Positions 1 to 64,000 of a stretch of 64,000 nucleotides of DNA are shown one piece after another. A program made the translations under genes and the position numbers. This DNA comes from Physcia stellaris (Eukaryota > Ascomycota > Lecanoromycetes > Caliciales > Physciaceae), in contig JABSSW010000016.1 in assembly GCA_018902385.1 (NCBI GenBank), positions 186,001 to 250,000 on the forward strand, written 5' to 3'. Numbering within the stretch: the stretch's first letter is position 1; the number at the start of each line of letters is the position of its first letter. The notes under the pieces are model-generated. The model made no database searches and was not told the DNA's origin. It saw only the letters and a list, made by a program, of their open reading frames with translations.

Positions 1-160
1 ATTCATACTGGTAAACCTGAAACGCGGCATCTTAAACCCCAATCTTCCATCACGCTTCCATCAAGACTACTTTTTAAGATGCTAATGATATCCATGTGGG
101 AGCTTGGCTGCGTGGAGCCCTGCTCATGGGTCAATAAAGTGTATAGAGAGGTACCACTCT

Positions 161-640
161 TCAATTTGGCGGACTGTGCTGCCAAAAGTGCGGCATTTTT
201 CGGCTTTGGTGCTTGCCGGGCAGGATGTATCCGCGGCTCGCTTCAGACGGATGCTCATAGTCTGGTGCCACCTGTGCCGCCGGGTCTCGCTGAGCTTGAT
301 TAGCGCGAAGACTCTCTGCAGTGATTGATGGTTCGATCATGCCCAATACCGTTGTTGCCGCGCACGTGAACCCTGCCTGGTCTTTATTGTTTTCAATCGC
401 TTTAGATGAAGTCCCACCAGCGTTGCCGCCGATAGAGTCCACAGCAATCAGAGCCTGCAACATTAAGTTCAGTGTAGCGCCTTTTGAATAGGTAACTTCA
501 TGTAGCTGCTAGGGTCAAGTGTGTTGAACACCGTACCACCAGTAGATAACTTATCATAATCTCAATGAACCTTATCTTCCCTTCGATAGAGGTCACGCAA
601 CACTTCGAACTTTGCCGCCAACGAGGAAATTCAGAGCTAC
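161..640 (-). pseudogene. Decayed or partial protein-coding gene, possibly metallopeptidase-like
   Basis: This ordinary-composition stretch has coding-like reading on the minus strand. Around 500-625 it reads as a hydrophilic stretch ending in DKLSTGGTVFNTLDP, then in another frame LHEVTYSKG followed by an Ala/Gly-rich stretch with IAVDSIGGNAGG and FTCAATTVLGM, down to about 161. One in-frame TGA (562-564) and a frame change near 500-510 lie between the parts; a small intron could explain the frame change. LHEVTY at the frame junction recalls the HExxH helix of fungal M35-like metallopeptidases, with Tyr where the second His would be, but that is only a resemblance. I do not recognise the family with certainty. 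It is either a decayed gene or an unresolved multi-exon gene cut off from the AT-rich block that begins about 300 bases further on. Confidence 0.25.
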
Positions 641-985
641 TCTTCCTTTGCTCCTTTGTCCAGGTGCTTGTGTGATTCGAAAGAATGCTTCGAAGCGACA
701 GCTCTCAGCGTCACATCGAGAGCATGAAATAGTGGTGTGGTCGTCATTTTGAACAGTCAGTGAGATATACATGAGAGCTCATTGTCTCTCTTTCTGCAGT
801 GTTTTGACTTTGTATGAGATAATGCAATGTCTGTTCTCCAAAAGAGAGAAATTCGATACCCGAGACGGAAAATATCATCCCTCAAGAAGTGACATCTCGA
901 GAATATTATTTTTTCTTCAAACTTTTTATCTTGCCCGAAGAAACTATCAGACTAGACTACTATATACGTTGTAGTCTCGTAATCG
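641..985. other. Intergenic, ordinary composition, edge of AT-rich block
   Basis: I see no convincing gene here. Composition stays mixed (CC, GG, AG and CT all present) until about 960-985, where it changes abruptly to the AT-rich, CC/GG-free composition of the next 20 kb. Confidence 0.5.
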
Positions 986-1798
986 GTCGCGAACAGAAAT
1001 TGATTAATTTACGAAGATTGCGAATCTTCGACGAGAAAACTTAAATGAGATTGACATTGTGACGTTGCATTGTGATTGCAATGTCTTGACATAATCTTGA
1101 CATTTTAACATTCTTTTCGCATTCAATTAGTGAAATTTAACGTGTTTTCACGCGATTTTTTCTTTTTCATTTCAATCATCATTATTTTATCAAATTTACG
1201 TGTATATGTGTATAGTACACAATCTATAAAAAAAAATATTTGATTATTCTTATTTGATTTTTTTGTCGAATCAAAAAATCAATTTTTTCGAAACAAAAAT
1301 ATCAAATTTTATCGCATTTTCACTCACAGTCATTTCGCGTGCACACAAATTCATGAAATTATCAAATTGTAAAATTAATTGAGCGCATTTCAACGCATCA
1401 ACAATCGCATTAATTCGAACAATATTGAAATTGTTATGAAATTTGAAAATAAAATGAATTTCGAATTCGTCGAATTTGTTTCGCAAATCAAAATTTTTTT
1501 GTTAAATTCGATGTTTTTATCAATATTTAATTCAAATTTTCAATCAAAAAATATATCATTGTATTTTGAAATTAACACGAACATCAAAACAATTCGAATT
1601 TATACAATTGTTTTGCATTTTGCACATCAAATATCAATTACATTCAAATTTGATTTGTTGAAATCAAATTATAAAACAAATGAAACGCATTTCAATGTAT
1701 CAAAAATAACGAAAATCAATTCATTATCGCAAAAATTCTGATCAATGTAAATTATCTGTTCGATTGAAATGTTCGTCAAATGATCATTTTTTGCAATT

Positions 1799-1881
<83 letters not shown>

Positions 1882-2672
1882 TCGATTTATTTTCACGAAA
1901 TTGTATCAAATTAAATTTTTCAAACATTTGCACGTTCGTTATGAAAAATTTTCTCGATTTCGATTTATGCAACAATGTTTGTTCGCGAAAACAAATCATC
2001 AAACACGCGAAAAAACGAAAAATGCGCGAAAAACATCGAAAACGAATTATTTTTTTTTTTTTTTTTTTTTTTGTTTTCGACGATTCAAATCATTTTTATT
2101 AAAATTTTTTTTATTGTTCGTAAACAATTTGCTCAAAAGCATAATTTTATTCAATATACACACGATATAAACAATGTCGACAAAAATTACGATATATCAT
2201 TTTCAATTCGACGTTTTATAAAAAACGTTTTTTTATTGAAAAAATTATTGAAAAATCGATAATTAACGTTTTGCAAAATTATTCAACATGAAATTATTGA
2301 ACAAAATCGAAAATAATTAAAAAACACGATTGACGAATATTTCGAAATTTTCGATCGTATCAAAAAATCACGATATCAAAACATTCGAAATCATTTGTTC
2401 GATATTTTACAAAAAAACATTTTTCGTCGATTCGATTCATTATATTTTCAAACATTTCACGACGATAACGACGAAAACGTCGAAACAAACATTCGTTTTT
2501 ATATTGAAAATTTTCGATCAATATTTGAATTCGAAACAAAAAAGAAAAATAATATCGATTGAATGTTTTTAAAACGTTTCAAAAAACGTAAAAAGTAAAT
2601 CATAATTGATTTTTTCAAAAATCATTCGATCATGAAATGAAATTGTTGAAAAAATCGAAAACGTTTTCGATA
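986..2672. other. AT-rich non-coding stretch left of the first LTR element
   Basis: Apart from the tetranucleotide tract I recognise nothing: no repeat partner elsewhere in the window and no protein signature. Open frames here are by-products of low C and G content. Confidence 0.5.
1797..1881. repeat. (ATTT)n microsatellite
   Basis: About 21 uninterrupted copies of the tetranucleotide ATTT/TTTA in AT-rich non-coding DNA, ending at ATCGATTT. Nothing suggests a telomere: the unit carries no G cluster. Confidence 0.95.
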
Positions 2673-2886
2673 TGAAATGTTATGCAAAAATATAATACTA
2701 TTACATAATTACACGAAAATATCGAAATGAAAAACAGTTACATGAAAATTTGACAAAACATATGTAAATAATTTGATTATAAACGAATTTCGATTTTATC
2801 ATTCGATGTGATAAAATATAAATGTCAATTTTAATGATTAATCAGATGTTAATTTCAAATGTTGAAATCGATACACGTTCGTCACA
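2673..2886 (-). repeat. LTR of element E1 (left copy)
   Basis: 214 bp, aligned over its whole length with 15,256-15,469. Plus-strand ends are TGAAATG and GTCACA. The A/G-rich tract next to it on the minus strand marks it as the 3' LTR of a leftward element. Confidence 0.85.
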
Positions 2887-2904
2887 TTATTTTTTGTTTT
2901 TTTT

Positions 2905-4420
2905 CAGTTTCGTTTCGAAACGATTAATTGATTTTTTTGTCGATCGACAAAACACGTAATTTCGATAATTTGTTCGTAAATGTATTGAATTCATAACGAA
3001 CGCGACAATCATGAAAACGTACAAAAATTTGAAATGAAAACGACGAAAACGACGAAAAAATTTTTTGCAAATTATTTGATTTTGTATTTGCGAAAACGAT
3101 TGCATCGAAATTTTAAAAAAATTTGCGAAAAAGTTTGCGTCTGAATCGAAATGTGAAAAAATTATTAAAACAATTGAAATATGCAAAAATATCGCGTTTT
3201 GTTATATGACAAAAATGTTTTTTTTATAAATTTCAAAACATGCATGCGATATTCATTAGTGATTAATACAAATACAAAATAGAATAAAAAAAAAATGAAA
3301 ACGTTTTCGAATTTTTGTTCGAAATTTGATTGCGAAACATGAATCATGATATTTGCAAATAAATGATATGATAAATTATTGAAAAATATCTGAAATTCGA
3401 AAATTTTGAAACAGATTGATCAAGACGAAAAAATTGTTCAACGTTTTGAATTTTTGATTTAAATAGAAATTCGTTTTTATCAAACTTTCGATGTGAATAA
3501 AAATATTTGTATTTTGATGACGAATGCAAATCTATGCGAAATATTTGAAATCGAAATTATTGCAATTGATAAAAAGATTGATTTGCAATCAATTCGCGAA
3601 AAATGCAAACGATGACGTAAATAATGAAATAAACAAACGATCGAGAATTTGTTTTGAATGTAATGAAAACATTAATGTAAACGTTGAATTCTTGCAACAT
3701 CAAATCGATTATACGATGAAACGAACAATTTCGTTATGTTAATAAAATCAACGCAACAACGATTAACGCATTGATATTTTTGCATATGCGAAAATTGATG
3801 TGTACATTGCATTCAACAAAACATCAACGTAATGAATTTTTTGAAAAATGATCAATTCATACAATTTTTCGCAAGTAGTTTCGACGATCAATTAATAGTC
3901 AAACAATTGAAAATTTTCGAAAATTTCAAATCGATTATATCATGAAACAAACAATTTCATGACATTAATAAAATCAACGTAACAACGATTAACGCATCGA
4001 TATTTGAACGCATGCGATAATCGATGTGTACAATTCATTCAATAAAACGTGTATGTAATAATTTTTTTGAAAAATAAATAATTTTTGCGAATTTTATAAA
4101 TAATTTCGTCGATCATTAATAAACAATTGAAAATCTTGTTGAAAATCTTGTTGATTTATTTGTATGTAACATTTTAATATTCGACAACAACGTCGAAACA
4201 AAAAAACTAAATGTGAAATAATAAAACATTAATGTAAACGTTTACTTTTCGTCTTTTTTCAGTTTCGTTTCGAAGTGACAAACGTGATTTTTATTGAATG
4301 ACACGATCAATGATCGAAATAACTTGTTCGTAAACGTTAATACAATTCATTGTTGCAATTGACACGACGAAAACGATTGCAAAAACAAAAAAAACTGAAA
4401 AAGATGAAAAAGAACGAGAA
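2905..4420. repeat. Internal duplications in the 3' part of E1
   Basis: Two kinds of repetition are visible. Sequence around 2,905-3,060 (TTTTCAGTTTCGTTTCGAA and what follows) recurs around 4,250-4,420, a duplication with about 1.35 kb period. Between them, 3,697-3,910 and 3,931-4,130 are tandem copies with a period near 233 bp sharing AAATCGATTATA and ACAACGATTAACGCAT. These are non-coding and lie between the LTR and the finger units. Confidence 0.6.
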
Positions 4421-5149
4421 TTAAAAAAAAAATTTCTGCAAAAATACGAAATTTCGAAAATTTCGATTTCGAAAAGTTTAAAATTTGCAAAAATCTGTTT
4501 TTGACGCAAAAAACATCTGTCGATTTGTATGATAAATTGATCGATTTTTCAAACAAATTTTCGTTGAAAACAATGCGAATTAATTTCGCAAACATGTGTT
4601 GATTCAAACTTTTCGATTTTGAATTTTTCGAATTTTGAATAATCGACGACTTTTGATTGATTGTAAATTTAAAATAAACGATGATTTGCATTTGATTTGA
4701 AAATGTTTGAAAAAACACGTTGTTTTGATTTTGAAATAAATTTTTTTTTTTGAATTTTTCATCGAACATTTCGAACAGATTTTCGATAATGAAATGAAAT
4801 TTTTCGAAAAAATTGAACATGATCGATCGAATTGACGAAAATCAAAACTTTGCGAAAAAAATCGTCGATTATGATGTTGTCGCAAATCAAATGATTTAAA
4901 ATTTTCAACATACATGCGATTCAAATCATTCATGATAAAATATAATTTCGAAATGTGAAAATGTTGATGTTTATTAACAAAAATTTGAAAAAATGAAAAC
5001 GAAAAAATAAACGAACAATTGATTAATAATTTCTTCATCGATTTTGATGTGAATTCGAATGTCGCGATCGTGAAATGTAAATTTTTGAAAATAAATCGCG
5101 AAAACATTTTCGCTGAAAATATCTGACTTGATGATGTTGCAAAAAAATA

Positions 5150-6330
5150 AATTAAACGAATTGTAAAACATGTAAAACAAACGAGCAAATAAATATCTTT
5201 TCGATATTACATGTAAATTCTGATGCGAAAATTCGAAAATTCAAATTTTTGACAAATTTTCGAGCATGATGTTCGCGTATATGATCGTGAAATTTATTAT
5301 TGAAATTGAAATTTTGTTTGTAACGTTTGCAAATTCGAACGCATATGACTTGTTGAACTAATACATTTTTCACGCGTTTTGACGAAATTGTTGATTTCGC
5401 GATCGAAAAATTCGAATTTTTCGACGAAACGAATTGCAAAAATATTTTCGTATTTGTTACAAATTTTCTTGATGTTGCAAAGAAATTTGACGATTTTTGC
5501 GAAAAAAACGAACATGCAATTGTTGATTTTTTCACTGTTTCGCATGTTGATTTGATTGTATTGATGAAAAAAAAAAATTTTTGACAAATTTCAAAATTTT
5601 GTGTTGATTGATATGTTCGAAAAATTTCTTATTGAAATCAAAATTTTGTTTGCATTGTTTGCATTTTGTTTGAATATGTGCGACTTTCTGAATCGATGAA
5701 TTTTTCATCGTTTTCGATATAATTACGAAAATATTTAACGAAAAATTCAAACGCGATGTTTTTAACTTTGAAAATAAATAAACAATACGAGTTCGAAATT
5801 TTGCTGATTTTTCGAAAATGAATTTCGAAAACTTTGCAATTGAAACGATTGTTGACTTTTTTTGCGATTTTGCACGTTAATTTGATCGTATCGATCAAAA
5901 AAATGAATTAACGATTGAATGTTTCAATGAATTGACTATTTCGAAAACATTGCAAATTCGATTATTTGTTTCTGTGATGTTGCAAATGCAACAAACGTTT
6001 TTAACGAAATCAAAAAATTGATAATTGTTGATTTTTCATTGTTTCACATATTAAATCGAATGCATTAATCGAAAAATGAAAATTTTTGACGAATTTCAAA
6101 ATTTCATGATTTCGAATATGATCGTATAATTTTTTGTTGAAATTGAAATTTTGCATGCAAATTTTGCAAATCACTCGAACGAAAATGATGTCATAATCTG
6201 ATAAATTTTCGATAAATTCTGATATAACATCGAATGTACTTGACTGAAAATTCGAATTTCTTAATGAAATATGTCGTAAAGACGTTTTTGAAAACGTTTT
6301 CGCTAAAATTTTATTGAAACGTTTCAACGA
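5150..6330 (-). pseudogene. Array of C2H2-like zinc-finger units inside E1 (fossil)
   Basis: On the minus strand at least three similar units of about 350-450 bp each carry a finger of the form C-x2-C-x4-(N)F-x-FN-(K)KF-x2-HI-x3-H, for example CKQCKQNFDFNKKFFEHIN near 5,640, CKICMQNFNFNKKLYDHIR near 6,120 and a related one near 5,290. Each is followed by an (I/E)LKFVKN-like stretch. Finger units of this type are known from gag-pol polyproteins of some fungal LTR elements. The array is broken in many places. Confidence 0.6.
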
Positions 6331-6721
6331 AATAAATTTCGATTGAATATTGAATCATTGAAAAACAAAATCACATAAACATTTCGACAATAAATTCAAC
6401 AAATTTGATTTGCGATATTGATGTCGACATTGTTGAAAATTTTGCAAAAAGTACGCGATTACATTGTACAATTCGAATTTTGATTCATTACACGTTGTTG
6501 AATCGAAAATATCGATATTTTGAAACGTTGATGTTGATTTGACAATTTGTTTTGTTTTCGAATTTTTTTGAATTCGTTTCGATTGACGATTTTCGCAAAC
6601 GTGATTTTTCATTTCTGTTGTTTTTGCGAAAAAAACGATTTTGATGAAATGAAAATTGATAATATCGTCACAAACTCGCTAAAAAAAATGTTTTCGTAAA
6701 AATTGTATCGAAATCGTGTAA

Positions 6722-6960
6722 TGAAATATCATGAATCGTGTTTGTATGATTGTATTGATTGACTAATTAGACGAAAACAATAAGTTTGCAGAAACAAATA
6801 AATACAAAATGTTGAAATTGCAAACAATGTGCGACGTCAAGTTTCAAATCACGTTAATCTCGACGTAAAATTAAAACATAATTCGTTGTTCGATCATATC
6901 ATATCAATTATTTATTTGTCAGACATTTGTCAAATTTATTTGTCAAACATGTTCGTAACA
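6722..6960 (-). repeat. LTR of Ty3/gypsy E2 (left copy, 3' LTR)
   Basis: 239 bp, ungapped alignment to 12,839-13,077. Begins TGAAATATCATG and ends GTTCGTAACA on the plus strand. Confidence 0.95.
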
Positions 6961-7672
6961 TTATTTTTTTTTTTCGCGAACGTCGTTTCGACGATTCGTC
7001 GTTGTTTCGAAACGAAAACGTTGTCGATTGTCTTGAATGAATTCAGAATTCGAAATTTTCACGATCATCATTTTTTGATTTTTTCAATATGTTGTATCAA
7101 TTCACAATTCAATAAAATCGAACAACAATTTCTGAAAATGTTTTTGACACGATTCAGTTCTTTATGCGACGTAAATTTTGACTGTAAACAACGTCGAAAC
7201 GATGATAATGAAATTTGAAACTGAAAAAAAAAATCTTGAAACGAACGAATGAAATCAAGATGAATTCAAATTCAATTGAAATTTTCAAATTTTAATCGAA
7301 CGTAATTTCAATGAATGTCAAAACGACGATCTTTTTTCGAAAACGACAACGATTCGCAAATGAATTTTGATCATCGATTTGAAAAACAAAAAAAATGATT
7401 TTGAATGATTTCGAATTTGCGACGATAAAATGAATTCGATAATAATCATTCATCACGTCACGAACATTATCGAATTCATCGTTATCGACGTAATATCAAG
7501 TTCGATCATGCGATCAATTTGATCAATTGACGCGATATTGAAAACGATCGTAATGATATCGAAATTGTAAAATGTCGTTCATTTTTCATTCGAAATTTTC
7601 GTTGATTACAACGAAATCGAATGATTCGTTGATTTGATTTTCGAAAAAATCACAAAAATTTTTGCGCAAAAG

Positions 7673-10620
7673 TCAACAATGAAACACATTATAAATTCGC
7701 ATTGTTTCAAATAATTCAAGCTGATAAAAATTGTTCATACGTTTTAACATTTTGTATGAATCAAACTTTTTGTCATCAAGTTTGTCGAATAATTTAGCGA
7801 TTTTGATGTTTCGTCGATTCAAAAAAACGTAATTTTTTTCGACGTATTCGACGATTTTGCGATGTTTGTTGATTTGTGTCGTCATGCGTTTTTGAGTTAT
7901 TTCGACGTGAACTCGTACATAATCGAGAATGTTTTGCATTGTGTTCGTGATGTTTTTCGTCTTAACGATCAAGAATCGCTTTTTTGTGATGACATACGAG
8001 ATAAAATTCGATGAAAAACTCATACGAAAATGAAAATTCTTGTTGACGAAAAACGATGATAATTCAGTGAATGCAAAAATTGCGTTATTGTTTGCAAATT
8101 CGATCATAAATAATCAGACGTTTCAATCGTTTTGCATGTAATTGCAATATTGTCGCAATTGTTTTTCGATGTTTTGATTGATTTTCTCGATTTGATCATC
8201 AATTTCTGAATGAAAAATCGTGAAAAATTTACATTTGATGTCGAAAATTCTGCAAAATGCTTGTCATACGAAAAACACGAATTGAAAATCTCGATCAAAT
8301 GTTATGAAAAAAAACAAATCATGAATACGAAACACGTATTGAATGAATATTTTTGTTGTGATTTCAACATTCGTGTTTTCGTTTTTCGCTGTACAAAATA
8401 CATAATGACGTTTTTTATTAAATTTGTCGATTATCGTGCAAATGACATTATGATCGTGAACGTCAAATAATTTCGTGATGAAATCAATGAATATATTCGT
8501 TCAACGTTGCAAAAATATGATCAGAAAAATGAATAATTCGTTTTTACGATTTTTGAAAATTTTAATTCGTTGACATTCGTGACAATTACGTACGTATCGA
8601 CGAATTGTTTTGCGCATGTTGAATCAATAATAATCACGACGTAAAAAATTTTTCATGCGATTAAATTCAAAATGATTCGATGCGAAAAATTCATGAATTT
8701 TTCTGAAAAAATCAACGAGCAAAAAAACATCGACGAACACTCATAATCGATTTTTGTAATATAAAGCATCGTTTTTTTTTGACAATCGCGTAAATTGATT
8801 TTATTCACAAAAATGAAATTTTGATTAAATGTTTCACGATATGTTCGACAATCGTCGTTTGTTTTATTTGCGACGAGAATTCGTTCGTAAATTGATTCGT
8901 CAAATTCGACGACATGAATTTCGAATCGTTTTGAAATGAACAACATTTGTTTTTTATATTGATGTCGTTTATCGTTATCGTTTTTAAATCGTGAATTCGA
9001 CATGCGAATCAAAACGTCTGTTTTAACGTTTTGAATTCTTGATTGAAATTGAATGACGATATTGAATTTCGATAAAATTTCTGCTCAACGAATTTGACGA
9101 AAAATTAACTTTTTCGAAATTATGAAAGTTTTCAAATTTTTGTGATCGATGAAAATTTTGATCGATTCGTCAATTTTTTCGAATTTTGAACGTCAATGTT
9201 TTAAACAACGAATGATGATCAATAATTTTTTGTCATAAATTTCATAATTGCATTCGATTGAAATCATGTTTCGACTGTAAAAAACAACGAAATGTAAAAT
9301 TTTTTCGTCATCGTATTGCGATAACATTTTCGCATTGACGTAATTTGAAAAATCGATTTTTAAAATGATTTGTTTGATTTTATCGTAATGACGAAATATG
9401 AAAATCTCGATCATCGTTTTTTTGAATAAATTGAAAATCTTTTCGATTTTCGTAATTCATTCGAAATTTACGAGTTTTTTGATCATGCGAATGAAAATTT
9501 TGATTTTTTTCGAAAAATCGCGAATGAAACGTCGATAAAAATTGACGAAATTCACGAAAATTTGAATTTTTTTGAAATTGATAAAACGTGTTCAATCAAT
9601 TATGATTTGCATTTTTTTTGAATTCATGCGAAAATCATTTATCGAAAATATAACGTTCAAAAAAATCATTTTTTTTTTGAAAAATTCGCATTTTTCAATA
9701 TTCATTTGTAAATCGATTTTTTTGAATTTTTTCAACATTGCTCGAACGTGCATGATATTTTTTTTTTTTTTTGAATTTGCTGTAAATGAATATGTCATTC
9801 AAATAAATTTGACAAAACTCGTTCAAAAATTGAACAAAAAATCATTTATGTAATGTTGTCAACTTGCAAAATCGTTGATTAATTCAAAGAATAATATTCG
9901 ATATTTATACGATTTCATAAAAGTGACGAACGTGATGAATTTTTCATTTTTTTTTTCATTCATTCGAAGTTTATTGAAAGCTGATATGATATTCAACTTG
10001 ATCAAATATTTGCAATTTTGAATTTTGATCAAAGTTTTTTCGATCAAAAAAATAAAATATCGATTGCGTTTCGTGATGTGATTGAATCGACGATAATTCA
10101 CACACAAACGTAATTGATCGTTGAATTTGATCGCAAATAAAACAGATAAAACATATATCGTTTGATTAGATACGATAAATTTTTTTTGCAAATTTTTTTT
10201 CAAATACTTTTTCAGTTTTCTAAATTTGAATTCGAATAGAAAATACATTCGATTGCGAAACAAAAAATTGCTATCGCTTAACAATTCGATTTTATGATCG
10301 TATAATTTATAAAAAAACAATTTGATGATTTTTTGAAAATCAAATACTTTTGATAAATGACGAAAGTATTTTGACATTTTTTTCATTATGCGTTCGAATA
10401 TCGATTTGACTTGTTCGTGTTTTAGAATTTTTTGATCATGACAGACGATTTCTAACGATTCAAAATTCGTTTGTAACGTTTTGAACGCGAAATCGATTTG
10501 ATTGATCGTGATGAAAAAACATTGAACGTTTTGTTTTCGATTTTTGACATCGATCAACAAACAAAAAAAAATTGCATCAATCATTGCGATATTCATCGAA
10601 TCGTCAAGATTCAACTTTGA
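7673..10620 (-). pseudogene. pol region of Ty3/gypsy E2: RT, RNase H, integrase (fossil)
   Basis: Family signatures remain readable in this order on the minus strand. Reverse transcriptase, 9,859-10,614: LRLCVNYRRFNHITKRNRY and AFNKLRMNE. RT thumb and the start of the connection, 9,380-9,798: LQMNIEKCEF. RNase H, 9,193-9,414: LSQYDDEKILHF and CNYEIYDKKLL. Linker to integrase, 8,653-9,012: RILVANKTNDDCRTYRE. Integrase C-terminal region, 7,673-8,107: QANKHRK-like and (L)NRRNIK, ending MRIYNVFHC. These match the known Ty3/gypsy pol layout. Many interruptions; no function is expected. Confidence 0.9.
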
Positions 10621-11499
10621 AAATAACGAAAATTCTGATTGTTGTTTTTTCGTTTTTCATCGTTTATTACGCTGATTTTTCAATTTTTTTTTCTTGACGA
10701 ATGTCGTTTTCGTAACAATCGTAATATCAATTTCTGAATTATTTGATTCGATTGCTGACGACTCGTCGTCGATATCGATTTCTGAATGAATTGAGCATTC
10801 GGAACATTTCGAGTCGATTATATTTGATTCGTTTTCAACAATAAAAAATAAAAACTTGATTTTGAAACGAAACAAAATGATATATCGAAATTCTATCGTC
10901 GTTATGTGTTTTGTATTATTTTTCGACGATAATTTTGCATCGCGACGTCAATTAGATACATTTCATCGACGATTTGTTTTGAAAGTTTTTAAACGACGAA
11001 TCTGCATCGTTTAATTGAATATGCTGTCGTGATGATTGCATTTGAACGATTTAAAAATCAATTTATCGTAAATCATGTTTAATATAATTTCATGTCTGTT
11101 CATTCACGATTTTTTTAAAATTATCGAATGATTATCGAAACAATGATTAGCAAAAAAACGATCAATTCGAAATATAATTTTATCGTCAATTTGAAATATA
11201 TCGCGTGAATTATAGAAAAGACATGACGATCGTCGAATTCAGTCAATGATTTCGATTTCAATAAAAATACGAATTTCATGCTCAACATGTTGCATACAAA
11301 TTGCGCGATTTTTTTATCAATGAACGCATAATCGATTGCATCAATGTTTATTAAAGTTTTTAGTTTATGTTTATTATCGTTGAATGATAACGTACAAATA
11401 ATGATTAAAAATCGCTTGATGAAAAAATCAAACATATTATCATCGTGAATAAAAGAAATTTTTAAACATTCATCAATCGCGTCTTTGACGTGAATTGTC

Positions 11500-12811
11500 A
11501 ATTTTTCGAATCAAATTCGCTCGAATCGATATCAAGATTCAATTGATGTATTTGTAATTTATGTCATTGACGCTTTTGAAACTTGTTGACGTTGAAACAA
11601 AACTTTCAATTGTGATCGAGTTTTTCACACGTGAAACATTTGTTCGTGACGATCAATTGATCGATGATCGAATCATGCTTATGATCGTTTTTGAATTTGA
11701 CGAAAAACGTCGACGTAATTGATTTAACAAACGAAATTGCAATCGAAACAGCAAAAATCGTTTTGAAAAACATTAAAATTGATTTTTTTGAGTTCGAATT
11801 CGAATTTTTTTTTTCGAATGCTGATCAGATCGTTGTACATTTGTTAAATGTCATTCTTTCACGCGAACAAAATAAAATGATGACGAAACGAATTGTTCAA
11901 AACTTGTTTCAACGACATGATGAATTTGTCAATTAAATTCTTCATCAACGTGAACTGATCGAAATTGATTTGAATATTCAGACGATGAAAATTCGAATAA
12001 AAAAACTGAAAATTTTGAATGTCGAACATGATCAAGTTTCGATATTCTCGACGTACGTTGCGTTGATGATTTGAATTTTCATTTGAATCGAAATTGAAAA
12101 CACGTTCAAAGCGACGAATTTCATTCAATTTGATCAAATCGTCATATTCAATACGTTTGTCAACGAGTTGATTCATGTTTCGTTTTTTTTTTTTTCGAAC
12201 GTTTTAAATCTGTCGCGTATTTGCTCAAGAATATTATCGATATCGAATAGATTTTTCTTTGAGTTTTGAACAACTTGACGAACTCGTGAAAATTCTCTAG
12301 AACGATCAAATATTTGTTTCGATCGATGCGTAAATCATTGAACACGTTCAAAAAATCGTCGAAATGATGCTGAACTCAATACTTCAATTGACGAACAGTT
12401 TTTATGTTCAGAAAATGCGTGACATCGTCGTTCTGATTCGACACAACGTTTGAAATAAAAAAAAATTGACGAAACTTGTAGCGAATCGTGAATTTTTCAT
12501 CGATTTCGTGAATTTCGTTCAGCATTTGCTCAACGTTTTTTTGTATCTCGTCAATATTCAGAATTTGACGAAATGAATTGAGTGAAGTTGTTTCATGATG
12601 ATTGCGAGTCATCTCGAGAAAATAAGAAAAAAAAATAGAAAATCGTCGTTTCGTCGTTTTTTATCGTCGAAAATTTCGTCGTTTGCGTGTAAATTCGATT
12701 TGTAATTACACGATTTTCGTCGTTTGTCTCGTCAAAAAAACTTTTCGTCGTTTGTTTTTCACGAAAAACTTGATCGATTTGAAATTTTATTTTTGAACGC
12801 TCGCGTATCAC
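11500..12811 (-). pseudogene. gag region of Ty3/gypsy E2 (fossil)
   Basis: Gag-like helical, charged stretches lie at 12,376-12,811 and 11,859-12,351, and a CX2CX4HX4C zinc-knuckle signature (CFTCEK...DH...C) remains near 11,590-11,640 on the minus strand, placed between gag and pol as expected. The region is broken many times. Confidence 0.75.
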
Positions 12812-12838
12812 GACGAGCGATAAAAATTGAAAACTTAT

Positions 12839-13077
12839 TGTAATATCATGAGTCGTGCTTGTATGATTGTATTGATTGACTAACTAAACGAAAACAATAA
12901 GTTTGCAAAAACAAATAAATACAAAATGTTGAAATTGCAAGCAATGTGCGACGTCAAGTCTCAAATCACGCTAATTTCGACGTAGAATTAAAACATAATT
13001 CGCTGTTCGATCATATCATATCAACTATCTATTTGTCAAACATTTGTCAGATTTATCTGTCAGACATGTTCGTAACA
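12839..13077 (-). repeat. LTR of Ty3/gypsy E2 (right copy, 5' LTR)
   Basis: 239 bp, begins TGTAATATCATG and ends GTTCGTAACA on the plus strand. Followed by TGAAA, matching the TGTAA before the left copy at four of five positions. Confidence 0.95.
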
Positions 13078-15255
13078 TGAAATGAAATTCGATTGATTTT
13101 CGAATCAAATGTCGACAAAATCATAAAGAATTATTTTCATTTATTCGAGCAATTTTGATTCACAATACAGATGTTGACATTGTTAAAAATGTTAAACGAA
13201 AATGATAATTTGATTAAATTGTTTTTTTTTGAATTTTGATAAAATCGAATTGAATTAAAAATATCAAGAAAAAAAAACAATGTGACAACTGATTTCTCGC
13301 TGAGTTGACATAATGTTTCGAATGTAAAATTCGTGAAAAACGAATTTTTGAATGAGACGATCGATTCGAAAAATGTAAAAAATTCAAACATTTGTTTCGA
13401 TTGTATTGCAAACGAAACAAAAAACGATAAATTGATTGTTGATATTTTTATCGATTCGTATGTTGATTTGATTGCATCGATCAAAAAATGTGAATTGACG
13501 ACAAATTTTTCGCATGTTGTTCGCGTTTGTGTTGACGAAACATTTTTTTGAAATTGAATGTTTGTTTGCAATGTCGACACGTTGATAATTTTTTCGTCGA
13601 TTTTGATACAAATTCGAATGCAAACATTCGAAAATTTGAATTGAACATTGTGTTGAAAACAGATAAAAAAAATGCGTTCGTTAAAATTATGTCGAATTTT
13701 CGTAAAAAAATGAATTACGATTGATCGTCGAATCATGTGTTGACAATGTCATAAAAAATTGTTTTCATTTTATTCAGCAAATTTGATTAGCAAAATAAAT
13801 GCAAACATTGTTGAAAATGTTGAAAAAAACTTGCGATATCGCAAAATATTCTTTTTCTGAATCAGAATAAAAATATTTCGAATTGAAAATATTTTAATTT
13901 TTGAATATTGAAATCATCTGAACGACTGAAAAGAAACGTTGATTTGTTAAATAATTGAATGTTGTTTTGCAATAATTTCGAAAAAAACGAATAATTTCAA
14001 TATTGACTTTTTATCGAAATATTGAACGAAAATAATGAAAATTTGAAAAAGTGATTTGAAATTTGAATTTCAAAAAATTATTAATTTCATCATCAATGTT
14101 GAAAAATCGAAACTGATTTGCAAAATCGACAAATGTAATTTTTGAAAATTTTCAAAAATCAAAAATGATTCAAATATTGATATGAGATTGTCAATATTGA
14201 AAATTTTGTCGAAAAATTGACTGATTTTCAAATTCGATTATTGAAATTATTTTTGTAACAAGAAAGAAATGTCGATTTGCTATGATCAATAAATATTTTT
14301 TATGACTGATTTTCGAATAAAGAAAATGATTTCAATGCTGATTGTTTGAAAAAATATTGTGAAAAAATTCGAAGATTTTTAGACGAAATATTGAGTTGAT
14401 CGAATGAATAAAAAAAACGATCGATTCGCTAACAAAATAAATAAAATTTCTAAAATTTTCGAAAAAGATAAATGATTTCAGTTCGTTCGAAAAGATGAAT
14501 TTTCGATCGAAAATTTTTGCTGTAATGATTTTCGATAAAATTTCGAAAAATTGAAATTTGATTCATCGCAAAAATTAAAGAGAGAAATCGTTTTACTAAA
14601 ATTAACAAACACGTTTTCGAATTGCTTTTCGAACAAAAAAGTTGATTGCAATATTCAATGCTGATGAGAAATTAAATGACTTTTTAGCGAATTACTGAAT
14701 CGTTTATTGACTCGATATTGAAATTATCGAATAAATATGAAAAAACAACTGATTTGTTAAAAAATTGATAAAATGTCGAAAAATTCTCGAACAAAAATGA
14801 TGATTTGAATAATGATGTCGAAAATCTAATTTTTGATTCAACGACGAAATTCTGATTCGATTTTTGTTCAGACATTTCTTGTATGATGTTTTCTTGATGA
14901 TCTAAATCTGATTTGATAATTTTTTCTGAATTTCAAACACGAATGTTTCGTCAAAAATGATAAAGCGAATCTAAATCAACGTTGAAAAAAATTTGTTGTT
15001 TGTGAATCGAAATTATCGCGTAAATTCGTCTGCTCTGAACGTTTTTTAAAACACAACGACGAATTTATTATGTTTCGTTTTGTATATTCACAATTAGTTT
15101 ACGTTGTTAATGTTCAATTGTTTTCGTTGAATGATCAAAACGATACGAATTTATTATGTTTCATTATCGCAACTGAATTTAAAAACAGAAAATTTTGTTT
15201 ATTTAATGTTCGCGTATTTTATAACGAACATGACGTGATTGATTTCGATATAATG

Positions 15256-15469
15256 TGAAATGTTATGCAAAAATATAATACTATTACATAATTACACGAG
15301 AATTTCGAAATGAAAAGCAATTACATGAAAATTTGACAAAACATATGTAAATGATTTAATCATAAACGAATTTCGACTTTGTCATTCGATATGATAAAAT
15401 AAAAATGTTAATTTTAATGATTGATCAAATGTTGATTTCAGATGTTGAAATCGATACACGTTCGTCACA
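15256..15469 (-). repeat. LTR of element E1 (right copy)
   Basis: Partner of 2,673-2,886, same length. By orientation it is the 5' LTR. The similarity stops sharply at both ends. Confidence 0.85.
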
Positions 15470-16512
15470 TTCGATTGTTTCACGTTTTTTGCAAAAAATA
15501 CGTTCAAATCTGATTAACGTTGTTGTTTTTCGCAAAAAAACACAAATAATTTTTGTTTGCAAACGTTGTTGAAAATCATCGAAAAAAAAAAAATCATTTT
15601 GCAATTTTCAAAAATCAACATATGTACATAGAATTCAAAATGATCGATATTAAAACAAATGCAATTTAAAATTTTATTGCGTTATATTCAATCGAAAATC
15701 ATGATATGTTTCGAAAATGTAATCAAATGATTGCAATTTCTGAAATTCAAAATTCAAATTTCATGTTTGACATTGAAATTTTTCAAATTATTGCAAATTT
15801 GCGACATTTTTCTTTTGATTTAATTAATTCAGAATTTATTTGACGTTAATTATCAAATTTATTACGTCGTACAGTTGTTTCGTATTTTGCATTTCAATCA
15901 ACAATCATTTATGATTTTCATTTATTTAATCAGAATTGTAAATCATAATGAACGTATTTTAACGTCGCAAAAATAACAAAAATCGATTGATTATTGCAAT
16001 AGTTTTGAAATTTCGAAAATTACGTCGATGTCAATTTTGTGTTCGTTTCGAATTTTGCAATCTTATCAAATCTGATTTTAATTCTAAGAAATTTCGACAA
16101 AGTTTTTTTTAAAAAAATTTTCGAATTTATTTGTAATTCAATAAAAAAATTCGATAATATATAAACATTCAATAATTGAAATATGATTATATTCGAAATT
16201 CATTTGAAATCATCGATATATTTTCAAATATTTCGAAACGTTTTTAAATTTCATTATTGATCAAAACATTCGTATAACATTTTTTTTCATTTATGATAAA
16301 TTTTGAAATATTCAAATGACACGCATAAATTCATTTTATATGTTATACAATAATCATATATTTTACGATTCGAACGATATTGTATATTAACATTTTTAAA
16401 ATTAAATATTTGACGTTTTCGAAATTTCGTGTAAAAATTGATCGAACAATTATTTCATTTACAATACGTCGATTTGACACATTTTGACGATTAATGTATG
16501 ATATTTGAATTT
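15470..16512. other. AT-rich spacer between E1 and E3
   Basis: No recognisable coding, no repeat partner in the window. Composition matches the rest of the block. Confidence 0.5.
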
Positions 16513-16745
16513 TGTTAAAATATAATTTTCGCAAATGTGTTGTGCAAATATTGCAATCGAAATTCAATTAATATAATTTGACGAAAAAAAAAATTAATGC
16601 GTTTTTGTTGAAATTAATGTTTTGACATTCGTACATTTTTTGTGTTTTTATCTGCATATAATTTATTAAAAATAACGAAATTCAAAACAATAAAATAATA
16701 ATCATTCATAATTTTTGCAATAAATTATGAAAATCGAATTAATAT
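16513..16745 (+). repeat. LTR of E3 (left copy)
   Basis: Aligns with 19,612-19,850 from TGTTAAAATA onward. Strong similarity through about 16,725, weaker beyond, so the right end is approximate. Confidence 0.7.
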
Positions 16746-17281
16746 TTTCGTTACATTTAATATCAATTACAACAACATATCAGAATTTGCACAACAATAA
16801 TATTTAATCGTCGAACAATACAACAATTAATTTGCAATATTTCAACAATAATCAATTTCATTGAAAATATTCAATTTTGTTAAATCAAAACGATTCAATT
16901 GCAATCGAACAATATTTAATATTTTGATACAAATCAATACATTCAGTATTTTTAATTACAATAATAATATTTATTTATCGAATTTCTTGCGAATTCACAA
17001 CGAATTCGTTTATTTATCGATTTTTTTACGAATATTTTACGAATTCGTTATTTATTTATTTTACGATATCGAATTTTTTACGCGAAATTTATTTATCATT
17101 CAATCAAAATGACGATTTTTATTCGTATTTTTGCGATTTTTTCATCGAATCGTCGTTCGCTTTTTTTTTGATTTTTTTTTTGCATTTGCATTTTTGCGAA
17201 TGACATTTTCACGAATCAATCAATAACGCAAAATTTTCGATTTTTGTACGAACAACATCAACAAAATCAAACAAATCAAAA

Positions 17282-17608
17282 ATGTTCTTGATTCATTCAA
17301 ACAAAAAAAACACAAAAAAATTATTTGATGCGAAAACACGAAATGAAAATAAAAAACAAAATCAAATCAAAAGCGAAAAAATTGACAAAAAAAAAATTCG
17401 CATAATAACGAAACGAATTGAAAAATATACGTGCAAACGTTGCAAACATTCGATTAAATTCGATAACAACATCAAATTTCACGAACATATTCGCAATCGA
17501 CATGCGAAAAAATCGAAACAATTTGTTCAACAATTTGTTGAATTCGTTATTTCATTTTTTATTTTATTTGTTTTCGAATCGAAATTTTTTCGTTATTTCA
17601 ATCGATAA
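17282..17608 (+). pseudogene. C2H2-like finger protein remnant in E3 (fossil)
   Basis: A lysine-rich stretch leads to CKRCKHSIKFDNNIKFHEHI followed by RNRHAKK, a C-x2-C...H-x4-H arrangement of the type seen in E1. The part beyond is hydrophobic AT-driven translation without a recognisable domain. Treated as retroelement debris. Confidence 0.55.
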
Positions 17609-18681
17609 TTTACATTTTTTACGTTATCGAAATTTTTATTTTTTTCGATGTTCGTATCAAAAATTGTACGCGAACGTTCAAAAATATATCATTTATTTCG
17701 TCGATTGCAACATCAAAAAAATCGATATTTTGAACAAAAATCGTTTTACGATTTATCGTTGTATTCAAATTTTCACGTTTTTCGATTGCGACATTTAAAT
17801 CGAAATGTAAATTTTCGAAAAATGCAAACGTTGTTTGTTCGTCTATTTCGTTTCGAATTTTTTCGTCGAAATATCAAAACATTCAAAAATTTTATTTTAT
17901 CGTGAACGATTTGATTCGCATGTTCGTTAAAAAATCGAATTCATTTGATTTGCAACGACATTAAATGCGTTTGTTTTTTTCGCGCGATTTTAACAAATGT
18001 AATTTCGCAAACAAATATCATTTTATACAAAATCGCATTACGTCATATTTTTATGTAATGATTTTATTTGTTGCGAAATCGATCAAATTCGAAATATTTG
18101 CATTAATTTATATTCGCGAAAACGTTTCGCGTCAATTTTCGATTTCGTCACGTTCGATTTTATTTATTTATTTTTTCGATTTGTTTCGATGCGTTTTTTT
18201 TTCGACATTTTCGCGTTTTTTTCTGTTTGCAAACATTGTCAAAAACGTTTTGTCATTTATTGATTTATTGATTGAATCATGTCAAATGTTTTCAGAATTG
18301 AAAACAATGAAATATTCATGAAAATGCGTTATTGACGTTTCGTTTCTTTTCATTTTACTTTGAAAAAATATTGATTTTTTCTTGAAAAAGTCATTATTTT
18401 GAAAAAGTTAAAACATGTTGTTTGTTTGTTGTTTTGTTCGTTCGTTTTTTTTTATTAATCGTTGATTGATTTGAAAAAAATTAAAAATTTGTTTTAATGA
18501 ATTTGATGTTTTGTTCTTTTCGTCTTGTGATTTGAAAAATTTTTACAAATTGTTGTATGTTTTGTTTTATTGTTTAACGAATATGATAAAAATTTATTTT
18601 TGTAATTTCGTTTTTTTTTTATTATCTTTGAGACTTCAGTCGTCCGATAAATACGAAAAAAAGAAAATGAATACAGTCATG

Positions 18682-18840
18682 ACAATACAATTTCGAAAAA
18701 ACGTATTTGACGTATTGTACGAACAGTTGTTAAAAGAGAAAAAACGAATCAAATAATATCGTTTCGAAAAAACGTATTATACAATCATTGCTAAAAGTCA
18801 CATAATATCGTTTCGAAAAAACGTATTATGCAATCATTAC
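18682..18840. repeat. Short tandem copies of a palindromic unit
   Basis: The unit ATAATATCGTTTCGAAAAAA followed by CGTATTAT and CAATCATT occurs at 18,753 and 18,802 (49-bp period), with a looser copy near 18,682. The ends ATAAT...ATTAT and CGTTT...AAACG-like core give each unit a dyad shape. It sits inside E3. Confidence 0.7.
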
Positions 18841-19611
18841 ACATTCGATTTTGCAAAACAGAAACTCGATCAAAAAAAAAATTGAAAATATTTGACTTTT
18901 TCGCATATTAATCGATTTGATTTTTTGACAAATTTTAATCAAATCAGAAAAATTCGATTTTGCATTTTTTGTATCGATGTATGTTCGCAATGCATATCGC
19001 GCATTCGATATATTGTTTTTTTTATCGATTTTTCGATCATTTTTAATTTTTCGCATCGTATCGACATATTTTATGAATTTTTTACAGTCAAATTGCATAA
19101 ATATCGAATCATTAATGTCGCAAAAAATATTTGAAAATTTTGAAATTCACAATGATATTATCAAATCATAATGTGATTCGCATTTTCGTCAATATCGCAA
19201 AATTCAAACAATTGATATTTGTTTCATAATGTATTTTTTATTTAATTTTAAATATCAAATTTCACATCGATGTTTCATTTCATGAAAACAAATTTAAAAC
19301 GTTTTCAATCATTCGATCGCACGTTTTACAAATCGATTTTACGTTATATTTGAAATCAATAAATCATCGAATTTCGATTCGTTCGTTTTTGCAATTTTCG
19401 CATCGATGTATAATTTAATTTTATAGAATTTACGTTATCGAAAAAATTTGTTCGAAAATTTCAAACAATATATCGTTGAAAAAATCACATCGTTGAAAAA
19501 ATTCGTTTTGAAAAAATTTCAAAATTCATCGTTGAAAAAATTTGCACGAAAATTTCAAATTGAATTCGTTAAAATACAAAACAAATGACACAAACGATTG
19601 TTGTGAAAAAA

Positions 19612-19850
19612 TGTTGAAATACAATTTTCGCAAATGTATTTTGCAAATGTTGCAATCAAAATTCAATTAATATAATTTGACGAAAAAAAAAAAATTAATG
19701 CGTTTTTGTTGAAATTAATGTTTTGATATTTGCATATTTTTTGTGTTTTCATCTGTATGTAATTTATTAGAAATAACGAAATTCAAAACAATAAAATGAT
19801 AATTATTCATGATTTTTTTAATAAATTTCGTAAAAATTTATTAATCAATT
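19612..19850 (+). repeat. LTR of E3 (right copy)
   Basis: Partner of 16,513-16,745, starting TGTTGAAATA directly after a purine tract. Right end approximate. Confidence 0.7.
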
Positions 19851-21415
19851 TTTGAATAAATAAACGTCGATTTCGATGATCGAATTTTTTTGTAATTGAT
19901 AATGATTTCAAACGATATATGCATTCGTATTGATCGAATTCATCATGTATTCGATTATTTGTTTCGTTTATTTGCGTTGTTCGAATCGTGATATCGTTAA
20001 TTTATTTCGAAATTGATTTGCACGATTCACATAATTTATATGAAAATTGTATTGCATTGCAATAATGAATTGTTTGACGACGATTTTATGAAAATCGTTT
20101 CGAAAAATGCATCGATCGTGAATCGAATTTTTCGTGATGTTTGTTCGTTTGTTTGTGAAATATATACAATAATGAAAAATGAAATCATGTAATTTCGTTC
20201 GAAATTTTTTCAAATCAAACAATTGATCAATTCGTTTACAATTCGATGTATTTATTGTTTTAAATTCAATTGTGATTTCGTTGCAACAATTATTTTTTTC
20301 AATTTCAATGATATATCAAATGCATTGTCTCGTACGATATCACAAATATCGACATTGAAAATCAAAAACTTTGACGAAATAAAAATTCATGAAAAAATTG
20401 TCGATAAAACAAACGAAATATTGATAACGAAAATCGCATGTAATTCGTTCGCAAAAAATATATATTATTTTTTTCGTAAATGCAAAATAAATTTTCATAA
20501 CAATAATTTCAATAATGTTTCTTTTTGCGTTTTCGAATCGTTTTTGAAAATATATTGATCGTGATATTTTTTTTGTGATTTTCGAAATCATCGCGAAATT
20601 TCATTATCATGAAATCGTATAAAGTGTTTTTATCATCGATCAAATTGTATAAAACGAAATTTTTTTTGTTGATTTGTGTGAAAAACGAAATTTGTTATTC
20701 ATACGATCATGAAATTCGATTGTTGATTCGTCGATTGCAAAAAAATTTTCAAAATTAATAAACGAAAATAATCGATTTTTGAAAACATTTAAAACGATTT
20801 CGATTTTTCAAAATTATGATCGCATTGTTATATGATATATATTGATTAAATTCAACGTTCAAATGACGTTTAATGTTTTAATATCGATTGCGATTGAATG
20901 ATAAATTGTAAAAAAATTTTGAAATCAAAATGATTGAATTGTTACGTTTTTTGCAAAATGTCAATTATAAAAATGCGTATAACAATTTATTGACGTAATT
21001 TCATTATAATGAATGCATTTCAATTGATTTTTTTGATATAAATCGTTTGATTAATATGATGAAACAATAAATCGAATATCGATTGCAAAAAAAACAAAAA
21101 CAATTAAACGAATTTTCAAAACGTCATATAAACGTGATTCAATTAAAATGATCGATAAATAAATGTAATAAAAATTGTATAATTAAGTTTACGCGTTTGA
21201 ATGATTTTTTTTTGTTTCAATACAATGAAATGTCGTTTTTTCGATTTCGAAATGAAAACGTTTGCATCGACGCGTGTTTTTTTTTTTTTGAACGATAATT
21301 AATTCAAATGTTAATTCAACGAATGACATGTTGTTTATATGATGTAATAAATTCGATTCAGACGATTCAAACGACGTCGCAATGACTAGAATAAACGTAT
21401 TATTGATGAAGTAAA
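19851..21415. other. AT-rich stretch without recognisable gene
   Basis: No gene recognised. A plus-strand stretch at 20,223-20,558 contains Cys/His spacing faintly like the finger units (CRKCKINFHNNN-like), too weak to call. The composition changes to ordinary near 21,415. Confidence 0.45.
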
Positions 21416-22784
21416 TGATGATTGCAAATGGAAAAAGAAGATCACGAAATAAACACGCTAAATTTCACTAATTGGATGCGGAGGAGATAAGGTACGTCAT
21501 TGACTTCATCAGCTGGCTCTTGATGCGATGAGTGCAGCACTATTGCTGGGTAGTAACGCCATTCCTTCGACTATCAGGTACACATCCATAATCTTGCAGG
21601 CTAGCTCGTGTGGGTTTATTTCGGATTTCGCACGTTGAATTTGCAGCTATGAATCGACTATCAGCCGGCCCACAGAAATGATATACATTGTCGGATAAGG
21701 CTTACCACTAACCTACGTCTATCAGTTGAGAGATTCTCCATACATAGGAAACAAGAAGACCGAGGATGTCAAGGAGTCTAATGAAGAAGGAACGCTACTC
21801 TAGCTACCACAAATGGATTGGTTTAGACGGCTATACGGGCCTTTTATTCCGTTCTTCCTGTGTGGGTGTTCATTCAGTCTGATTTTCGAAGAGAAAAAGA
21901 CAGTCTCTACTGTAAAGGAGGGAGGTTTCACTGATCACAAGCCCATTCGCCTCGGACAAACATGAGCGTGAAAGCGAGATGGTTTTTCATGAAAACATTT
22001 TTCCACCGTCGATAATTTCTTGCAGATGAACGTGGCTTTGGATTTAATCATCTTCTCAACTCGGTTAACTGTGAGTCCATCGGGTTTCCACACTCAGATT
22101 TGTCCAGGGCGAGTGGTCTAGCAAAGATAGGCAACATCGGCAGCCTTGTCTTTGGCCGACAAGAACTTACGTCAAGTGGGAAGTATGGAACCCGCAGTAT
22201 CAATTTTGCTAACTACTCTTATGCTCTTCCCAGCTGGAGACGACTTGCGCTGACTGAATTTCTCGATGCCTTTCACCGCAAAATCTTCAGGGAACTGCGA
22301 GCGGCGCAGTTGCATAATGTATTGTCATGATACAACAGCGCGAGGTCGTCGAATAGGAATTATCGATTCGGTGGTCTCGAATCTCTGGCCTAATCGATCT
22401 CTGAATAAGAAAACTAGAGCTACTCCCAGGCCCAAGGTCTTGATGTGGCTTCAATATCGCAGTCCTGTCGACGTGTTTGGATGTTATCCCATATCAACCG
22501 TCCTTTGTTGGTGTTCACTAGTTATGACAAAGGCCACCGTATGGCTATGCATGAATTCAAAGAGAGTCAAAGCTATTGTGCGTTGAACAATGGGATTCTC
22601 ACTCATCAAAGAGGCATTGAGCGCGGCATGGCTGGGAATATGAACCAACCTACGAGAGTAGTTCCTCTGATCTCGCCGAGAATCCTTGAGAATATCAACT
22701 CTTTTACAACTAACGCACATCCTTCGTGGATGACATATCGATCTACACCTCGAACTTTCTTGAAGAAAGTCTTTCATTCGCATC
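21416..22784. other. Ordinary-composition stretch, no gene resolved
   Basis: Mixed composition with several short open stretches (for example 22,100-22,330 + and 22,445-22,852 +), none with a recognisable domain, a matching splice partner or a clear start context. Small exons of an unrecognised gene are possible, but nothing supports a particular model. Confidence 0.4.
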
Positions 22785-23891
22785 ATGAAAACCTACCACC
22801 AATCTTCCAGGTCGTCAAAGAGAGACTCTCTCAGAATGCCGTCTCTAGTTGACACATCGGAAGAGGAGCTTTACGAAACTTCAGGTTCTAATTTTTGCGC
22901 GGGTTACCAATCAGAGGAGGCTAATTTCGCCCTTCATCCAGTACTGCAAGCTGCGGTTGATCAGGTACCCATTGAGCGTCCAGAACACCTAGTTCGTCTC
23001 CATCCGGCAATAGCAAACGCAGATCTGCGATCCCGCTATTTGACAGACCCCGAGGTTAATATTCCACGCTCTCTCTTTAGCTCGCCAACTTCTCGAGATT
23101 CGTCTATTAGCGAAAGTTCGAGTCAACAAATGGACGCGAAGGAGTCTATATCATCAGGATCTGAGACAGTGACAAGCCTACAGACCGATGCTGCGCCTGC
23201 TTCTTCGACATTAGCAGAAATGCTTACAAAGGAGATTGACGCTGAGATCTCTGCTCAACTTGACGCACAGGATTTGCAAGACTGGGATATATATGACATC
23301 ACTGCCGCCGGAACAAGCCAGAATTATAATGATAACGCAGCGTACAGCGACAAGAAAGGAGAACCAGACGTCGCAAATTTGCAACCCAGTATCAGTGGCC
23401 TGAAAGCAGAGCTCAGGACCGAGAATGTACAAGTCGAACTGCGAAACAAAATCGGGGCTTCGAACAGCCCCAGGTACAAGATGGTCAAGATCTCATCAAG
23501 CAACTTAAGAGCACTTGCTGTCGCAGAAGCGTTTGCGCGTGTCCAGACTTTCAAAGCTTCGAGGGAGTACCTGACTTATCAACAAGACCAAGAGCTCATA
23601 TTCAGCAACCCTCACCAACGCAATGCAGTTGCAAAGCACCGCCTAGCTGAGATCAAAAAGACTCCGGCATGGACTCGTTACGCCGCTGACCTGGCACTCG
23701 TCCTCGAGCACGGGGATGCGGAAGACGTCGAAAATGTCACCGACTACGACTCTCGACGAGCCTCCTCGACAACTCCAAGTTCTCCAGCCATCGGAGAACT
23801 AAGAAAGCCAAGACTACGACGAGTGGGCCCTTGGATGCAAACATGGTCATCGCTTGGGAAAACGATGGAGAAGGCTGAGATGTGGGATTGA
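22785..23891 (+). CDS. Hypothetical protein, 368 aa
   Basis: A single uninterrupted frame of 368 codons in ordinary-composition DNA, by far the longest in the window and hence very likely real. The frame opens just after a TGA near 22,758, so the ATG at 22,785 is the first available; a second ATG at 22,836 (MPSLVDTSEEEL) is an equally possible start. No domain is recognised. Residues 80-145 are Ser/Thr-rich and probably disordered, 145-170 are acidic and helix-prone, 240-300 form an amphipathic helical stretch (LRALAVAEAFARVQTF), and the C-terminus is Ser/Arg-rich and basic. No signal peptide or membrane segment is visible, so it is probably intracellular. It is the first gene inside the island, 1.4 kb from the AT-rich block. 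Confidence 0.75.
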   Translation: MKTYHQSSRSSKRDSLRMPSLVDTSEEELYETSGSNFCAGYQSEEANFALHPVLQAAVDQVPIERPEHLVRLHPAIANADLRSRYLTDPEVNIPRSLFSSPTSRDSSISESSSQQMDAKESISSGSETVTSLQTDAAPASSTLAEMLTKEIDAEISAQLDAQDLQDWDIYDITAAGTSQNYNDNAAYSDKKGEPDVANLQPSISGLKAELRTENVQVELRNKIGASNSPRYKMVKISSSNLRALAVAEAFARVQTFKASREYLTYQQDQELIFSNPHQRNAVAKHRLAEIKKTPAWTRYAADLALVLEHGDAEDVENVTDYDSRRASSTTPSSPAIGELRKPRLRRVGPWMQTWSSLGKTMEKAEMWD

Positions 23892-24244
23892 AGCGCGTTT
23901 CTTCGAAGACAAGTACTGTGGTAAAATAGGAGATTGTACCAAGGTATGTGCTCCTGCATTGTATTACCATCTGTAGCGTAGAATGTCCTGAGTGGCATGC
24001 CTTTACGTAGGTCATGATTCTCCTACTGCTTTCCACTTTTCACTTGGTATACGATGATCGTATCGATGCGTTGTGGCTGTAAGGGTCGAGTATAGTCCAA
24101 GCCGGATTAATGAGCGCTTGCCCAATCTAAAACCTTTCAGATGTAGTTTTGAATGACCTAGCCTAAAATGCTGCATATATAATGAGTGAGATCATCGAAG
24201 AGGTGGTTACCCGACATAAGGAAAGATGAATAGTAATGTAATAT
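23892..24244. other. Intergenic after the 368-aa gene
   Basis: Downstream region of mixed composition with short AT-rich patches; no gene and no distinctive motif noticed. Confidence 0.5.
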
Positions 24245-24847
24245 ATGGCTAGTACTTACACTCTCCAGATACAGGTATACGTCTTCTTTACCCTTATTTG
24301 TTTGGTCTTTTTTTCAGTATTATTAACGTGCTTAAGCTGGTCTGCATCATCATCTCAGTCTCACATTGCATGCGAGAAAGCTTTTCACTTACATCTCCGC
24401 TCTTTCATTCCAGGCTGGTCATCCTTGCAACGCACTCTTATCTCTTCCTTCATACTATCGTACAGCGCCTTCAATTTCCATCATTCCCTCAGAGTCCCCC
24501 CACCGGAGACCGCAACCTTCGAACTCGATGGTTAGCTATTACCAACCAAATCCGTTCACAACGTGTCATTGAACCCATGGCAAACCGCATGCAACCCACC
24601 AATCATAGACGGACACGAAACATTCGTGTTCTGCCACGCCGAACACAAACCCACAACCTCAAAAACAACATGCGGCCACTCCCACGGCCCATCCCGAAAC
24701 ACAAAAGCACCCACCATAGTCCCAAATCCCCGCGCCCGCTTATGCTTACACACTTCCCGCCCCGTTTGGCGTTCCCATCAGAGCCTCGCCCGCTTGAAAT
24801 CTCCTAAAGTCTTTCATCCTGCGAAGAAAAGCGCGACTGATAATTGA
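24245..24847 (+). pseudogene. Coding-like frame interrupted by one TAG; may be the antisense of a minus-strand exon
   Basis: On the plus strand one frame stays open from 24,245 to 24,847 except for a TAG at 24,533-24,535. Codon third positions after about 24,440 are strongly C/A-biased, as in a real gene, and the stop sits where CAG (Gln) would fit. The first 35 residues are hydrophobic. However, the minus strand over 24,556-24,753 is also open with strong G/T third positions and a protein-like sequence (FRDGPWEWPHVVFEVV), and could be a further exon of the minus-strand secreted-protein gene to the right. Only one of the two can be right. I do not recognise either product. Confidence 0.3.
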
Positions 24848-25616
24848 TAGCGAGAAAGGGTTATTGATCGAGGACCGGCCTATATAGCGCAGCTCTTTGA
24901 AATCGCTGCCGACGGTGGTGGTGATAGAGGCCCACATCGCGAAGGTGGCGTCGGACCAGTGAATAGGAGGTGATTGCGGCGATGAGGTAGTTGCGGGGGG
25001 AATACATATTGTAGTAGTGGGAGAGTCGCTACCACGATCTACGTAGATCGGATGTACCTGATTTCAACACCACATAAATGGCAACGACAGTATTCCATGC
25101 CCTGGCAGGGCTCATTTTAGGTGGTACGGCCCCCGACCAGGGTGCTGCTCCGGGGGCGGCCCCTCGGCGCTAACTAATTAAAAGTGAACCCACCGTGCCA
25201 GGGCATGGGATAGTGACAACTGACAACGCAATCCAAGCTGGAGAACACGGACTTCGCTGGAGTACCTACCGTTCCCGTGTCGAATGCCTTTTGATGTAAC
25301 AGTCACCATCATCAATCCATCCCATGCTTCTAATCACGAATGCGAAAAGCCATCCCAATGGTCTTTCATTGGCGGCCACACCGATCCGCCAGTCCCATCC
25401 ATGTGCTACTAAGTCTGCGATCGTTACCGGGCTTTCTATGTCCGGGAAACATCCGCTTTGGCGTTGATGATATAGAAATTTGCTCTTGATTATAGCCGAT
25501 GCCCACTCCTTGTCATTACTTTTGGTTGAGGGGGAGACGGAGAAAGAGGTTACAGAGGGGATGAAGAGAGTTGGGATGGAAAGCAGGATGAGGAAAGGTT
25601 GGGGGGATGTCCACAT
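24746..25616 (-). CDS. Small secreted protein, two exons, about 209 aa
   Basis: Exon 1 runs 25,616 to 25,270, exon 2 from 25,028 to 24,746. The donor is GTAGGT and the acceptor GGTAG; the exon lengths (347 + 283) add to 630, an exact 210 codons with stop. The N-terminus MWTSPQPFLILLSIPTLFIP is a convincing signal peptide, probably cut near TSFS, so the product is likely secreted. The mature part has only three Cys (GCFPD, GDCYIK, ICIPP), a Trp-rich stretch (HGWDWRIGVA, RPLGWLF), and a positively charged C-terminus. No family is recognised; it could be a candidate effector by size and secretion alone. The 241-bp intron contains a palindromic MITE-like element. A GTAAGC donor just before the stop leaves open a further exon at 24,556-24,740. 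Confidence 0.6.
25035..25050. repeat. Perfect 16-bp palindrome
   Basis: CGATCTACGTAGATCG is its own reverse complement. It lies in the same intron, about 40 bases from the MITE-like element and just upstream of the proposed acceptor. Meaning unknown. Confidence 0.7.
25091..25212. mobile_element. MITE-like inverted-repeat element
   Basis: 122 bp with terminal inverted repeats of 17 bp: TATTCCATGCCCTGGCA at the left, and the reverse complement of TATCCCATGCCCTGGCA at the right, one mismatch. The outer TA on each side could be part of the repeat or a TA target duplication of Tc1/mariner type. The interior is GC-rich (GGGGGCGG). It lies wholly within the proposed intron of the neighbouring secreted-protein gene. 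Confidence 0.65.
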
Positions 25617-26392
25617 GGCTATTGGTGAGTACGGTAGCTGGTTTTATGATTCCAGATTGGAAGCTAAGAAAGATTGGCAGGGAGCATCGCTAGATGACTT
25701 GAAAACAGAGACGCTTGATAAGATGCGGGTGTCGCAACTGGGACGTGGGTTGCTTTCCTGCTAGGAGGATATTTACGCGAATTTACTTTATGGGTTCTGG
25801 GATCACAGAGAGGGTGGTAAAGAATCTATTCGTGCAGTCAAAGGATATTTCGCGGGCGAGCTATCCACGATACTGCACGCCACAAATATAACAGAGAGAC
25901 ACTGTTTAAAATGCCCTAGATATGACACCGAGACTTCATCGCCAAGAGCAAGGAAAAATGGACAAAGCAAGTGATGACAAGACAACCATGCAAAAAGATA
26001 CTCACCGGCCAAAGTGAGGCAAAAGTTTAGTCTCATTTGATGGGTCTTGAATTGCTGTATTCGACAAGGATTATCGGTTGAAAATAAGATCATTCAGAGG
26101 ACACCGTATTAGTCCTGATACCGTGGAGACGTAATGCTGTCCGCATGAAGCCCACAAAGTAGGATAGTTTTCCTATTCCGGCACGCATCTTCCAAACAAT
26201 GCGAATGTACCACAAAAGCTCCTCGGATTAAGCTCCTTCGACATTGGGACCTTGATCTCCAGCTCCGCGCGCTCCATCACCGAAGACCAACCAGACGCTA
26301 TTTCCAATCTCAATTCTCCCGTGCTTGGCATCGCATATTGCCAGCGAAAAAGAAAAGGATTGGTCCCTGCTCGATGGCTATGCAAACAAGTC
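25617..26392. other. Shared upstream/downstream region, no gene
   Basis: Separates the start of the leftward secreted-protein gene from the end of the leftward GRF-finger gene, so it must hold the promoter of the former and the terminator of the latter. I see no convincing gene in it. Confidence 0.45.
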
Positions 26393-27716
26393 TTAGAACC
26401 CTTGACCCCAGCCTCGAGTCCCATCTGGACGCCAGGATTCATAGCCGCAAGCACCTGTAGCACAAGTCCAGAAATGTCGGCCAGGAGCACCCGAATTCAC
26501 TCCAGCAGTATCCAGTCTTGAGTTCCGGGCGGGAACACAATCGCAATCCGGATTCCAGGGTTCCACACCAATGTTATCATCCCATGTAACCCAGCCTCGA
26601 AAGGGCTTGGAGCCATCTGATCTCCTGACTTCCGGACAGCTTGGGTTATCGCAGTAGTAGTAAGGGCGGCCGAAGTTCCCGTTGGGGTTTCCAGCTCTGA
26701 CGGTGGCATACTTAAGGTTGGTGTTCCCGCAATGTCGGCAATGGTATGGCGAGCGGGCTGGGCGACTGGGCTGATTTAGCCTCCTGACTAATCCGATCAC
26801 CAGCCATAACACGATTAGGCCACCGATGCCGATACAGATGTAGGCCCACAATGGCAGATGAGAGATCGAAACTGGGGTGTGAGTGGCGGCGGAGGCGGGA
26901 GCGTTGGTCGCGGTAGCGAGCCAGGCATGGGTCGTTTGCGTTGGGCCGCAGGAATAAGAGAAGATGGTATCGCCAGCGTAAGAGCCGGTGGATGGAGGTG
27001 GTTGTGAGTAGGTAATGCATGCCGGCGCAGTTGGGTTGGTACTGTGGATGTTTGCAAAATGTAAGTTAGGAAATCTTTCTTTTCGAACACAAACAGTGGA
27101 GAGTGATGAAGAGAGAAGGGTTGGAAGATGGAATGAGGTTTGGGCCCGCGGTTTTACATTCTTTGGGCGCATCCTATACTGTATCGTGGCATGAGGAAAA
27201 TGGGGCCTACTTTCATCTACCAGTCTAGGATCAAGTTACAAGAGAAAGATAGAAATAAAGGGAAGGGAAAAAAAAAATTCTCTCTCAATACCAGAAGAGT
27301 AGACTTGTATATTGTTCTATGCACAACGTCGACGAACTGCTTGTGCAAGGAGTGGTACCGGATTCCGCAGTGATGCAGGTATGAGCGCCGGAGCTGGGAG
27401 CGCAGTCCACAGCATTGCAACAGCCGAGGTGGGAGGGAAAGAGGGAAGGACCAGTACTGCAGGTGTATCCCGACCCACAGGTCAAGGGACTAGCTAGCAG
27501 GAGAAGGTACGTTAGTAGCGAGCAACATCAATCGCGACCAGGAGCGCACAAGAACGAAATCAACGGGAGCAGCGAGAGGGTTCTTTAGATCATACCATAG
27601 TCGCCGCTCAGATATCCACATGTGTCAAGCGCGCTGCTACTATTACCGCTGCTGCTGTCTCGTTTGTACAGCAGTGATCCTCGAAGAACTGGCGGGGGCG
27701 TGATCATGGGTTCCAT
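26393..27716 (-). CDS. Membrane protein with Cys-rich N-terminal part and two GRF-type zinc fingers, 323 aa
   Basis: Three exons: 27,716-27,596, 27,493-27,292, 27,041-26,393; the lengths 121 + 202 + 649 make 324 exact codons. Introns start GTATGA and GTATTG; the first has a CTAAC branch point before its acceptor. Residues 30-165 are Cys/Ser/Thr-rich (CGYLSGDY, LTCGSGYTCSTG, LGCCNAV, CITYSQPPP), a pattern common in fungal cell-surface proteins. Residues 170-195 form a strong transmembrane helix (AYICIGIGGLIVLWLVIGL). Residues 208-263 (CRHC...GNFGRPYYYC...FRGWVTW) and 274-310 (CDC...GRHFWTC...YESW) fit two GRF-type zinc fingers, known as nucleic-acid-binding modules of nucleases and topoisomerases. 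By charge (RRLNQPSRPARS after the helix) the fingers face the cytoplasm. No clear signal peptide is seen; the start is the first ATG after a stop. Function unknown. Confidence 0.75.
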
Positions 27717-28591
27717 AGCGGACAGGACGCGACGGGGAAGAGGGCGATAAGTTCAGTATTGCGCGGCACACTGATCTTGTCGCACGTCGTTGCGCCGATT
27801 TTGGAACCGTAGACGAGACGATCTTCTGACAAAACAGGTTCAGGGACAAAATGGAAAGGAAGAGACGCAGCCGGAGACGGCGGGAGATCTATACTGTCCA
27901 TCGTGTCTTGCCGTTCAGCCTTGTCCTGTTCACATGGTGGACCTGCAGCAAAGGGCAGGTATGAAGCTCAAGCGAAATCAGTATGGGGCGATTTCTATCC
28001 CTTTTGGGATGTGGCATTTCTAGACCCAATCGCCGCCCGCGGAATTTATTGAGCATTTTCGGCTACCTGCCTTAGCCCTGCTCGCTAAATCGAAAGCTTA
28101 ATCACGATAAGATCATTGGCCTGGGCTTTTCGAGGCTTGTGGGATACTTCATTATTGAATATTGATGATGGTGGTGTGATACAGTGATACCCCGTAGATG
28201 TGGGCAACAGGCGACTTTCTTGATTGGACCGGCACGCGCCCGCACCTTCGACTATCCTTTGGGGGCCGCACCCAATAGCTTTTCAACGTGGATGGACGCT
28301 GCTAGGACCAGTGTCCGACGGTGCTCAAGGAAGGGGAAGAATTGGGAAAAGGGATACTAGCCAGCGCATTGGTAGGGCACTACCTAGTATCGAGCCAGGT
28401 AAGACTTCCTGACTCTCGGTAGTATCTGCACTAAAGTTGCACGTGGAGCGGGGACTCAGTGCTAATCGGGCCGGCCCAGACCTGAAGGCTGCCCGGCGCT
28501 CGTCTAGAGAGTAATGGCGGATTTTAGGCCAAATCCAGGGGTTGAAACGATAAATCATACCCCCGACTGATGCATGAGACCTTTCAGGACT

Positions 28592-29044
28592 TCACTGGAA
28601 CAATTTTACGGTCTTAAAATTGGGGCTAAGCGCTGTCGAAGGAAAGTGAGCCACGAAAGGCTTGAGTACTACTTCTTTACATGGCAGGCCCGTGATGACA
28701 TTCCCTTCCAGACGGCCATTCCTGAAGAGCTGTGGCGTAATGGTGTCTAGCTGAGCAGAGCAACTGAAGTGAGGCTCGGAGTCGCCCCTAGAGCACTCCG
28801 CTGCCAGGAACCTCGTGGGCGCATACTCTGAAGTGCCACTCTCCACCAGTGCGTGGAATGGGATCATTGGGATCTGTGACTTGGAAATGGGGCAGAGCTG
28901 GAGGGGGAGATCTGTCCCAGAAGTCTCCTGGGACTCTCTGACGCTCTGCTCCTCTTCGTGAAAATTGCAAGCCTCATTTAAGATACCGCGAAAACTCAAG
29001 TTTTGATATTGATAGGGTTTTCTTTCCATCATTTCGGGGTCCAA
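28592..29044 (-). CDS. Possible hypothetical protein, 150 aa
   Basis: An open frame of 150 codons with mixed hydrophilic sequence and five Cys, starting MDPEMMERKPYQYQ. No domain, signal peptide or splice partner was recognised. It could be an exon, a decayed gene or chance. Reported because it is the only long frame in this gap. Confidence 0.25.
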   Translation of the reverse strand: MDPEMMERKPYQYQNLSFRGILNEACNFHEEEQSVRESQETSGTDLPLQLCPISKSQIPMIPFHALVESGTSEYAPTRFLAAECSRGDSEPHFSCSAQLDTITPQLFRNGRLEGNVITGLPCKEVVLKPFVAHFPSTALSPNFKTVKLFQ

Positions 29045-30261
29045 ATTTCCATTCTTGGGTAAGCTTTAAATTATGATACGCATTTTTGGAACAAAACCCT
29101 CTGAAATGAAAAGTTCCACAACATGTTCCGTGCTATCAAAAAGCGTCTTGGAAGGAATAATTTGACCCCGAAAAACCTACCCATCGAGAGTTTCGAGATC
29201 TCTGCAGTGGCTCAAATGTATCCGTAAACATTGCCGGTCGCCAAACGTAACGCAAACTCGCAAGGCGAGTCTGGTCTTAAAAAGATCTTGGAGAAGTAGT
29301 ATTCAACATAGCATACAGCAAACAAAACGACAGTCACGTATAGTCGGTAACAACGCTGATGAGAACAGTTTATCCGACGCGAGCTTACGTGTTTTTCCTC
29401 ATAGTACGCATGGCAGGTATAGATGATTTTGTAAGCGGAATCGTCCAAGCCATTCTTATCGGTTTTTTGCTTTAGACGCCTAGTCGCGAAAATATTCCTT
29501 TTCTTAGAATGCTATGCTTTACGATCTAAAGCCGCACTTGGACAGGTAGACGCGCCAAGTCAATGATTGACAGTCAGACTAATTCAGACAAGATAGGGAC
29601 TCTCGCAGATGACATCCTATAGCAGCGATGAACACTGCGATTCCAGCTCTCCATCGCGACTTCATCCTCAAAGATGTGATGATCGTAGATTTACGTCATC
29701 TTTATCTTGAGACGAGGGTTTCATTGACACAGATCATGCAGAAGGAATTGTGAAATTTAAATTGAGAGAGGCACTGTTACGTTATGCTTTCTCTTTCCTC
29801 GCATTCAACATGTCAAAAGTGCTCCTTCATCAAATTCCTCAATTCTCTCCGTGAATCTAAGTACCTCGCTGGATTCGATTGCTGGAAATCCAAATACTTT
29901 CATGGTCAGCTACATGTCAGCTCTAACCTTTTAAAGCTCCTAGCAAAATTTCAGTAAACAGTTTGATCTCAACACTTTTCTCTTTTTTATCTCCTCGTTT
30001 AAGCGTCTCGGGCTGTAGTCGTTGTTGTATGCGTTGTTGCTTCTGGCATGCTGGCCTCTAAAAGTCTGTAGGTGAGAAAAGAACACGTTTCGATGATAAG
30101 CGTCGAAAGGTGTCAACACCAATGAAACGATTTGAGTCTTTCGGCTCCGCTGAATCCAGATCTCGTCATTTAAACAACACAATGAATTCATGCATCAACG
30201 TACTCCTCCAACTGCAGACCTGTCCTAGCATTCCAGACGCGTGATCGAGACCTAGGGATCT

Positions 30262-30270
30262 CGGCGCCCG
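30262..30270. promoter_or_regulatory. CGG-N3-CCG inverted site upstream of the 367-aa gene
   Basis: CGGCGCCCG sits at the centre of a 17-bp dyad (ATCTCGG-CGC-CCGAGAT, 30,258-30,274), about 200 bases before the ATG. Inverted CGG triplets are the classical target shape of Zn2Cys6 fungal regulators; whether one binds here is inference. Confidence 0.3.
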
Positions 30271-30338
30271 AGATTGAGCTATTTCGGCTCGGCTCAGACT
30301 GGAGAAAATGCTTGACACAGATGTCCCCCTGTCGCTGC

Positions 30339-30344
30339 TATAAA
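30339..30344 (+). promoter_or_regulatory. TATA box candidate
   Basis: TATAAA in the context GCTATAAACC, about 130 bases before the ATG at 30,474 and followed by a C/T- and A/C-rich leader, typical of a fungal promoter. Confidence 0.4.
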
Positions 30345-30473
30345 CCGAGGCTTTAGGTTAGCTCAGAATATTTCTGTCAGCTTGCTCCTTGATCCCACTT
30401 CGACCGACCGCTCAACAACCTACCCAAACTCCAAACTGTGTGTAGAGCGTATACTCAGCTCAATTTCGACCCA

Positions 30474-31801
30474 ATGGCTACGTCTAGCAAGCAACGCGGC
30501 CTCAAAGCCTTCGTTATCACCCTCGTACTTGTCCTCTTGATTAGCGCTGCTATCCTTGCGCCTACCACACGCTCTCCGGTATCTGAGATCTCGGCTCGTC
30601 AAGTTGACAGCGATAATGCCTTCTCTTCCACCATCAAGGTCGCTGTCCCTTTCGGAAGCAATGAAGGTCTTCTGTTTCCAGTTGTTCGGCAAGTGGATGG
30701 CAATGCCACCAAGTCAGCCCGTCGTGCTCGAGCAACTGGTGTCCGTAAGCGAACAGATAAACATATGAGCTGGTAAAGAGCCTCCCACCAGATTTTCATT
30801 TTCACTCATCTCAGCAAATGTCTAACTTCCTTAATATGAGAAATGAGGCACAGTCTTATCGTCCATTGCTGGCGCTAAAGAATTAATTGACCTTGATCGG
30901 TCGGGCCACACAGCTAATTAATTATTTTGTGTTAGGCAAGAAGCACTGCAAGCAGGGGAAAAGTCCCTTAATTTACTTCGCGGCCCTCGCACACAGAGTA
31001 CGGGCAAAGGTCTGGGTGAAATCGTGGAATCCGGCTGGTCGATTATGGTGGCAGAGGATCGAATATCTGGCGATTACGCTGAGCCTTTAGGTCCCTTTGA
31101 GGACTTAAGAATCGATAAAAACGGCGGTCTCACAGTCTCACTCAACCAAGACAAGCAATTTAAGAATCGTTGTCAGGATAACAATGTCATCCTCCCCAAC
31201 AACCGTCCAGGAATCAGAATTGAACATAATACTAACTTGCTCGCAGGCTCCAACCCTCGCAGTGTTCCGCGAAATCTATTATGTCCGATCTCGAACAATC
31301 ATCGGCGATTACAACTACGGTCCTCTCTACATGTTGAACGAGAAGCCACGTGCAGATAGTGACAATGCGGCAGGGTTGGGGCCTGCCGTGAACCGTTTAC
31401 CGGATATTCAGAGATGGAGCGATATAACATGGGCCGTCTGGGCCGAGATCACTAGACAAGCTCAGGTGCCCAACGATCTCAAGTATATCTTCAAGCATGA
31501 CATAAGAACAACATCCACACAAGGCATAATGGATTTGGCTGGTCTTCCCGACGATGAACATGGTGACCTTCCGCCGGATGATGACATTGATGATTCCTTT
31601 CAAGAAGAATGGCCTGGGATCAAGTTCGTTCCCGGCGAGGACGAGTATCAGGCTTTGCTTGGAACACCCCATGGCAGAGGGATTGTCTGGATGTTGGTAG
31701 ACCACCCCAATGAGCTTGGTGGAAAGACCATAGAGTCGATCACGATGTTTACAGCGGGGCCCAAAGACAATTACAATCTCCTGTTCACGCTGACAGGTTA
31801 G
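30474..31801 (+). CDS. Secreted or single-pass membrane hypothetical protein, 367 aa, three exons
   Basis: Exons 30,474-30,772, 30,936-31,185 and 31,247-31,801 total 1,104 bases, exactly 368 codons with stop. Intron 1 starts GTAAAG and splits a Trp codon; intron 2 ends ACTAACTTGCTCGCAG, a textbook branch point and acceptor, but its donor (GTCATC) is weak. The start ATG follows a TATA box and a C/T-rich leader. Residues 8-30 (GLKAFVITLVLVLLISAAI) form a hydrophobic segment that is either a signal peptide or an anchor; the rest is soluble. Readable stretches include GLGEIVESGWSIMVAEDRIS, FREIYYVRSRTIIGDYNYG, an acidic loop (LPDDEHGDLPPDDDIDD) and a C-terminal part ending NLLFTLTG. I do not recognise the family; composition is consistent with fungal hypothetical secreted proteins. 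Confidence 0.72.
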
Positions 31802-33086
31802 ATGGGCGGAATTATTGGCGGCTACTGTTGTATTCAGCCCCACTGCCCGACTTCGGTTGGAAGCCTTTGTTAGCTACTGCTTTGCAAGGAAGAGATGATC
31901 ATAGACCGGTACTTGATCCACACAATCAAAGCTCATAGTCAAATGTTCCGCCTGTCGAAGAGCACCATGGTTAGTGAAGGTTATGTAATCCCGTTGGAGT
32001 GATCAATACCAACTGCTCTACTGTACTATCAAAAGTGAGTATCATCCGCATTCCTTAAATAGCATGTTTCTCCTTGCTGGACTAATACTCGAATTTGAGT
32101 GCATCATGGAGTCGAGGACTCTCAGCCGTGGCATTTGTGACTAACAAGCTCACGACAGCAATGAGATAGATTCCGATGCTGGTCCAAGGAAATGATGACT
32201 TTCAAAGACGAGAAGTTTCTCTGCGGCATAACGATGATCTATTGAAGGGTCGCCTGTTCTCTGGATCTGCTTTCGTGTTTGTCGAGGCTATGGGTGCAGG
32301 GAGTCGTGTGACTTACTGTTCGCTTTACCCCAAGAAATAGGGAAAGCAGTAATCCACATGATTTGTTGCACCCACAGACGAGGTCTCGACCAGTGCTGAT
32401 GTTCTCCACAGCTACCAGATCAAGGATATCATTCTCAGAAGGGCACTATACGGATGTCTGTCAATAACAGAACTCATGGTAATGCACTTTCGAAACAATA
32501 AGGCTATTTCATGGTTATCTGACCACAGTGACCGGCTTGAGATGACAAAGACTGAGTAAAAAGATTGCGCTGACATGTCAGGGGCACAAGGTAGGCCAAG
32601 TCGGGGTTAAACCCCAATGTCATTCTTCAATTTATTCCTGTCCTTATATTTATCTGGAGCCCAGGAACGGGAAAGCATTGGTCTTGCCCAGGAAATAACA
32701 CTCGGGAATTTCACTGCACCTAAGTAGCTGCCACCTACATCAGACCCACCCAACACAACATTCGCTCGAATGACACAACTATAGTAGCAGGTCATCATAT
32801 GACTTCCTTCACCGAAGTGATGACAGAAATCTCACCCGAACACTATATCTATGGCAATGACACAAAGACTCTAACACTTGACTCACGAGACTTACATGCC
32901 TACCTTTGTGATCCCACTCATATATATATCCTGCTCATATGGTTCCTTACATTCTTTCAATCCTTCAGATCTCCGAACCTTCAGATCTCCGAACCTCGAA
33001 AACTCCAAAGCTCTGAATCTTCAAACCTCTAAAGCAAAGTCAACTACCAAGCCATCAACCACACCAACAATCTCAGACCCCCAAAA
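31802..33086. other. Intergenic, no gene resolved
   Basis: Mixed composition, many stops in all frames. A short tandem (CTTCAGATCTCCGAAC twice) occurs at about 32,964-32,997, just before the decayed gene that follows. Otherwise nothing noticed. Confidence 0.45.
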
Positions 33087-33711
33087 ATGGAAGACACCCC
33101 CATGAACGACACCACCACCACCACCACCACCACCACCACCACTCTCACTCCCACAACCCCTCCCCCTAACCTTCCCCCTCCTTCCTCACCGCCCTCGAAT
33201 CCACACCCTCAAGCATCCAACGCCCCTCAAACCACCCCCATACCCGTCACTCCCATCAAAACCCAAGAACAACGAATGTGCCGCGCTTAGCACGAACCCG
33301 CAAAGTCCGCCTCCTGGACCCATCGCCTTCTCAACACCGTCCAGAGCGCACCTTCACGCGAAACCACTTCATCATCTACCGCGCGCGGGCACGGGGCCGG
33401 GATCTGATGCGCAAGATGTGGAGGCTGCTTGCCGAGAAGGAGGCTAAGAGGGGCCTGCTTTCAGCGAGGGGGAGGAGATTGGGATGGGATATGATGTCGG
33501 GTTACCGGAATCGCGGCTGCGGGTGCTGAGAGCGAGGTTTGATGCGCGGTCTCCGGTGCTTGGTGGGGAGGATGGGTTTGTGAGGGAGAAGAGGATTTTG
33601 GAGGGGGGGTGTAAGGATTTGGAGAGGGTTGTTGAGGAGCTGTTGGGAATTGTTGGGCGGCGGTTTGTGAGGAGGGATAGGAATGGGGGAGGGGGAGGAG
33701 GAGGAGGATGA
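33087..33711 (+). pseudogene. Interrupted coding region with poly-Thr/Pro N-terminus
   Basis: Three overlapping coding-like stretches follow one another on the plus strand. 33,087-33,290 starts MEDTPMND, then poly-Thr and Pro-rich sequence, ending at a TAG. 33,278-33,450 in the next frame reads RTFTRNHFIIYRARARGRDL and RKMWRLLAEKEAKRG with strong codon bias. From about 33,450 to 33,711 a third frame reads EGEEIGMGYDVGLPESRLRV, then RILEGGCKDLERVVEELLGI, ending in poly-Gly. The change between the second and third frame lies at a GGGG run, so a one-base indel or assembly error there is likely. No intron with consensus sites explains the joins. Either a decayed host gene or a real gene with sequence errors. 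Family unknown. Confidence 0.5.
33111..33141. repeat. (ACC)n trinucleotide tract
   Basis: About ten uninterrupted ACC units, read as poly-threonine in the interrupted coding region that contains it. Confidence 0.9.
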
Positions 33712-34093
33712 GTCTTTGAGGAGTACGAGTTCGGAGCTGGGAGGCAGGAGTTGAGAATTGGGAATTGGTGGTTAGGAGTGCGGAGTAGACGTGGTGGGTA
33801 TCGTTAAACGCAGGGAGCGTAAGACTGGAGCATGCGATGTTGAGAATGCTGGTGTAGATGTTATTGAGGGCTGCAGGCATCCTGAAATAGCCAAAAGACG
33901 ATCACCTGAGCCCATTCACCTGAGCCGATTGACAGTGTTGTTGGAGAACGATTCAGTGCCTATCCTGTTATTTATGAATGCTAACTTATTTCCCTAAAGG
34001 CAGTGGTGATTTGATACTATCCTTTCTGGCGATCAATCGCCATCGAGACCTCCTCCGACCCCGTTACCCCTCTTTGGACGCAGCATGTCTGAT
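33712..34093. other. Convergent intergenic region
   Basis: Lies between the end of the rightward interrupted gene and the stop of the leftward six-exon gene; no gene seen. Confidence 0.5.
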
Positions 34094-35490
34094 TCAAGAC
34101 TCTGAAGGCTGAGGCAAGACTAAGTTATCCGGGATCGGCGTAATCTCATGCTCGTGCATCGCGTATAAATCGCCTTTAATTGCGTTCTCCGCTCTCGTTG
34201 GCGCTATTGCACATGTCAGCATTCCTTAACACTACAAAAGGACTTTCCCATCCACGTCGCGCGCCGTTCCCGCAACAATGATAGCAGGCGCTTTCCTCCA
34301 AGCCGAACTTTCTCGATAGAAGAAAATGATGACTCACGTGACTTCAACCCCAACGTCTCATTCACAACCACCTTCCCATCATCCTCCACCCTTAGCACCC
34401 CCTCCGCGTCCCCTTCTCCCTCTGCTTCAGCCTCTTCCATCATCAATTCTTCCAGCGTTGGTCCATCCTTGTCTGGCAGTGCCCACTCATCCCATGTCCC
34501 TTTCTTCTCAGGCTCCCCGCGTACGCCAGCTTCAAATCGAGCGCGTAGAATAAAGATTAAGGCGTTACGGCGCTGCCACCAGGCTTCGATGGGGTCTGGG
34601 CGGTCGTCGTTGCCTGAAAAGACGAGGGACAGGTTTTCTATTGACGTGGGCGGGAGACCGCCATGGCTGTTGGACGGTGTTAGTAGAGCTGGTGATGGGT
34701 GCTTAGAGGATGGTAAGGGATCGGGGCCAGGTAGGTGGAGGATCGGTAGAGGGATAGGGAGGTGACATACTTTGGTAGCTTAACAGTGGCTTCGAAAAAG
34801 CGACGGATGGCGTCGCGGTAAGCTTGGTATCGCGAAAGGTGACCTATGAGAAGCGATCATCAGTTTCCCCTTGCTTGCGATGCAAAAGAGTGCAGGCCCA
34901 CTTAGAAACTCTCGGTCGCGCCGCTGCTCCAAGGCTACGAGTACGAGATCTGTCTTCCTAGCATCTGCTACGCGACGCAGCTCCTTGGCTGTCTCGATCT
35001 GCTTCCAGAGCTTGAGGGTCGCTTCTGTCTCGGCGCCAATGCTGTGGCGGGCTTCGATGAGGGTAACCAAGGCTTGGACTCTAGAGGAGAAGGATAGAGT
35101 CAGTTGGATGTCGCTTAGCAGTAGACGCACAATATAGGGTATCGCACTGGAGTAGTCATACTACATACCTGGGCAAATCATCGTCGATGAGTTCCAGATC
35201 TGTAGTTGGCAGAGTCGGATCCTCTCTGTCCAACAGTCGACGCAAGTCGTCAATATCCTCTTCATCAAGACCGCATTTAAATGGCAGCGCAAGTGTTGCG
35301 TCCAGGAGTGCTTTCTCTAGCGCGCATCGGAGGCGGTATTCAAGGCCAAAAAGTTCGCTGTGGGGATGTTGTGTCAGCATCACCAAATCTGTAGAAGGCT
35401 CCATGGCGAAATGTCTGAGGAGACCTACGTCGCGTAGTGGGCGGCTTGTCTCTGTTTAGGAGTAGGACGAGCTCGCCCCCTAGTTGCCAT
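34094..35490 (-). CDS. Hypothetical protein, 313 aa, six exons
   Basis: Exons 35,490-35,429, 35,357-35,169, 35,080-34,902, 34,843-34,771, 34,666-34,338 and 34,203-34,094 sum to 942 bases, exactly 314 codons with stop, and phases agree at all five junctions. Donors are GTAGGT, GTATGT, GTGGGC, GTATGT and GTGAGT; most acceptors follow pyrimidine-rich or CTGAC-type sequence. The protein starts MATRGRARPTPKQRQAAHYA. It is mostly alpha-helical and charged: ELFGLEYRLRCALEKALL near 20-40, EARHSIGAETEATLKLWKQI near 90-115, an Arg/Trp stretch (EAWWQRRNALIFILRARF) near 190-215, an acidic Glu/Gly run near 250, and a C-terminus ending PDNLVLPQPSES. No signal peptide or membrane span, so probably intracellular. 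Family not recognised. Confidence 0.75.
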
Positions 35491-37488
35491 GACTAATTTG
35501 GCGATGAACTCGCGGTGAAATGCGAAAGTAAGTGAGTAATGGTGGTTTGGCTTTGCATTTGGTTTTGTGGCACTATTCATTAGAGCGGTGATGGCCATGT
35601 GTGTTGTAGAGGGCTAGCTTGATGAGATATCGACACCATCCATTGACTTCGCTATCTTATCACAGTCCTCATACCTTTATCACAAATGGAGCGTGACTGA
35701 ACTTATGTCTCAATTAGTTGTCGCTCATGACTTTTATGCCGAGCAAATCCTTTCGTGTAAGTGCCTTTTCGGATGCACACCCTTCGTCCACAATTCCGGA
35801 GAGTTCGAAAGACCCGGCAACAATGATGAATTCTGTTAGTGCGAGATTTAGTCCATAATTTCCTTCAATCCATTCATGTAACGATGTTAGAGGTAACCGG
35901 CGCCAGCCGAGATTGCCCCAGGTCAAAGTCGTAGACAGAGTCTGGTACCGGAGTGCGTGATGACAGTGGGTAGCTTCACATCATCAGGAGAGCTACAGTG
36001 TTTCCTATTCAATTTGCCAATTCGGAACACAGCGGGCAGTTGTCGCTGTATCATGACAGCACCCTTGGATTCCAAGTTTGGTCAAGACAATGTACCTAGG
36101 AATCATGTGGTCCTATGAACGTGTCCTAGTGCTCCCTCCCTAAGAAATTTCAGAATATCTGCAGCCAAAAAGGCCCTCCTTTCCTGATATTTTCGATAGA
36201 TTCTACCGTCGACGTGTACCAAGGAACAATCAGGCCCTTGTTCCTGTGGGGATGCCAGAGAAGGCAAGCCCAAAGCTGACAGATCGTCACCCAGATCAGT
36301 CCTTTCTTCTGGGCACTGTCAAGGCTAGTGTTTCACTACTTGTCCGAATGCTTGAACAAGAAAAACGAGTGTTCCATAAAACACCGCGGCTAGTCCACTG
36401 TCGACAGCCAGACATGGTGCCAGTGATACGGATGTCGTGCGTTTTCGCAGGATTCACTAGCTACTCAGACTAAAGTCCGTCCAGTCATTGCTAAGCAGGA
36501 GTCCAAGGCTTCTGGCTTCGCTTTCTTGGTTCCCATGCTAGCGAAACGAGCAGATGGAGAGTCCCCTGGATTGATTGTTTCTTTAGGCAAAGAAATGGTA
36601 TGTGAAGACACGCATCAGTTCCTTTACTCAATCGCTCGAATAGCGGGAGTTTTTTCTAGTAATCTTGCGCTAAATTTGTATATGTGCCTTCAAGCCAGTG
36701 CTTCAATGTGATACAGCATCCAAGAGCACAACAGGACATTCCAAACACGGGAGTGGCAAATGTTAGCGGTGAGCAATAGGGATGAACGGTCTTTCTTCCA
36801 TGCCTAGACTTTGACTAAGCAGGCGACACGCTCTTGTGCTCCGATTGGACTAATGGCGGGCAGAAACACCGTCTAATCGCATGTCCCGAGTGCATTGAAG
36901 ATATGTGGGAACCATACGCTCTATGTGGCATACCAATAAATTTCTGGGTGTCTACTGACATTGATAGGAGATTACGTAATCCTAGTGCGGGATACAAGGA
37001 CCTTCACTCAATGCTTGCTCCCACCGAACGTTTCCCTTGGGTCAAAGGTTTTTTCGAGACAGATAAGATGATTCCCATATGCTGGCCTCGGTCTAGTGCA
37101 TATCGATAAACAAGGACAGCCGCCAAGCGCACCATCAAGCGAACAAGCCGAATCGCATCGATGCGAGTTTACTGCGGGAAATACTTCGAGCTCGATTACG
37201 CACGCGACACAGCATGTCGAGCCAATGAAATCCGAACCCCCACCATAGGAATCGTAAAGGCGATGATGCATCGGAGCGGATCGTCGCAGCTGTCACATCT
37301 ATGCCGATTATTCCCACAAAGACACGGCTGGGAAAAGGGCTCACTTGGGCGGGGTTGATCTCGGTGTCGGTTTTATGGAAATCCCATAAAGACGACCTCC
37401 AAGCAAATTTATTGTCCGTCCCGGCAGTTCTTCATGGCATCTTGCCCTCAGGTTTTGATTGTACGATACCCAGGAGTAGCTGGACATC
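35491..37488. other. 2 kb without a resolved gene
   Basis: Ordinary composition. Open stretches at 36,246-36,473 +, 36,526-36,711 + and 36,834-37,109 + (CSDWTNGGQKHRLIACPECI) look weakly protein-like and could be remnants of one decayed or intron-rich gene, but I found no consistent splice model and no recognised domain. Confidence 0.4.
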
Positions 37489-38124
37489 ATGCATTTCTCC
37501 CATGCCGGTCTCCTCTTCCTTTTGCTTATGTGCAGTGTCTTTCGGACGGCTCACACGAGCGAGCTTGAAGATAGTAGCTTATCCAAAGATGTGATCCTCG
37601 AGCGCTCCTCCCTGTTGCTTCGACACGCCAATATCCCTCACAAAGGCGAATCCGCCCATCCCCCTCTTTCGAAACGTGTGCATAACCTCTGTATTCGCAA
37701 CGTGCGGATCTATAGCTTCACCGTGCCTGTCTTCCGGGCCGCAGCATCGCTCTACTCCTTTTACCATTTTATCTGGCGTCAAAGTAGCTCTGACTGGGCT
37801 GCCGTTCCTCCGCTACCTTCTCTCCGCATCACAAACGGATTCTTCTCTTTTTCACTGGTGGGAAATGGACGTCCGATACCTTGGGATATGGTGGCCGAGG
37901 TAGCGGGGAACATGGCAAGGCTGACGGCGATGGGCTTCACGGGGACATACGACATCTGGTACTTGGACAGAAGGTATGCGCATGATTGAGGGAATTCCAC
38001 CACAGCTAATTTTGGCGGCAGAGCGCGACTGGGTGATGGAGTGCTGGTACAGTTCAGGATCGGTCTTGGTGTTGGTAGTGCTGGAAGCGTGGTAGTAGAC
38101 GCGCCGTTTGATGTGATCCCGTAG
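37489..38124 (+). CDS. Secreted protein of a fungal hypothetical family, 195 aa, two exons
   Basis: Exon 1 is 37,489-37,973 and exon 2 38,022-38,124 (485 + 103 = 588 bases, 196 codons with stop). The 48-bp intron begins GTATGC and ends GGCAG and splits an Arg codon. Residues 1-24 (MHFSHAGLLFLLLMCSVFRT) are a clear signal peptide. The mature part contains IPWDMVAEVAGNMARLTAMG, then FTGTYDIWYLD, and after the intron VLVQFRIGLGVG, a beta-rich tail. The arrangement IPW-D, helix, G(F/Y)TGTYD, then hydrophobic strands recurs in small secreted fungal proteins of unknown function; I place it there from memory. Only one Cys remains in the mature part. The gene ends about 300 bases from the large retroelement nest. 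Confidence 0.7.
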
Positions 38125-38351
38125 CAGTTACAAAGTAGAAGGATGCCTTTCTCAAAAGTGTTCGAGAAGGACAATCTTGAAGCAAACCGACTTTCACAGC
38201 CGCTGCGCGATTAGCGCCTAGCGTAGCTGACTCAGCCGCATCAGAACACGCCTCATCCGATCTTCATCACTACCCGACTCTATCACTCTTATAGCAGTCT
38301 GATCGGCTTTCTCCTGCCTGAAGACAAGCTTTAGACGTTGAGTACCTGTGA

Positions 38352-38431
38352 TCAGATGTCAACATCCTCAGGTCCATACATATTCAATGGTGGGGGCTGC
38401 TCAACGTACGAGTGGTGATCTCCACCATCTC
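38352..38431 (-). pseudogene. Possible C-terminal end of a host gene cut by the retroelement nest
   Basis: Read on the minus strand from the insertion point, this stretch gives GGDHHSYVEQPPPLNMYGPE then DVDI and a stop (38,352-38,354). On the far side of the 13.3-kb insertion the minus strand (51,786-51,839) ends EQKDVVEDLEDRD in the same frame once one copy of the 5-bp duplication is removed. Both sides are hydrophilic and the frame is shared. The upstream side carries a TGA at 51,840-51,842, preceded by more acidic sequence, so the gene was broken or is not a gene. Suggestive only. Confidence 0.35.
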
Positions 38432-38585
38432 TGTTGCGAATCCAAGCCTGAGCCCGATTGGGACTAGCTTATTGCCTCTGTATATTAGCGAGCAATTTCC
38501 CATTTTCATTCGATGTATTCTACATTTACATCTTCATAGTCATAACAATCAATACATGATTATGAACTCTCATTATATTTCAACA
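38432..38585 (+). repeat. LTR of E4 (left copy)
   Basis: 154 bp, TGTTGCGAATCC to TATATTTCAACA. Still rich in CC/GG in its first 50 bases (GCCTGAGCCCGATTGGGAC), unlike its partner. Confidence 0.92.
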
Positions 38586-38825
38586 GATTATGAGTTCGAC
38601 GTTATACGCGTCGCAATTTCACGATGAACATCACATCGTTTTTTACAAACAAACAACGAGTGCACGATCGCAATTGATTTCACGATCGCAATTTGTCATT
38701 TCGAGCAAAAATTTTTCATCAACGCAACGCGTTTTCGTTACTATCAATTGTAACTAACATTGTTATAGTGAGTTTTGAGATACAAGTCACTGAAGACATA
38801 CAAGTCATTGAAATTTTACATATCA

Positions 38826-38975
38826 AATCTAATGAAACATACTCAGATCTAATGAAACATATTCAGATTTAATGAAACATACTCAGATTTAATGAAACAT
38901 ACTCAGACTCATGAAACATACTCAAATTCATGAAACATACTCAGATCTATTGAAACATATTCAGATTCATGAATA
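38826..38975. repeat. 20-bp minisatellite in E4
   Basis: About seven to eight tandem copies of a unit close to ATGAAACATACTCAGATTTA, varying by transitions and small indels. Confidence 0.9.
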
Positions 38976-39190
38976 AATGTGCAATCATTGTTGATAAATC
39001 AAAATCATTGATGTTTTTATCAAGTCATTGTTGATTGTATCATTGTTGATCATACGCAAAATCATTGTTGATAAATCAAAATCATTGACGTTTATATCAA
39101 GTCATTGTTGACTGTATCATTGCTGATCATACACAATCGTTGTTGATAAATCAAAGTCATTGATGCTATATCAAATCATTGTTGACTGAA
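38976..39190. repeat. Second tandem repeat in E4, period about 75-100 bp
   Basis: Three copies of a unit containing ATCATTGTTGATAAATCAAA, then ATCATTGATGTTTATATCAA, then GTCATTGTTGACTGTATCATT-like sequence. Confidence 0.8.
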
Positions 39191-39470
39191 AGTCATTACA
39201 AAATCATTAATCACACACATACAAAATTATCAAATTGCAAATTACAGAGTCATCAAGTTATCATTACATACAAAGTCATCAAATTGCAAATTACAAAGTC
39301 ATCAAGTTGTCATTTATCAATTATACATTATACAAAGTCATCAAGTTGCAAATTAAATCATCAAATTATTATTTATACAATTATCAAGCCATCAAGTTGC
39401 AAATTATCAAATCATCAAGCTATCATTTATACATTATCAAGCCATCAAGCTATCACTACACTATCTATAC
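39191..39470. repeat. Third tandem repeat in E4 (CATCAAGTTGCAAATTA)
   Basis: Repeated CATCAAGTTGCAAATTA and ATACAAAGTCATCAAG motifs fill the stretch up to the nested element. Together with the two preceding arrays most of the left interior of E4 is tandem repeat. Confidence 0.8.
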
Positions 39471-39475
39471 ATATC

Positions 39476-39621
39476 TCGATTTGCTGAACAGAGATGCTAA
39501 TACAAAGAAAACGCATGAAAATTCAATCGTCAAAGAAATTGCGCGAATCTTTTGCTCGTTATATTGCAAGCGATTGCTCATTGTTTTTTCTTTCTGTTTT
39601 CATTTTTCGAAACGTTTGTTT
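39476..39621 (+). repeat. Split direct repeat A1 of DIRS-type copy 1
   Basis: About 146 bp matching 50,921-51,068; shares AAATTGCGCGAAT and GCTCGTTATATTGCAAGCGA. Confidence 0.88.
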
Positions 39622-40211
39622 TCAATATATCGAAGTTTTGTATATCAACTCGCTGCTGTCTTGATGTTGCAATTTCAAATATCACTTTTTTCGATATTTT
39701 CACATCAAATCATTCATTTTTTGTTCATACACACGTCGCGTATTCACGTTGTTGTCGTCATGATCAGACAAAAAATCGTCAAGCAATCAAACGTCAACAA
39801 GTCAAATGTCAAATCTCTCAAGAAATCGAATGTCATTTTCGACGATTTCACGTTTCGTCAAACACGCTTCGTCGACGTCAAAAAAATCATTCATTTGACG
39901 TCAAATTCAACGTCGCGATCTCGATTTCGTCAGTCGTTTTTTCGTTTTTTCGATGTGAAAGAATTCGTGAACGACGAATTCATCAACGCAAGCAAACAAA
40001 AATTTCTCGTTTTCAAACGGAAGAACGACATCGACGTGACGAGATATCAAATAAAAAAAAAAATGCAATTGAAACGAAATCGTGCGATTTCGTTGATTTT
40101 TCAAATGTTTTCGTCGTCAATCAACGATGATACGTTTTTTTTGATGTCAAACGTGCATTTTATTTTTCTCGTTGTATCACAATTTTTTTTCACAATTCAT
40201 ACGCAATTGCG

Positions 40212-40834
40212 ATGTTCGCGAAATCTCGAACGTTTTTTATTGATTTCAATCAACAAATCGTGAAAATCGTTTTGTTTGTCATTTTTCCGATCATCGATCG
40301 CAAACATTTCGAAAATATTCGAATCGACAAATTCAAAATCAAAAACATGTTGAAATTCGATGAGAATTTTGTATCGACGTTAAATAAAATCACGTTTGTC
40401 GACGAAACGACTCAAATAATCAAATTCAAAAAGCATTTTTTTCGTTGTTTGATAATTTATTTTCAAATCGTTTTTTTTATCGCGTCGTCAACGATGCGAT
40501 ACGATTTGTCAATGATTCAATCAGCATACATGCGAAATCTGTTGACGATAATGAATCAAAAAATTTTCGTTTTCGTGTTGTTGTATCACGAGAAATTCGT
40601 GACTCGTATCATACTCATGAGTCAAAACAATTTCAAGTTTTGAATGAAATCATACGAAAAAGCGCGTTGAAAATTGATGAATTTGTCATCGTCAATGTCA
40701 ACGAAACGAAAAAAACAAACTATTAATTCGCAAAAAACACGTTCATCGTCGTTCGATTTTCAGTTTCGAACGACGACGTCTCGTCGATTTTTCGACAAAA
40801 ATTTCAACGATTTTTACAATCGCTTCAACGACGA
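40212..40834 (+). pseudogene. gag-like region of DIRS-type copy 1 (fossil)
   Basis: Contains FKIKNMLKFDENFVSTLNKI, FVDETTQIIKFK and, near 40,680-40,830, a Ser/Arg-rich stretch followed by FNDFYNRFNDD. The nested LTR element was inserted directly after this; the region resumes at 47,895 and soon shows the zinc knuckle CFMCQQSNHDETTC. Identified as gag-like from its place before the reverse transcriptase and the knuckle. Broken. Confidence 0.6.
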
Positions 40835-41202
40835 TGTAAGACTTCTTTTTCTGAAAGACTGATTTCTATGCATCAATTGACTAGAGTTAGAACTACAGCT
40901 CAACGTGCTTGTTATTCAGACGAATCGCTGCTTCATCAAGAACAAAATTCGTGATTTATTATGTACTCGACGATTTTCTATCGAGGTTTTCAGCGGCTAT
41001 CGCATATCGTTAATAATTGATTTATTCGTGATCTTCACAGTTTTCGAAACTAGAATCTATGAAACTTTTCTGATTACATCATTCGGCGCATATATCGAAG
41101 TCTGTTCATTAAAATTTGAGCATCAATGTCGAACAATCGTTTTTTCGTTTCTGATTTGAATCGTTGCAAGCCGTTTATTCGATTCTGATTTGCATCGTTA
41201 CA
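40835..41202 (-). repeat. LTR of E5 (left copy, 3' LTR)
   Basis: 368 bp, TGTAAGACTT to CATCGTTACA; aligned with 47,533-47,894. Confidence 0.93.
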
Positions 41203-41498
41203 CTATTTTCTTTCAACGAGATCGAAGTTTCATGAAACTTATATGTTTGACGTCGGAATCAACATTCACGTCGAATTGAGAATCGTCATTTTCGAATATC
41301 ATTCGCTTGATGACATTTTCAAGAAACTTGCTTTCGAAAACGATCTCGAACGTGACGATGAAAAGAAAGAAATGAAAAATGAAAATCTGAAAGTGTCTTA
41401 TATAGTCGAAATCACTTTCGAATTGAGATTAGTTTGATCGTTGCGACGATGACGACGATGATTGCTTGTATAATTGTTTGTTTGATGATTTTTCGTCT

Positions 41499-41680
41499 AC
41501 TGTCGATGTTTCGTTAAAATCTGAAAAACTCAATGAGAAACAGAACAAAAGAGTGCATGATCGATATAGAATGTTCTGCGAAGTTTCGCAAAGATACGAA
41601 AAGAAAATTTTTTGCTTTCTGTCGACGCCTCATTAAAATCTGAAAAATTCGATGAAAAACAGAACAAAAAAAGTGCGCGA
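41499..41680. repeat. Duplicated 65-bp segment in E5
   Basis: CTGTCGA...TTAAAATCTGAAAAA...AACAGAACAAAA occurs at 41,499-41,563 and again at 41,616-41,680. Confidence 0.8.
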
Positions 41681-43085
41681 TCTGCTGAAACAATAAAGAA
41701 ATAAAAAGATAATTGTATGTATTCGATCGAAGGCATCGAGTGGCGGAAGCACTTTCGCGGCCATGTGCTGGTTCAATGGCTCGTGCAAATGCGTTTGCTG
41801 AATTCTCGCAGACATTTGATCGAAATCTGATCAAAATGCTGTGATCTGAAATTGATTTATTCTGACGACGACGATGATTGCGAACACGTGAATGACAATG
41901 ATTCGATTGCGATGAATACTTCGACAATTTATGACTTGATAAAAAAAAAGTTCGTCAGTATGATATCTAGCTTCGATACTTAATACTGATTTTAACTCGT
42001 AGCGATTTTGTTTCGTCTTCGATTTGACGACAAAATCATTCGATCTCGATGTTGAATCATTTGACGTCTTGAATCATATGACGATGTTAAATCGCTTGAT
42101 TTATTGAATGATTTGCTTGAATTACATTGCTGAAATTTCAACGTTCGATCGTGATTTCAGTCTGTTAGATTTGCAAATTTTCTAGTCATTCAAATCTATC
42201 GAGAATTTTATTCGTTTCGAGTTTCGAGCTTCAAAATCAACAGTTGAATCTGCAACAGTTTTACGTATTTGACTCGTCACGTAAATCGTACAGACTTCGT
42301 AGTTCTACTAGATAGTGCAAATTCTATAGCACAGTTCGATTCGATAGTCAATTCGATTTAAGAATTTGAATTATCGTTCAAACGAATGAGAATCTGATAC
42401 GTCTTTGAGACGAGTTGTAATAGAAATAGTTGATAATTGATTTTTTTTTTCTTGAACTGTTTCTTTCGAACAGAAGAAAGCGAAAGCACGTCATATATGA
42501 CTGCAATAACAGAACAAGTACTAGTACAATCTGAACAATATGATTTTTGAACAGATCGTTGTTTGATCACGAAATATTTGATAATCACGAGTCGCATTAA
42601 CAATAATACAATCAAAAGTAATACTCAACTCATTCATGATTCGCAGACGGCGATCATGTAATAATGATTAAACGATAGCAAGTTGTTTGACGTTTCGTGA
42701 TCAAATCTCGATTCACAATACGTGTGAAAATTTTGATTTAATTGATAAAATCGCATCGATTCTGACGTATTTATTGATTGTAATACGATTTCTGAAAGAA
42801 AGATGATCAGCGTTCTTTGATCAAGAAACATTTAAGCGAAAAACATTGACTAAAACGCATTCATTTTGATCGATATTGCTGCTTGTCTCAGACGAGATCG
42901 AAGTCAATTCAGAAGAACGAGAATCTTATCGAAACAAATTTTCGATCGAGTCAAGGTTTTGCTCACTGATTTCATGATTTGACGTAAAGTTTTCAGAAAT
43001 TGCATTTTTTGAAACATGCATCGAGTTCTGCTGAATAAGCGAAATTGTTTCATATCGAGCATTGTTTGTTTTCGATTAATTTTAA

Positions 43086-43960
43086 TGTTTATATCTTCGA
43101 GCATGTCAACGAGCATATCGAACTTGTCAATCGAGCATCGTGACTTTGTTATATGATTATGTCATTCAAACATATTGTGTTTTTGTTGCTTGAGCATGAC
43201 AACAAACATATCGTGTTTTGAAACATGAATCAAATTTCATTCGATGTGTAAATCATGATGTTGACTGTAAGACTCGAAAAATGTGACATCAAAAATGTAT
43301 GACAAAAATAATGTTATGACTAAATCAACAATTGCAAAGCTAATTATCTTTCAAATTTCTGTTTATACAATTAGTCAATTTGCTCAATCGTACACACACT
43401 TCGAAATCTATTCGAAAGTATGAGCTTGTTGAGTTCAATCGAAAACTTGATGTTGACGTGATCAAACTGATCGTTTTCATGACTTATCGAATTTCGATGA
43501 TCGAATTGTTTGATATATTTTGCTGATTTGAATTTTGAGTGTTTTGCATTGACTCAAATCTCGTGACAGCTTTATTGCAATTATCGTATAATTAGTCTGA
43601 TTATACTGCAATACAGAAGAATGAAATGAAATTTTCGTAAAACTTGTTTTGATGCATTGTTTGTATTGCAATCGCATCATTTTGATATATTTGATTCAAA
43701 TATACGAACGAACATGTGATTTTGATTTTGCTCAACGAGTTCGTCAATTCGAGCATATGATGTTTCGACATTTCAATCTCGTCATACGGGCATGTCATTC
43801 AAACATATGTGTTTCGAGCATGCTAATCGAGCGTTTTTGCTTTCATCATGCGAACATGTCAATTCAAACATATCGTGCTTTTATTATGCGAGCATGTCAA
43901 TTAGACATTACGTGTTCGAAACATGTTGATTCAACATATCGTGTTTTTGATTTGTCACGT
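43086..43960. repeat. Dispersed GAGCATGTCAA...ACATATCGTG repeats in E5
   Basis: Roughly eight degenerate copies of a 30-50 bp unit of the form CGAGCATGTCAATTCAAACA followed by TATCGTGTTTTT, clustered at 43,086-43,230 and 43,740-43,960. Further local duplications follow at 44,214-44,360 (CACGTCAGTCA...TTCGCTATTGACT twice), 44,450-44,530 (ATGTTACGACGA twice) and 44,690-44,770 (TCGATGCGATGACGAC twice). Confidence 0.75.
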
Positions 43961-46900
43961 TAGCAATATTTGCGACGAAATATTGTAAATTCATTTGCTT
44001 TTCTGTCGATTGATTTCTTGATTTATTCAATGCTCGTCATTTTCGTCGAAGATAGTTAATTTTTTTCGAAGCGAAACAGTCAAAGAACTTTGAAGCTTTT
44101 AGAGATCAGATCGACGAGAAGTTATTTTTTTCGTCGTAAATTTATTTTGAAATCAAGACGTCACGCATTGCGATTTTTTTGAGCGTTCAAATACGTATGT
44201 TTCGTTTCATTAGTACACGTCAGTCAGTTATTTTGTTGATTCGCTATTGACTTGATAGTCTCAGAAGATTTTGATCGTTCAATTTTTATTTAATGCACGT
44301 CAGTCAATTCACTCGATTGATTCGCTATTGACTTCGTGAATTTCAAAAAATTCTGAACGTTCGCGTATTATTTGAAATTTCATGTTTTTGCATGATTTTG
44401 TTGCTAGTTCGCAATGATAGAGACTTTAGTCTATTCAAGATTACATGTTACGACGAGCATAATTTTAACATTTTCGAATATATATTCGAAATTTTAAAAA
44501 TTTCATATGTTACGACGAACATGATTTTCACAATCGCATTTCGCAATTGTAGAATTTTAGAACGTGATGCGAAGTTCGACGATTTTTTGCGAACATTTTC
44601 GTCTTTTGCATTCAATTAAAATGCGATGTTGAATTATTTTTATTTTTAATATTCATGCGACAATTGTATCGTACAATTTCGAACTCATACATTCGATGCG
44701 ATGACGACGATTCGCAATGACAAAAATTCATTGCATTCGATGCGATGACGACAATTCGCAACGACGATTTCGTGATTTTTGTCTTCTTGAAGTAAAAAGA
44801 AAAACGTAAATCTTGATGATATTCTCAGATAGTTTTGTCAATGCTTTTTGCAACGATGATCAGCAATTACGAAATGTATATTTTTTCATTTCTTTTACGA
44901 GATCGTTCGTTTTTTCAAAAGTTTGAGTCATTGTTCGATCTGAAACAGCGATTTTTAGACAAAGTCGGCAGAAAAATAGTACTAAGTGAAAAAGACAACA
45001 ATATTTTGATATTACAAATCTTCAAACGTTGCGATCTTCGACTTTTTCGCTTTTTTGTTTTTTCGAAACTCATGTGCATGTAAAACGATCGATACAACAA
45101 ACGATTGAATATCATTGATTTATCGAGCATGATCAATTGCGAATGTTCGTTTTTCAAATGATTGATCAATTCGTTCAACACGATGATAATTTTTTTACGC
45201 GTGAATCAATTGAAGCGTCGACTGTTTGCATCGTAATGCTGATGTCTTGAGTTGAGATTAATAGTTTAACATTATTGCATGCATTCTGCATTTGTGATTG
45301 AGATGATCATACAGACTAGAAAGATTTTTTTTTTGCATTGATTTTTCTGATTTTCGCAGCGACAATGAAATCAGACTGTTTAACACGTGATCATTTGATT
45401 CAAACGATTCAAGTTTTTCGTATAGCTTAAGCGCGTACGCATTCAGTTTCTTTTTCAAATGAATAAGTAGAATGATCGCATCGAGCAAGTCGAAAAAATA
45501 ACACTTGATTGAAATGATCGTGACAAATTCGAAAAATCGTTTTTTCGCAATGAGTTTTGCACGCGACGACGACGACGATGTTTCAAATGTTTGATATTGT
45601 GATTTCGACGAAATCAACAACATGATTCGAGATCGCATGTCTCAATAACACATGTGTCTTTTTTCAGAGTAGTGTTCGATACATTTCGCAATTGAATTTT
45701 CACATTGTTTTTGATCGCATTTATTTTGACAATGTTGACGAACAACTCGATTGCTTGTTGACTGAAATATACGTTCAAATCTCGATCATTTTTTCATTCG
45801 TCGACTTGAAATATAAGAAGCGATGCTCTGAATAAATTCTTGAACATGCACATCGAGATCTGAATATTTTTTGCAGCAAACATCAATTTCTCGTTGCATG
45901 CGTCATTTATACGTAATATTGAGCGTTCACAATCGACTTCAATATAGCGACAAGAATTTTTGTAAGAAATTTTTTTCAGAACGATGAGTTCCAGAACGCG
46001 CTGTTCCTTAGAAATTCGATGCTGTATCAAGCGCTGTGCGAGCGGCTCTCGTTGTTTGATAAATAACAGAAGATATAATAACGGATGCGCGATTTCGCAA
46101 TGACTGATTTCTGTGACATTGAGTCAACATTGACATTTCGTAAGTTTCTCAGATGTCTCATTTCGCTTGGCGATTTCATTGACTTTCTGCCCATACAATT
46201 TGATTTTGACAGATTCAAAAAATATGTCAATCGAATAAGAGAAGCGAGAAATGATTGAAATTGAAACTCGCGATCATACATTGATGCAAAGAGTGCAAAT
46301 TCGAACTTTTCAATTGTGACAACGTTTTGTCAAAAAATCAAATCGATTAATATGATGAAACGATCGATATTTTCTGCAAGAATTCGTTCTTCTTGATTGA
46401 TTAAATGTTCTTTTTCTTGATCGATCGTTTTTTCTAATCTGACGTTCTTTCTGATTTGACGAGTATGTGTTTCTCTTTTTGATCTATTACTTGTCTTTTT
46501 TCTTGATCGATAAACACGCTTTTTCGAAATCGTGTTATCTGTATAAATTACGACTCTTGTAGCAGACTCACTAGAGATACATCGTTGTAACAAACTCATT
46601 AAAAAATACGTCATTGTAGCAAATTCATTGTGTTGTATTGATGTGATTTCTAATGCGCTTTTTCAGATCGCATTGTTTTCGTTTTCTTGATCTTTTCTGT
46701 TTCGCTCTCGATTTTCGTTGATTTAGTTTCGGAAAAGCTTATTTTTTTCGCATTGTATTTGATGATGATAAATTGAATGTTTATGTTCGAATTTTAACAA
46801 TAGTTAAATAGACGTTTCTTTGATTTCGACGCAAAACTGATTTCGCTCATGATGCAAAACGTTTCGAACAGCGAAATTCGATTTTCGATGTGCTGATGAC

Positions 46901-47532
46901 ATTAAACGTGTTTAAACGTTGTTTGTTTATGTCATTTGCTGAATTGCAAGCGAATGTTCGATGAATTTTGAATGCAATAAAATTTCATTAAAAACATTGC
47001 TGTCTTTTTGATCATGCTGAATTCGATGAATTCTTTGATGAATTCTGAAAAATGATTCGATATTTTGAAAAACTGTTTCGTTTTCTTGATCATCTCGCTT
47101 TGATATTGAATGATACTGAGATTTCTGAATGTTGATTGAAAGTTCTTCGCTTTTTGCGATATTTTGATTTCGAATTCGTGGTGATCATCTCGTGCGTTTT
47201 ACGAGATTTATTTCGGATTGATGTAGAAAAACTGAATCGTGTCAGAAACATTTTCTTAAATCAGATCATCGTATTATTGTTTCACGCATTGACATGCAAT
47301 GAAGAGAAAAGTTGACGATGAAGATTTCGCAAATTGTTGAATGCGAATAAGATTGAATTTTCGATGATGTTCTCGATGAGATTTTCAGATTCATGTGATG
47401 ATTATTAATTGTTGCGTAACGATCGCAAACTTTATATGACTTGAAATTCTTGATCGTGATTCGTACGAAATAGACTGTATAGCGATTTCAGCCGAAAAAT
47501 GCAAATCGTGATGATTATAATAGCGATTCGAG

Positions 47533-47894
47533 TGTAAAATTTCTTTTTCTGAAAAACTGATTTGCAAGCATCAATTGACTAAAATTAGAATTACAATTCA
47601 ATATGTTTGTTATTCAGACGAATCGCTGCTTCATCAAGAGCAGGATTCGTGATCTACTATGTATTCGACGATTTTTTATCGAAACTCTCAGCGGCTATCG
47701 CATATCGCTAATAAAGAATTTATTCGTGATCTTCACAGCCCCCGAAACTAGAATCTGTGGAATTTTTTTGATTACATCATTCGGCGCATGAAAGTCTGCT
47801 CATTAAAATTTGAATCAAAATCTGAAAATCGTTTATTCGTTTCTGATCTGAATCGTTGCAAATCGTTTATTCGACTCTGATCTGAATCGTTACA
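47533..47894 (-). repeat. LTR of E5 (right copy, 5' LTR)
   Basis: 362 bp, TGTAAAATTT to AATCGTTACA. Contains CAGCCCCCGAAAC where the left copy has CAGTTTTCGAAAC. Confidence 0.93.
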
Positions 47895-48180
47895 GACGAT
47901 TGTGACAATTTTCAAATCATCGAAAATTGCATCAAATCGAATTGCAAATTCGTTCATATTTGTTTCATGTGTCAACAATCAAATCACGACGAAACAACGT
48001 GTTTTACTCGTCGTCGATTTTGATTCGTGCGAAAAAAAAAAATTCGTCGCGAATTTCGAAATCGTTTTTTTTTTCATGACATGAAAATATTTCTTTTTTT
48101 GATATGAATTTTCGAAGATTTTTCATATGATATTGCATCAAATGACGAAAAGAAATTAAAAATCGAAAATTCGTTGATTC

Positions 48181-49300
48181 ATGATGATTGAAAAACAACG
48201 TTGCGTTTTCATTTCGATAAATTTTTCGTCAAAACTTTTTTTGCGTATAATTCGTTTCGATGCGAAAATGAATTACGAAAATTTTTCACAATGTTTTATA
48301 TCGAAAAATCACGTTTCGATCGAGAAAATTTTTGACGTTTTCATCGTCGATATACAAAAACAATTAACGTTGAATAAATTGTTGATCGTGAAATCACAAT
48401 TGAAAACAAATTCGTACATATGCTTTTCGTTGAAATTGATATCGAAAAACGATGAAAACTGAAAACGAATTCACGATTTTTCGCATTTTGCAAACTCGTC
48501 AATCAATTATTACATACGAAAAAGTATGAAATCTTTGAATATATCGTTGTGAACGATGTTATAATCGCAATAATGCGACGAGATCGTCATGTCGAAATGT
48601 TCAAAAAAATTTTGTTGACGTTTTCAGACATGTATCGTTGATCATATCAGTTCGTTGATTGTTTGATTTCTATTGATTGAATATTTATTATTTGAAATTG
48701 TTTTTATTTTTCGAATTACGCACGACGTTTTTTTTATTCGATTTGTTCAATAAAATTTTCAATTACATATTCATCAAATTGTTTCGATGTTCGTCAATTT
48801 ATCATTATTTCGATGATTTTTTTTTCGTGTTGTCATTCGACGCAAACACGAAATCGTACAAAAAATTGTGAATTCATATTTGCGAAAAATTGAATTTTCG
48901 CATCAATGCAAAGAAAAACAATCGAACATCGTGATGTCGTTTTTAAACATCGAATTGAATTCGAATTTCATGAAAATCAAATTATTTGCAAATAAATTCG
49001 AACGCGTCAAAAAATTGATTTATGACGTCAACAACGAATTTTTCAACTCGATTAATCATCAGAAATTCGATGAATTCGTTGATTTTTTTTTTTTTTGCGC
49101 GAAAATGATTGTGTTTGAAAAATTTTTTTGATTTCGTTTTACAGAATTTTCGATTCGAAAACACGATTAATACACATCAACGACGACATGCGAGCGAATT
49201 TGATTTGATGAATCGAATTTTTATCGCAATGAAACGAAATCAAAATAATACGAAAATTTGAAACACGTTTCGAATGTTTGATGTGAATCGACGTTTCAAA
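48181..49300 (+). pseudogene. Reverse transcriptase region of DIRS-type copy 1 (fossil)
   Basis: Readable signatures in order: DIQKQLTLNKLLIVKSQLK then SYICFSLKLISK (48,181-48,462), LFDLFNKIFNYIF and the catalytic-type YHYFDDFFFVLS (48,677-48,871), and FLNIELNSNFMKIKL followed by FFFCAKMIVFEKFF (48,868-49,131). The order and the (Y)xDDFFF form match reverse transcriptases of tyrosine-recombinase retroelements rather than Ty3/gypsy. Broken many times. Confidence 0.82.
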
Positions 49301-49933
49301 AAAATGAAACATTGATGATTATCGAATTCGTCATCGACGTGATTTTTTTGACGAAATATTCAATCAACGTTTCATCACTCGAAATCGCAAAAAAAAACGA
49401 AACATACAAATCAAAAAAATGCAAATCGTTTTGCACGTCATGCGTATTTGATTCGAAAATTTCAACGATTGCGAATTTATCGTTCATTGTGACAATCAGA
49501 CAGTTTGCGAGAATTTACGTTCAAACATCATGCGAAATTTTGTCATGAAAAATTTACGCAAAATCATGATGTTGTTGATCGTTCATGACATCGAAATTCA
49601 CGTCGTTTGAATCGAGTTCAAAAAAAATCGTTTTGTTGATTTGTTGTCACGAAATAAATACGATATCATTGCTAACGAATTCGAACAGTTAATTTATTTG
49701 ACATTCTGATTTCAAATTTCTTTCGTAATTTCTATGCGATTCGAAACTCGTTCGAAAGTTGATATGCAAAATGTCTTTTGCTCAAAAAAACAACGAATCA
49801 CATTTGATGAAATCTGATTTTCAATACGCGTCACAATTACGATATTGCGATAAATAGTTACAAACGACATTGTTCGACGAAATTGATTGCGCTAAATTTT
49901 TGATCGATCAACGAATAAATATTACATCATTGA

Positions 49934-50250
49934 GTGATTTTCATGAACATAAATCGTTTGAAATTCAAAATCATCAAAACATACATCGATGCATTGAAAT
50001 CTGCACACATTGATCGCGATTATTTAGATTTTTCGATTTTCAATTCGTCGTTATTGCAACGTCACATAAACGAAATAAAAAGAAAATATCAAGAAAACGA
50101 TCGTCGAAAACGTAAATTCATTATTCGTGATATTTTGTTGAAATTGTTAACAAAATTCAATATCAACATCAAATAAAACGTCACGATGCACGTTGTTTTT
50201 TGTTTGATTTTCGCAAATTTTCTTCGTGTAAAAAAAGTTTACGTATAAGA
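49934..50250 (+). pseudogene. Tyrosine recombinase region of DIRS-type copy 1 (fossil)
   Basis: KIIKTYIDALKSAHIDRDYL, SLLQRHINEIKRKY, RKFIIRDILLKLL and then MHVVFCLIFANFLR follow one another. This matches the N-terminal and early catalytic part of tyrosine recombinases of DIRS/Ngaro elements and is very like the minus-strand copy at 55,204-55,515. Broken. Confidence 0.8.
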
Positions 50251-50796
50251 CGAACGAGCAGAACGAATTCGATTTTGTTCAATAACACGTTATTCGTTTT
50301 TTCGTTGTTTTGCAAATCGATTTCTTGAAATTGATTTTATTTTTTTTCAAAATGAATTTTTTCGTCACGACGTTATCATTATTATTGTTGCAACGAGCGA
50401 TGCGAATGATTTTGTCAACTTTTTGCGTCATTTTTTCATCAAATATTTTGCGACAGCGAATACGTTATTGTTCGAGATTGAATCGTACAAACTTTTCAAT
50501 GCATAAATGATCACGAATGTGTTGCGCAAAAAATTTTGCATCGTTGAAAAACGTGAACACTATTCAAAACATTTTTTTCGTCGAAAAATCGTTACAAAAA
50601 TCAAAATTCAAAACGTTATCGAAATCATGATTCAAATGTTGAATCGTTGATCGTTCAATTCGTATTTGTTATATATTGACGTCAATAAAACAATCAAATT
50701 AGTTGCTTTTCGATGTTTTCAAATTTTTCGAACTCGTTGAACGCACGTCGTTTTGTTTGTAGCGATTTTCGTCGCGCGACGTTGTTTTGAAATTTG

Positions 50797-51263
50797 AAAA
50801 TTAATCGACGATATTATTGTTCAACAAAATTTTTGTTGTGAATGTTTTTTTGCATAAACGATGTTCGTTGATCGAATCAATCATCAAAATTTTTATACAG
50901 AAATTTTCAAAAACATTAGTTCGATTTGTTGAACAAAAATGTTGATGCAAAAAAAACGCATGAAAACTCAATCGTCAAAGAAATTGCGCGAATTTTTTGC
51001 TCGTTATATTGCAAGCGATTGTTCATTGTTTTTTTTTTTTGTTTTTCATTGTTTCGAAACGTTTGTTTTTTCGTTCATTCGTTTTTGAAAAATCGTTTCA
51101 TGTACATATCATTTCATAACTCGATCGCGATAAATAGAAAAAATTAATCGACGATGTTACTACTCAACAAAATTCTTGTTGTGAATGTTTTTCTTGCATA
51201 GACGATGCTCGTTGATCGAGTCAATCATCAAAATCTTTATACAGAAGTTTTCAGAAACATTAG
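50797..51263 (+). repeat. B1-A2-B2 end of DIRS-type copy 1
   Basis: B1 (50,797-50,919) and B2 (51,139-51,263) are copies sharing AATTAATCGACGAT and TTGTTGTGAATGTTTTT; A2 (50,921-51,068) lies between them and matches A1. This B1-A2-B2 end is what defines split direct repeats in PAT/Ngaro-like elements. Confidence 0.88.
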
Positions 51264-51623
51264 CACGAATATCTTGTCAATGATTGTTGAGTATTTTTTT
51301 GCTTTGTTTCGTTCTAAAAAGCTTTTCAATACAAAGCTTTATAATTAAGTATTACAAACAAAATATTTATTTTGAAGTTGAACGATATGACGTCTCAGCA
51401 ATCACTGACAAAGAAAAACTATGTAATGAAACATACATAGCAAGAACGTTTATTATATATATTGATCGAATCGACTTATCATTTCATTTGTCGAAGATGC
51501 TGAGCACTCTTTTCAGTTTTTTCACAGAATTTTTAAGAGTTTAACGAAATCAGCGAGAACATATAACGAAAATTCATTAAAAGAACAACAATCCGTCTCA
51601 ATTGAACTCGATTTGAGAAAAAA

Positions 51624-51785
51624 TGTTGCGAATTCAAGTCTGAACTCAATTGAAACTAGTTTATTTTCTCTGTATATTAGCGAGCAATTCTCATTTTCAT
51701 TCGATGTATTTTACATCTACATCTACACATTTTCATAGTCATAAATAATTAAGACATGATTTTGAATTCTCATTATATTTCAACA
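51624..51785 (+). repeat. LTR of E4 (right copy)
   Basis: 162 bp, partner of 38,432-38,585 with many C-to-T and G-to-A differences and a few small length differences. Followed immediately by ATCTC. Confidence 0.92.
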
Positions 51786-51790
51786 ATCTC

Positions 51791-53123
51791 TGTCTTCCAG
51801 ATCCTCTACTACATCTTTCTGTTCCTCGTCCTGGCCTTCTCAATTATCATAATTGCTACCTTCCTCTTCCCTGTCTTCATCGTGGTCGTTCGTTGAGTCG
51901 ATCTCTGAATCAGTGCGTCCGGTCAGCCTTTCAACAACCGATATCTCCAGTCGCTCCTATGCTACAGTGAAGAAACGATGCCACGCACGGAAATGTTCTC
52001 TTTTGGACACACAGAATCTCCCCGATAATTCTTTCTACGAGCTCACAGCCATCACATACCTGCTACTCCATCCTCATATGAGCCATTCTCGTGCTGCTTC
52101 ATTCTGAGGCCGTATGTATTGATGTATTCAAGAGAGGCCTTAAGATCGTGGAGATCGCTCGCACTTACTTCCGGGCTTGATGCGAGCGACTGATATGGGG
52201 ACCAAAAGATCTTACTTCCTCGCTGCGCTGCAACCTTTCCCCACTCTATCCGATCGGTAGCCTCGGTAGAGCATTACTACAAGGTGCTAAGAGAAAGTGC
52301 GACAGTGCTGTTATGACACTAGGGGTCTCTTGAAGTTACGACAGGGGATATCTGTTTACAGCACAGCTTCCCGGTATTAGTGTTCAGCGCATCTCGTTCT
52401 CGGTATCTGATGGTTTTATTTGCGGTATTCACTCGGTCAAAAACTACCTGTTGATAGGGTGAAATTTCATTAGGTCACAACGCTTATTCAGTCATATCAT
52501 CGTATATGACTCCGCCTTAGGGAGTCGCATAGCTTGGTCGTGACATCATCCCACAGTTTTGCATACAAAGATGCACTTTGTCTCTACAAATCCACTGCTC
52601 GACTTGCGACGAGGCGATGGCGCTCTTATTACAATAAACAGGAATACAATCATTAAGTAGGTGGAGTACATACTCACTAATATTTTAAAATGGGACTCTC
52701 GCTTGTTGTGTTGTTCATGCCGCGCTAGATCGGGTACCTACACGCTTCGCTGAATTAGATGCCTTCGCGATGAGGTTTACTGAAGAAGGTTCCAGCGAGA
52801 ACAACAATGCTAACAAAGAAATAAAATTCGACATGCAGTATCTTCGAACAGCTCGTTGTCTTATGTGCGGCTGGCATTGTCATTTTGCCTGCTACAATTC
52901 TTTGTCTTCAGGCTACTGCAGAGATATATCAAGAAACATACCTACCTGGATGAAGACTTTTTCAAGAACAAACAGTACGCCGACGTCTTTCATTTCATTA
53001 CATCGACAGGACTAAATATCCACTGCCTAGGTCCCCTTGATTAACCTAGTCATCACTTTTTGACTAAATTACGCTTCTCCACTATCTAGCAACATCACTT
53101 CAGCCACAACACACTCTCCAACA
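51791..53123. other. Ordinary-composition island between AT-rich blocks, gene structure unresolved
   Basis: Starts immediately after the E4 target duplication. On the minus strand 51,843-51,960 reads RLEISVVERLTGRTDSEIDS and then acidic residues, possibly the broken host gene described at 38,352. On the plus strand 52,770-53,044 has two overlapping open stretches (one with CLMCGWHCHFACY, one with HTYLDEDFFKNKQYADVFHF) that might be exons of a small gene; I could not choose a splice model. The rest shows nothing. Confidence 0.4.
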
Positions 53124-53896
53124 ATGTTAGCACAAAACGAAGAACCTATTTTCCCTGCTGAACGCTCCTACGCCTATGCAGCAGGCAGCAAGACTATTAG
53201 CCGCAAAGCTGGCGTCACCAGCCTTCGTTCATCCGCGGCCGCCTTACCTGCCATCCCTACCTCTGGTCCTACTTCTACGTTTAAACCTAGGGAGATGATA
53301 CCGTCTACCACCCGCTCCTACGCCCAAGTAGCCAAGGCACCCAAAGCGAATCCAAATCCAAAAAGCTTGACACCACCAGTAAAGAGCGCAGCACCACTGG
53401 CACCATCAACCCCAGCTGTAATGAACGCGCAAAACCCATCAAAGGCGATGGGGCGATATAGAATACAGCAAAAACTCTCGCTACTCGACAAACCCCAGCC
53501 CCTCAAGCAGAAGCCAACGCTGCATCAGCACCGCTCCTTCCAACTCGCAACCCACAGCGCAAAGCAAACAAAGCACAGCCCGAACCCACCGTAGCATTCA
53601 AGGCTGATGCTTCGGCGCATATGGAACCTTACAGCGAAGCCATTCTGGACTGGATGGCCCGTGATCCACCCAGAGTGCTCGAGTTTGAGGAGGAGGACAT
53701 TCCTTCAAACGTGCAAGCTTATAATGATCGGGTGAATATGGAGGTGTTGAAAGCGATGAGGCGCTTTCGGAATCCGAGGGTCTTGAAATGGGTTGATGAG
53801 ATCCCGGAGGAGGCTTCGTGGGAGGTGAATGTGTGGGATTCGGAAGACGGGCGGTTTGCCGCTTTTGCGAGCGATGAGTCTGAATTGAATCTATGA
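53124..53896 (+). CDS. Hypothetical protein, about 242 aa, two exons
   Basis: Exon 1 53,124-53,417 (98 codons) and exon 2 53,462-53,896 (145 codons with stop), joined in phase 0 by a 44-bp intron (GTAATG...GATATAG). The intron is short and has no clear branch point, so a small indel is an alternative reason for the change of frame. The ATG follows an A/C-rich leader (CACTCTCCAACA). The first 150 residues are low-complexity, rich in Ala, Pro, Ser, Thr and Lys, with the repeated motif RSYAYAAG (14) and RSYAQVAK (64). The C-terminal 90 residues are acidic and folded-looking: EPYSEAILDWMARDPPRVLE, DRVNMEVLKAMRRFRNPRVL, EEASWEVNVWD. No signal peptide or membrane span. Family not recognised. The gene ends about 100 bases from AT-rich block 3. 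Confidence 0.65.
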
Positions 53897-54109
53897 AATG
53901 GAGATAGTGAATCTACTGAATATATAATCCTTTATTAGAGCCGATGTGTGTTGAGACATTGTGATTCCGTGATTAAGCTTCTGATTTTTGATCTGTATAT
54001 GTGATTGTAAATTAGAAAATTTTTCATGATTCTGATTGTCGAGCATTCGAGAGATAATTTATCTTGTTTTTCAAGTGATTGATCAATCTATCGAAATAAT
54101 CAAAGAAAA

Positions 54110-54662
54110 CGCGTTAATGTTGCGTACTTTCTTCATTGCTATGTACAAAATTCTTGATGTTTTGAACATGATCGATTTGCAAACAATGATTTTGCAAAAC
54201 AAAATGATTTTGCAAAATCGATTTCGTTGAACAAAATGATTCAACAAAACAATTTTCAAAATTTAATTATTTTTTCTGTTTTTGCGACTGAGTTACGAAA
54301 CGAAAAAAATTTTCAAAAAAAATGAAAACGTCGAAAAAAATCAAAAACAAAAAATGAATGAACGAAACAAAAAAAAAAACGAAAAATGAAAAATGAAATG
54401 AATGAAACATTGATTTTTTATTTAATTAAAAAATCAATTTTTTCAAATTTTTTTCATTTCGTCATTTTTGCATTAATATTCATGTTTAATTTGAACGAAT
54501 TAATGTTGCGTATTTTTTTCATTGTTATGTACAAAATTTTTGATGTTTTGAACATGATCGATTTGTAAACAATGATTTTGCAAAACAAAATGATTTTGCA
54601 AAATCGATTTCGTTGAACAAAATGATTCAACAAAACAATTTTCAAAATTTAATTATTTTTTC
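54110..54662 (-). repeat. B1-A2-B2 end of DIRS-type copy 2
   Basis: B2 (54,110-54,276) and B1 (54,497-54,662) are about 166-bp copies sharing TTAATGTTGCGTA and GTTTTGAACATGATCGATTT; A2 (54,371-54,501) lies between them. B1 and A2 overlap by a few bases at AACGAATT. Most B1/B2 differences are CT-to-TT. Confidence 0.88.
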
Positions 54663-55203
54663 ACAATTTCAAAACACGTCGAAAAACGACGTCGTCGTCA
54701 AAAAACGAAAAAAAAAACAATTTAATCGTTTTGATGATATCGCGATATTTGAAAAATGTATTTTTTGTTGTTTTCGATATACAACAAAAACGTTTCGAAT
54801 TTTCATTTTTTTAAAAATTTGATTAAATCGTCAAAAACATTCGCATTGCGAATTTCAATTGCAACGTTTCGACGAAAAAAATGATTTGAATAATGATTTT
54901 CGAATTTCAAATTTATAATCGCGTTTTGTAATACGATGATGACGTAATTTGCATTGAAAAATCTTGATTGATCGATTTGAAATAAAAAAAAAACATTGAA
55001 ACAAAAAAACGTTCGAAAAAATTGCGTAATGAAATCAACGCACAAACGATATCGTCAATAATCGCAATGAATATTGAAATTTTTTTGCAAAATAAATCGA
55101 TTTTCGAAACAAAAAACGTCAAAATGAAATAATCGTCGAAAAAAATCATCGACGAACGAATAACGTTTTATTTGTTGAATTCGAAAATACGATCAATATT
55201 TGA

Positions 55204-55515
55204 TTAAATAAATTCATCAATACGCAAAAAATTTGCAAAAATCAAACAAAATGCGACGTGCAACGTTGCATTTTGTTTAATACGAATATCGAAAAATTGC
55301 AAAATATTTAACAAAATATCACGAATAATATTTTTTTTTTCACGTTTTTCGTTTTTTTTATATATACGTTTGATTTCATCGATTTCGCGTTGCAACAAAA
55401 ATTCGTTAAAAACGTTAAAATCGAAATATTTTCGATTCACGCAAACAAAACGTAATGTCGTGATGTAAATTTTAATAATTTTCGATTTGAATCGTCGTAT
55501 GTTCAATGAATTCAT
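55204..55515 (-). pseudogene. Tyrosine recombinase region of DIRS-type copy 2 (fossil)
   Basis: SKIIKIYITTLRFVCVNRKY, EFLLQREIDEIKRIYKKN, NIIRDILLNILQFF and TLHVAFCLIFANFLRIDEF parallel the stretch at 49,934-50,250 almost position for position. The remains extend leftward to about 54,800 without a clear end. Broken. Confidence 0.8.
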
Positions 55516-56191
55516 TCAATCGTTGATAACGAAAATAAAATAAAAAATGTTTGAATGTTATCAAATGCGCAAAATTTCACGTATGATTTAATTGCGAAAC
55601 TATATATTTTGCGAATATTCGAAATCAAATTTTATTATAAAAAACGTGTTGTCATTTTGTTCAACGAAATTTGAACGTATCAATATTTTGAAACATCGTC
55701 GCTGAATGCAAAATTTAGTTCGAGAATTAATCATGACGAATTTGCAATTGTGAATATTCGTCAACGATTTTATCGTGTTTATCACGTGAAAATAAATCAA
55801 TCAAATGATTGAATTTCGAATTTAATCATTTCATTTCGACGATGATATCGTAAAAAACAAACAAATGACGATGTTTCGAAACGACGTCATTGTTGAATCG
55901 TGTATCGTGTTTTGATGAATTCAAAAACAAACGATTTGATTATCGCAATGAATAATGATTTTGTTGTTTTCGAAATGAAATAATCATTGACGCAAAATTT
56001 TCAACACGATTTTCATTTTTTTGATTTGAATATCGAACGTGCGATTACGATAACGAGTTGAATATTGTAAATTGAAATTTTCGAAAAATTCGTTTTGACG
56101 ATTTCGAAATCAAAAACTTTTTATGTTTCAATTGTTTGAAACATTCGTTCAAATGTCATTCGAAAATCGAAACGAAATCGTTCGCAAAATT

Positions 56192-57200
56192 TTAACGTCG
56201 TTTCATTGAAATAAAAACGTTTGTTATCATTGCAAATTTAAACGCATTGTTTCGATAATTTTGCAAAATTTGTTGACGTTTTGAACGATGTAAAATGAAA
56301 TTAAAAAAACGTTTCGAAACGACGATTTTCGTGCAAAAAAACAAAAAATTTACGAAGAAATCGATTTGACGATACGTGAAAAACTTTTTGATGAAAATTT
56401 CGTTAACAAATTTCATTGTTTTCGTCAATTTTTTTGAAAAAAGTCTGATTTTCATGATTTCGTTGTCGAGTTTAATGTCAAGAAATTCGAATTTTGTGTC
56501 AAATTTTTTTTTCTCGTTTGTTTCGAAATCGAAATTTTGACAAACATATTGTTACATCTTTTTGAATGATTTCGAATTCGTAAAAAGTTTCATGATGATC
56601 AAAAAATCGTTCAAATAATGAAAAATTATGCGAAATTCGCAAATCACGATCAAAATTCAATGCAACGTTTTAATAAATAAATCGAATAAAAAAAACAATA
56701 CATAAATCGAACGATAAAAACAACTTCATATAATATATTTTTATTCATTCGAAATCGAATAATCAACGATTCAAAAAAATTATCGAAATGTGTTTGAATG
56801 CATTAACGAAATTTTCTTTGAACATAACAACATCACGTTTTTAAAATATGAATATCGCAATGATTTCATCGAACGTGACGTATTTCAAAATTTTTACATT
56901 TTCGATAATGTGTTCATTGATTGAATTATTTTTAAAATACGAAAAATCGTGAATACGTTTTCATTCGTCGTCGTGTTTGAAAATCAAATTTAAAAATAAA
57001 CAAATGTAATGTGAAAAAAAAAACATTTTTGACATTTGTTGAACAATTCGTTATTTGTTGAAATCGATCGTAAATATATCGAAAATTTCGTTAATCAAAC
57101 GATGATTGATGAAAATCAAAAAATTTTTATTTTCGATTTATTCGACGTTAACGTTTCGTTTAATAATATTAAACAATTTCGAAACAAAATGTTGATCGAA
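56192..57200 (-). pseudogene. Reverse transcriptase region of DIRS-type copy 2 (fossil)
   Basis: The clearest part is MKIRLFSKKLTKTMKFVNEI followed by FVNFLFFCTKIVVSKRFF (56,192-56,455), equivalent to 48,960-49,131 in copy 1. Upstream (to the right) the remains are too mutated to assign residue by residue. Confidence 0.65.
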
Positions 57201-57941
57201 ATATTTTAATAAATAAAATTTTCATGTTTTGATTTTCAACGACATTTTGATTTCGAACATGAAAACGTTGTCGAAAACGACGTCATATGAAAATTCTTTC
57301 GACGATTATTCGATTGATATTGACATAATCATTTTGAAAAAAAATCAAAAAAAAAAATCAAAAGAATACGCATCGATTAATCATTTAACGATTTTAATTT
57401 CGAAACATTCGAATTTGTTATAATTTGATTGTTAACATTTGATGCAAACATTTTTTCATTTGCAAAATTCAAATTCGCAACGATTGTTGTTATTGAACGC
57501 GTGACAAATTTCGTTATTGATTATCAAACGATCGAATTTTTTTGATCGTGCGTGAAATGAAAAACGATTGCGAATTCGTCGATTTTTAATTAAATTCGAT
57601 GACAACGATATTTGAACATTCATTCGATAATATCGTATTTAATAATTCAATTGATAGCGATATTTTGATTAATGCGTATAATTCGAATTAAATTTTTTTC
57701 ATGTCAAATCAAAATCGATGATCACGTTTTGTAAATGTATGTTTTCAAAATGCGAAAACGATATTGATTTATAACGTAATTCAATTCGTATCGAATGTTC
57801 GAATGCGCAAAATCAAACATTATATTGCAATATATTTTCAACGACGTCAACAAAATGTGAAAATTTTTGAAAATTTTCGCACGTGTATCGACGAAAACGT
57901 TGAAAATCGTTCAAAAAAATTTTTTGAAAAATTTTTGAAAT

Positions 57942-57987
57942 TCAACGTGTCGTTGTATATTTTTGAATATACGCAACGACACGTTGA
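57942..57987. repeat. 46-bp near-perfect hairpin
   Basis: CAACGTGTCGTTG-TATATT, a short TTTG loop, then AATATA-C-GCAACGACACGTTG. About 19 base pairs can form with one small bulge. It lies between A1 and the coding remains of DIRS-type copy 2. Confidence 0.8.
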
Positions 57988-58807
57988 AAAATTTTTTTCA
58001 ATTTTCGAATATTCGAAATTGTTGTTTTGCAAAAAATTCGTACGAACTTTTTTACGACGAAAAATCAAAAATTCGATAAATCAAAATATGAATTGATAAA
58101 ATCGTGCGCAAAAAACACGTTTTGAAAATAAAAATTTTGAAAATCGAACACAAAAAACACGACGAACAAAACGTTGAAAAAAAAAAAAAAAAAAAAACGT
58201 ACGTTGAATAGCGAAATTGATATTCAATTGTTTTTTCATTTTTTTTGATTTTCAATTGACGACGAAAATCAACATGATATTTTTTCAAATTTTGAATTTT
58301 TGTCGTTTTCGAACGTGATTATCGAATTTGAAATTGATCGAATGTGTCGTTGTCGTTTACGTCGATGAATTCGAAATTGTCGTGAACGTCGAAATCGTCG
58401 AAATTTTCGATTTGATTTTCGAAATATTCAGACGAAAAAAGATTTTGCGACGAAAATTGACGAGTTTTTGAAAAAACGAACGTTTCGAAATGAAACGAAA
58501 ACGTGTATTTTTGTCAATTCGAATACGATTTTTATTTCGAATGTGATTCGTTTGCGAATAATTTGTTTGAATTTGAATGTATCGTTGTCATTGATTTTTT
58601 TGATGACAACGACATTGTTTTTGTTTGAAACGAAATTGAATTTGATGTTCATATTGCGACGACGAAAAAACAATGAAATCGAATTTTAATTATGTCGAAC
58701 GAAATGTTACATCAAAAAATGTACGAAAATCGAAAAATTGAAATATGTTACATCAAAAATTGATGTAAAAATTTTTACAATTGATTTTTGCAAATATTTG
58801 CAAAAAG

Positions 58808-58935
58808 AAAAAACGAAAAATGAAAAATGAAATGAAAAAAACAATGATTTTTTATTTAATTAAAAAATCGATTTTTTCAAATTTTTTTCATTTCGTCATT
58901 TTTGCATTAACATTCATGTCTAATCTGAACGAATT
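58808..58935 (-). repeat. Split direct repeat A1 of DIRS-type copy 2
   Basis: Matches A2 (54,371-54,501) over about 128 bp, including the near-palindrome GATTTTTTATTTAATTAAAA and CATTTCGTCATTTTTGCATT. Confidence 0.88.
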
Positions 58936-59433
58936 TAGAATTTAAAAATGAATTATTTCGTAACGTTTTTAAAATTTCATTGTCAAATTCAATCTTTACT
59001 AAAATGCAAAAATGATGAAGAAATTTCTGATTGTGTTCATTTTAAATTAATCGCGACGAATCAAAAACTTGAAAAAATCAAAAATTTTATTCGAAAAAAT
59101 CGAATCAAATCTGAAATGTAAAATTTGAAATTTGTTTTGACGTTAAATTCAAATTTTTCATTTTAGTGTCAAATTTAAACTCAAATCGACATATTCGATT
59201 TGAAATTTGTTTTGACGTCAAATCAAACTTTTTCTTGAATTTGAAATTTGATTTAAAAAGTTTGATTTGACTTGAAATATTATTTATAAAAAATAATAAA
59301 AATAGATTTTTTTTTTACAAACTCTATTGAAAAGAAAAAAATATTGAAAGAAATTTCAAACATAAATAATGAATAATGAATTTTGATAATGCAATTTGAA
59401 AAAAAAAAATTGATTATTATTCACAAACAAATA
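58936..59433. other. AT-rich spacer with degenerate short repeats
   Basis: GAAATTTGTTTTGACGT recurs at about 59,125 and 59,200, with related AAATTTGA-type stretches nearby. No coding seen. Confidence 0.5.
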
Positions 59434-62400
59434 ATAATGCATGATAATAATGCATTTTCGTTATTTAATCAAATTAAAAATCGAATATTATGAAATTTGT
59501 ATCGTTCGTATTTTCGTTGATTTCGAATTCGTTTTCGTCATCGAAATTTTTCACGTTGTTTTTTTTTTCGTCATCGTCGTCGTTTTTTGCATTTTTTTTT
59601 CTCTTGATCGCATTGAAAAATTCGATTTTAATATTTCGATTTTTCGCATTGTGCGAAAAAACAAAATTTTAATTGTTTTTCGCATTTTTTTTATCGCGTT
59701 AACAAAACTCGTCGTTTTCAATGCGCGAATTTTTTTATTATTATAAAAAACGCGTTGCGCGATCAATTTGATCATTAAATACAAATATTTTTTTATTGCG
59801 TTTTGCGTTCGTTTAATGTTTTTATCGTTTTGAGATTGAAATGAATCATCAATGAAATCAACAAATTTTAATATTTAATATTTATTGATTATTGCGAAAA
59901 TTCGAAATTAATTGTTTGATATATGATTTCGATTGCATTTTTTTAATATTGTTTTGTCGTGTTTGTTCGTCGAATTTTTTTTTGTTTTGTTGATAAATTT
60001 CATTTTTCAAAAAACACGTTAAAAATTAATTAAAAATCGCAATTTTTATATGCATTATTCGATTGCATTATCATGATTGTCGTTTTCAATACGAACATCG
60101 AACATTTTTTTTTTTGTCATTTTTTTCAAAATTTTACGATTTTTTTCATTAAATTCAAATCAAACAACAATTTTTATCAAATTTTTTTGAATTTGATCAC
60201 AACGACATTATCGACATTTTGTGTTTTGTAAAATTTGATTTGAATTTTCGATCAATTTTTTTTTTCGCGATTAACGACATTTTTTGAATTCGTGAAATAA
60301 ATTTTAACAAATGTAAATTGTGCGAATTCGAACATTTTGATAATAAATATCAACACGATAATGCGACAAAATAATGCATTATTTTTGAACAATGTTCAAA
60401 ACGTACGTCGAATATGAATCAATATCAATTAATCGATAAAATTGAAAACAAATTTGTGATTGAATTCATCAACAAACGTGTTGCGATAAACAATTGAATT
60501 ATATTTGAAAACGAAAAATGAATCAAATTTGAAAATTCAAATTAATGTTTATTCGTCAAATTTGTGAATTTGTGTGCAATGAAATTGATCAACATCGATA
60601 ATGCGATATAATCATGCATTCAATTTTGAAACGAAAAATAACGAATATTACACACGAAAATAATCAAATTTAGCAAATGATTTATCGATATCGAAAAAAA
60701 AAAAACTGAAAATGTTATAAAAAATCGATCGAAAATTGTCGACACGCGATTTTTGCGCTTATCGAAAAAATTTAAACGTCGAATTTAAAAACAATATTTC
60801 GATGCAAAAAATTTAATCAAACATTCAACACGATCGCATCGATATTTTTGCAACGTTTGCAAATAATGCAAATTTGTATCGCGAAAAAATGAATTTATTG
60901 ATTGATGAACAACAATCGTTTTATCGCATGTTTAATTTTGTAATCAATGACAATTTTATTAAATTTTCATTTGTAACAACAATAAATAACTAAAATAATG
61001 CACGAGAATAATGCATAAATTAACAAAATTTAAAATATTTCGACGTTCATTCAAAGTTTAAAAATTGAAAAAAAAATTTTTCAAAAGATTTTCGTGTTCA
61101 AGAATTCGTGAATTTTGTTTTTCAAAACGTTCGATCAACAATTGTTATTGTTATGACGATAAATGAAAACGATGAAAATATTGTTGAAAATATTTCAACG
61201 AAAAATGTGAACATTGATAAAAATAATAATGCAAAAAAATAATGCATAAATTAACAAATGATAAAACGTTTTGTTGAAAAAATTGAAATGTTTGTCGCGT
61301 TTTCGATCAATATTTCGTCGATCAATTGAAACATTTTTGCGAACGTTGTTAAAAAGTTTAAATCGACAAACGTTGTTGAAATGTTTGTTGAATTTGCTAA
61401 TAATAAAAAATTTGAAAAAGCGCGAAATGATGAAATCGTTGATATTAATAATCGTAATAATTTTTCGTTTTGTAAATCGAATAATGCATGACGATAATGC
61501 ATAAATTAACAAATCATCGCAATTGTTGAAAATGAAAACATTCAAAAAAAATTCGAAATATCAACATTTCAAATGTTTGAAAATCGAAAAAATGTCGAAA
61601 ACGATGAATCGAATGAAAAATATTTGATAAAAATAAAATCAAAATTGCGAACAAATTCGATATTCATGATATCGTCATTATTTATATTGAGTTCGAAAAT
61701 GATAATCAAATTTTAAATAAATCGAATAATGCGTCAAAATAATGTACAATTTCACAAATCGAAACACACGTCATGAAAAAAGCAAATCGACAAATAAATA
61801 ATAACATTAATGTGAACAAAAACAAAACGTCGATCACAAAACGACTAAAAATGAACATGATCGCGTTTAAAATTTTCGCATTCAAATTTTTGCGTTCAAA
61901 TTTTTTGCGTCGAAATTTTTCGCGTTCAAATTTGTCAATAAATCGAACAAAAAATCAATCGCAAAACGTTTAAATTCATTAATTAAAAAAATCGCGAACA
62001 AATCGATAATGCATTCAAATTATGCGTTATCGAATATTGATTAACACATCAATAAAAACACAAACGAACAAAATTCGAAATAATCGCATTGCGCGAAATC
62101 AAACGTTTTCAAAAAACGATTGAATTTTTAATTGCAAAAAAATCGTTCGTCAAATTTGTAAAAAAAATGATGCAAAACATAAAAAAAAATATCAAAATTC
62201 AAACATCGATTTTGAAATTTTGCAAAAAAATATCGAAACGTTTGTCACAAAAATGTTTAAAAATAAATCAAATGCATTATTTTTGCGCATTATTTTGTTG
62301 ATTAATTTTTATAAAATAATTTATGCAAAAACGATTCATGCGAAACGAATAATTGTTCAAATGAAAAATATTTATTTTATTCGAAAAATTTTGAAAATGT

Positions 62401-63727
62401 TTGTGAATAACAATGTTTCAATCATTTAAACACAATGTTATTTTTGTTGAATAACTAATTTACATAATTTGAATTCGTGTTTGAATTACTTTTTATATCA
62501 ATATTTGTCATGCGTGAATTGAAAATTAAATGATAATACATGATAATAATGCATTTTCGTTATTTAATCAATTTAGAAATCGAACATTATGAAATTTTTA
62601 TCGTTCGTATTTTCGTTGTTTTCGAATTCGTTTTCGTCATCGAATTTTTTTCACGTTTTTTTTTTTTTTTTCGTCATCGTCGTCGTTTTTTGCATTTTTT
62701 TTTGATCGCATTGAAAAAATCGATTTTAATATTTCGATTTTTCGCATTGTGCGAAAAACAAAATTATTAATTGTTTTTGCATTTTTTCATCGCGTTAACA
62801 AAATTCGTCGTTTTCAATGCGCGAATTTTTATATTATTATAAAAAACGCGTTGCGCAATCAATTTCGTAATTAAATACAAATATTTTTTTATTGTGTTTT
62901 GCACGCGTTCAATGTTTTTATCGCTTTGCATTTAAAATGAATTATTAATAAAATTAACAAATTTTGACAAATTTTAACATTGAAAATTCATCGATTGTTA
63001 CGCAAATTCGAAATTTGTCGTTCGATGTATAATTTTGATTGCATTTTTTTTGATATCGTTTTGTCGTGTTTGTTCGTTCAATTTTTTTTTGTTTTGTTGA
63101 TAAATTTCATTTTTCAAAAAACACATTAAAAATTAATTAAAAATCGCAATTTTTATATGCATTACTCGATTGTATTATCATGATTGTCGTTTTCAATACG
63201 TGCATCGAACATTTTTTTTCATTTTTTTTCAAAATTTTACGATTTTTTTCATCAAATTCAAATCAAACAACAATTTTTATCAAATTTTTTTTGAATTTGA
63301 TCACAGCGACATTATCGACATTTTGTGTTTTGTAAAATTTGATTTGAATTTTCGATCAATGTTTTTTTTTTTCGCGATTAACGATATTTTTTGAATTCGT
63401 CGAATAAATTTTAACAAATGTAAATTGTGCGAATTTCGACATTTTGAAAATAAATATCAACACGATAATGCGACAAAATAATGCATCATTTTTGAACAAT
63501 GTTCAAAACGTACGTCGAATATGAATCAATAAAAAATGATCGACAAAATTGAAAACAAATTTGTGATTGAAATCATTAACAAACGTAATGCGATAAACAA
63601 TTGAATCATATTTGAAAACGAAAAAAAAAACAAACGTGAAAATACAAAATAATGTTTAATCGTCAAGTTTAAAAATTTATTTGCAATAAAATTGATTAAC
63701 ATCGATAATGCGATATGATAATGCATA
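59434..63727. repeat. Recurrent paired ATAATGC box
   Basis: A box of two ATAATGC-type heptamers whose starts are about 11-16 bases apart recurs at about 59,434, 60,052 (inverted), 60,358, 60,598, 60,995, 61,226, 61,481, 61,726, 62,006, 62,274 (inverted), 62,533, 63,465 and 63,705. From 60,995 to 62,533 the spacing is 230-280 bp. Three of the boxes are followed by the same AAATTAACAAA. The sequence between boxes is not obviously repeated, apart from the large 3.1-kb duplication. Confidence 0.75.
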
Positions 63728-64000
63728 CAATTTTAAAATATTCACAACGTAAATGATGAAACGAAAAATAACGAATATTACACAAAAAAATAATCAAATA
63801 TGCGAAATGATTTATCAATATCGAAAAAAAAAACTGAAAATGTTATAAAAAATCGATCGAAAATTGTCGACACGCGATTGTTGCGTTTATCGAAAAAATT
63901 TAAACGTCGAAATTAAAAACAATATTTCGATGCAAAATATTTAATCAAACATTCAACACGATCGTATCAATATTTTTGCAACGTTTGCAAATAAAACAAA
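59434..64000. repeat. Long direct repeat, period about 3.1 kb, running off the window
   Basis: The sequence from 59,434 to about 60,870 recurs from about 62,532 to the window end at 64,000 with small indels and scattered transitions (offset 3,099 at the start, about 3,126 at the end). At least 1.43 kb is duplicated. Either a tandem macro-repeat or two long LTRs of an element with a 1.66-kb interior; no coding is recognisable in either part. Confidence 0.85.

Follow-up and report, generated by a model that had tools for sequence, protein, structure and literature searches.

The AT-rich blocks of a 64,000-nt stretch of the Physcia stellaris genome (contig JABSSW010000016.1, positions 186,001 to 250,000; hereafter the window) raise the question of what process could remove CpC and CpT from DNA and leave CpG and CpA in place. 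A sequence-only reading had proposed a RIP-like pathway acting on cytosines followed by a pyrimidine (CpY). At 7,201-7,680, where that reading had reported that CC/GG were absent and CG in excess, we counted 0 CC, 0 GG and 36 CG at 28.5% G+C. The corresponding independent expectations were ~9.3, ~10.2 and ~9.8, and no shuffle out of 5000 gave more than 21 CG or fewer than 7 CC + GG. These data confirm the signature in this segment.

Dinucleotide composition and layout of the window

Counted on both strands, the region 986-21,300 contained 0.00% CC, 1.01% CT, 6.18% CA and 5.66% CG. The region 54,000-64,000 lacked CC and contained 0.45% CT, 5.99% CA and 5.90% CG. Thus, CT/AG is as scarce in the AT-rich blocks as had been claimed. 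In the gene island at 22,000-38,500, the respective values for CC, CT, CA and CG were 6.04%, 6.57%, 6.83% and 5.30%. Partly decayed repeat DNA at 39,000-48,000 retained 0.23% CpC and 3.38% CpT, indicating that CpC is lost before CpT. The same signature was present in 20 more 10-kb stretches sampled from the 44-Mb genome.

To lay out the window, we segmented it by the density of CpC, CpT, GpG and ApG, which amounted to 1.0-2.1 per 100 bp in saturated parts and 22-25 in normal DNA. Together with sequence matches, this yielded the following features.

1101..21400: AT-rich block with CpY-saturated decay (segmentation, dinucleotides)
12,201-13,100 and 14,201-15,100: two milder stretches inside this block (segmentation)
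9802..12082: repeat copy, 92% identity to part of locus L021 on contig C70 (BLASTN)
9859..10656, minus strand: open retrotransposon reverse transcriptase remnant (translation, composition, closest hits)
21401..38500: gene island with normal dinucleotides, 49% G+C (dinucleotides, segmentation)
26393..27235, minus strand: ORF with a GRF-like zinc ribbon, inside the gene island (Pfam PF23549, E 5.7e-11)
38501..47900: partly decayed repeat DNA, ~33% G+C (dinucleotides, segmentation)
39,482-40,835: stretch with a copy in locus L009
40,101-40,600: short saturated stretch inside 38501..47900 (segmentation)
47901..51100: CpY-saturated repeat, 91% identity to part of L009 on the same contig (sequence match, segmentation)
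51801..54000: small normal island flanked by decayed blocks (segmentation)
54201..64000: most decayed block, 0.8 CpY per 100 bp (segmentation)
59191..63095: repeat copy, 87% identity to part of L021 (sequence match)
62,528-64,000: matches 59,429-60,872 within the window at 89%

Normal DNA occupied ~1-1,000, 21,401-38,500 and 51,801-54,000, and decay was only partial at 40,601-47,900. The decay first described as running from 986 to 64,000 is therefore real, but it is not continuous: normal and partly decayed DNA are interspersed. Transitions from saturated to normal DNA spanned ~0.1-0.7 kb on the same contig. An Rfam search of the window at the gathering score returned no hit.

Among one-kb bins, the 134 gene-rich ones (>44% G+C) had means of 5.70% CC and 6.64% CT. 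As had been anticipated, this sample of gene-rich DNA has no shortage of CpC or CpT, and the sampled gene regions are untouched by CpY mutation. At ≤36% G+C, 3 of 122 bins had CC above 1% or CT above 4.5%. The observed/expected ratio of CG was 2.7-4.7 in the one-kb bins of saturated blocks because CpC and CpT were lost while CpG and CpA were retained. In absolute terms, CpG and CpA in the AT-rich blocks are near the gene-region level and hardly enriched; for CpG, the frequencies were 5.15-6.43% in decayed bins and 5.29% in gene-rich bins.

We also calculated the standard RIP indices, for which PMC10998396, in the part consulted, gives cut-offs of ≥0.89 for TpA/ApT and ≤1.03 for (CpA+TpG)/(ApC+GpT). 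Pooled over each of the three bin classes at ≤36% G+C, TpA/ApT was 0.39-0.48 (gene-rich bins, 0.68) and (CpA+TpG)/(ApC+GpT) was 1.26-1.48 (gene-rich bins, 1.29), and neither cut-off was reached. As TpA shows no rise and the CpA index no drop, these indices would score the decayed DNA as free of RIP.

Cytosine changes in aligned repeat copies

To follow individual cytosines, an undecayed retrotransposon copy of 52% G+C, L027, was compared with six decayed copies; from one of these, L023, only bases 3,301-5,100 entered the counts. C-to-T changes were found at 1712 of 1750 CpC, 1547 of 1815 CpT, 149 of 1728 CpA and 78 of 1594 CpG sites, corresponding to hazards of 3.83, 1.91, 0.09 and 0.05, respectively. 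Each copy, over 1.7-2.6 kb, carried 423-712 C>T/G>A changes against 18-29 transitions in the reverse direction and 5-13 transversions, a load of C-to-T change far above background divergence. Both strands were affected alike (in L033, C>T 282/603 and G>A 366/694). Two further loci aligned to L027, L031 and L039, belong to another family (identity ~0.55) and were excluded from these counts.

Other families gave similar results. From L032 to L022, changes affected CpC 93/94, CpT 214/223, CpA 33/316 and CpG 13/348. Three further references were themselves already decayed. L042 and three copies yielded CpT 319/450, CpA 103/892, CpG 61/897 and CpC 5/9; L040 and two copies, CpT 182/264, CpA 104/567, CpG 90/628 and CpC 10/10; and the window at 39.4-51.3 kb and L009, CpT 99/141, CpA 113/570, CpG 70/591 and CpC 3/7. 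In such references, with few CpC left, CpT still leads. The context order in transposable-element copies is CpC > CpT >> CpA > CpG. In the sampled alignments of several families, then, CpC and CpT rather than CpA are the main contexts of C-to-T change, and the pattern is, as proposed, the opposite of both classical RIP and CpG decay. The sequence-only reading had named two outcomes that would refute it, CpA as the main context in repeat alignments and an equal CpC/CpT shortage in single-copy genes; both were looked for in samples of the genome and neither was seen. We rejected the former because CpA is not the preferred site, and the latter because CpG is the best-preserved context.

The context sits on the 3' side, and the 5' base has little effect. 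In the L027 set, CpA changed at 78/955 sites after a 5' pyrimidine and 71/774 after a 5' purine. Changed CpG numbered 51/826 and 27/768, respectively, an excess due mainly to the low value for GCG (4/539); TCG changed at 19/441 sites and ACG at 23/229.

Pairs of decayed copies were compared for sites at which one copy has C and the other T. Between 9802..12082 and L021, such splits occurred at 71/77 CpT, 55/287 CpA and 9/273 CpG sites. In 12 of 12 pairs, the copies differed at most of the CpT sites kept in at least one of them (72 of 100 in L033/L036), as expected if each copy had been hit separately. In the oldest pair, 59,191-63,095 and L021, splits extended to 174/446 CpA sites. The sparing of CpA therefore holds to first order, with slow loss in the oldest copies. 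This loss is not negligible and counts against the RIP-like reading favoured below.

The mutated DNA is repeated. Segment 55,001-57,000 matched 41 other places in the genome, nine of which aligned over almost the entire segment at 89-92% identity, whereas gene-island segment 34,001-36,000 had no second place in the genome. Bases matching other sampled loci numbered 11,462/20,300 in the decayed segment 1101-21400, and 5,459/13,300 and 5,313/9,800 in two other decayed segments; in the normal islands 21401..38500 and 51801..54000, they numbered 0/17,100 and 0/2,200. One exception to repeat confinement was found in the samples: the gypsy-type copies L028 and L029 share 95% identity over 2.6 kb and are almost undecayed, with C/T splits at 60/667 CpY and 29/637 CpR sites, an excess that is only roughly twofold. 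This pair counts against a strict repeat-sensing process, which should have mutated it. In a search for rDNA, 39 of 2644 candidates were scored and one 5.8S match was found. Overall, we have very little doubt that CpY-specific C-to-T mutation confined to repeats is real.

The mutation leaves a distinct coding imprint. In 150 scored reverse-transcriptase hits, 10 of which were stop-free, the in-frame stops comprised 250 TGA, 33 TAA and 3 TAG; this dominance of TGA is what loss of TGG through CpC predicts. The remnant at 9859..10656 lacks Pro, Gly and Trp and retains His, Gln and Arg. Its closest hits were reverse-transcriptase-like ORFs, some with PF00078; the remnant itself matched no Pfam family at E 0.01. 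Of its best 120 hits, a set skewed by the absence of Pro, Gly and Trp from the query, 70 had ≤1.5% Pro + Gly + Trp and 50 had more. Pro/Gly-free transposon ORFs in other samples weakly suggest a wider spread of the signature; no relatives bearing it were found in two of two scans of prokaryote genome contigs or in three of eight scans of viral contigs.

Candidate enzymes and competing explanations

The sequence-only reading had suggested a search for methyltransferases, and the genome indeed encodes two of the RID/Masc1 class, L001 and L003, and one DIM-2-like protein. In the part of PMC6709928 consulted, the RID class is marked by a motif VI in which EQT or EET replaces ENV. This motif is EETFGLL in L001, EQTSGLL in L003 and ENVLGMA in the DIM-2-like protein. 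Motif IV PCQ is present in both RID-class proteins (SPPCQSFSPA and SPPCQFFSDA, respectively). Their target-recognition domains are short, ~71 and 78 residues against a criterion of ~80 aa, as measured by eye from motif VIII to the RPFT/RDLT motif, with the L003 exons joined by hand. We then built a tree of 56 rows, comprising 53 chosen from 239 listed hits and the three P. stellaris proteins. L001 fell beside a Heterodermia protein, in the part holding Eurotiomycete DmtA, L003 formed a separate branch and the DIM-2-like protein lay far out. L001 and L003 thus group with RID/Masc1/DmtA and lie away from DIM-2, although support for the deep forks is weak and none of the rows is a named RID or Masc1 of N. 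crassa. One protein of this genome, at 72% to Heterodermia aff. obscurata, served to place the species.

These data suggest a mechanism in which, probably during the sexual phase, repeated DNA would be recognised and its cytosines mutated via a pathway dependent on a RID/Masc1-class cytosine methyltransferase. The candidate enzyme would prefer a pyrimidine, not adenine, as the 3' neighbour; dependence on the 3' base would be expected of a C5-methyltransferase. As a description, the RIP-like pathway preferring CpY has good support from the alignments and gene-rich bins. Assigning the preference to any single enzyme is an inference, with L001 or L003 as the most likely carrier. We considered EET weak as the cause of CpY preference: Eurotiomycete DmtA proteins carry it too, and EET alone does not predict CpY. 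Overall, we favour a RIP-like defence acting through a RID/Masc1-class enzyme with a 3'-pyrimidine preference; that a RID-class enzyme carries out the CpY mutation is, by itself, somewhat probable.

The presence of a DIM-2-like gene speaks against the RID-class reading, as its product could act instead. A DIM-2-type enzyme might methylate CpY in repeats, with deamination following and the RID-class enzymes uninvolved. The gene, on contig C3, has a long open frame of 1118 aa, a single Pre-SET (DIM-5-like) hit lies on C37 and, according to the part of PMC8016269 consulted, Zymoseptoria Dim2 promotes C-to-T mutation in repeats. In the same source, however, this mutation favours CpA and CT sites carry almost no 5mC, the opposite of the CpY preference, and we consider the DIM-2 route unlikely. 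A little less likely is an effect of age with no burst, in which 5-methylcytosine in heterochromatin methylated at CpY would deaminate slowly and spontaneously. Intermediate copies do exist (L032 and the window at 38,501-47,900), and the CpA loss grows in the oldest pair. Nevertheless, ~98% of CpC changed in six copies with so few transversions, and a CpC rate so far above background favours an enzyme-driven process; a very strong methylation-driven mutator could still produce it.

Editing of retrotransposon cDNA or single strands by an APOBEC3-like DNA cytidine deaminase is improbable. There were eight matches to cytidine-deaminase family PF00383, at the family level only, but cDNA-strand editing should be one-sided and both strands were hit alike. 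Nor did we observe the 5'-base context of APOBEC-like editing; the context of AID/APOBEC enzymes differs from a 3'-side pattern with little 5' effect. We found nothing in support of a compositional peculiarity or assembly artefact, which is hardly credible given directional C-to-T changes at defined sites in base-by-base alignments and sharp borders within one contig. Last, UV damage at dipyrimidines in a sun-exposed lichen would suit CpC, CpT and the CpG excess after a 5' pyrimidine, but a 5' pyrimidine gave no rise at CpA, TCG did not exceed ACG and gene-rich bins are unaffected; the 5'-context counts rule out its simple form, and we give the explanation next to no weight.

Relation to known systems and significance

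The CpY mutation described here resembles RIP of Neurospora and other Pezizomycotina in its repeat-confined C:G-to-T:A changes on both strands, in AT-rich blocks that adjoin normal genes and in the presence of RID- and DIM-2-class genes. It differs in targeting CpY rather than CpA and in not raising TpA. CpT-to-TpT is a major context elsewhere: in the portions consulted, CpT is given first, ahead of CpA, for Magnaporthe oryzae and Botrytis T4 (PMC4352252), is preferred in some families of Colletotrichum truncatum (PMC6180176) and is strong in Anisogramma (PMC10998396) and Neurospora Tad1 (PMC2621366). These systems, and Sclerotinia, which likewise makes strong use of CpT, show a CpA signature as well, as far as these sources go, either within the same element families or in different ones; by contrast, CpA is nearly spared here and CpC leads. 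Basidiomycete and Tuber decay likewise has a non-CpA context but, per the portion of PMC4352252 consulted, targets CpG, the best-preserved context here. Cladonia rangiformis is also lichen-forming, with very AT-rich TE blocks and RID and DIM-2 homologues; its TE DNA peaks at ~16% G+C, and the word 'dinucleotide' is absent from the main text, as seen, of PMC12542154. A kingdom-wide survey (PMC12543289, in part) describes a CpA preference shared by RIP-like defences. The literature searched yielded no description of a repeat mutator that acts first on CpC.

A distinct CpY-specific branch of RIP, with L001 as its EET enzyme, may exist in lichen-forming and perhaps other ascomycetes and be missed by common indices; we propose this tentatively. 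Such genomes would escape surveys that rely on the TpA/ApT and CpA indices. The route of inactivation is altered: instead of CAA/CAG-to-stop changes, TGG codons become TGA stops and codons for Pro and Gly are lost, and CpG remains in dead repeats, where methylation could still occur. A CpC-first, nearly CpA-sparing version of RIP means that its target rule can be swapped, and it offers a natural comparison for finding what reads the 3' base in RID-class enzymes.

CpC and CpT depletion in AT-rich DNA

According to the sequence-only reading, positions 7,201-7,680 lacked CC and GG and held about 35 CG. Recounting yielded 0 CC, 0 GG and 36 CG, bearing out both claims; in 5000 shuffles of this segment, CG reached at most 21 and CC+GG fell no lower than 7. 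In the decayed blocks of 10-20 kb, CpC was 0.00% and CpT 0.45-1.0%; the gene island has 6.0% CpC and 6.6% CpT. CpA (6.0-6.2%) and CpG (5.7-5.9%) differed little from their gene-island levels, 6.8 and 5.3%, indicating that CpG was preserved and scarcely gained. The proposed extent of decay, 986-64,000, held for the blocks but not as a continuous tract, since normal islands occurred at 1-1,000, 21,401-38,500 and 51,801-54,000. Decay was only partial in 40,601-47,900; over 39,000-48,000, CpC was nearly lost (0.23%) and CpT halved (3.38%). A long TTTA tetranucleotide repeat run lies at 1800-1880, within a decayed block.

Besides the window, C16:186001-250000, we sampled 20 10-kb stretches at fixed places in the assembly (43,974,083 bases, 147 contigs); as five adjoin the window and small contigs are over-represented, they do not yield the genome's decayed share. 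In total, 264 one-kb bins were scored, 64 from the window and 200 from these stretches. CC, CT, CA and CG averaged 0.00, 0.51, 5.67 and 5.15% in the 50 bins of ≤25% G+C, and 5.70, 6.64, 6.96 and 5.29% in the 134 bins of >44% G+C, such that gene-rich DNA had no CpC or CpT shortage. The signature of CpC and CpT (CpY) loss was present in all AT-rich stretches sampled. Only 3 of the 122 bins at ≤36% G+C had CC >1% or CT >4.5%: two span block borders in the window and the third lies within another genomic stretch, L023.

The usual RIP indices score these AT-rich bins as no RIP. Pooled in three classes of bins at ≤36% G+C, TpA/ApT was 0.39-0.48 (gene-rich, 0.68) and (CpA+TpG)/(ApC+GpT) was 1.26-1.48 (gene-rich, 1.29). 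By contrast, the CpC index, (CpC+GpG)/(TpC+GpA), was 0.000-0.039 versus 0.789 in gene-rich bins, and the CpT index, (CpT+ApG)/(TpT+ApA), was 0.025-0.208 versus 0.997. In the most decayed 2.5-kb bins of stretches L021, L010 and L022 (about 19-22% G+C), TpA rose to 7-10% and CpA and CpG were slightly lower, a slow second phase.

Context of C-to-T changes in repeats

A search for the reverse-transcriptase family PF00078 gave 527 candidates, of which 150 were scored and listed; 20 stretches of 2.6 kb surrounding selected matches were fetched. The reference, L027, is an undecayed member of a gypsy-type family (52% G+C) whose reverse-transcriptase and RNase H stretches lie in different frames. Five decayed copies, L033-L037, and a portion of a sixth, L023, were compared with it.

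C-to-T changes by next base (changed/total; L027 totals summed over the +2 base; the already decayed references, marked d, retain only 9, 10 and 7 CpC sites to judge)
Comparison	CpC	CpT	CpA	CpG
L027 to six copies	1712/1750	1547/1815	149/1728	78/1594
L032 to L022 (second family)	93/94	214/223	33/316	13/348
L042 (d) to three copies	5/9	319/450	103/892	61/897
L040 (d) to two copies	10/10	182/264	104/567	90/628
Window 39.4-51.3 kb (d) to L009	3/7	99/141	113/570	70/591

As had been proposed, the main contexts were CpC and CpT, not CpA, and the order of mutability is CpC > CpT >> CpA > CpG. Relative to L027, each decayed copy carried 18-29 reverse transitions and 5-13 transversions. Both strands were affected (L033: C>T 282/603, G>A 366/694). 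The 5′ base had little effect for CpC, CpT and CpA; among CpG contexts, GCG was low (4/539) and ACG high (23/229). CpA changed more often before a pyrimidine (102/747) than before a purine (47/981), a small further pyrimidine effect. Most differences between paired decayed copies fell at CpT sites kept by one copy. Window 59,191-63,095 and L021, which form the oldest pair, also split at CpA (174/446, versus 32/364 at CpG).

Among the reverse-transcriptase matches listed (150), 10 were stop-free and the others contained 250 TGA, 33 TAA and 3 TAG. TGG-to-TGA results from mutation of CpC on the opposite strand; mutation at CpA would yield TAA or TAG from CAA, CAG and TGG.

Confinement to repeats

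Segment 55,001-57,000, within the most decayed block, matched at least 41 other genomic places, nine of these matches spanning almost the whole segment (89-92% identity); segment 34,001-36,000, within the gene island, had no second place in the genome. Against the other sampled loci (E 1e-40), 11,462/20,300, 5,459/13,300 and 5,313/9,800 bases of the decayed window segments matched, versus 0/17,100 and 0/2,200 bases of the two inner normal islands. Two gypsy-type copies, L028 (C5:1165700-1168300) and L029 (C12:59500-62100), fit poorly with repeat-directed decay and may be recent or protected: they are 95% identical over 2.6 kb, almost undecayed, and about 18 and 60 kb, respectively, from a contig end. 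Their C/T splits (CpY 60/667; CpA and CpG 29/637) show a CpY excess that is weak at best. Overall, a repeat-confined C-to-T mutator with CpY specificity is, we are nearly certain, real.

CpC loss without CpA loss gives proteins poor in Pro, Gly and Trp that keep His and Gln. The window's decayed reverse-transcriptase ORF, as protein query, returned 810 proteins; among the best 120, Pro+Gly+Trp was ≤1.5% in 70, with His and Gln kept (1.6-8.4%), and above 1.5% in the other 50. The Pro-, Gly- and Trp-poor matches include some JGI/NCBI sample proteins 41-46% identical to the query. As the query itself selects for such proteins, the signature in other species is a lead; the viral and prokaryote contigs scanned held no DNA of relatives with such ORFs. 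One protein of this genome has Heterodermia aff. obscurata as its nearest named relative (72%). Scoring of 39 candidates gave one 5.8S rRNA match (G000:C41:45899-46052); the assembly may have collapsed or omitted the rDNA array.

Candidate enzymes and relation to RIP

The sequence-only reading had suggested looking for RID/Masc1-type and Dim-2 methyltransferases; by their motifs, the genome's three PF00145 loci comprise two genes of the RID/Masc1 class and one DIM-2-like gene:
L001, C6:791557, RID/Masc1 class, 513 aa after two introns, PPCQSFSPA and EETFGLL
L003, C5:499307, RID/Masc1 class, PPCQFFSDA and EQTSGLL
L002, C3, long frame, SPCQGFSQ and ENVLGMA; DIM-2-like in motif and length

The Masc1/RID group is distinguished, according to a 2019 study (PMC6709928), by PCQ, by EQT or EET, and by its short recognition domain. 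The genome carries two genes of this class, one EET (L001) and one EQT (L003). In a 56-row tree with weak deep support, L001 grouped with a Heterodermia protein and environmental proteins, in a part holding Eurotiomycete DmtA; L003 fell elsewhere. The genome also has one Pre-SET match and eight cytidine-deaminase-family matches. The best of the latter, L047 (C64:178666-179121), has four in-frame TGA; its G+C (0.48) and CpC are normal, and these TGA reflect a broken gene or an intron rather than decay at CpY.

RIP contexts in ascomycetes are reportedly treated by Clutterbuck (2011) and by Gladyshev and Kleckner (2017). The published work searched describes RIP at CpA, at CpT alongside or ahead of CpA, and at CpG. 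CpT-to-TpT was the dominant form in the alignment controls of one study (PMC7882544), and CpA changes in Neurospora Tad1 are overshadowed by CpT changes (PMC2621366); CpT use alone is therefore not new. The literature searched held no CpC-first, CpA-sparing case, and subscription work on ascomycete RIP contexts might include a related case. Our best inference for the mutator is a RID-class enzyme that would have an altered 3′-base preference. The Physcia stellaris mutator works like RIP, but departs from RIP's CpA criterion and standard indices.
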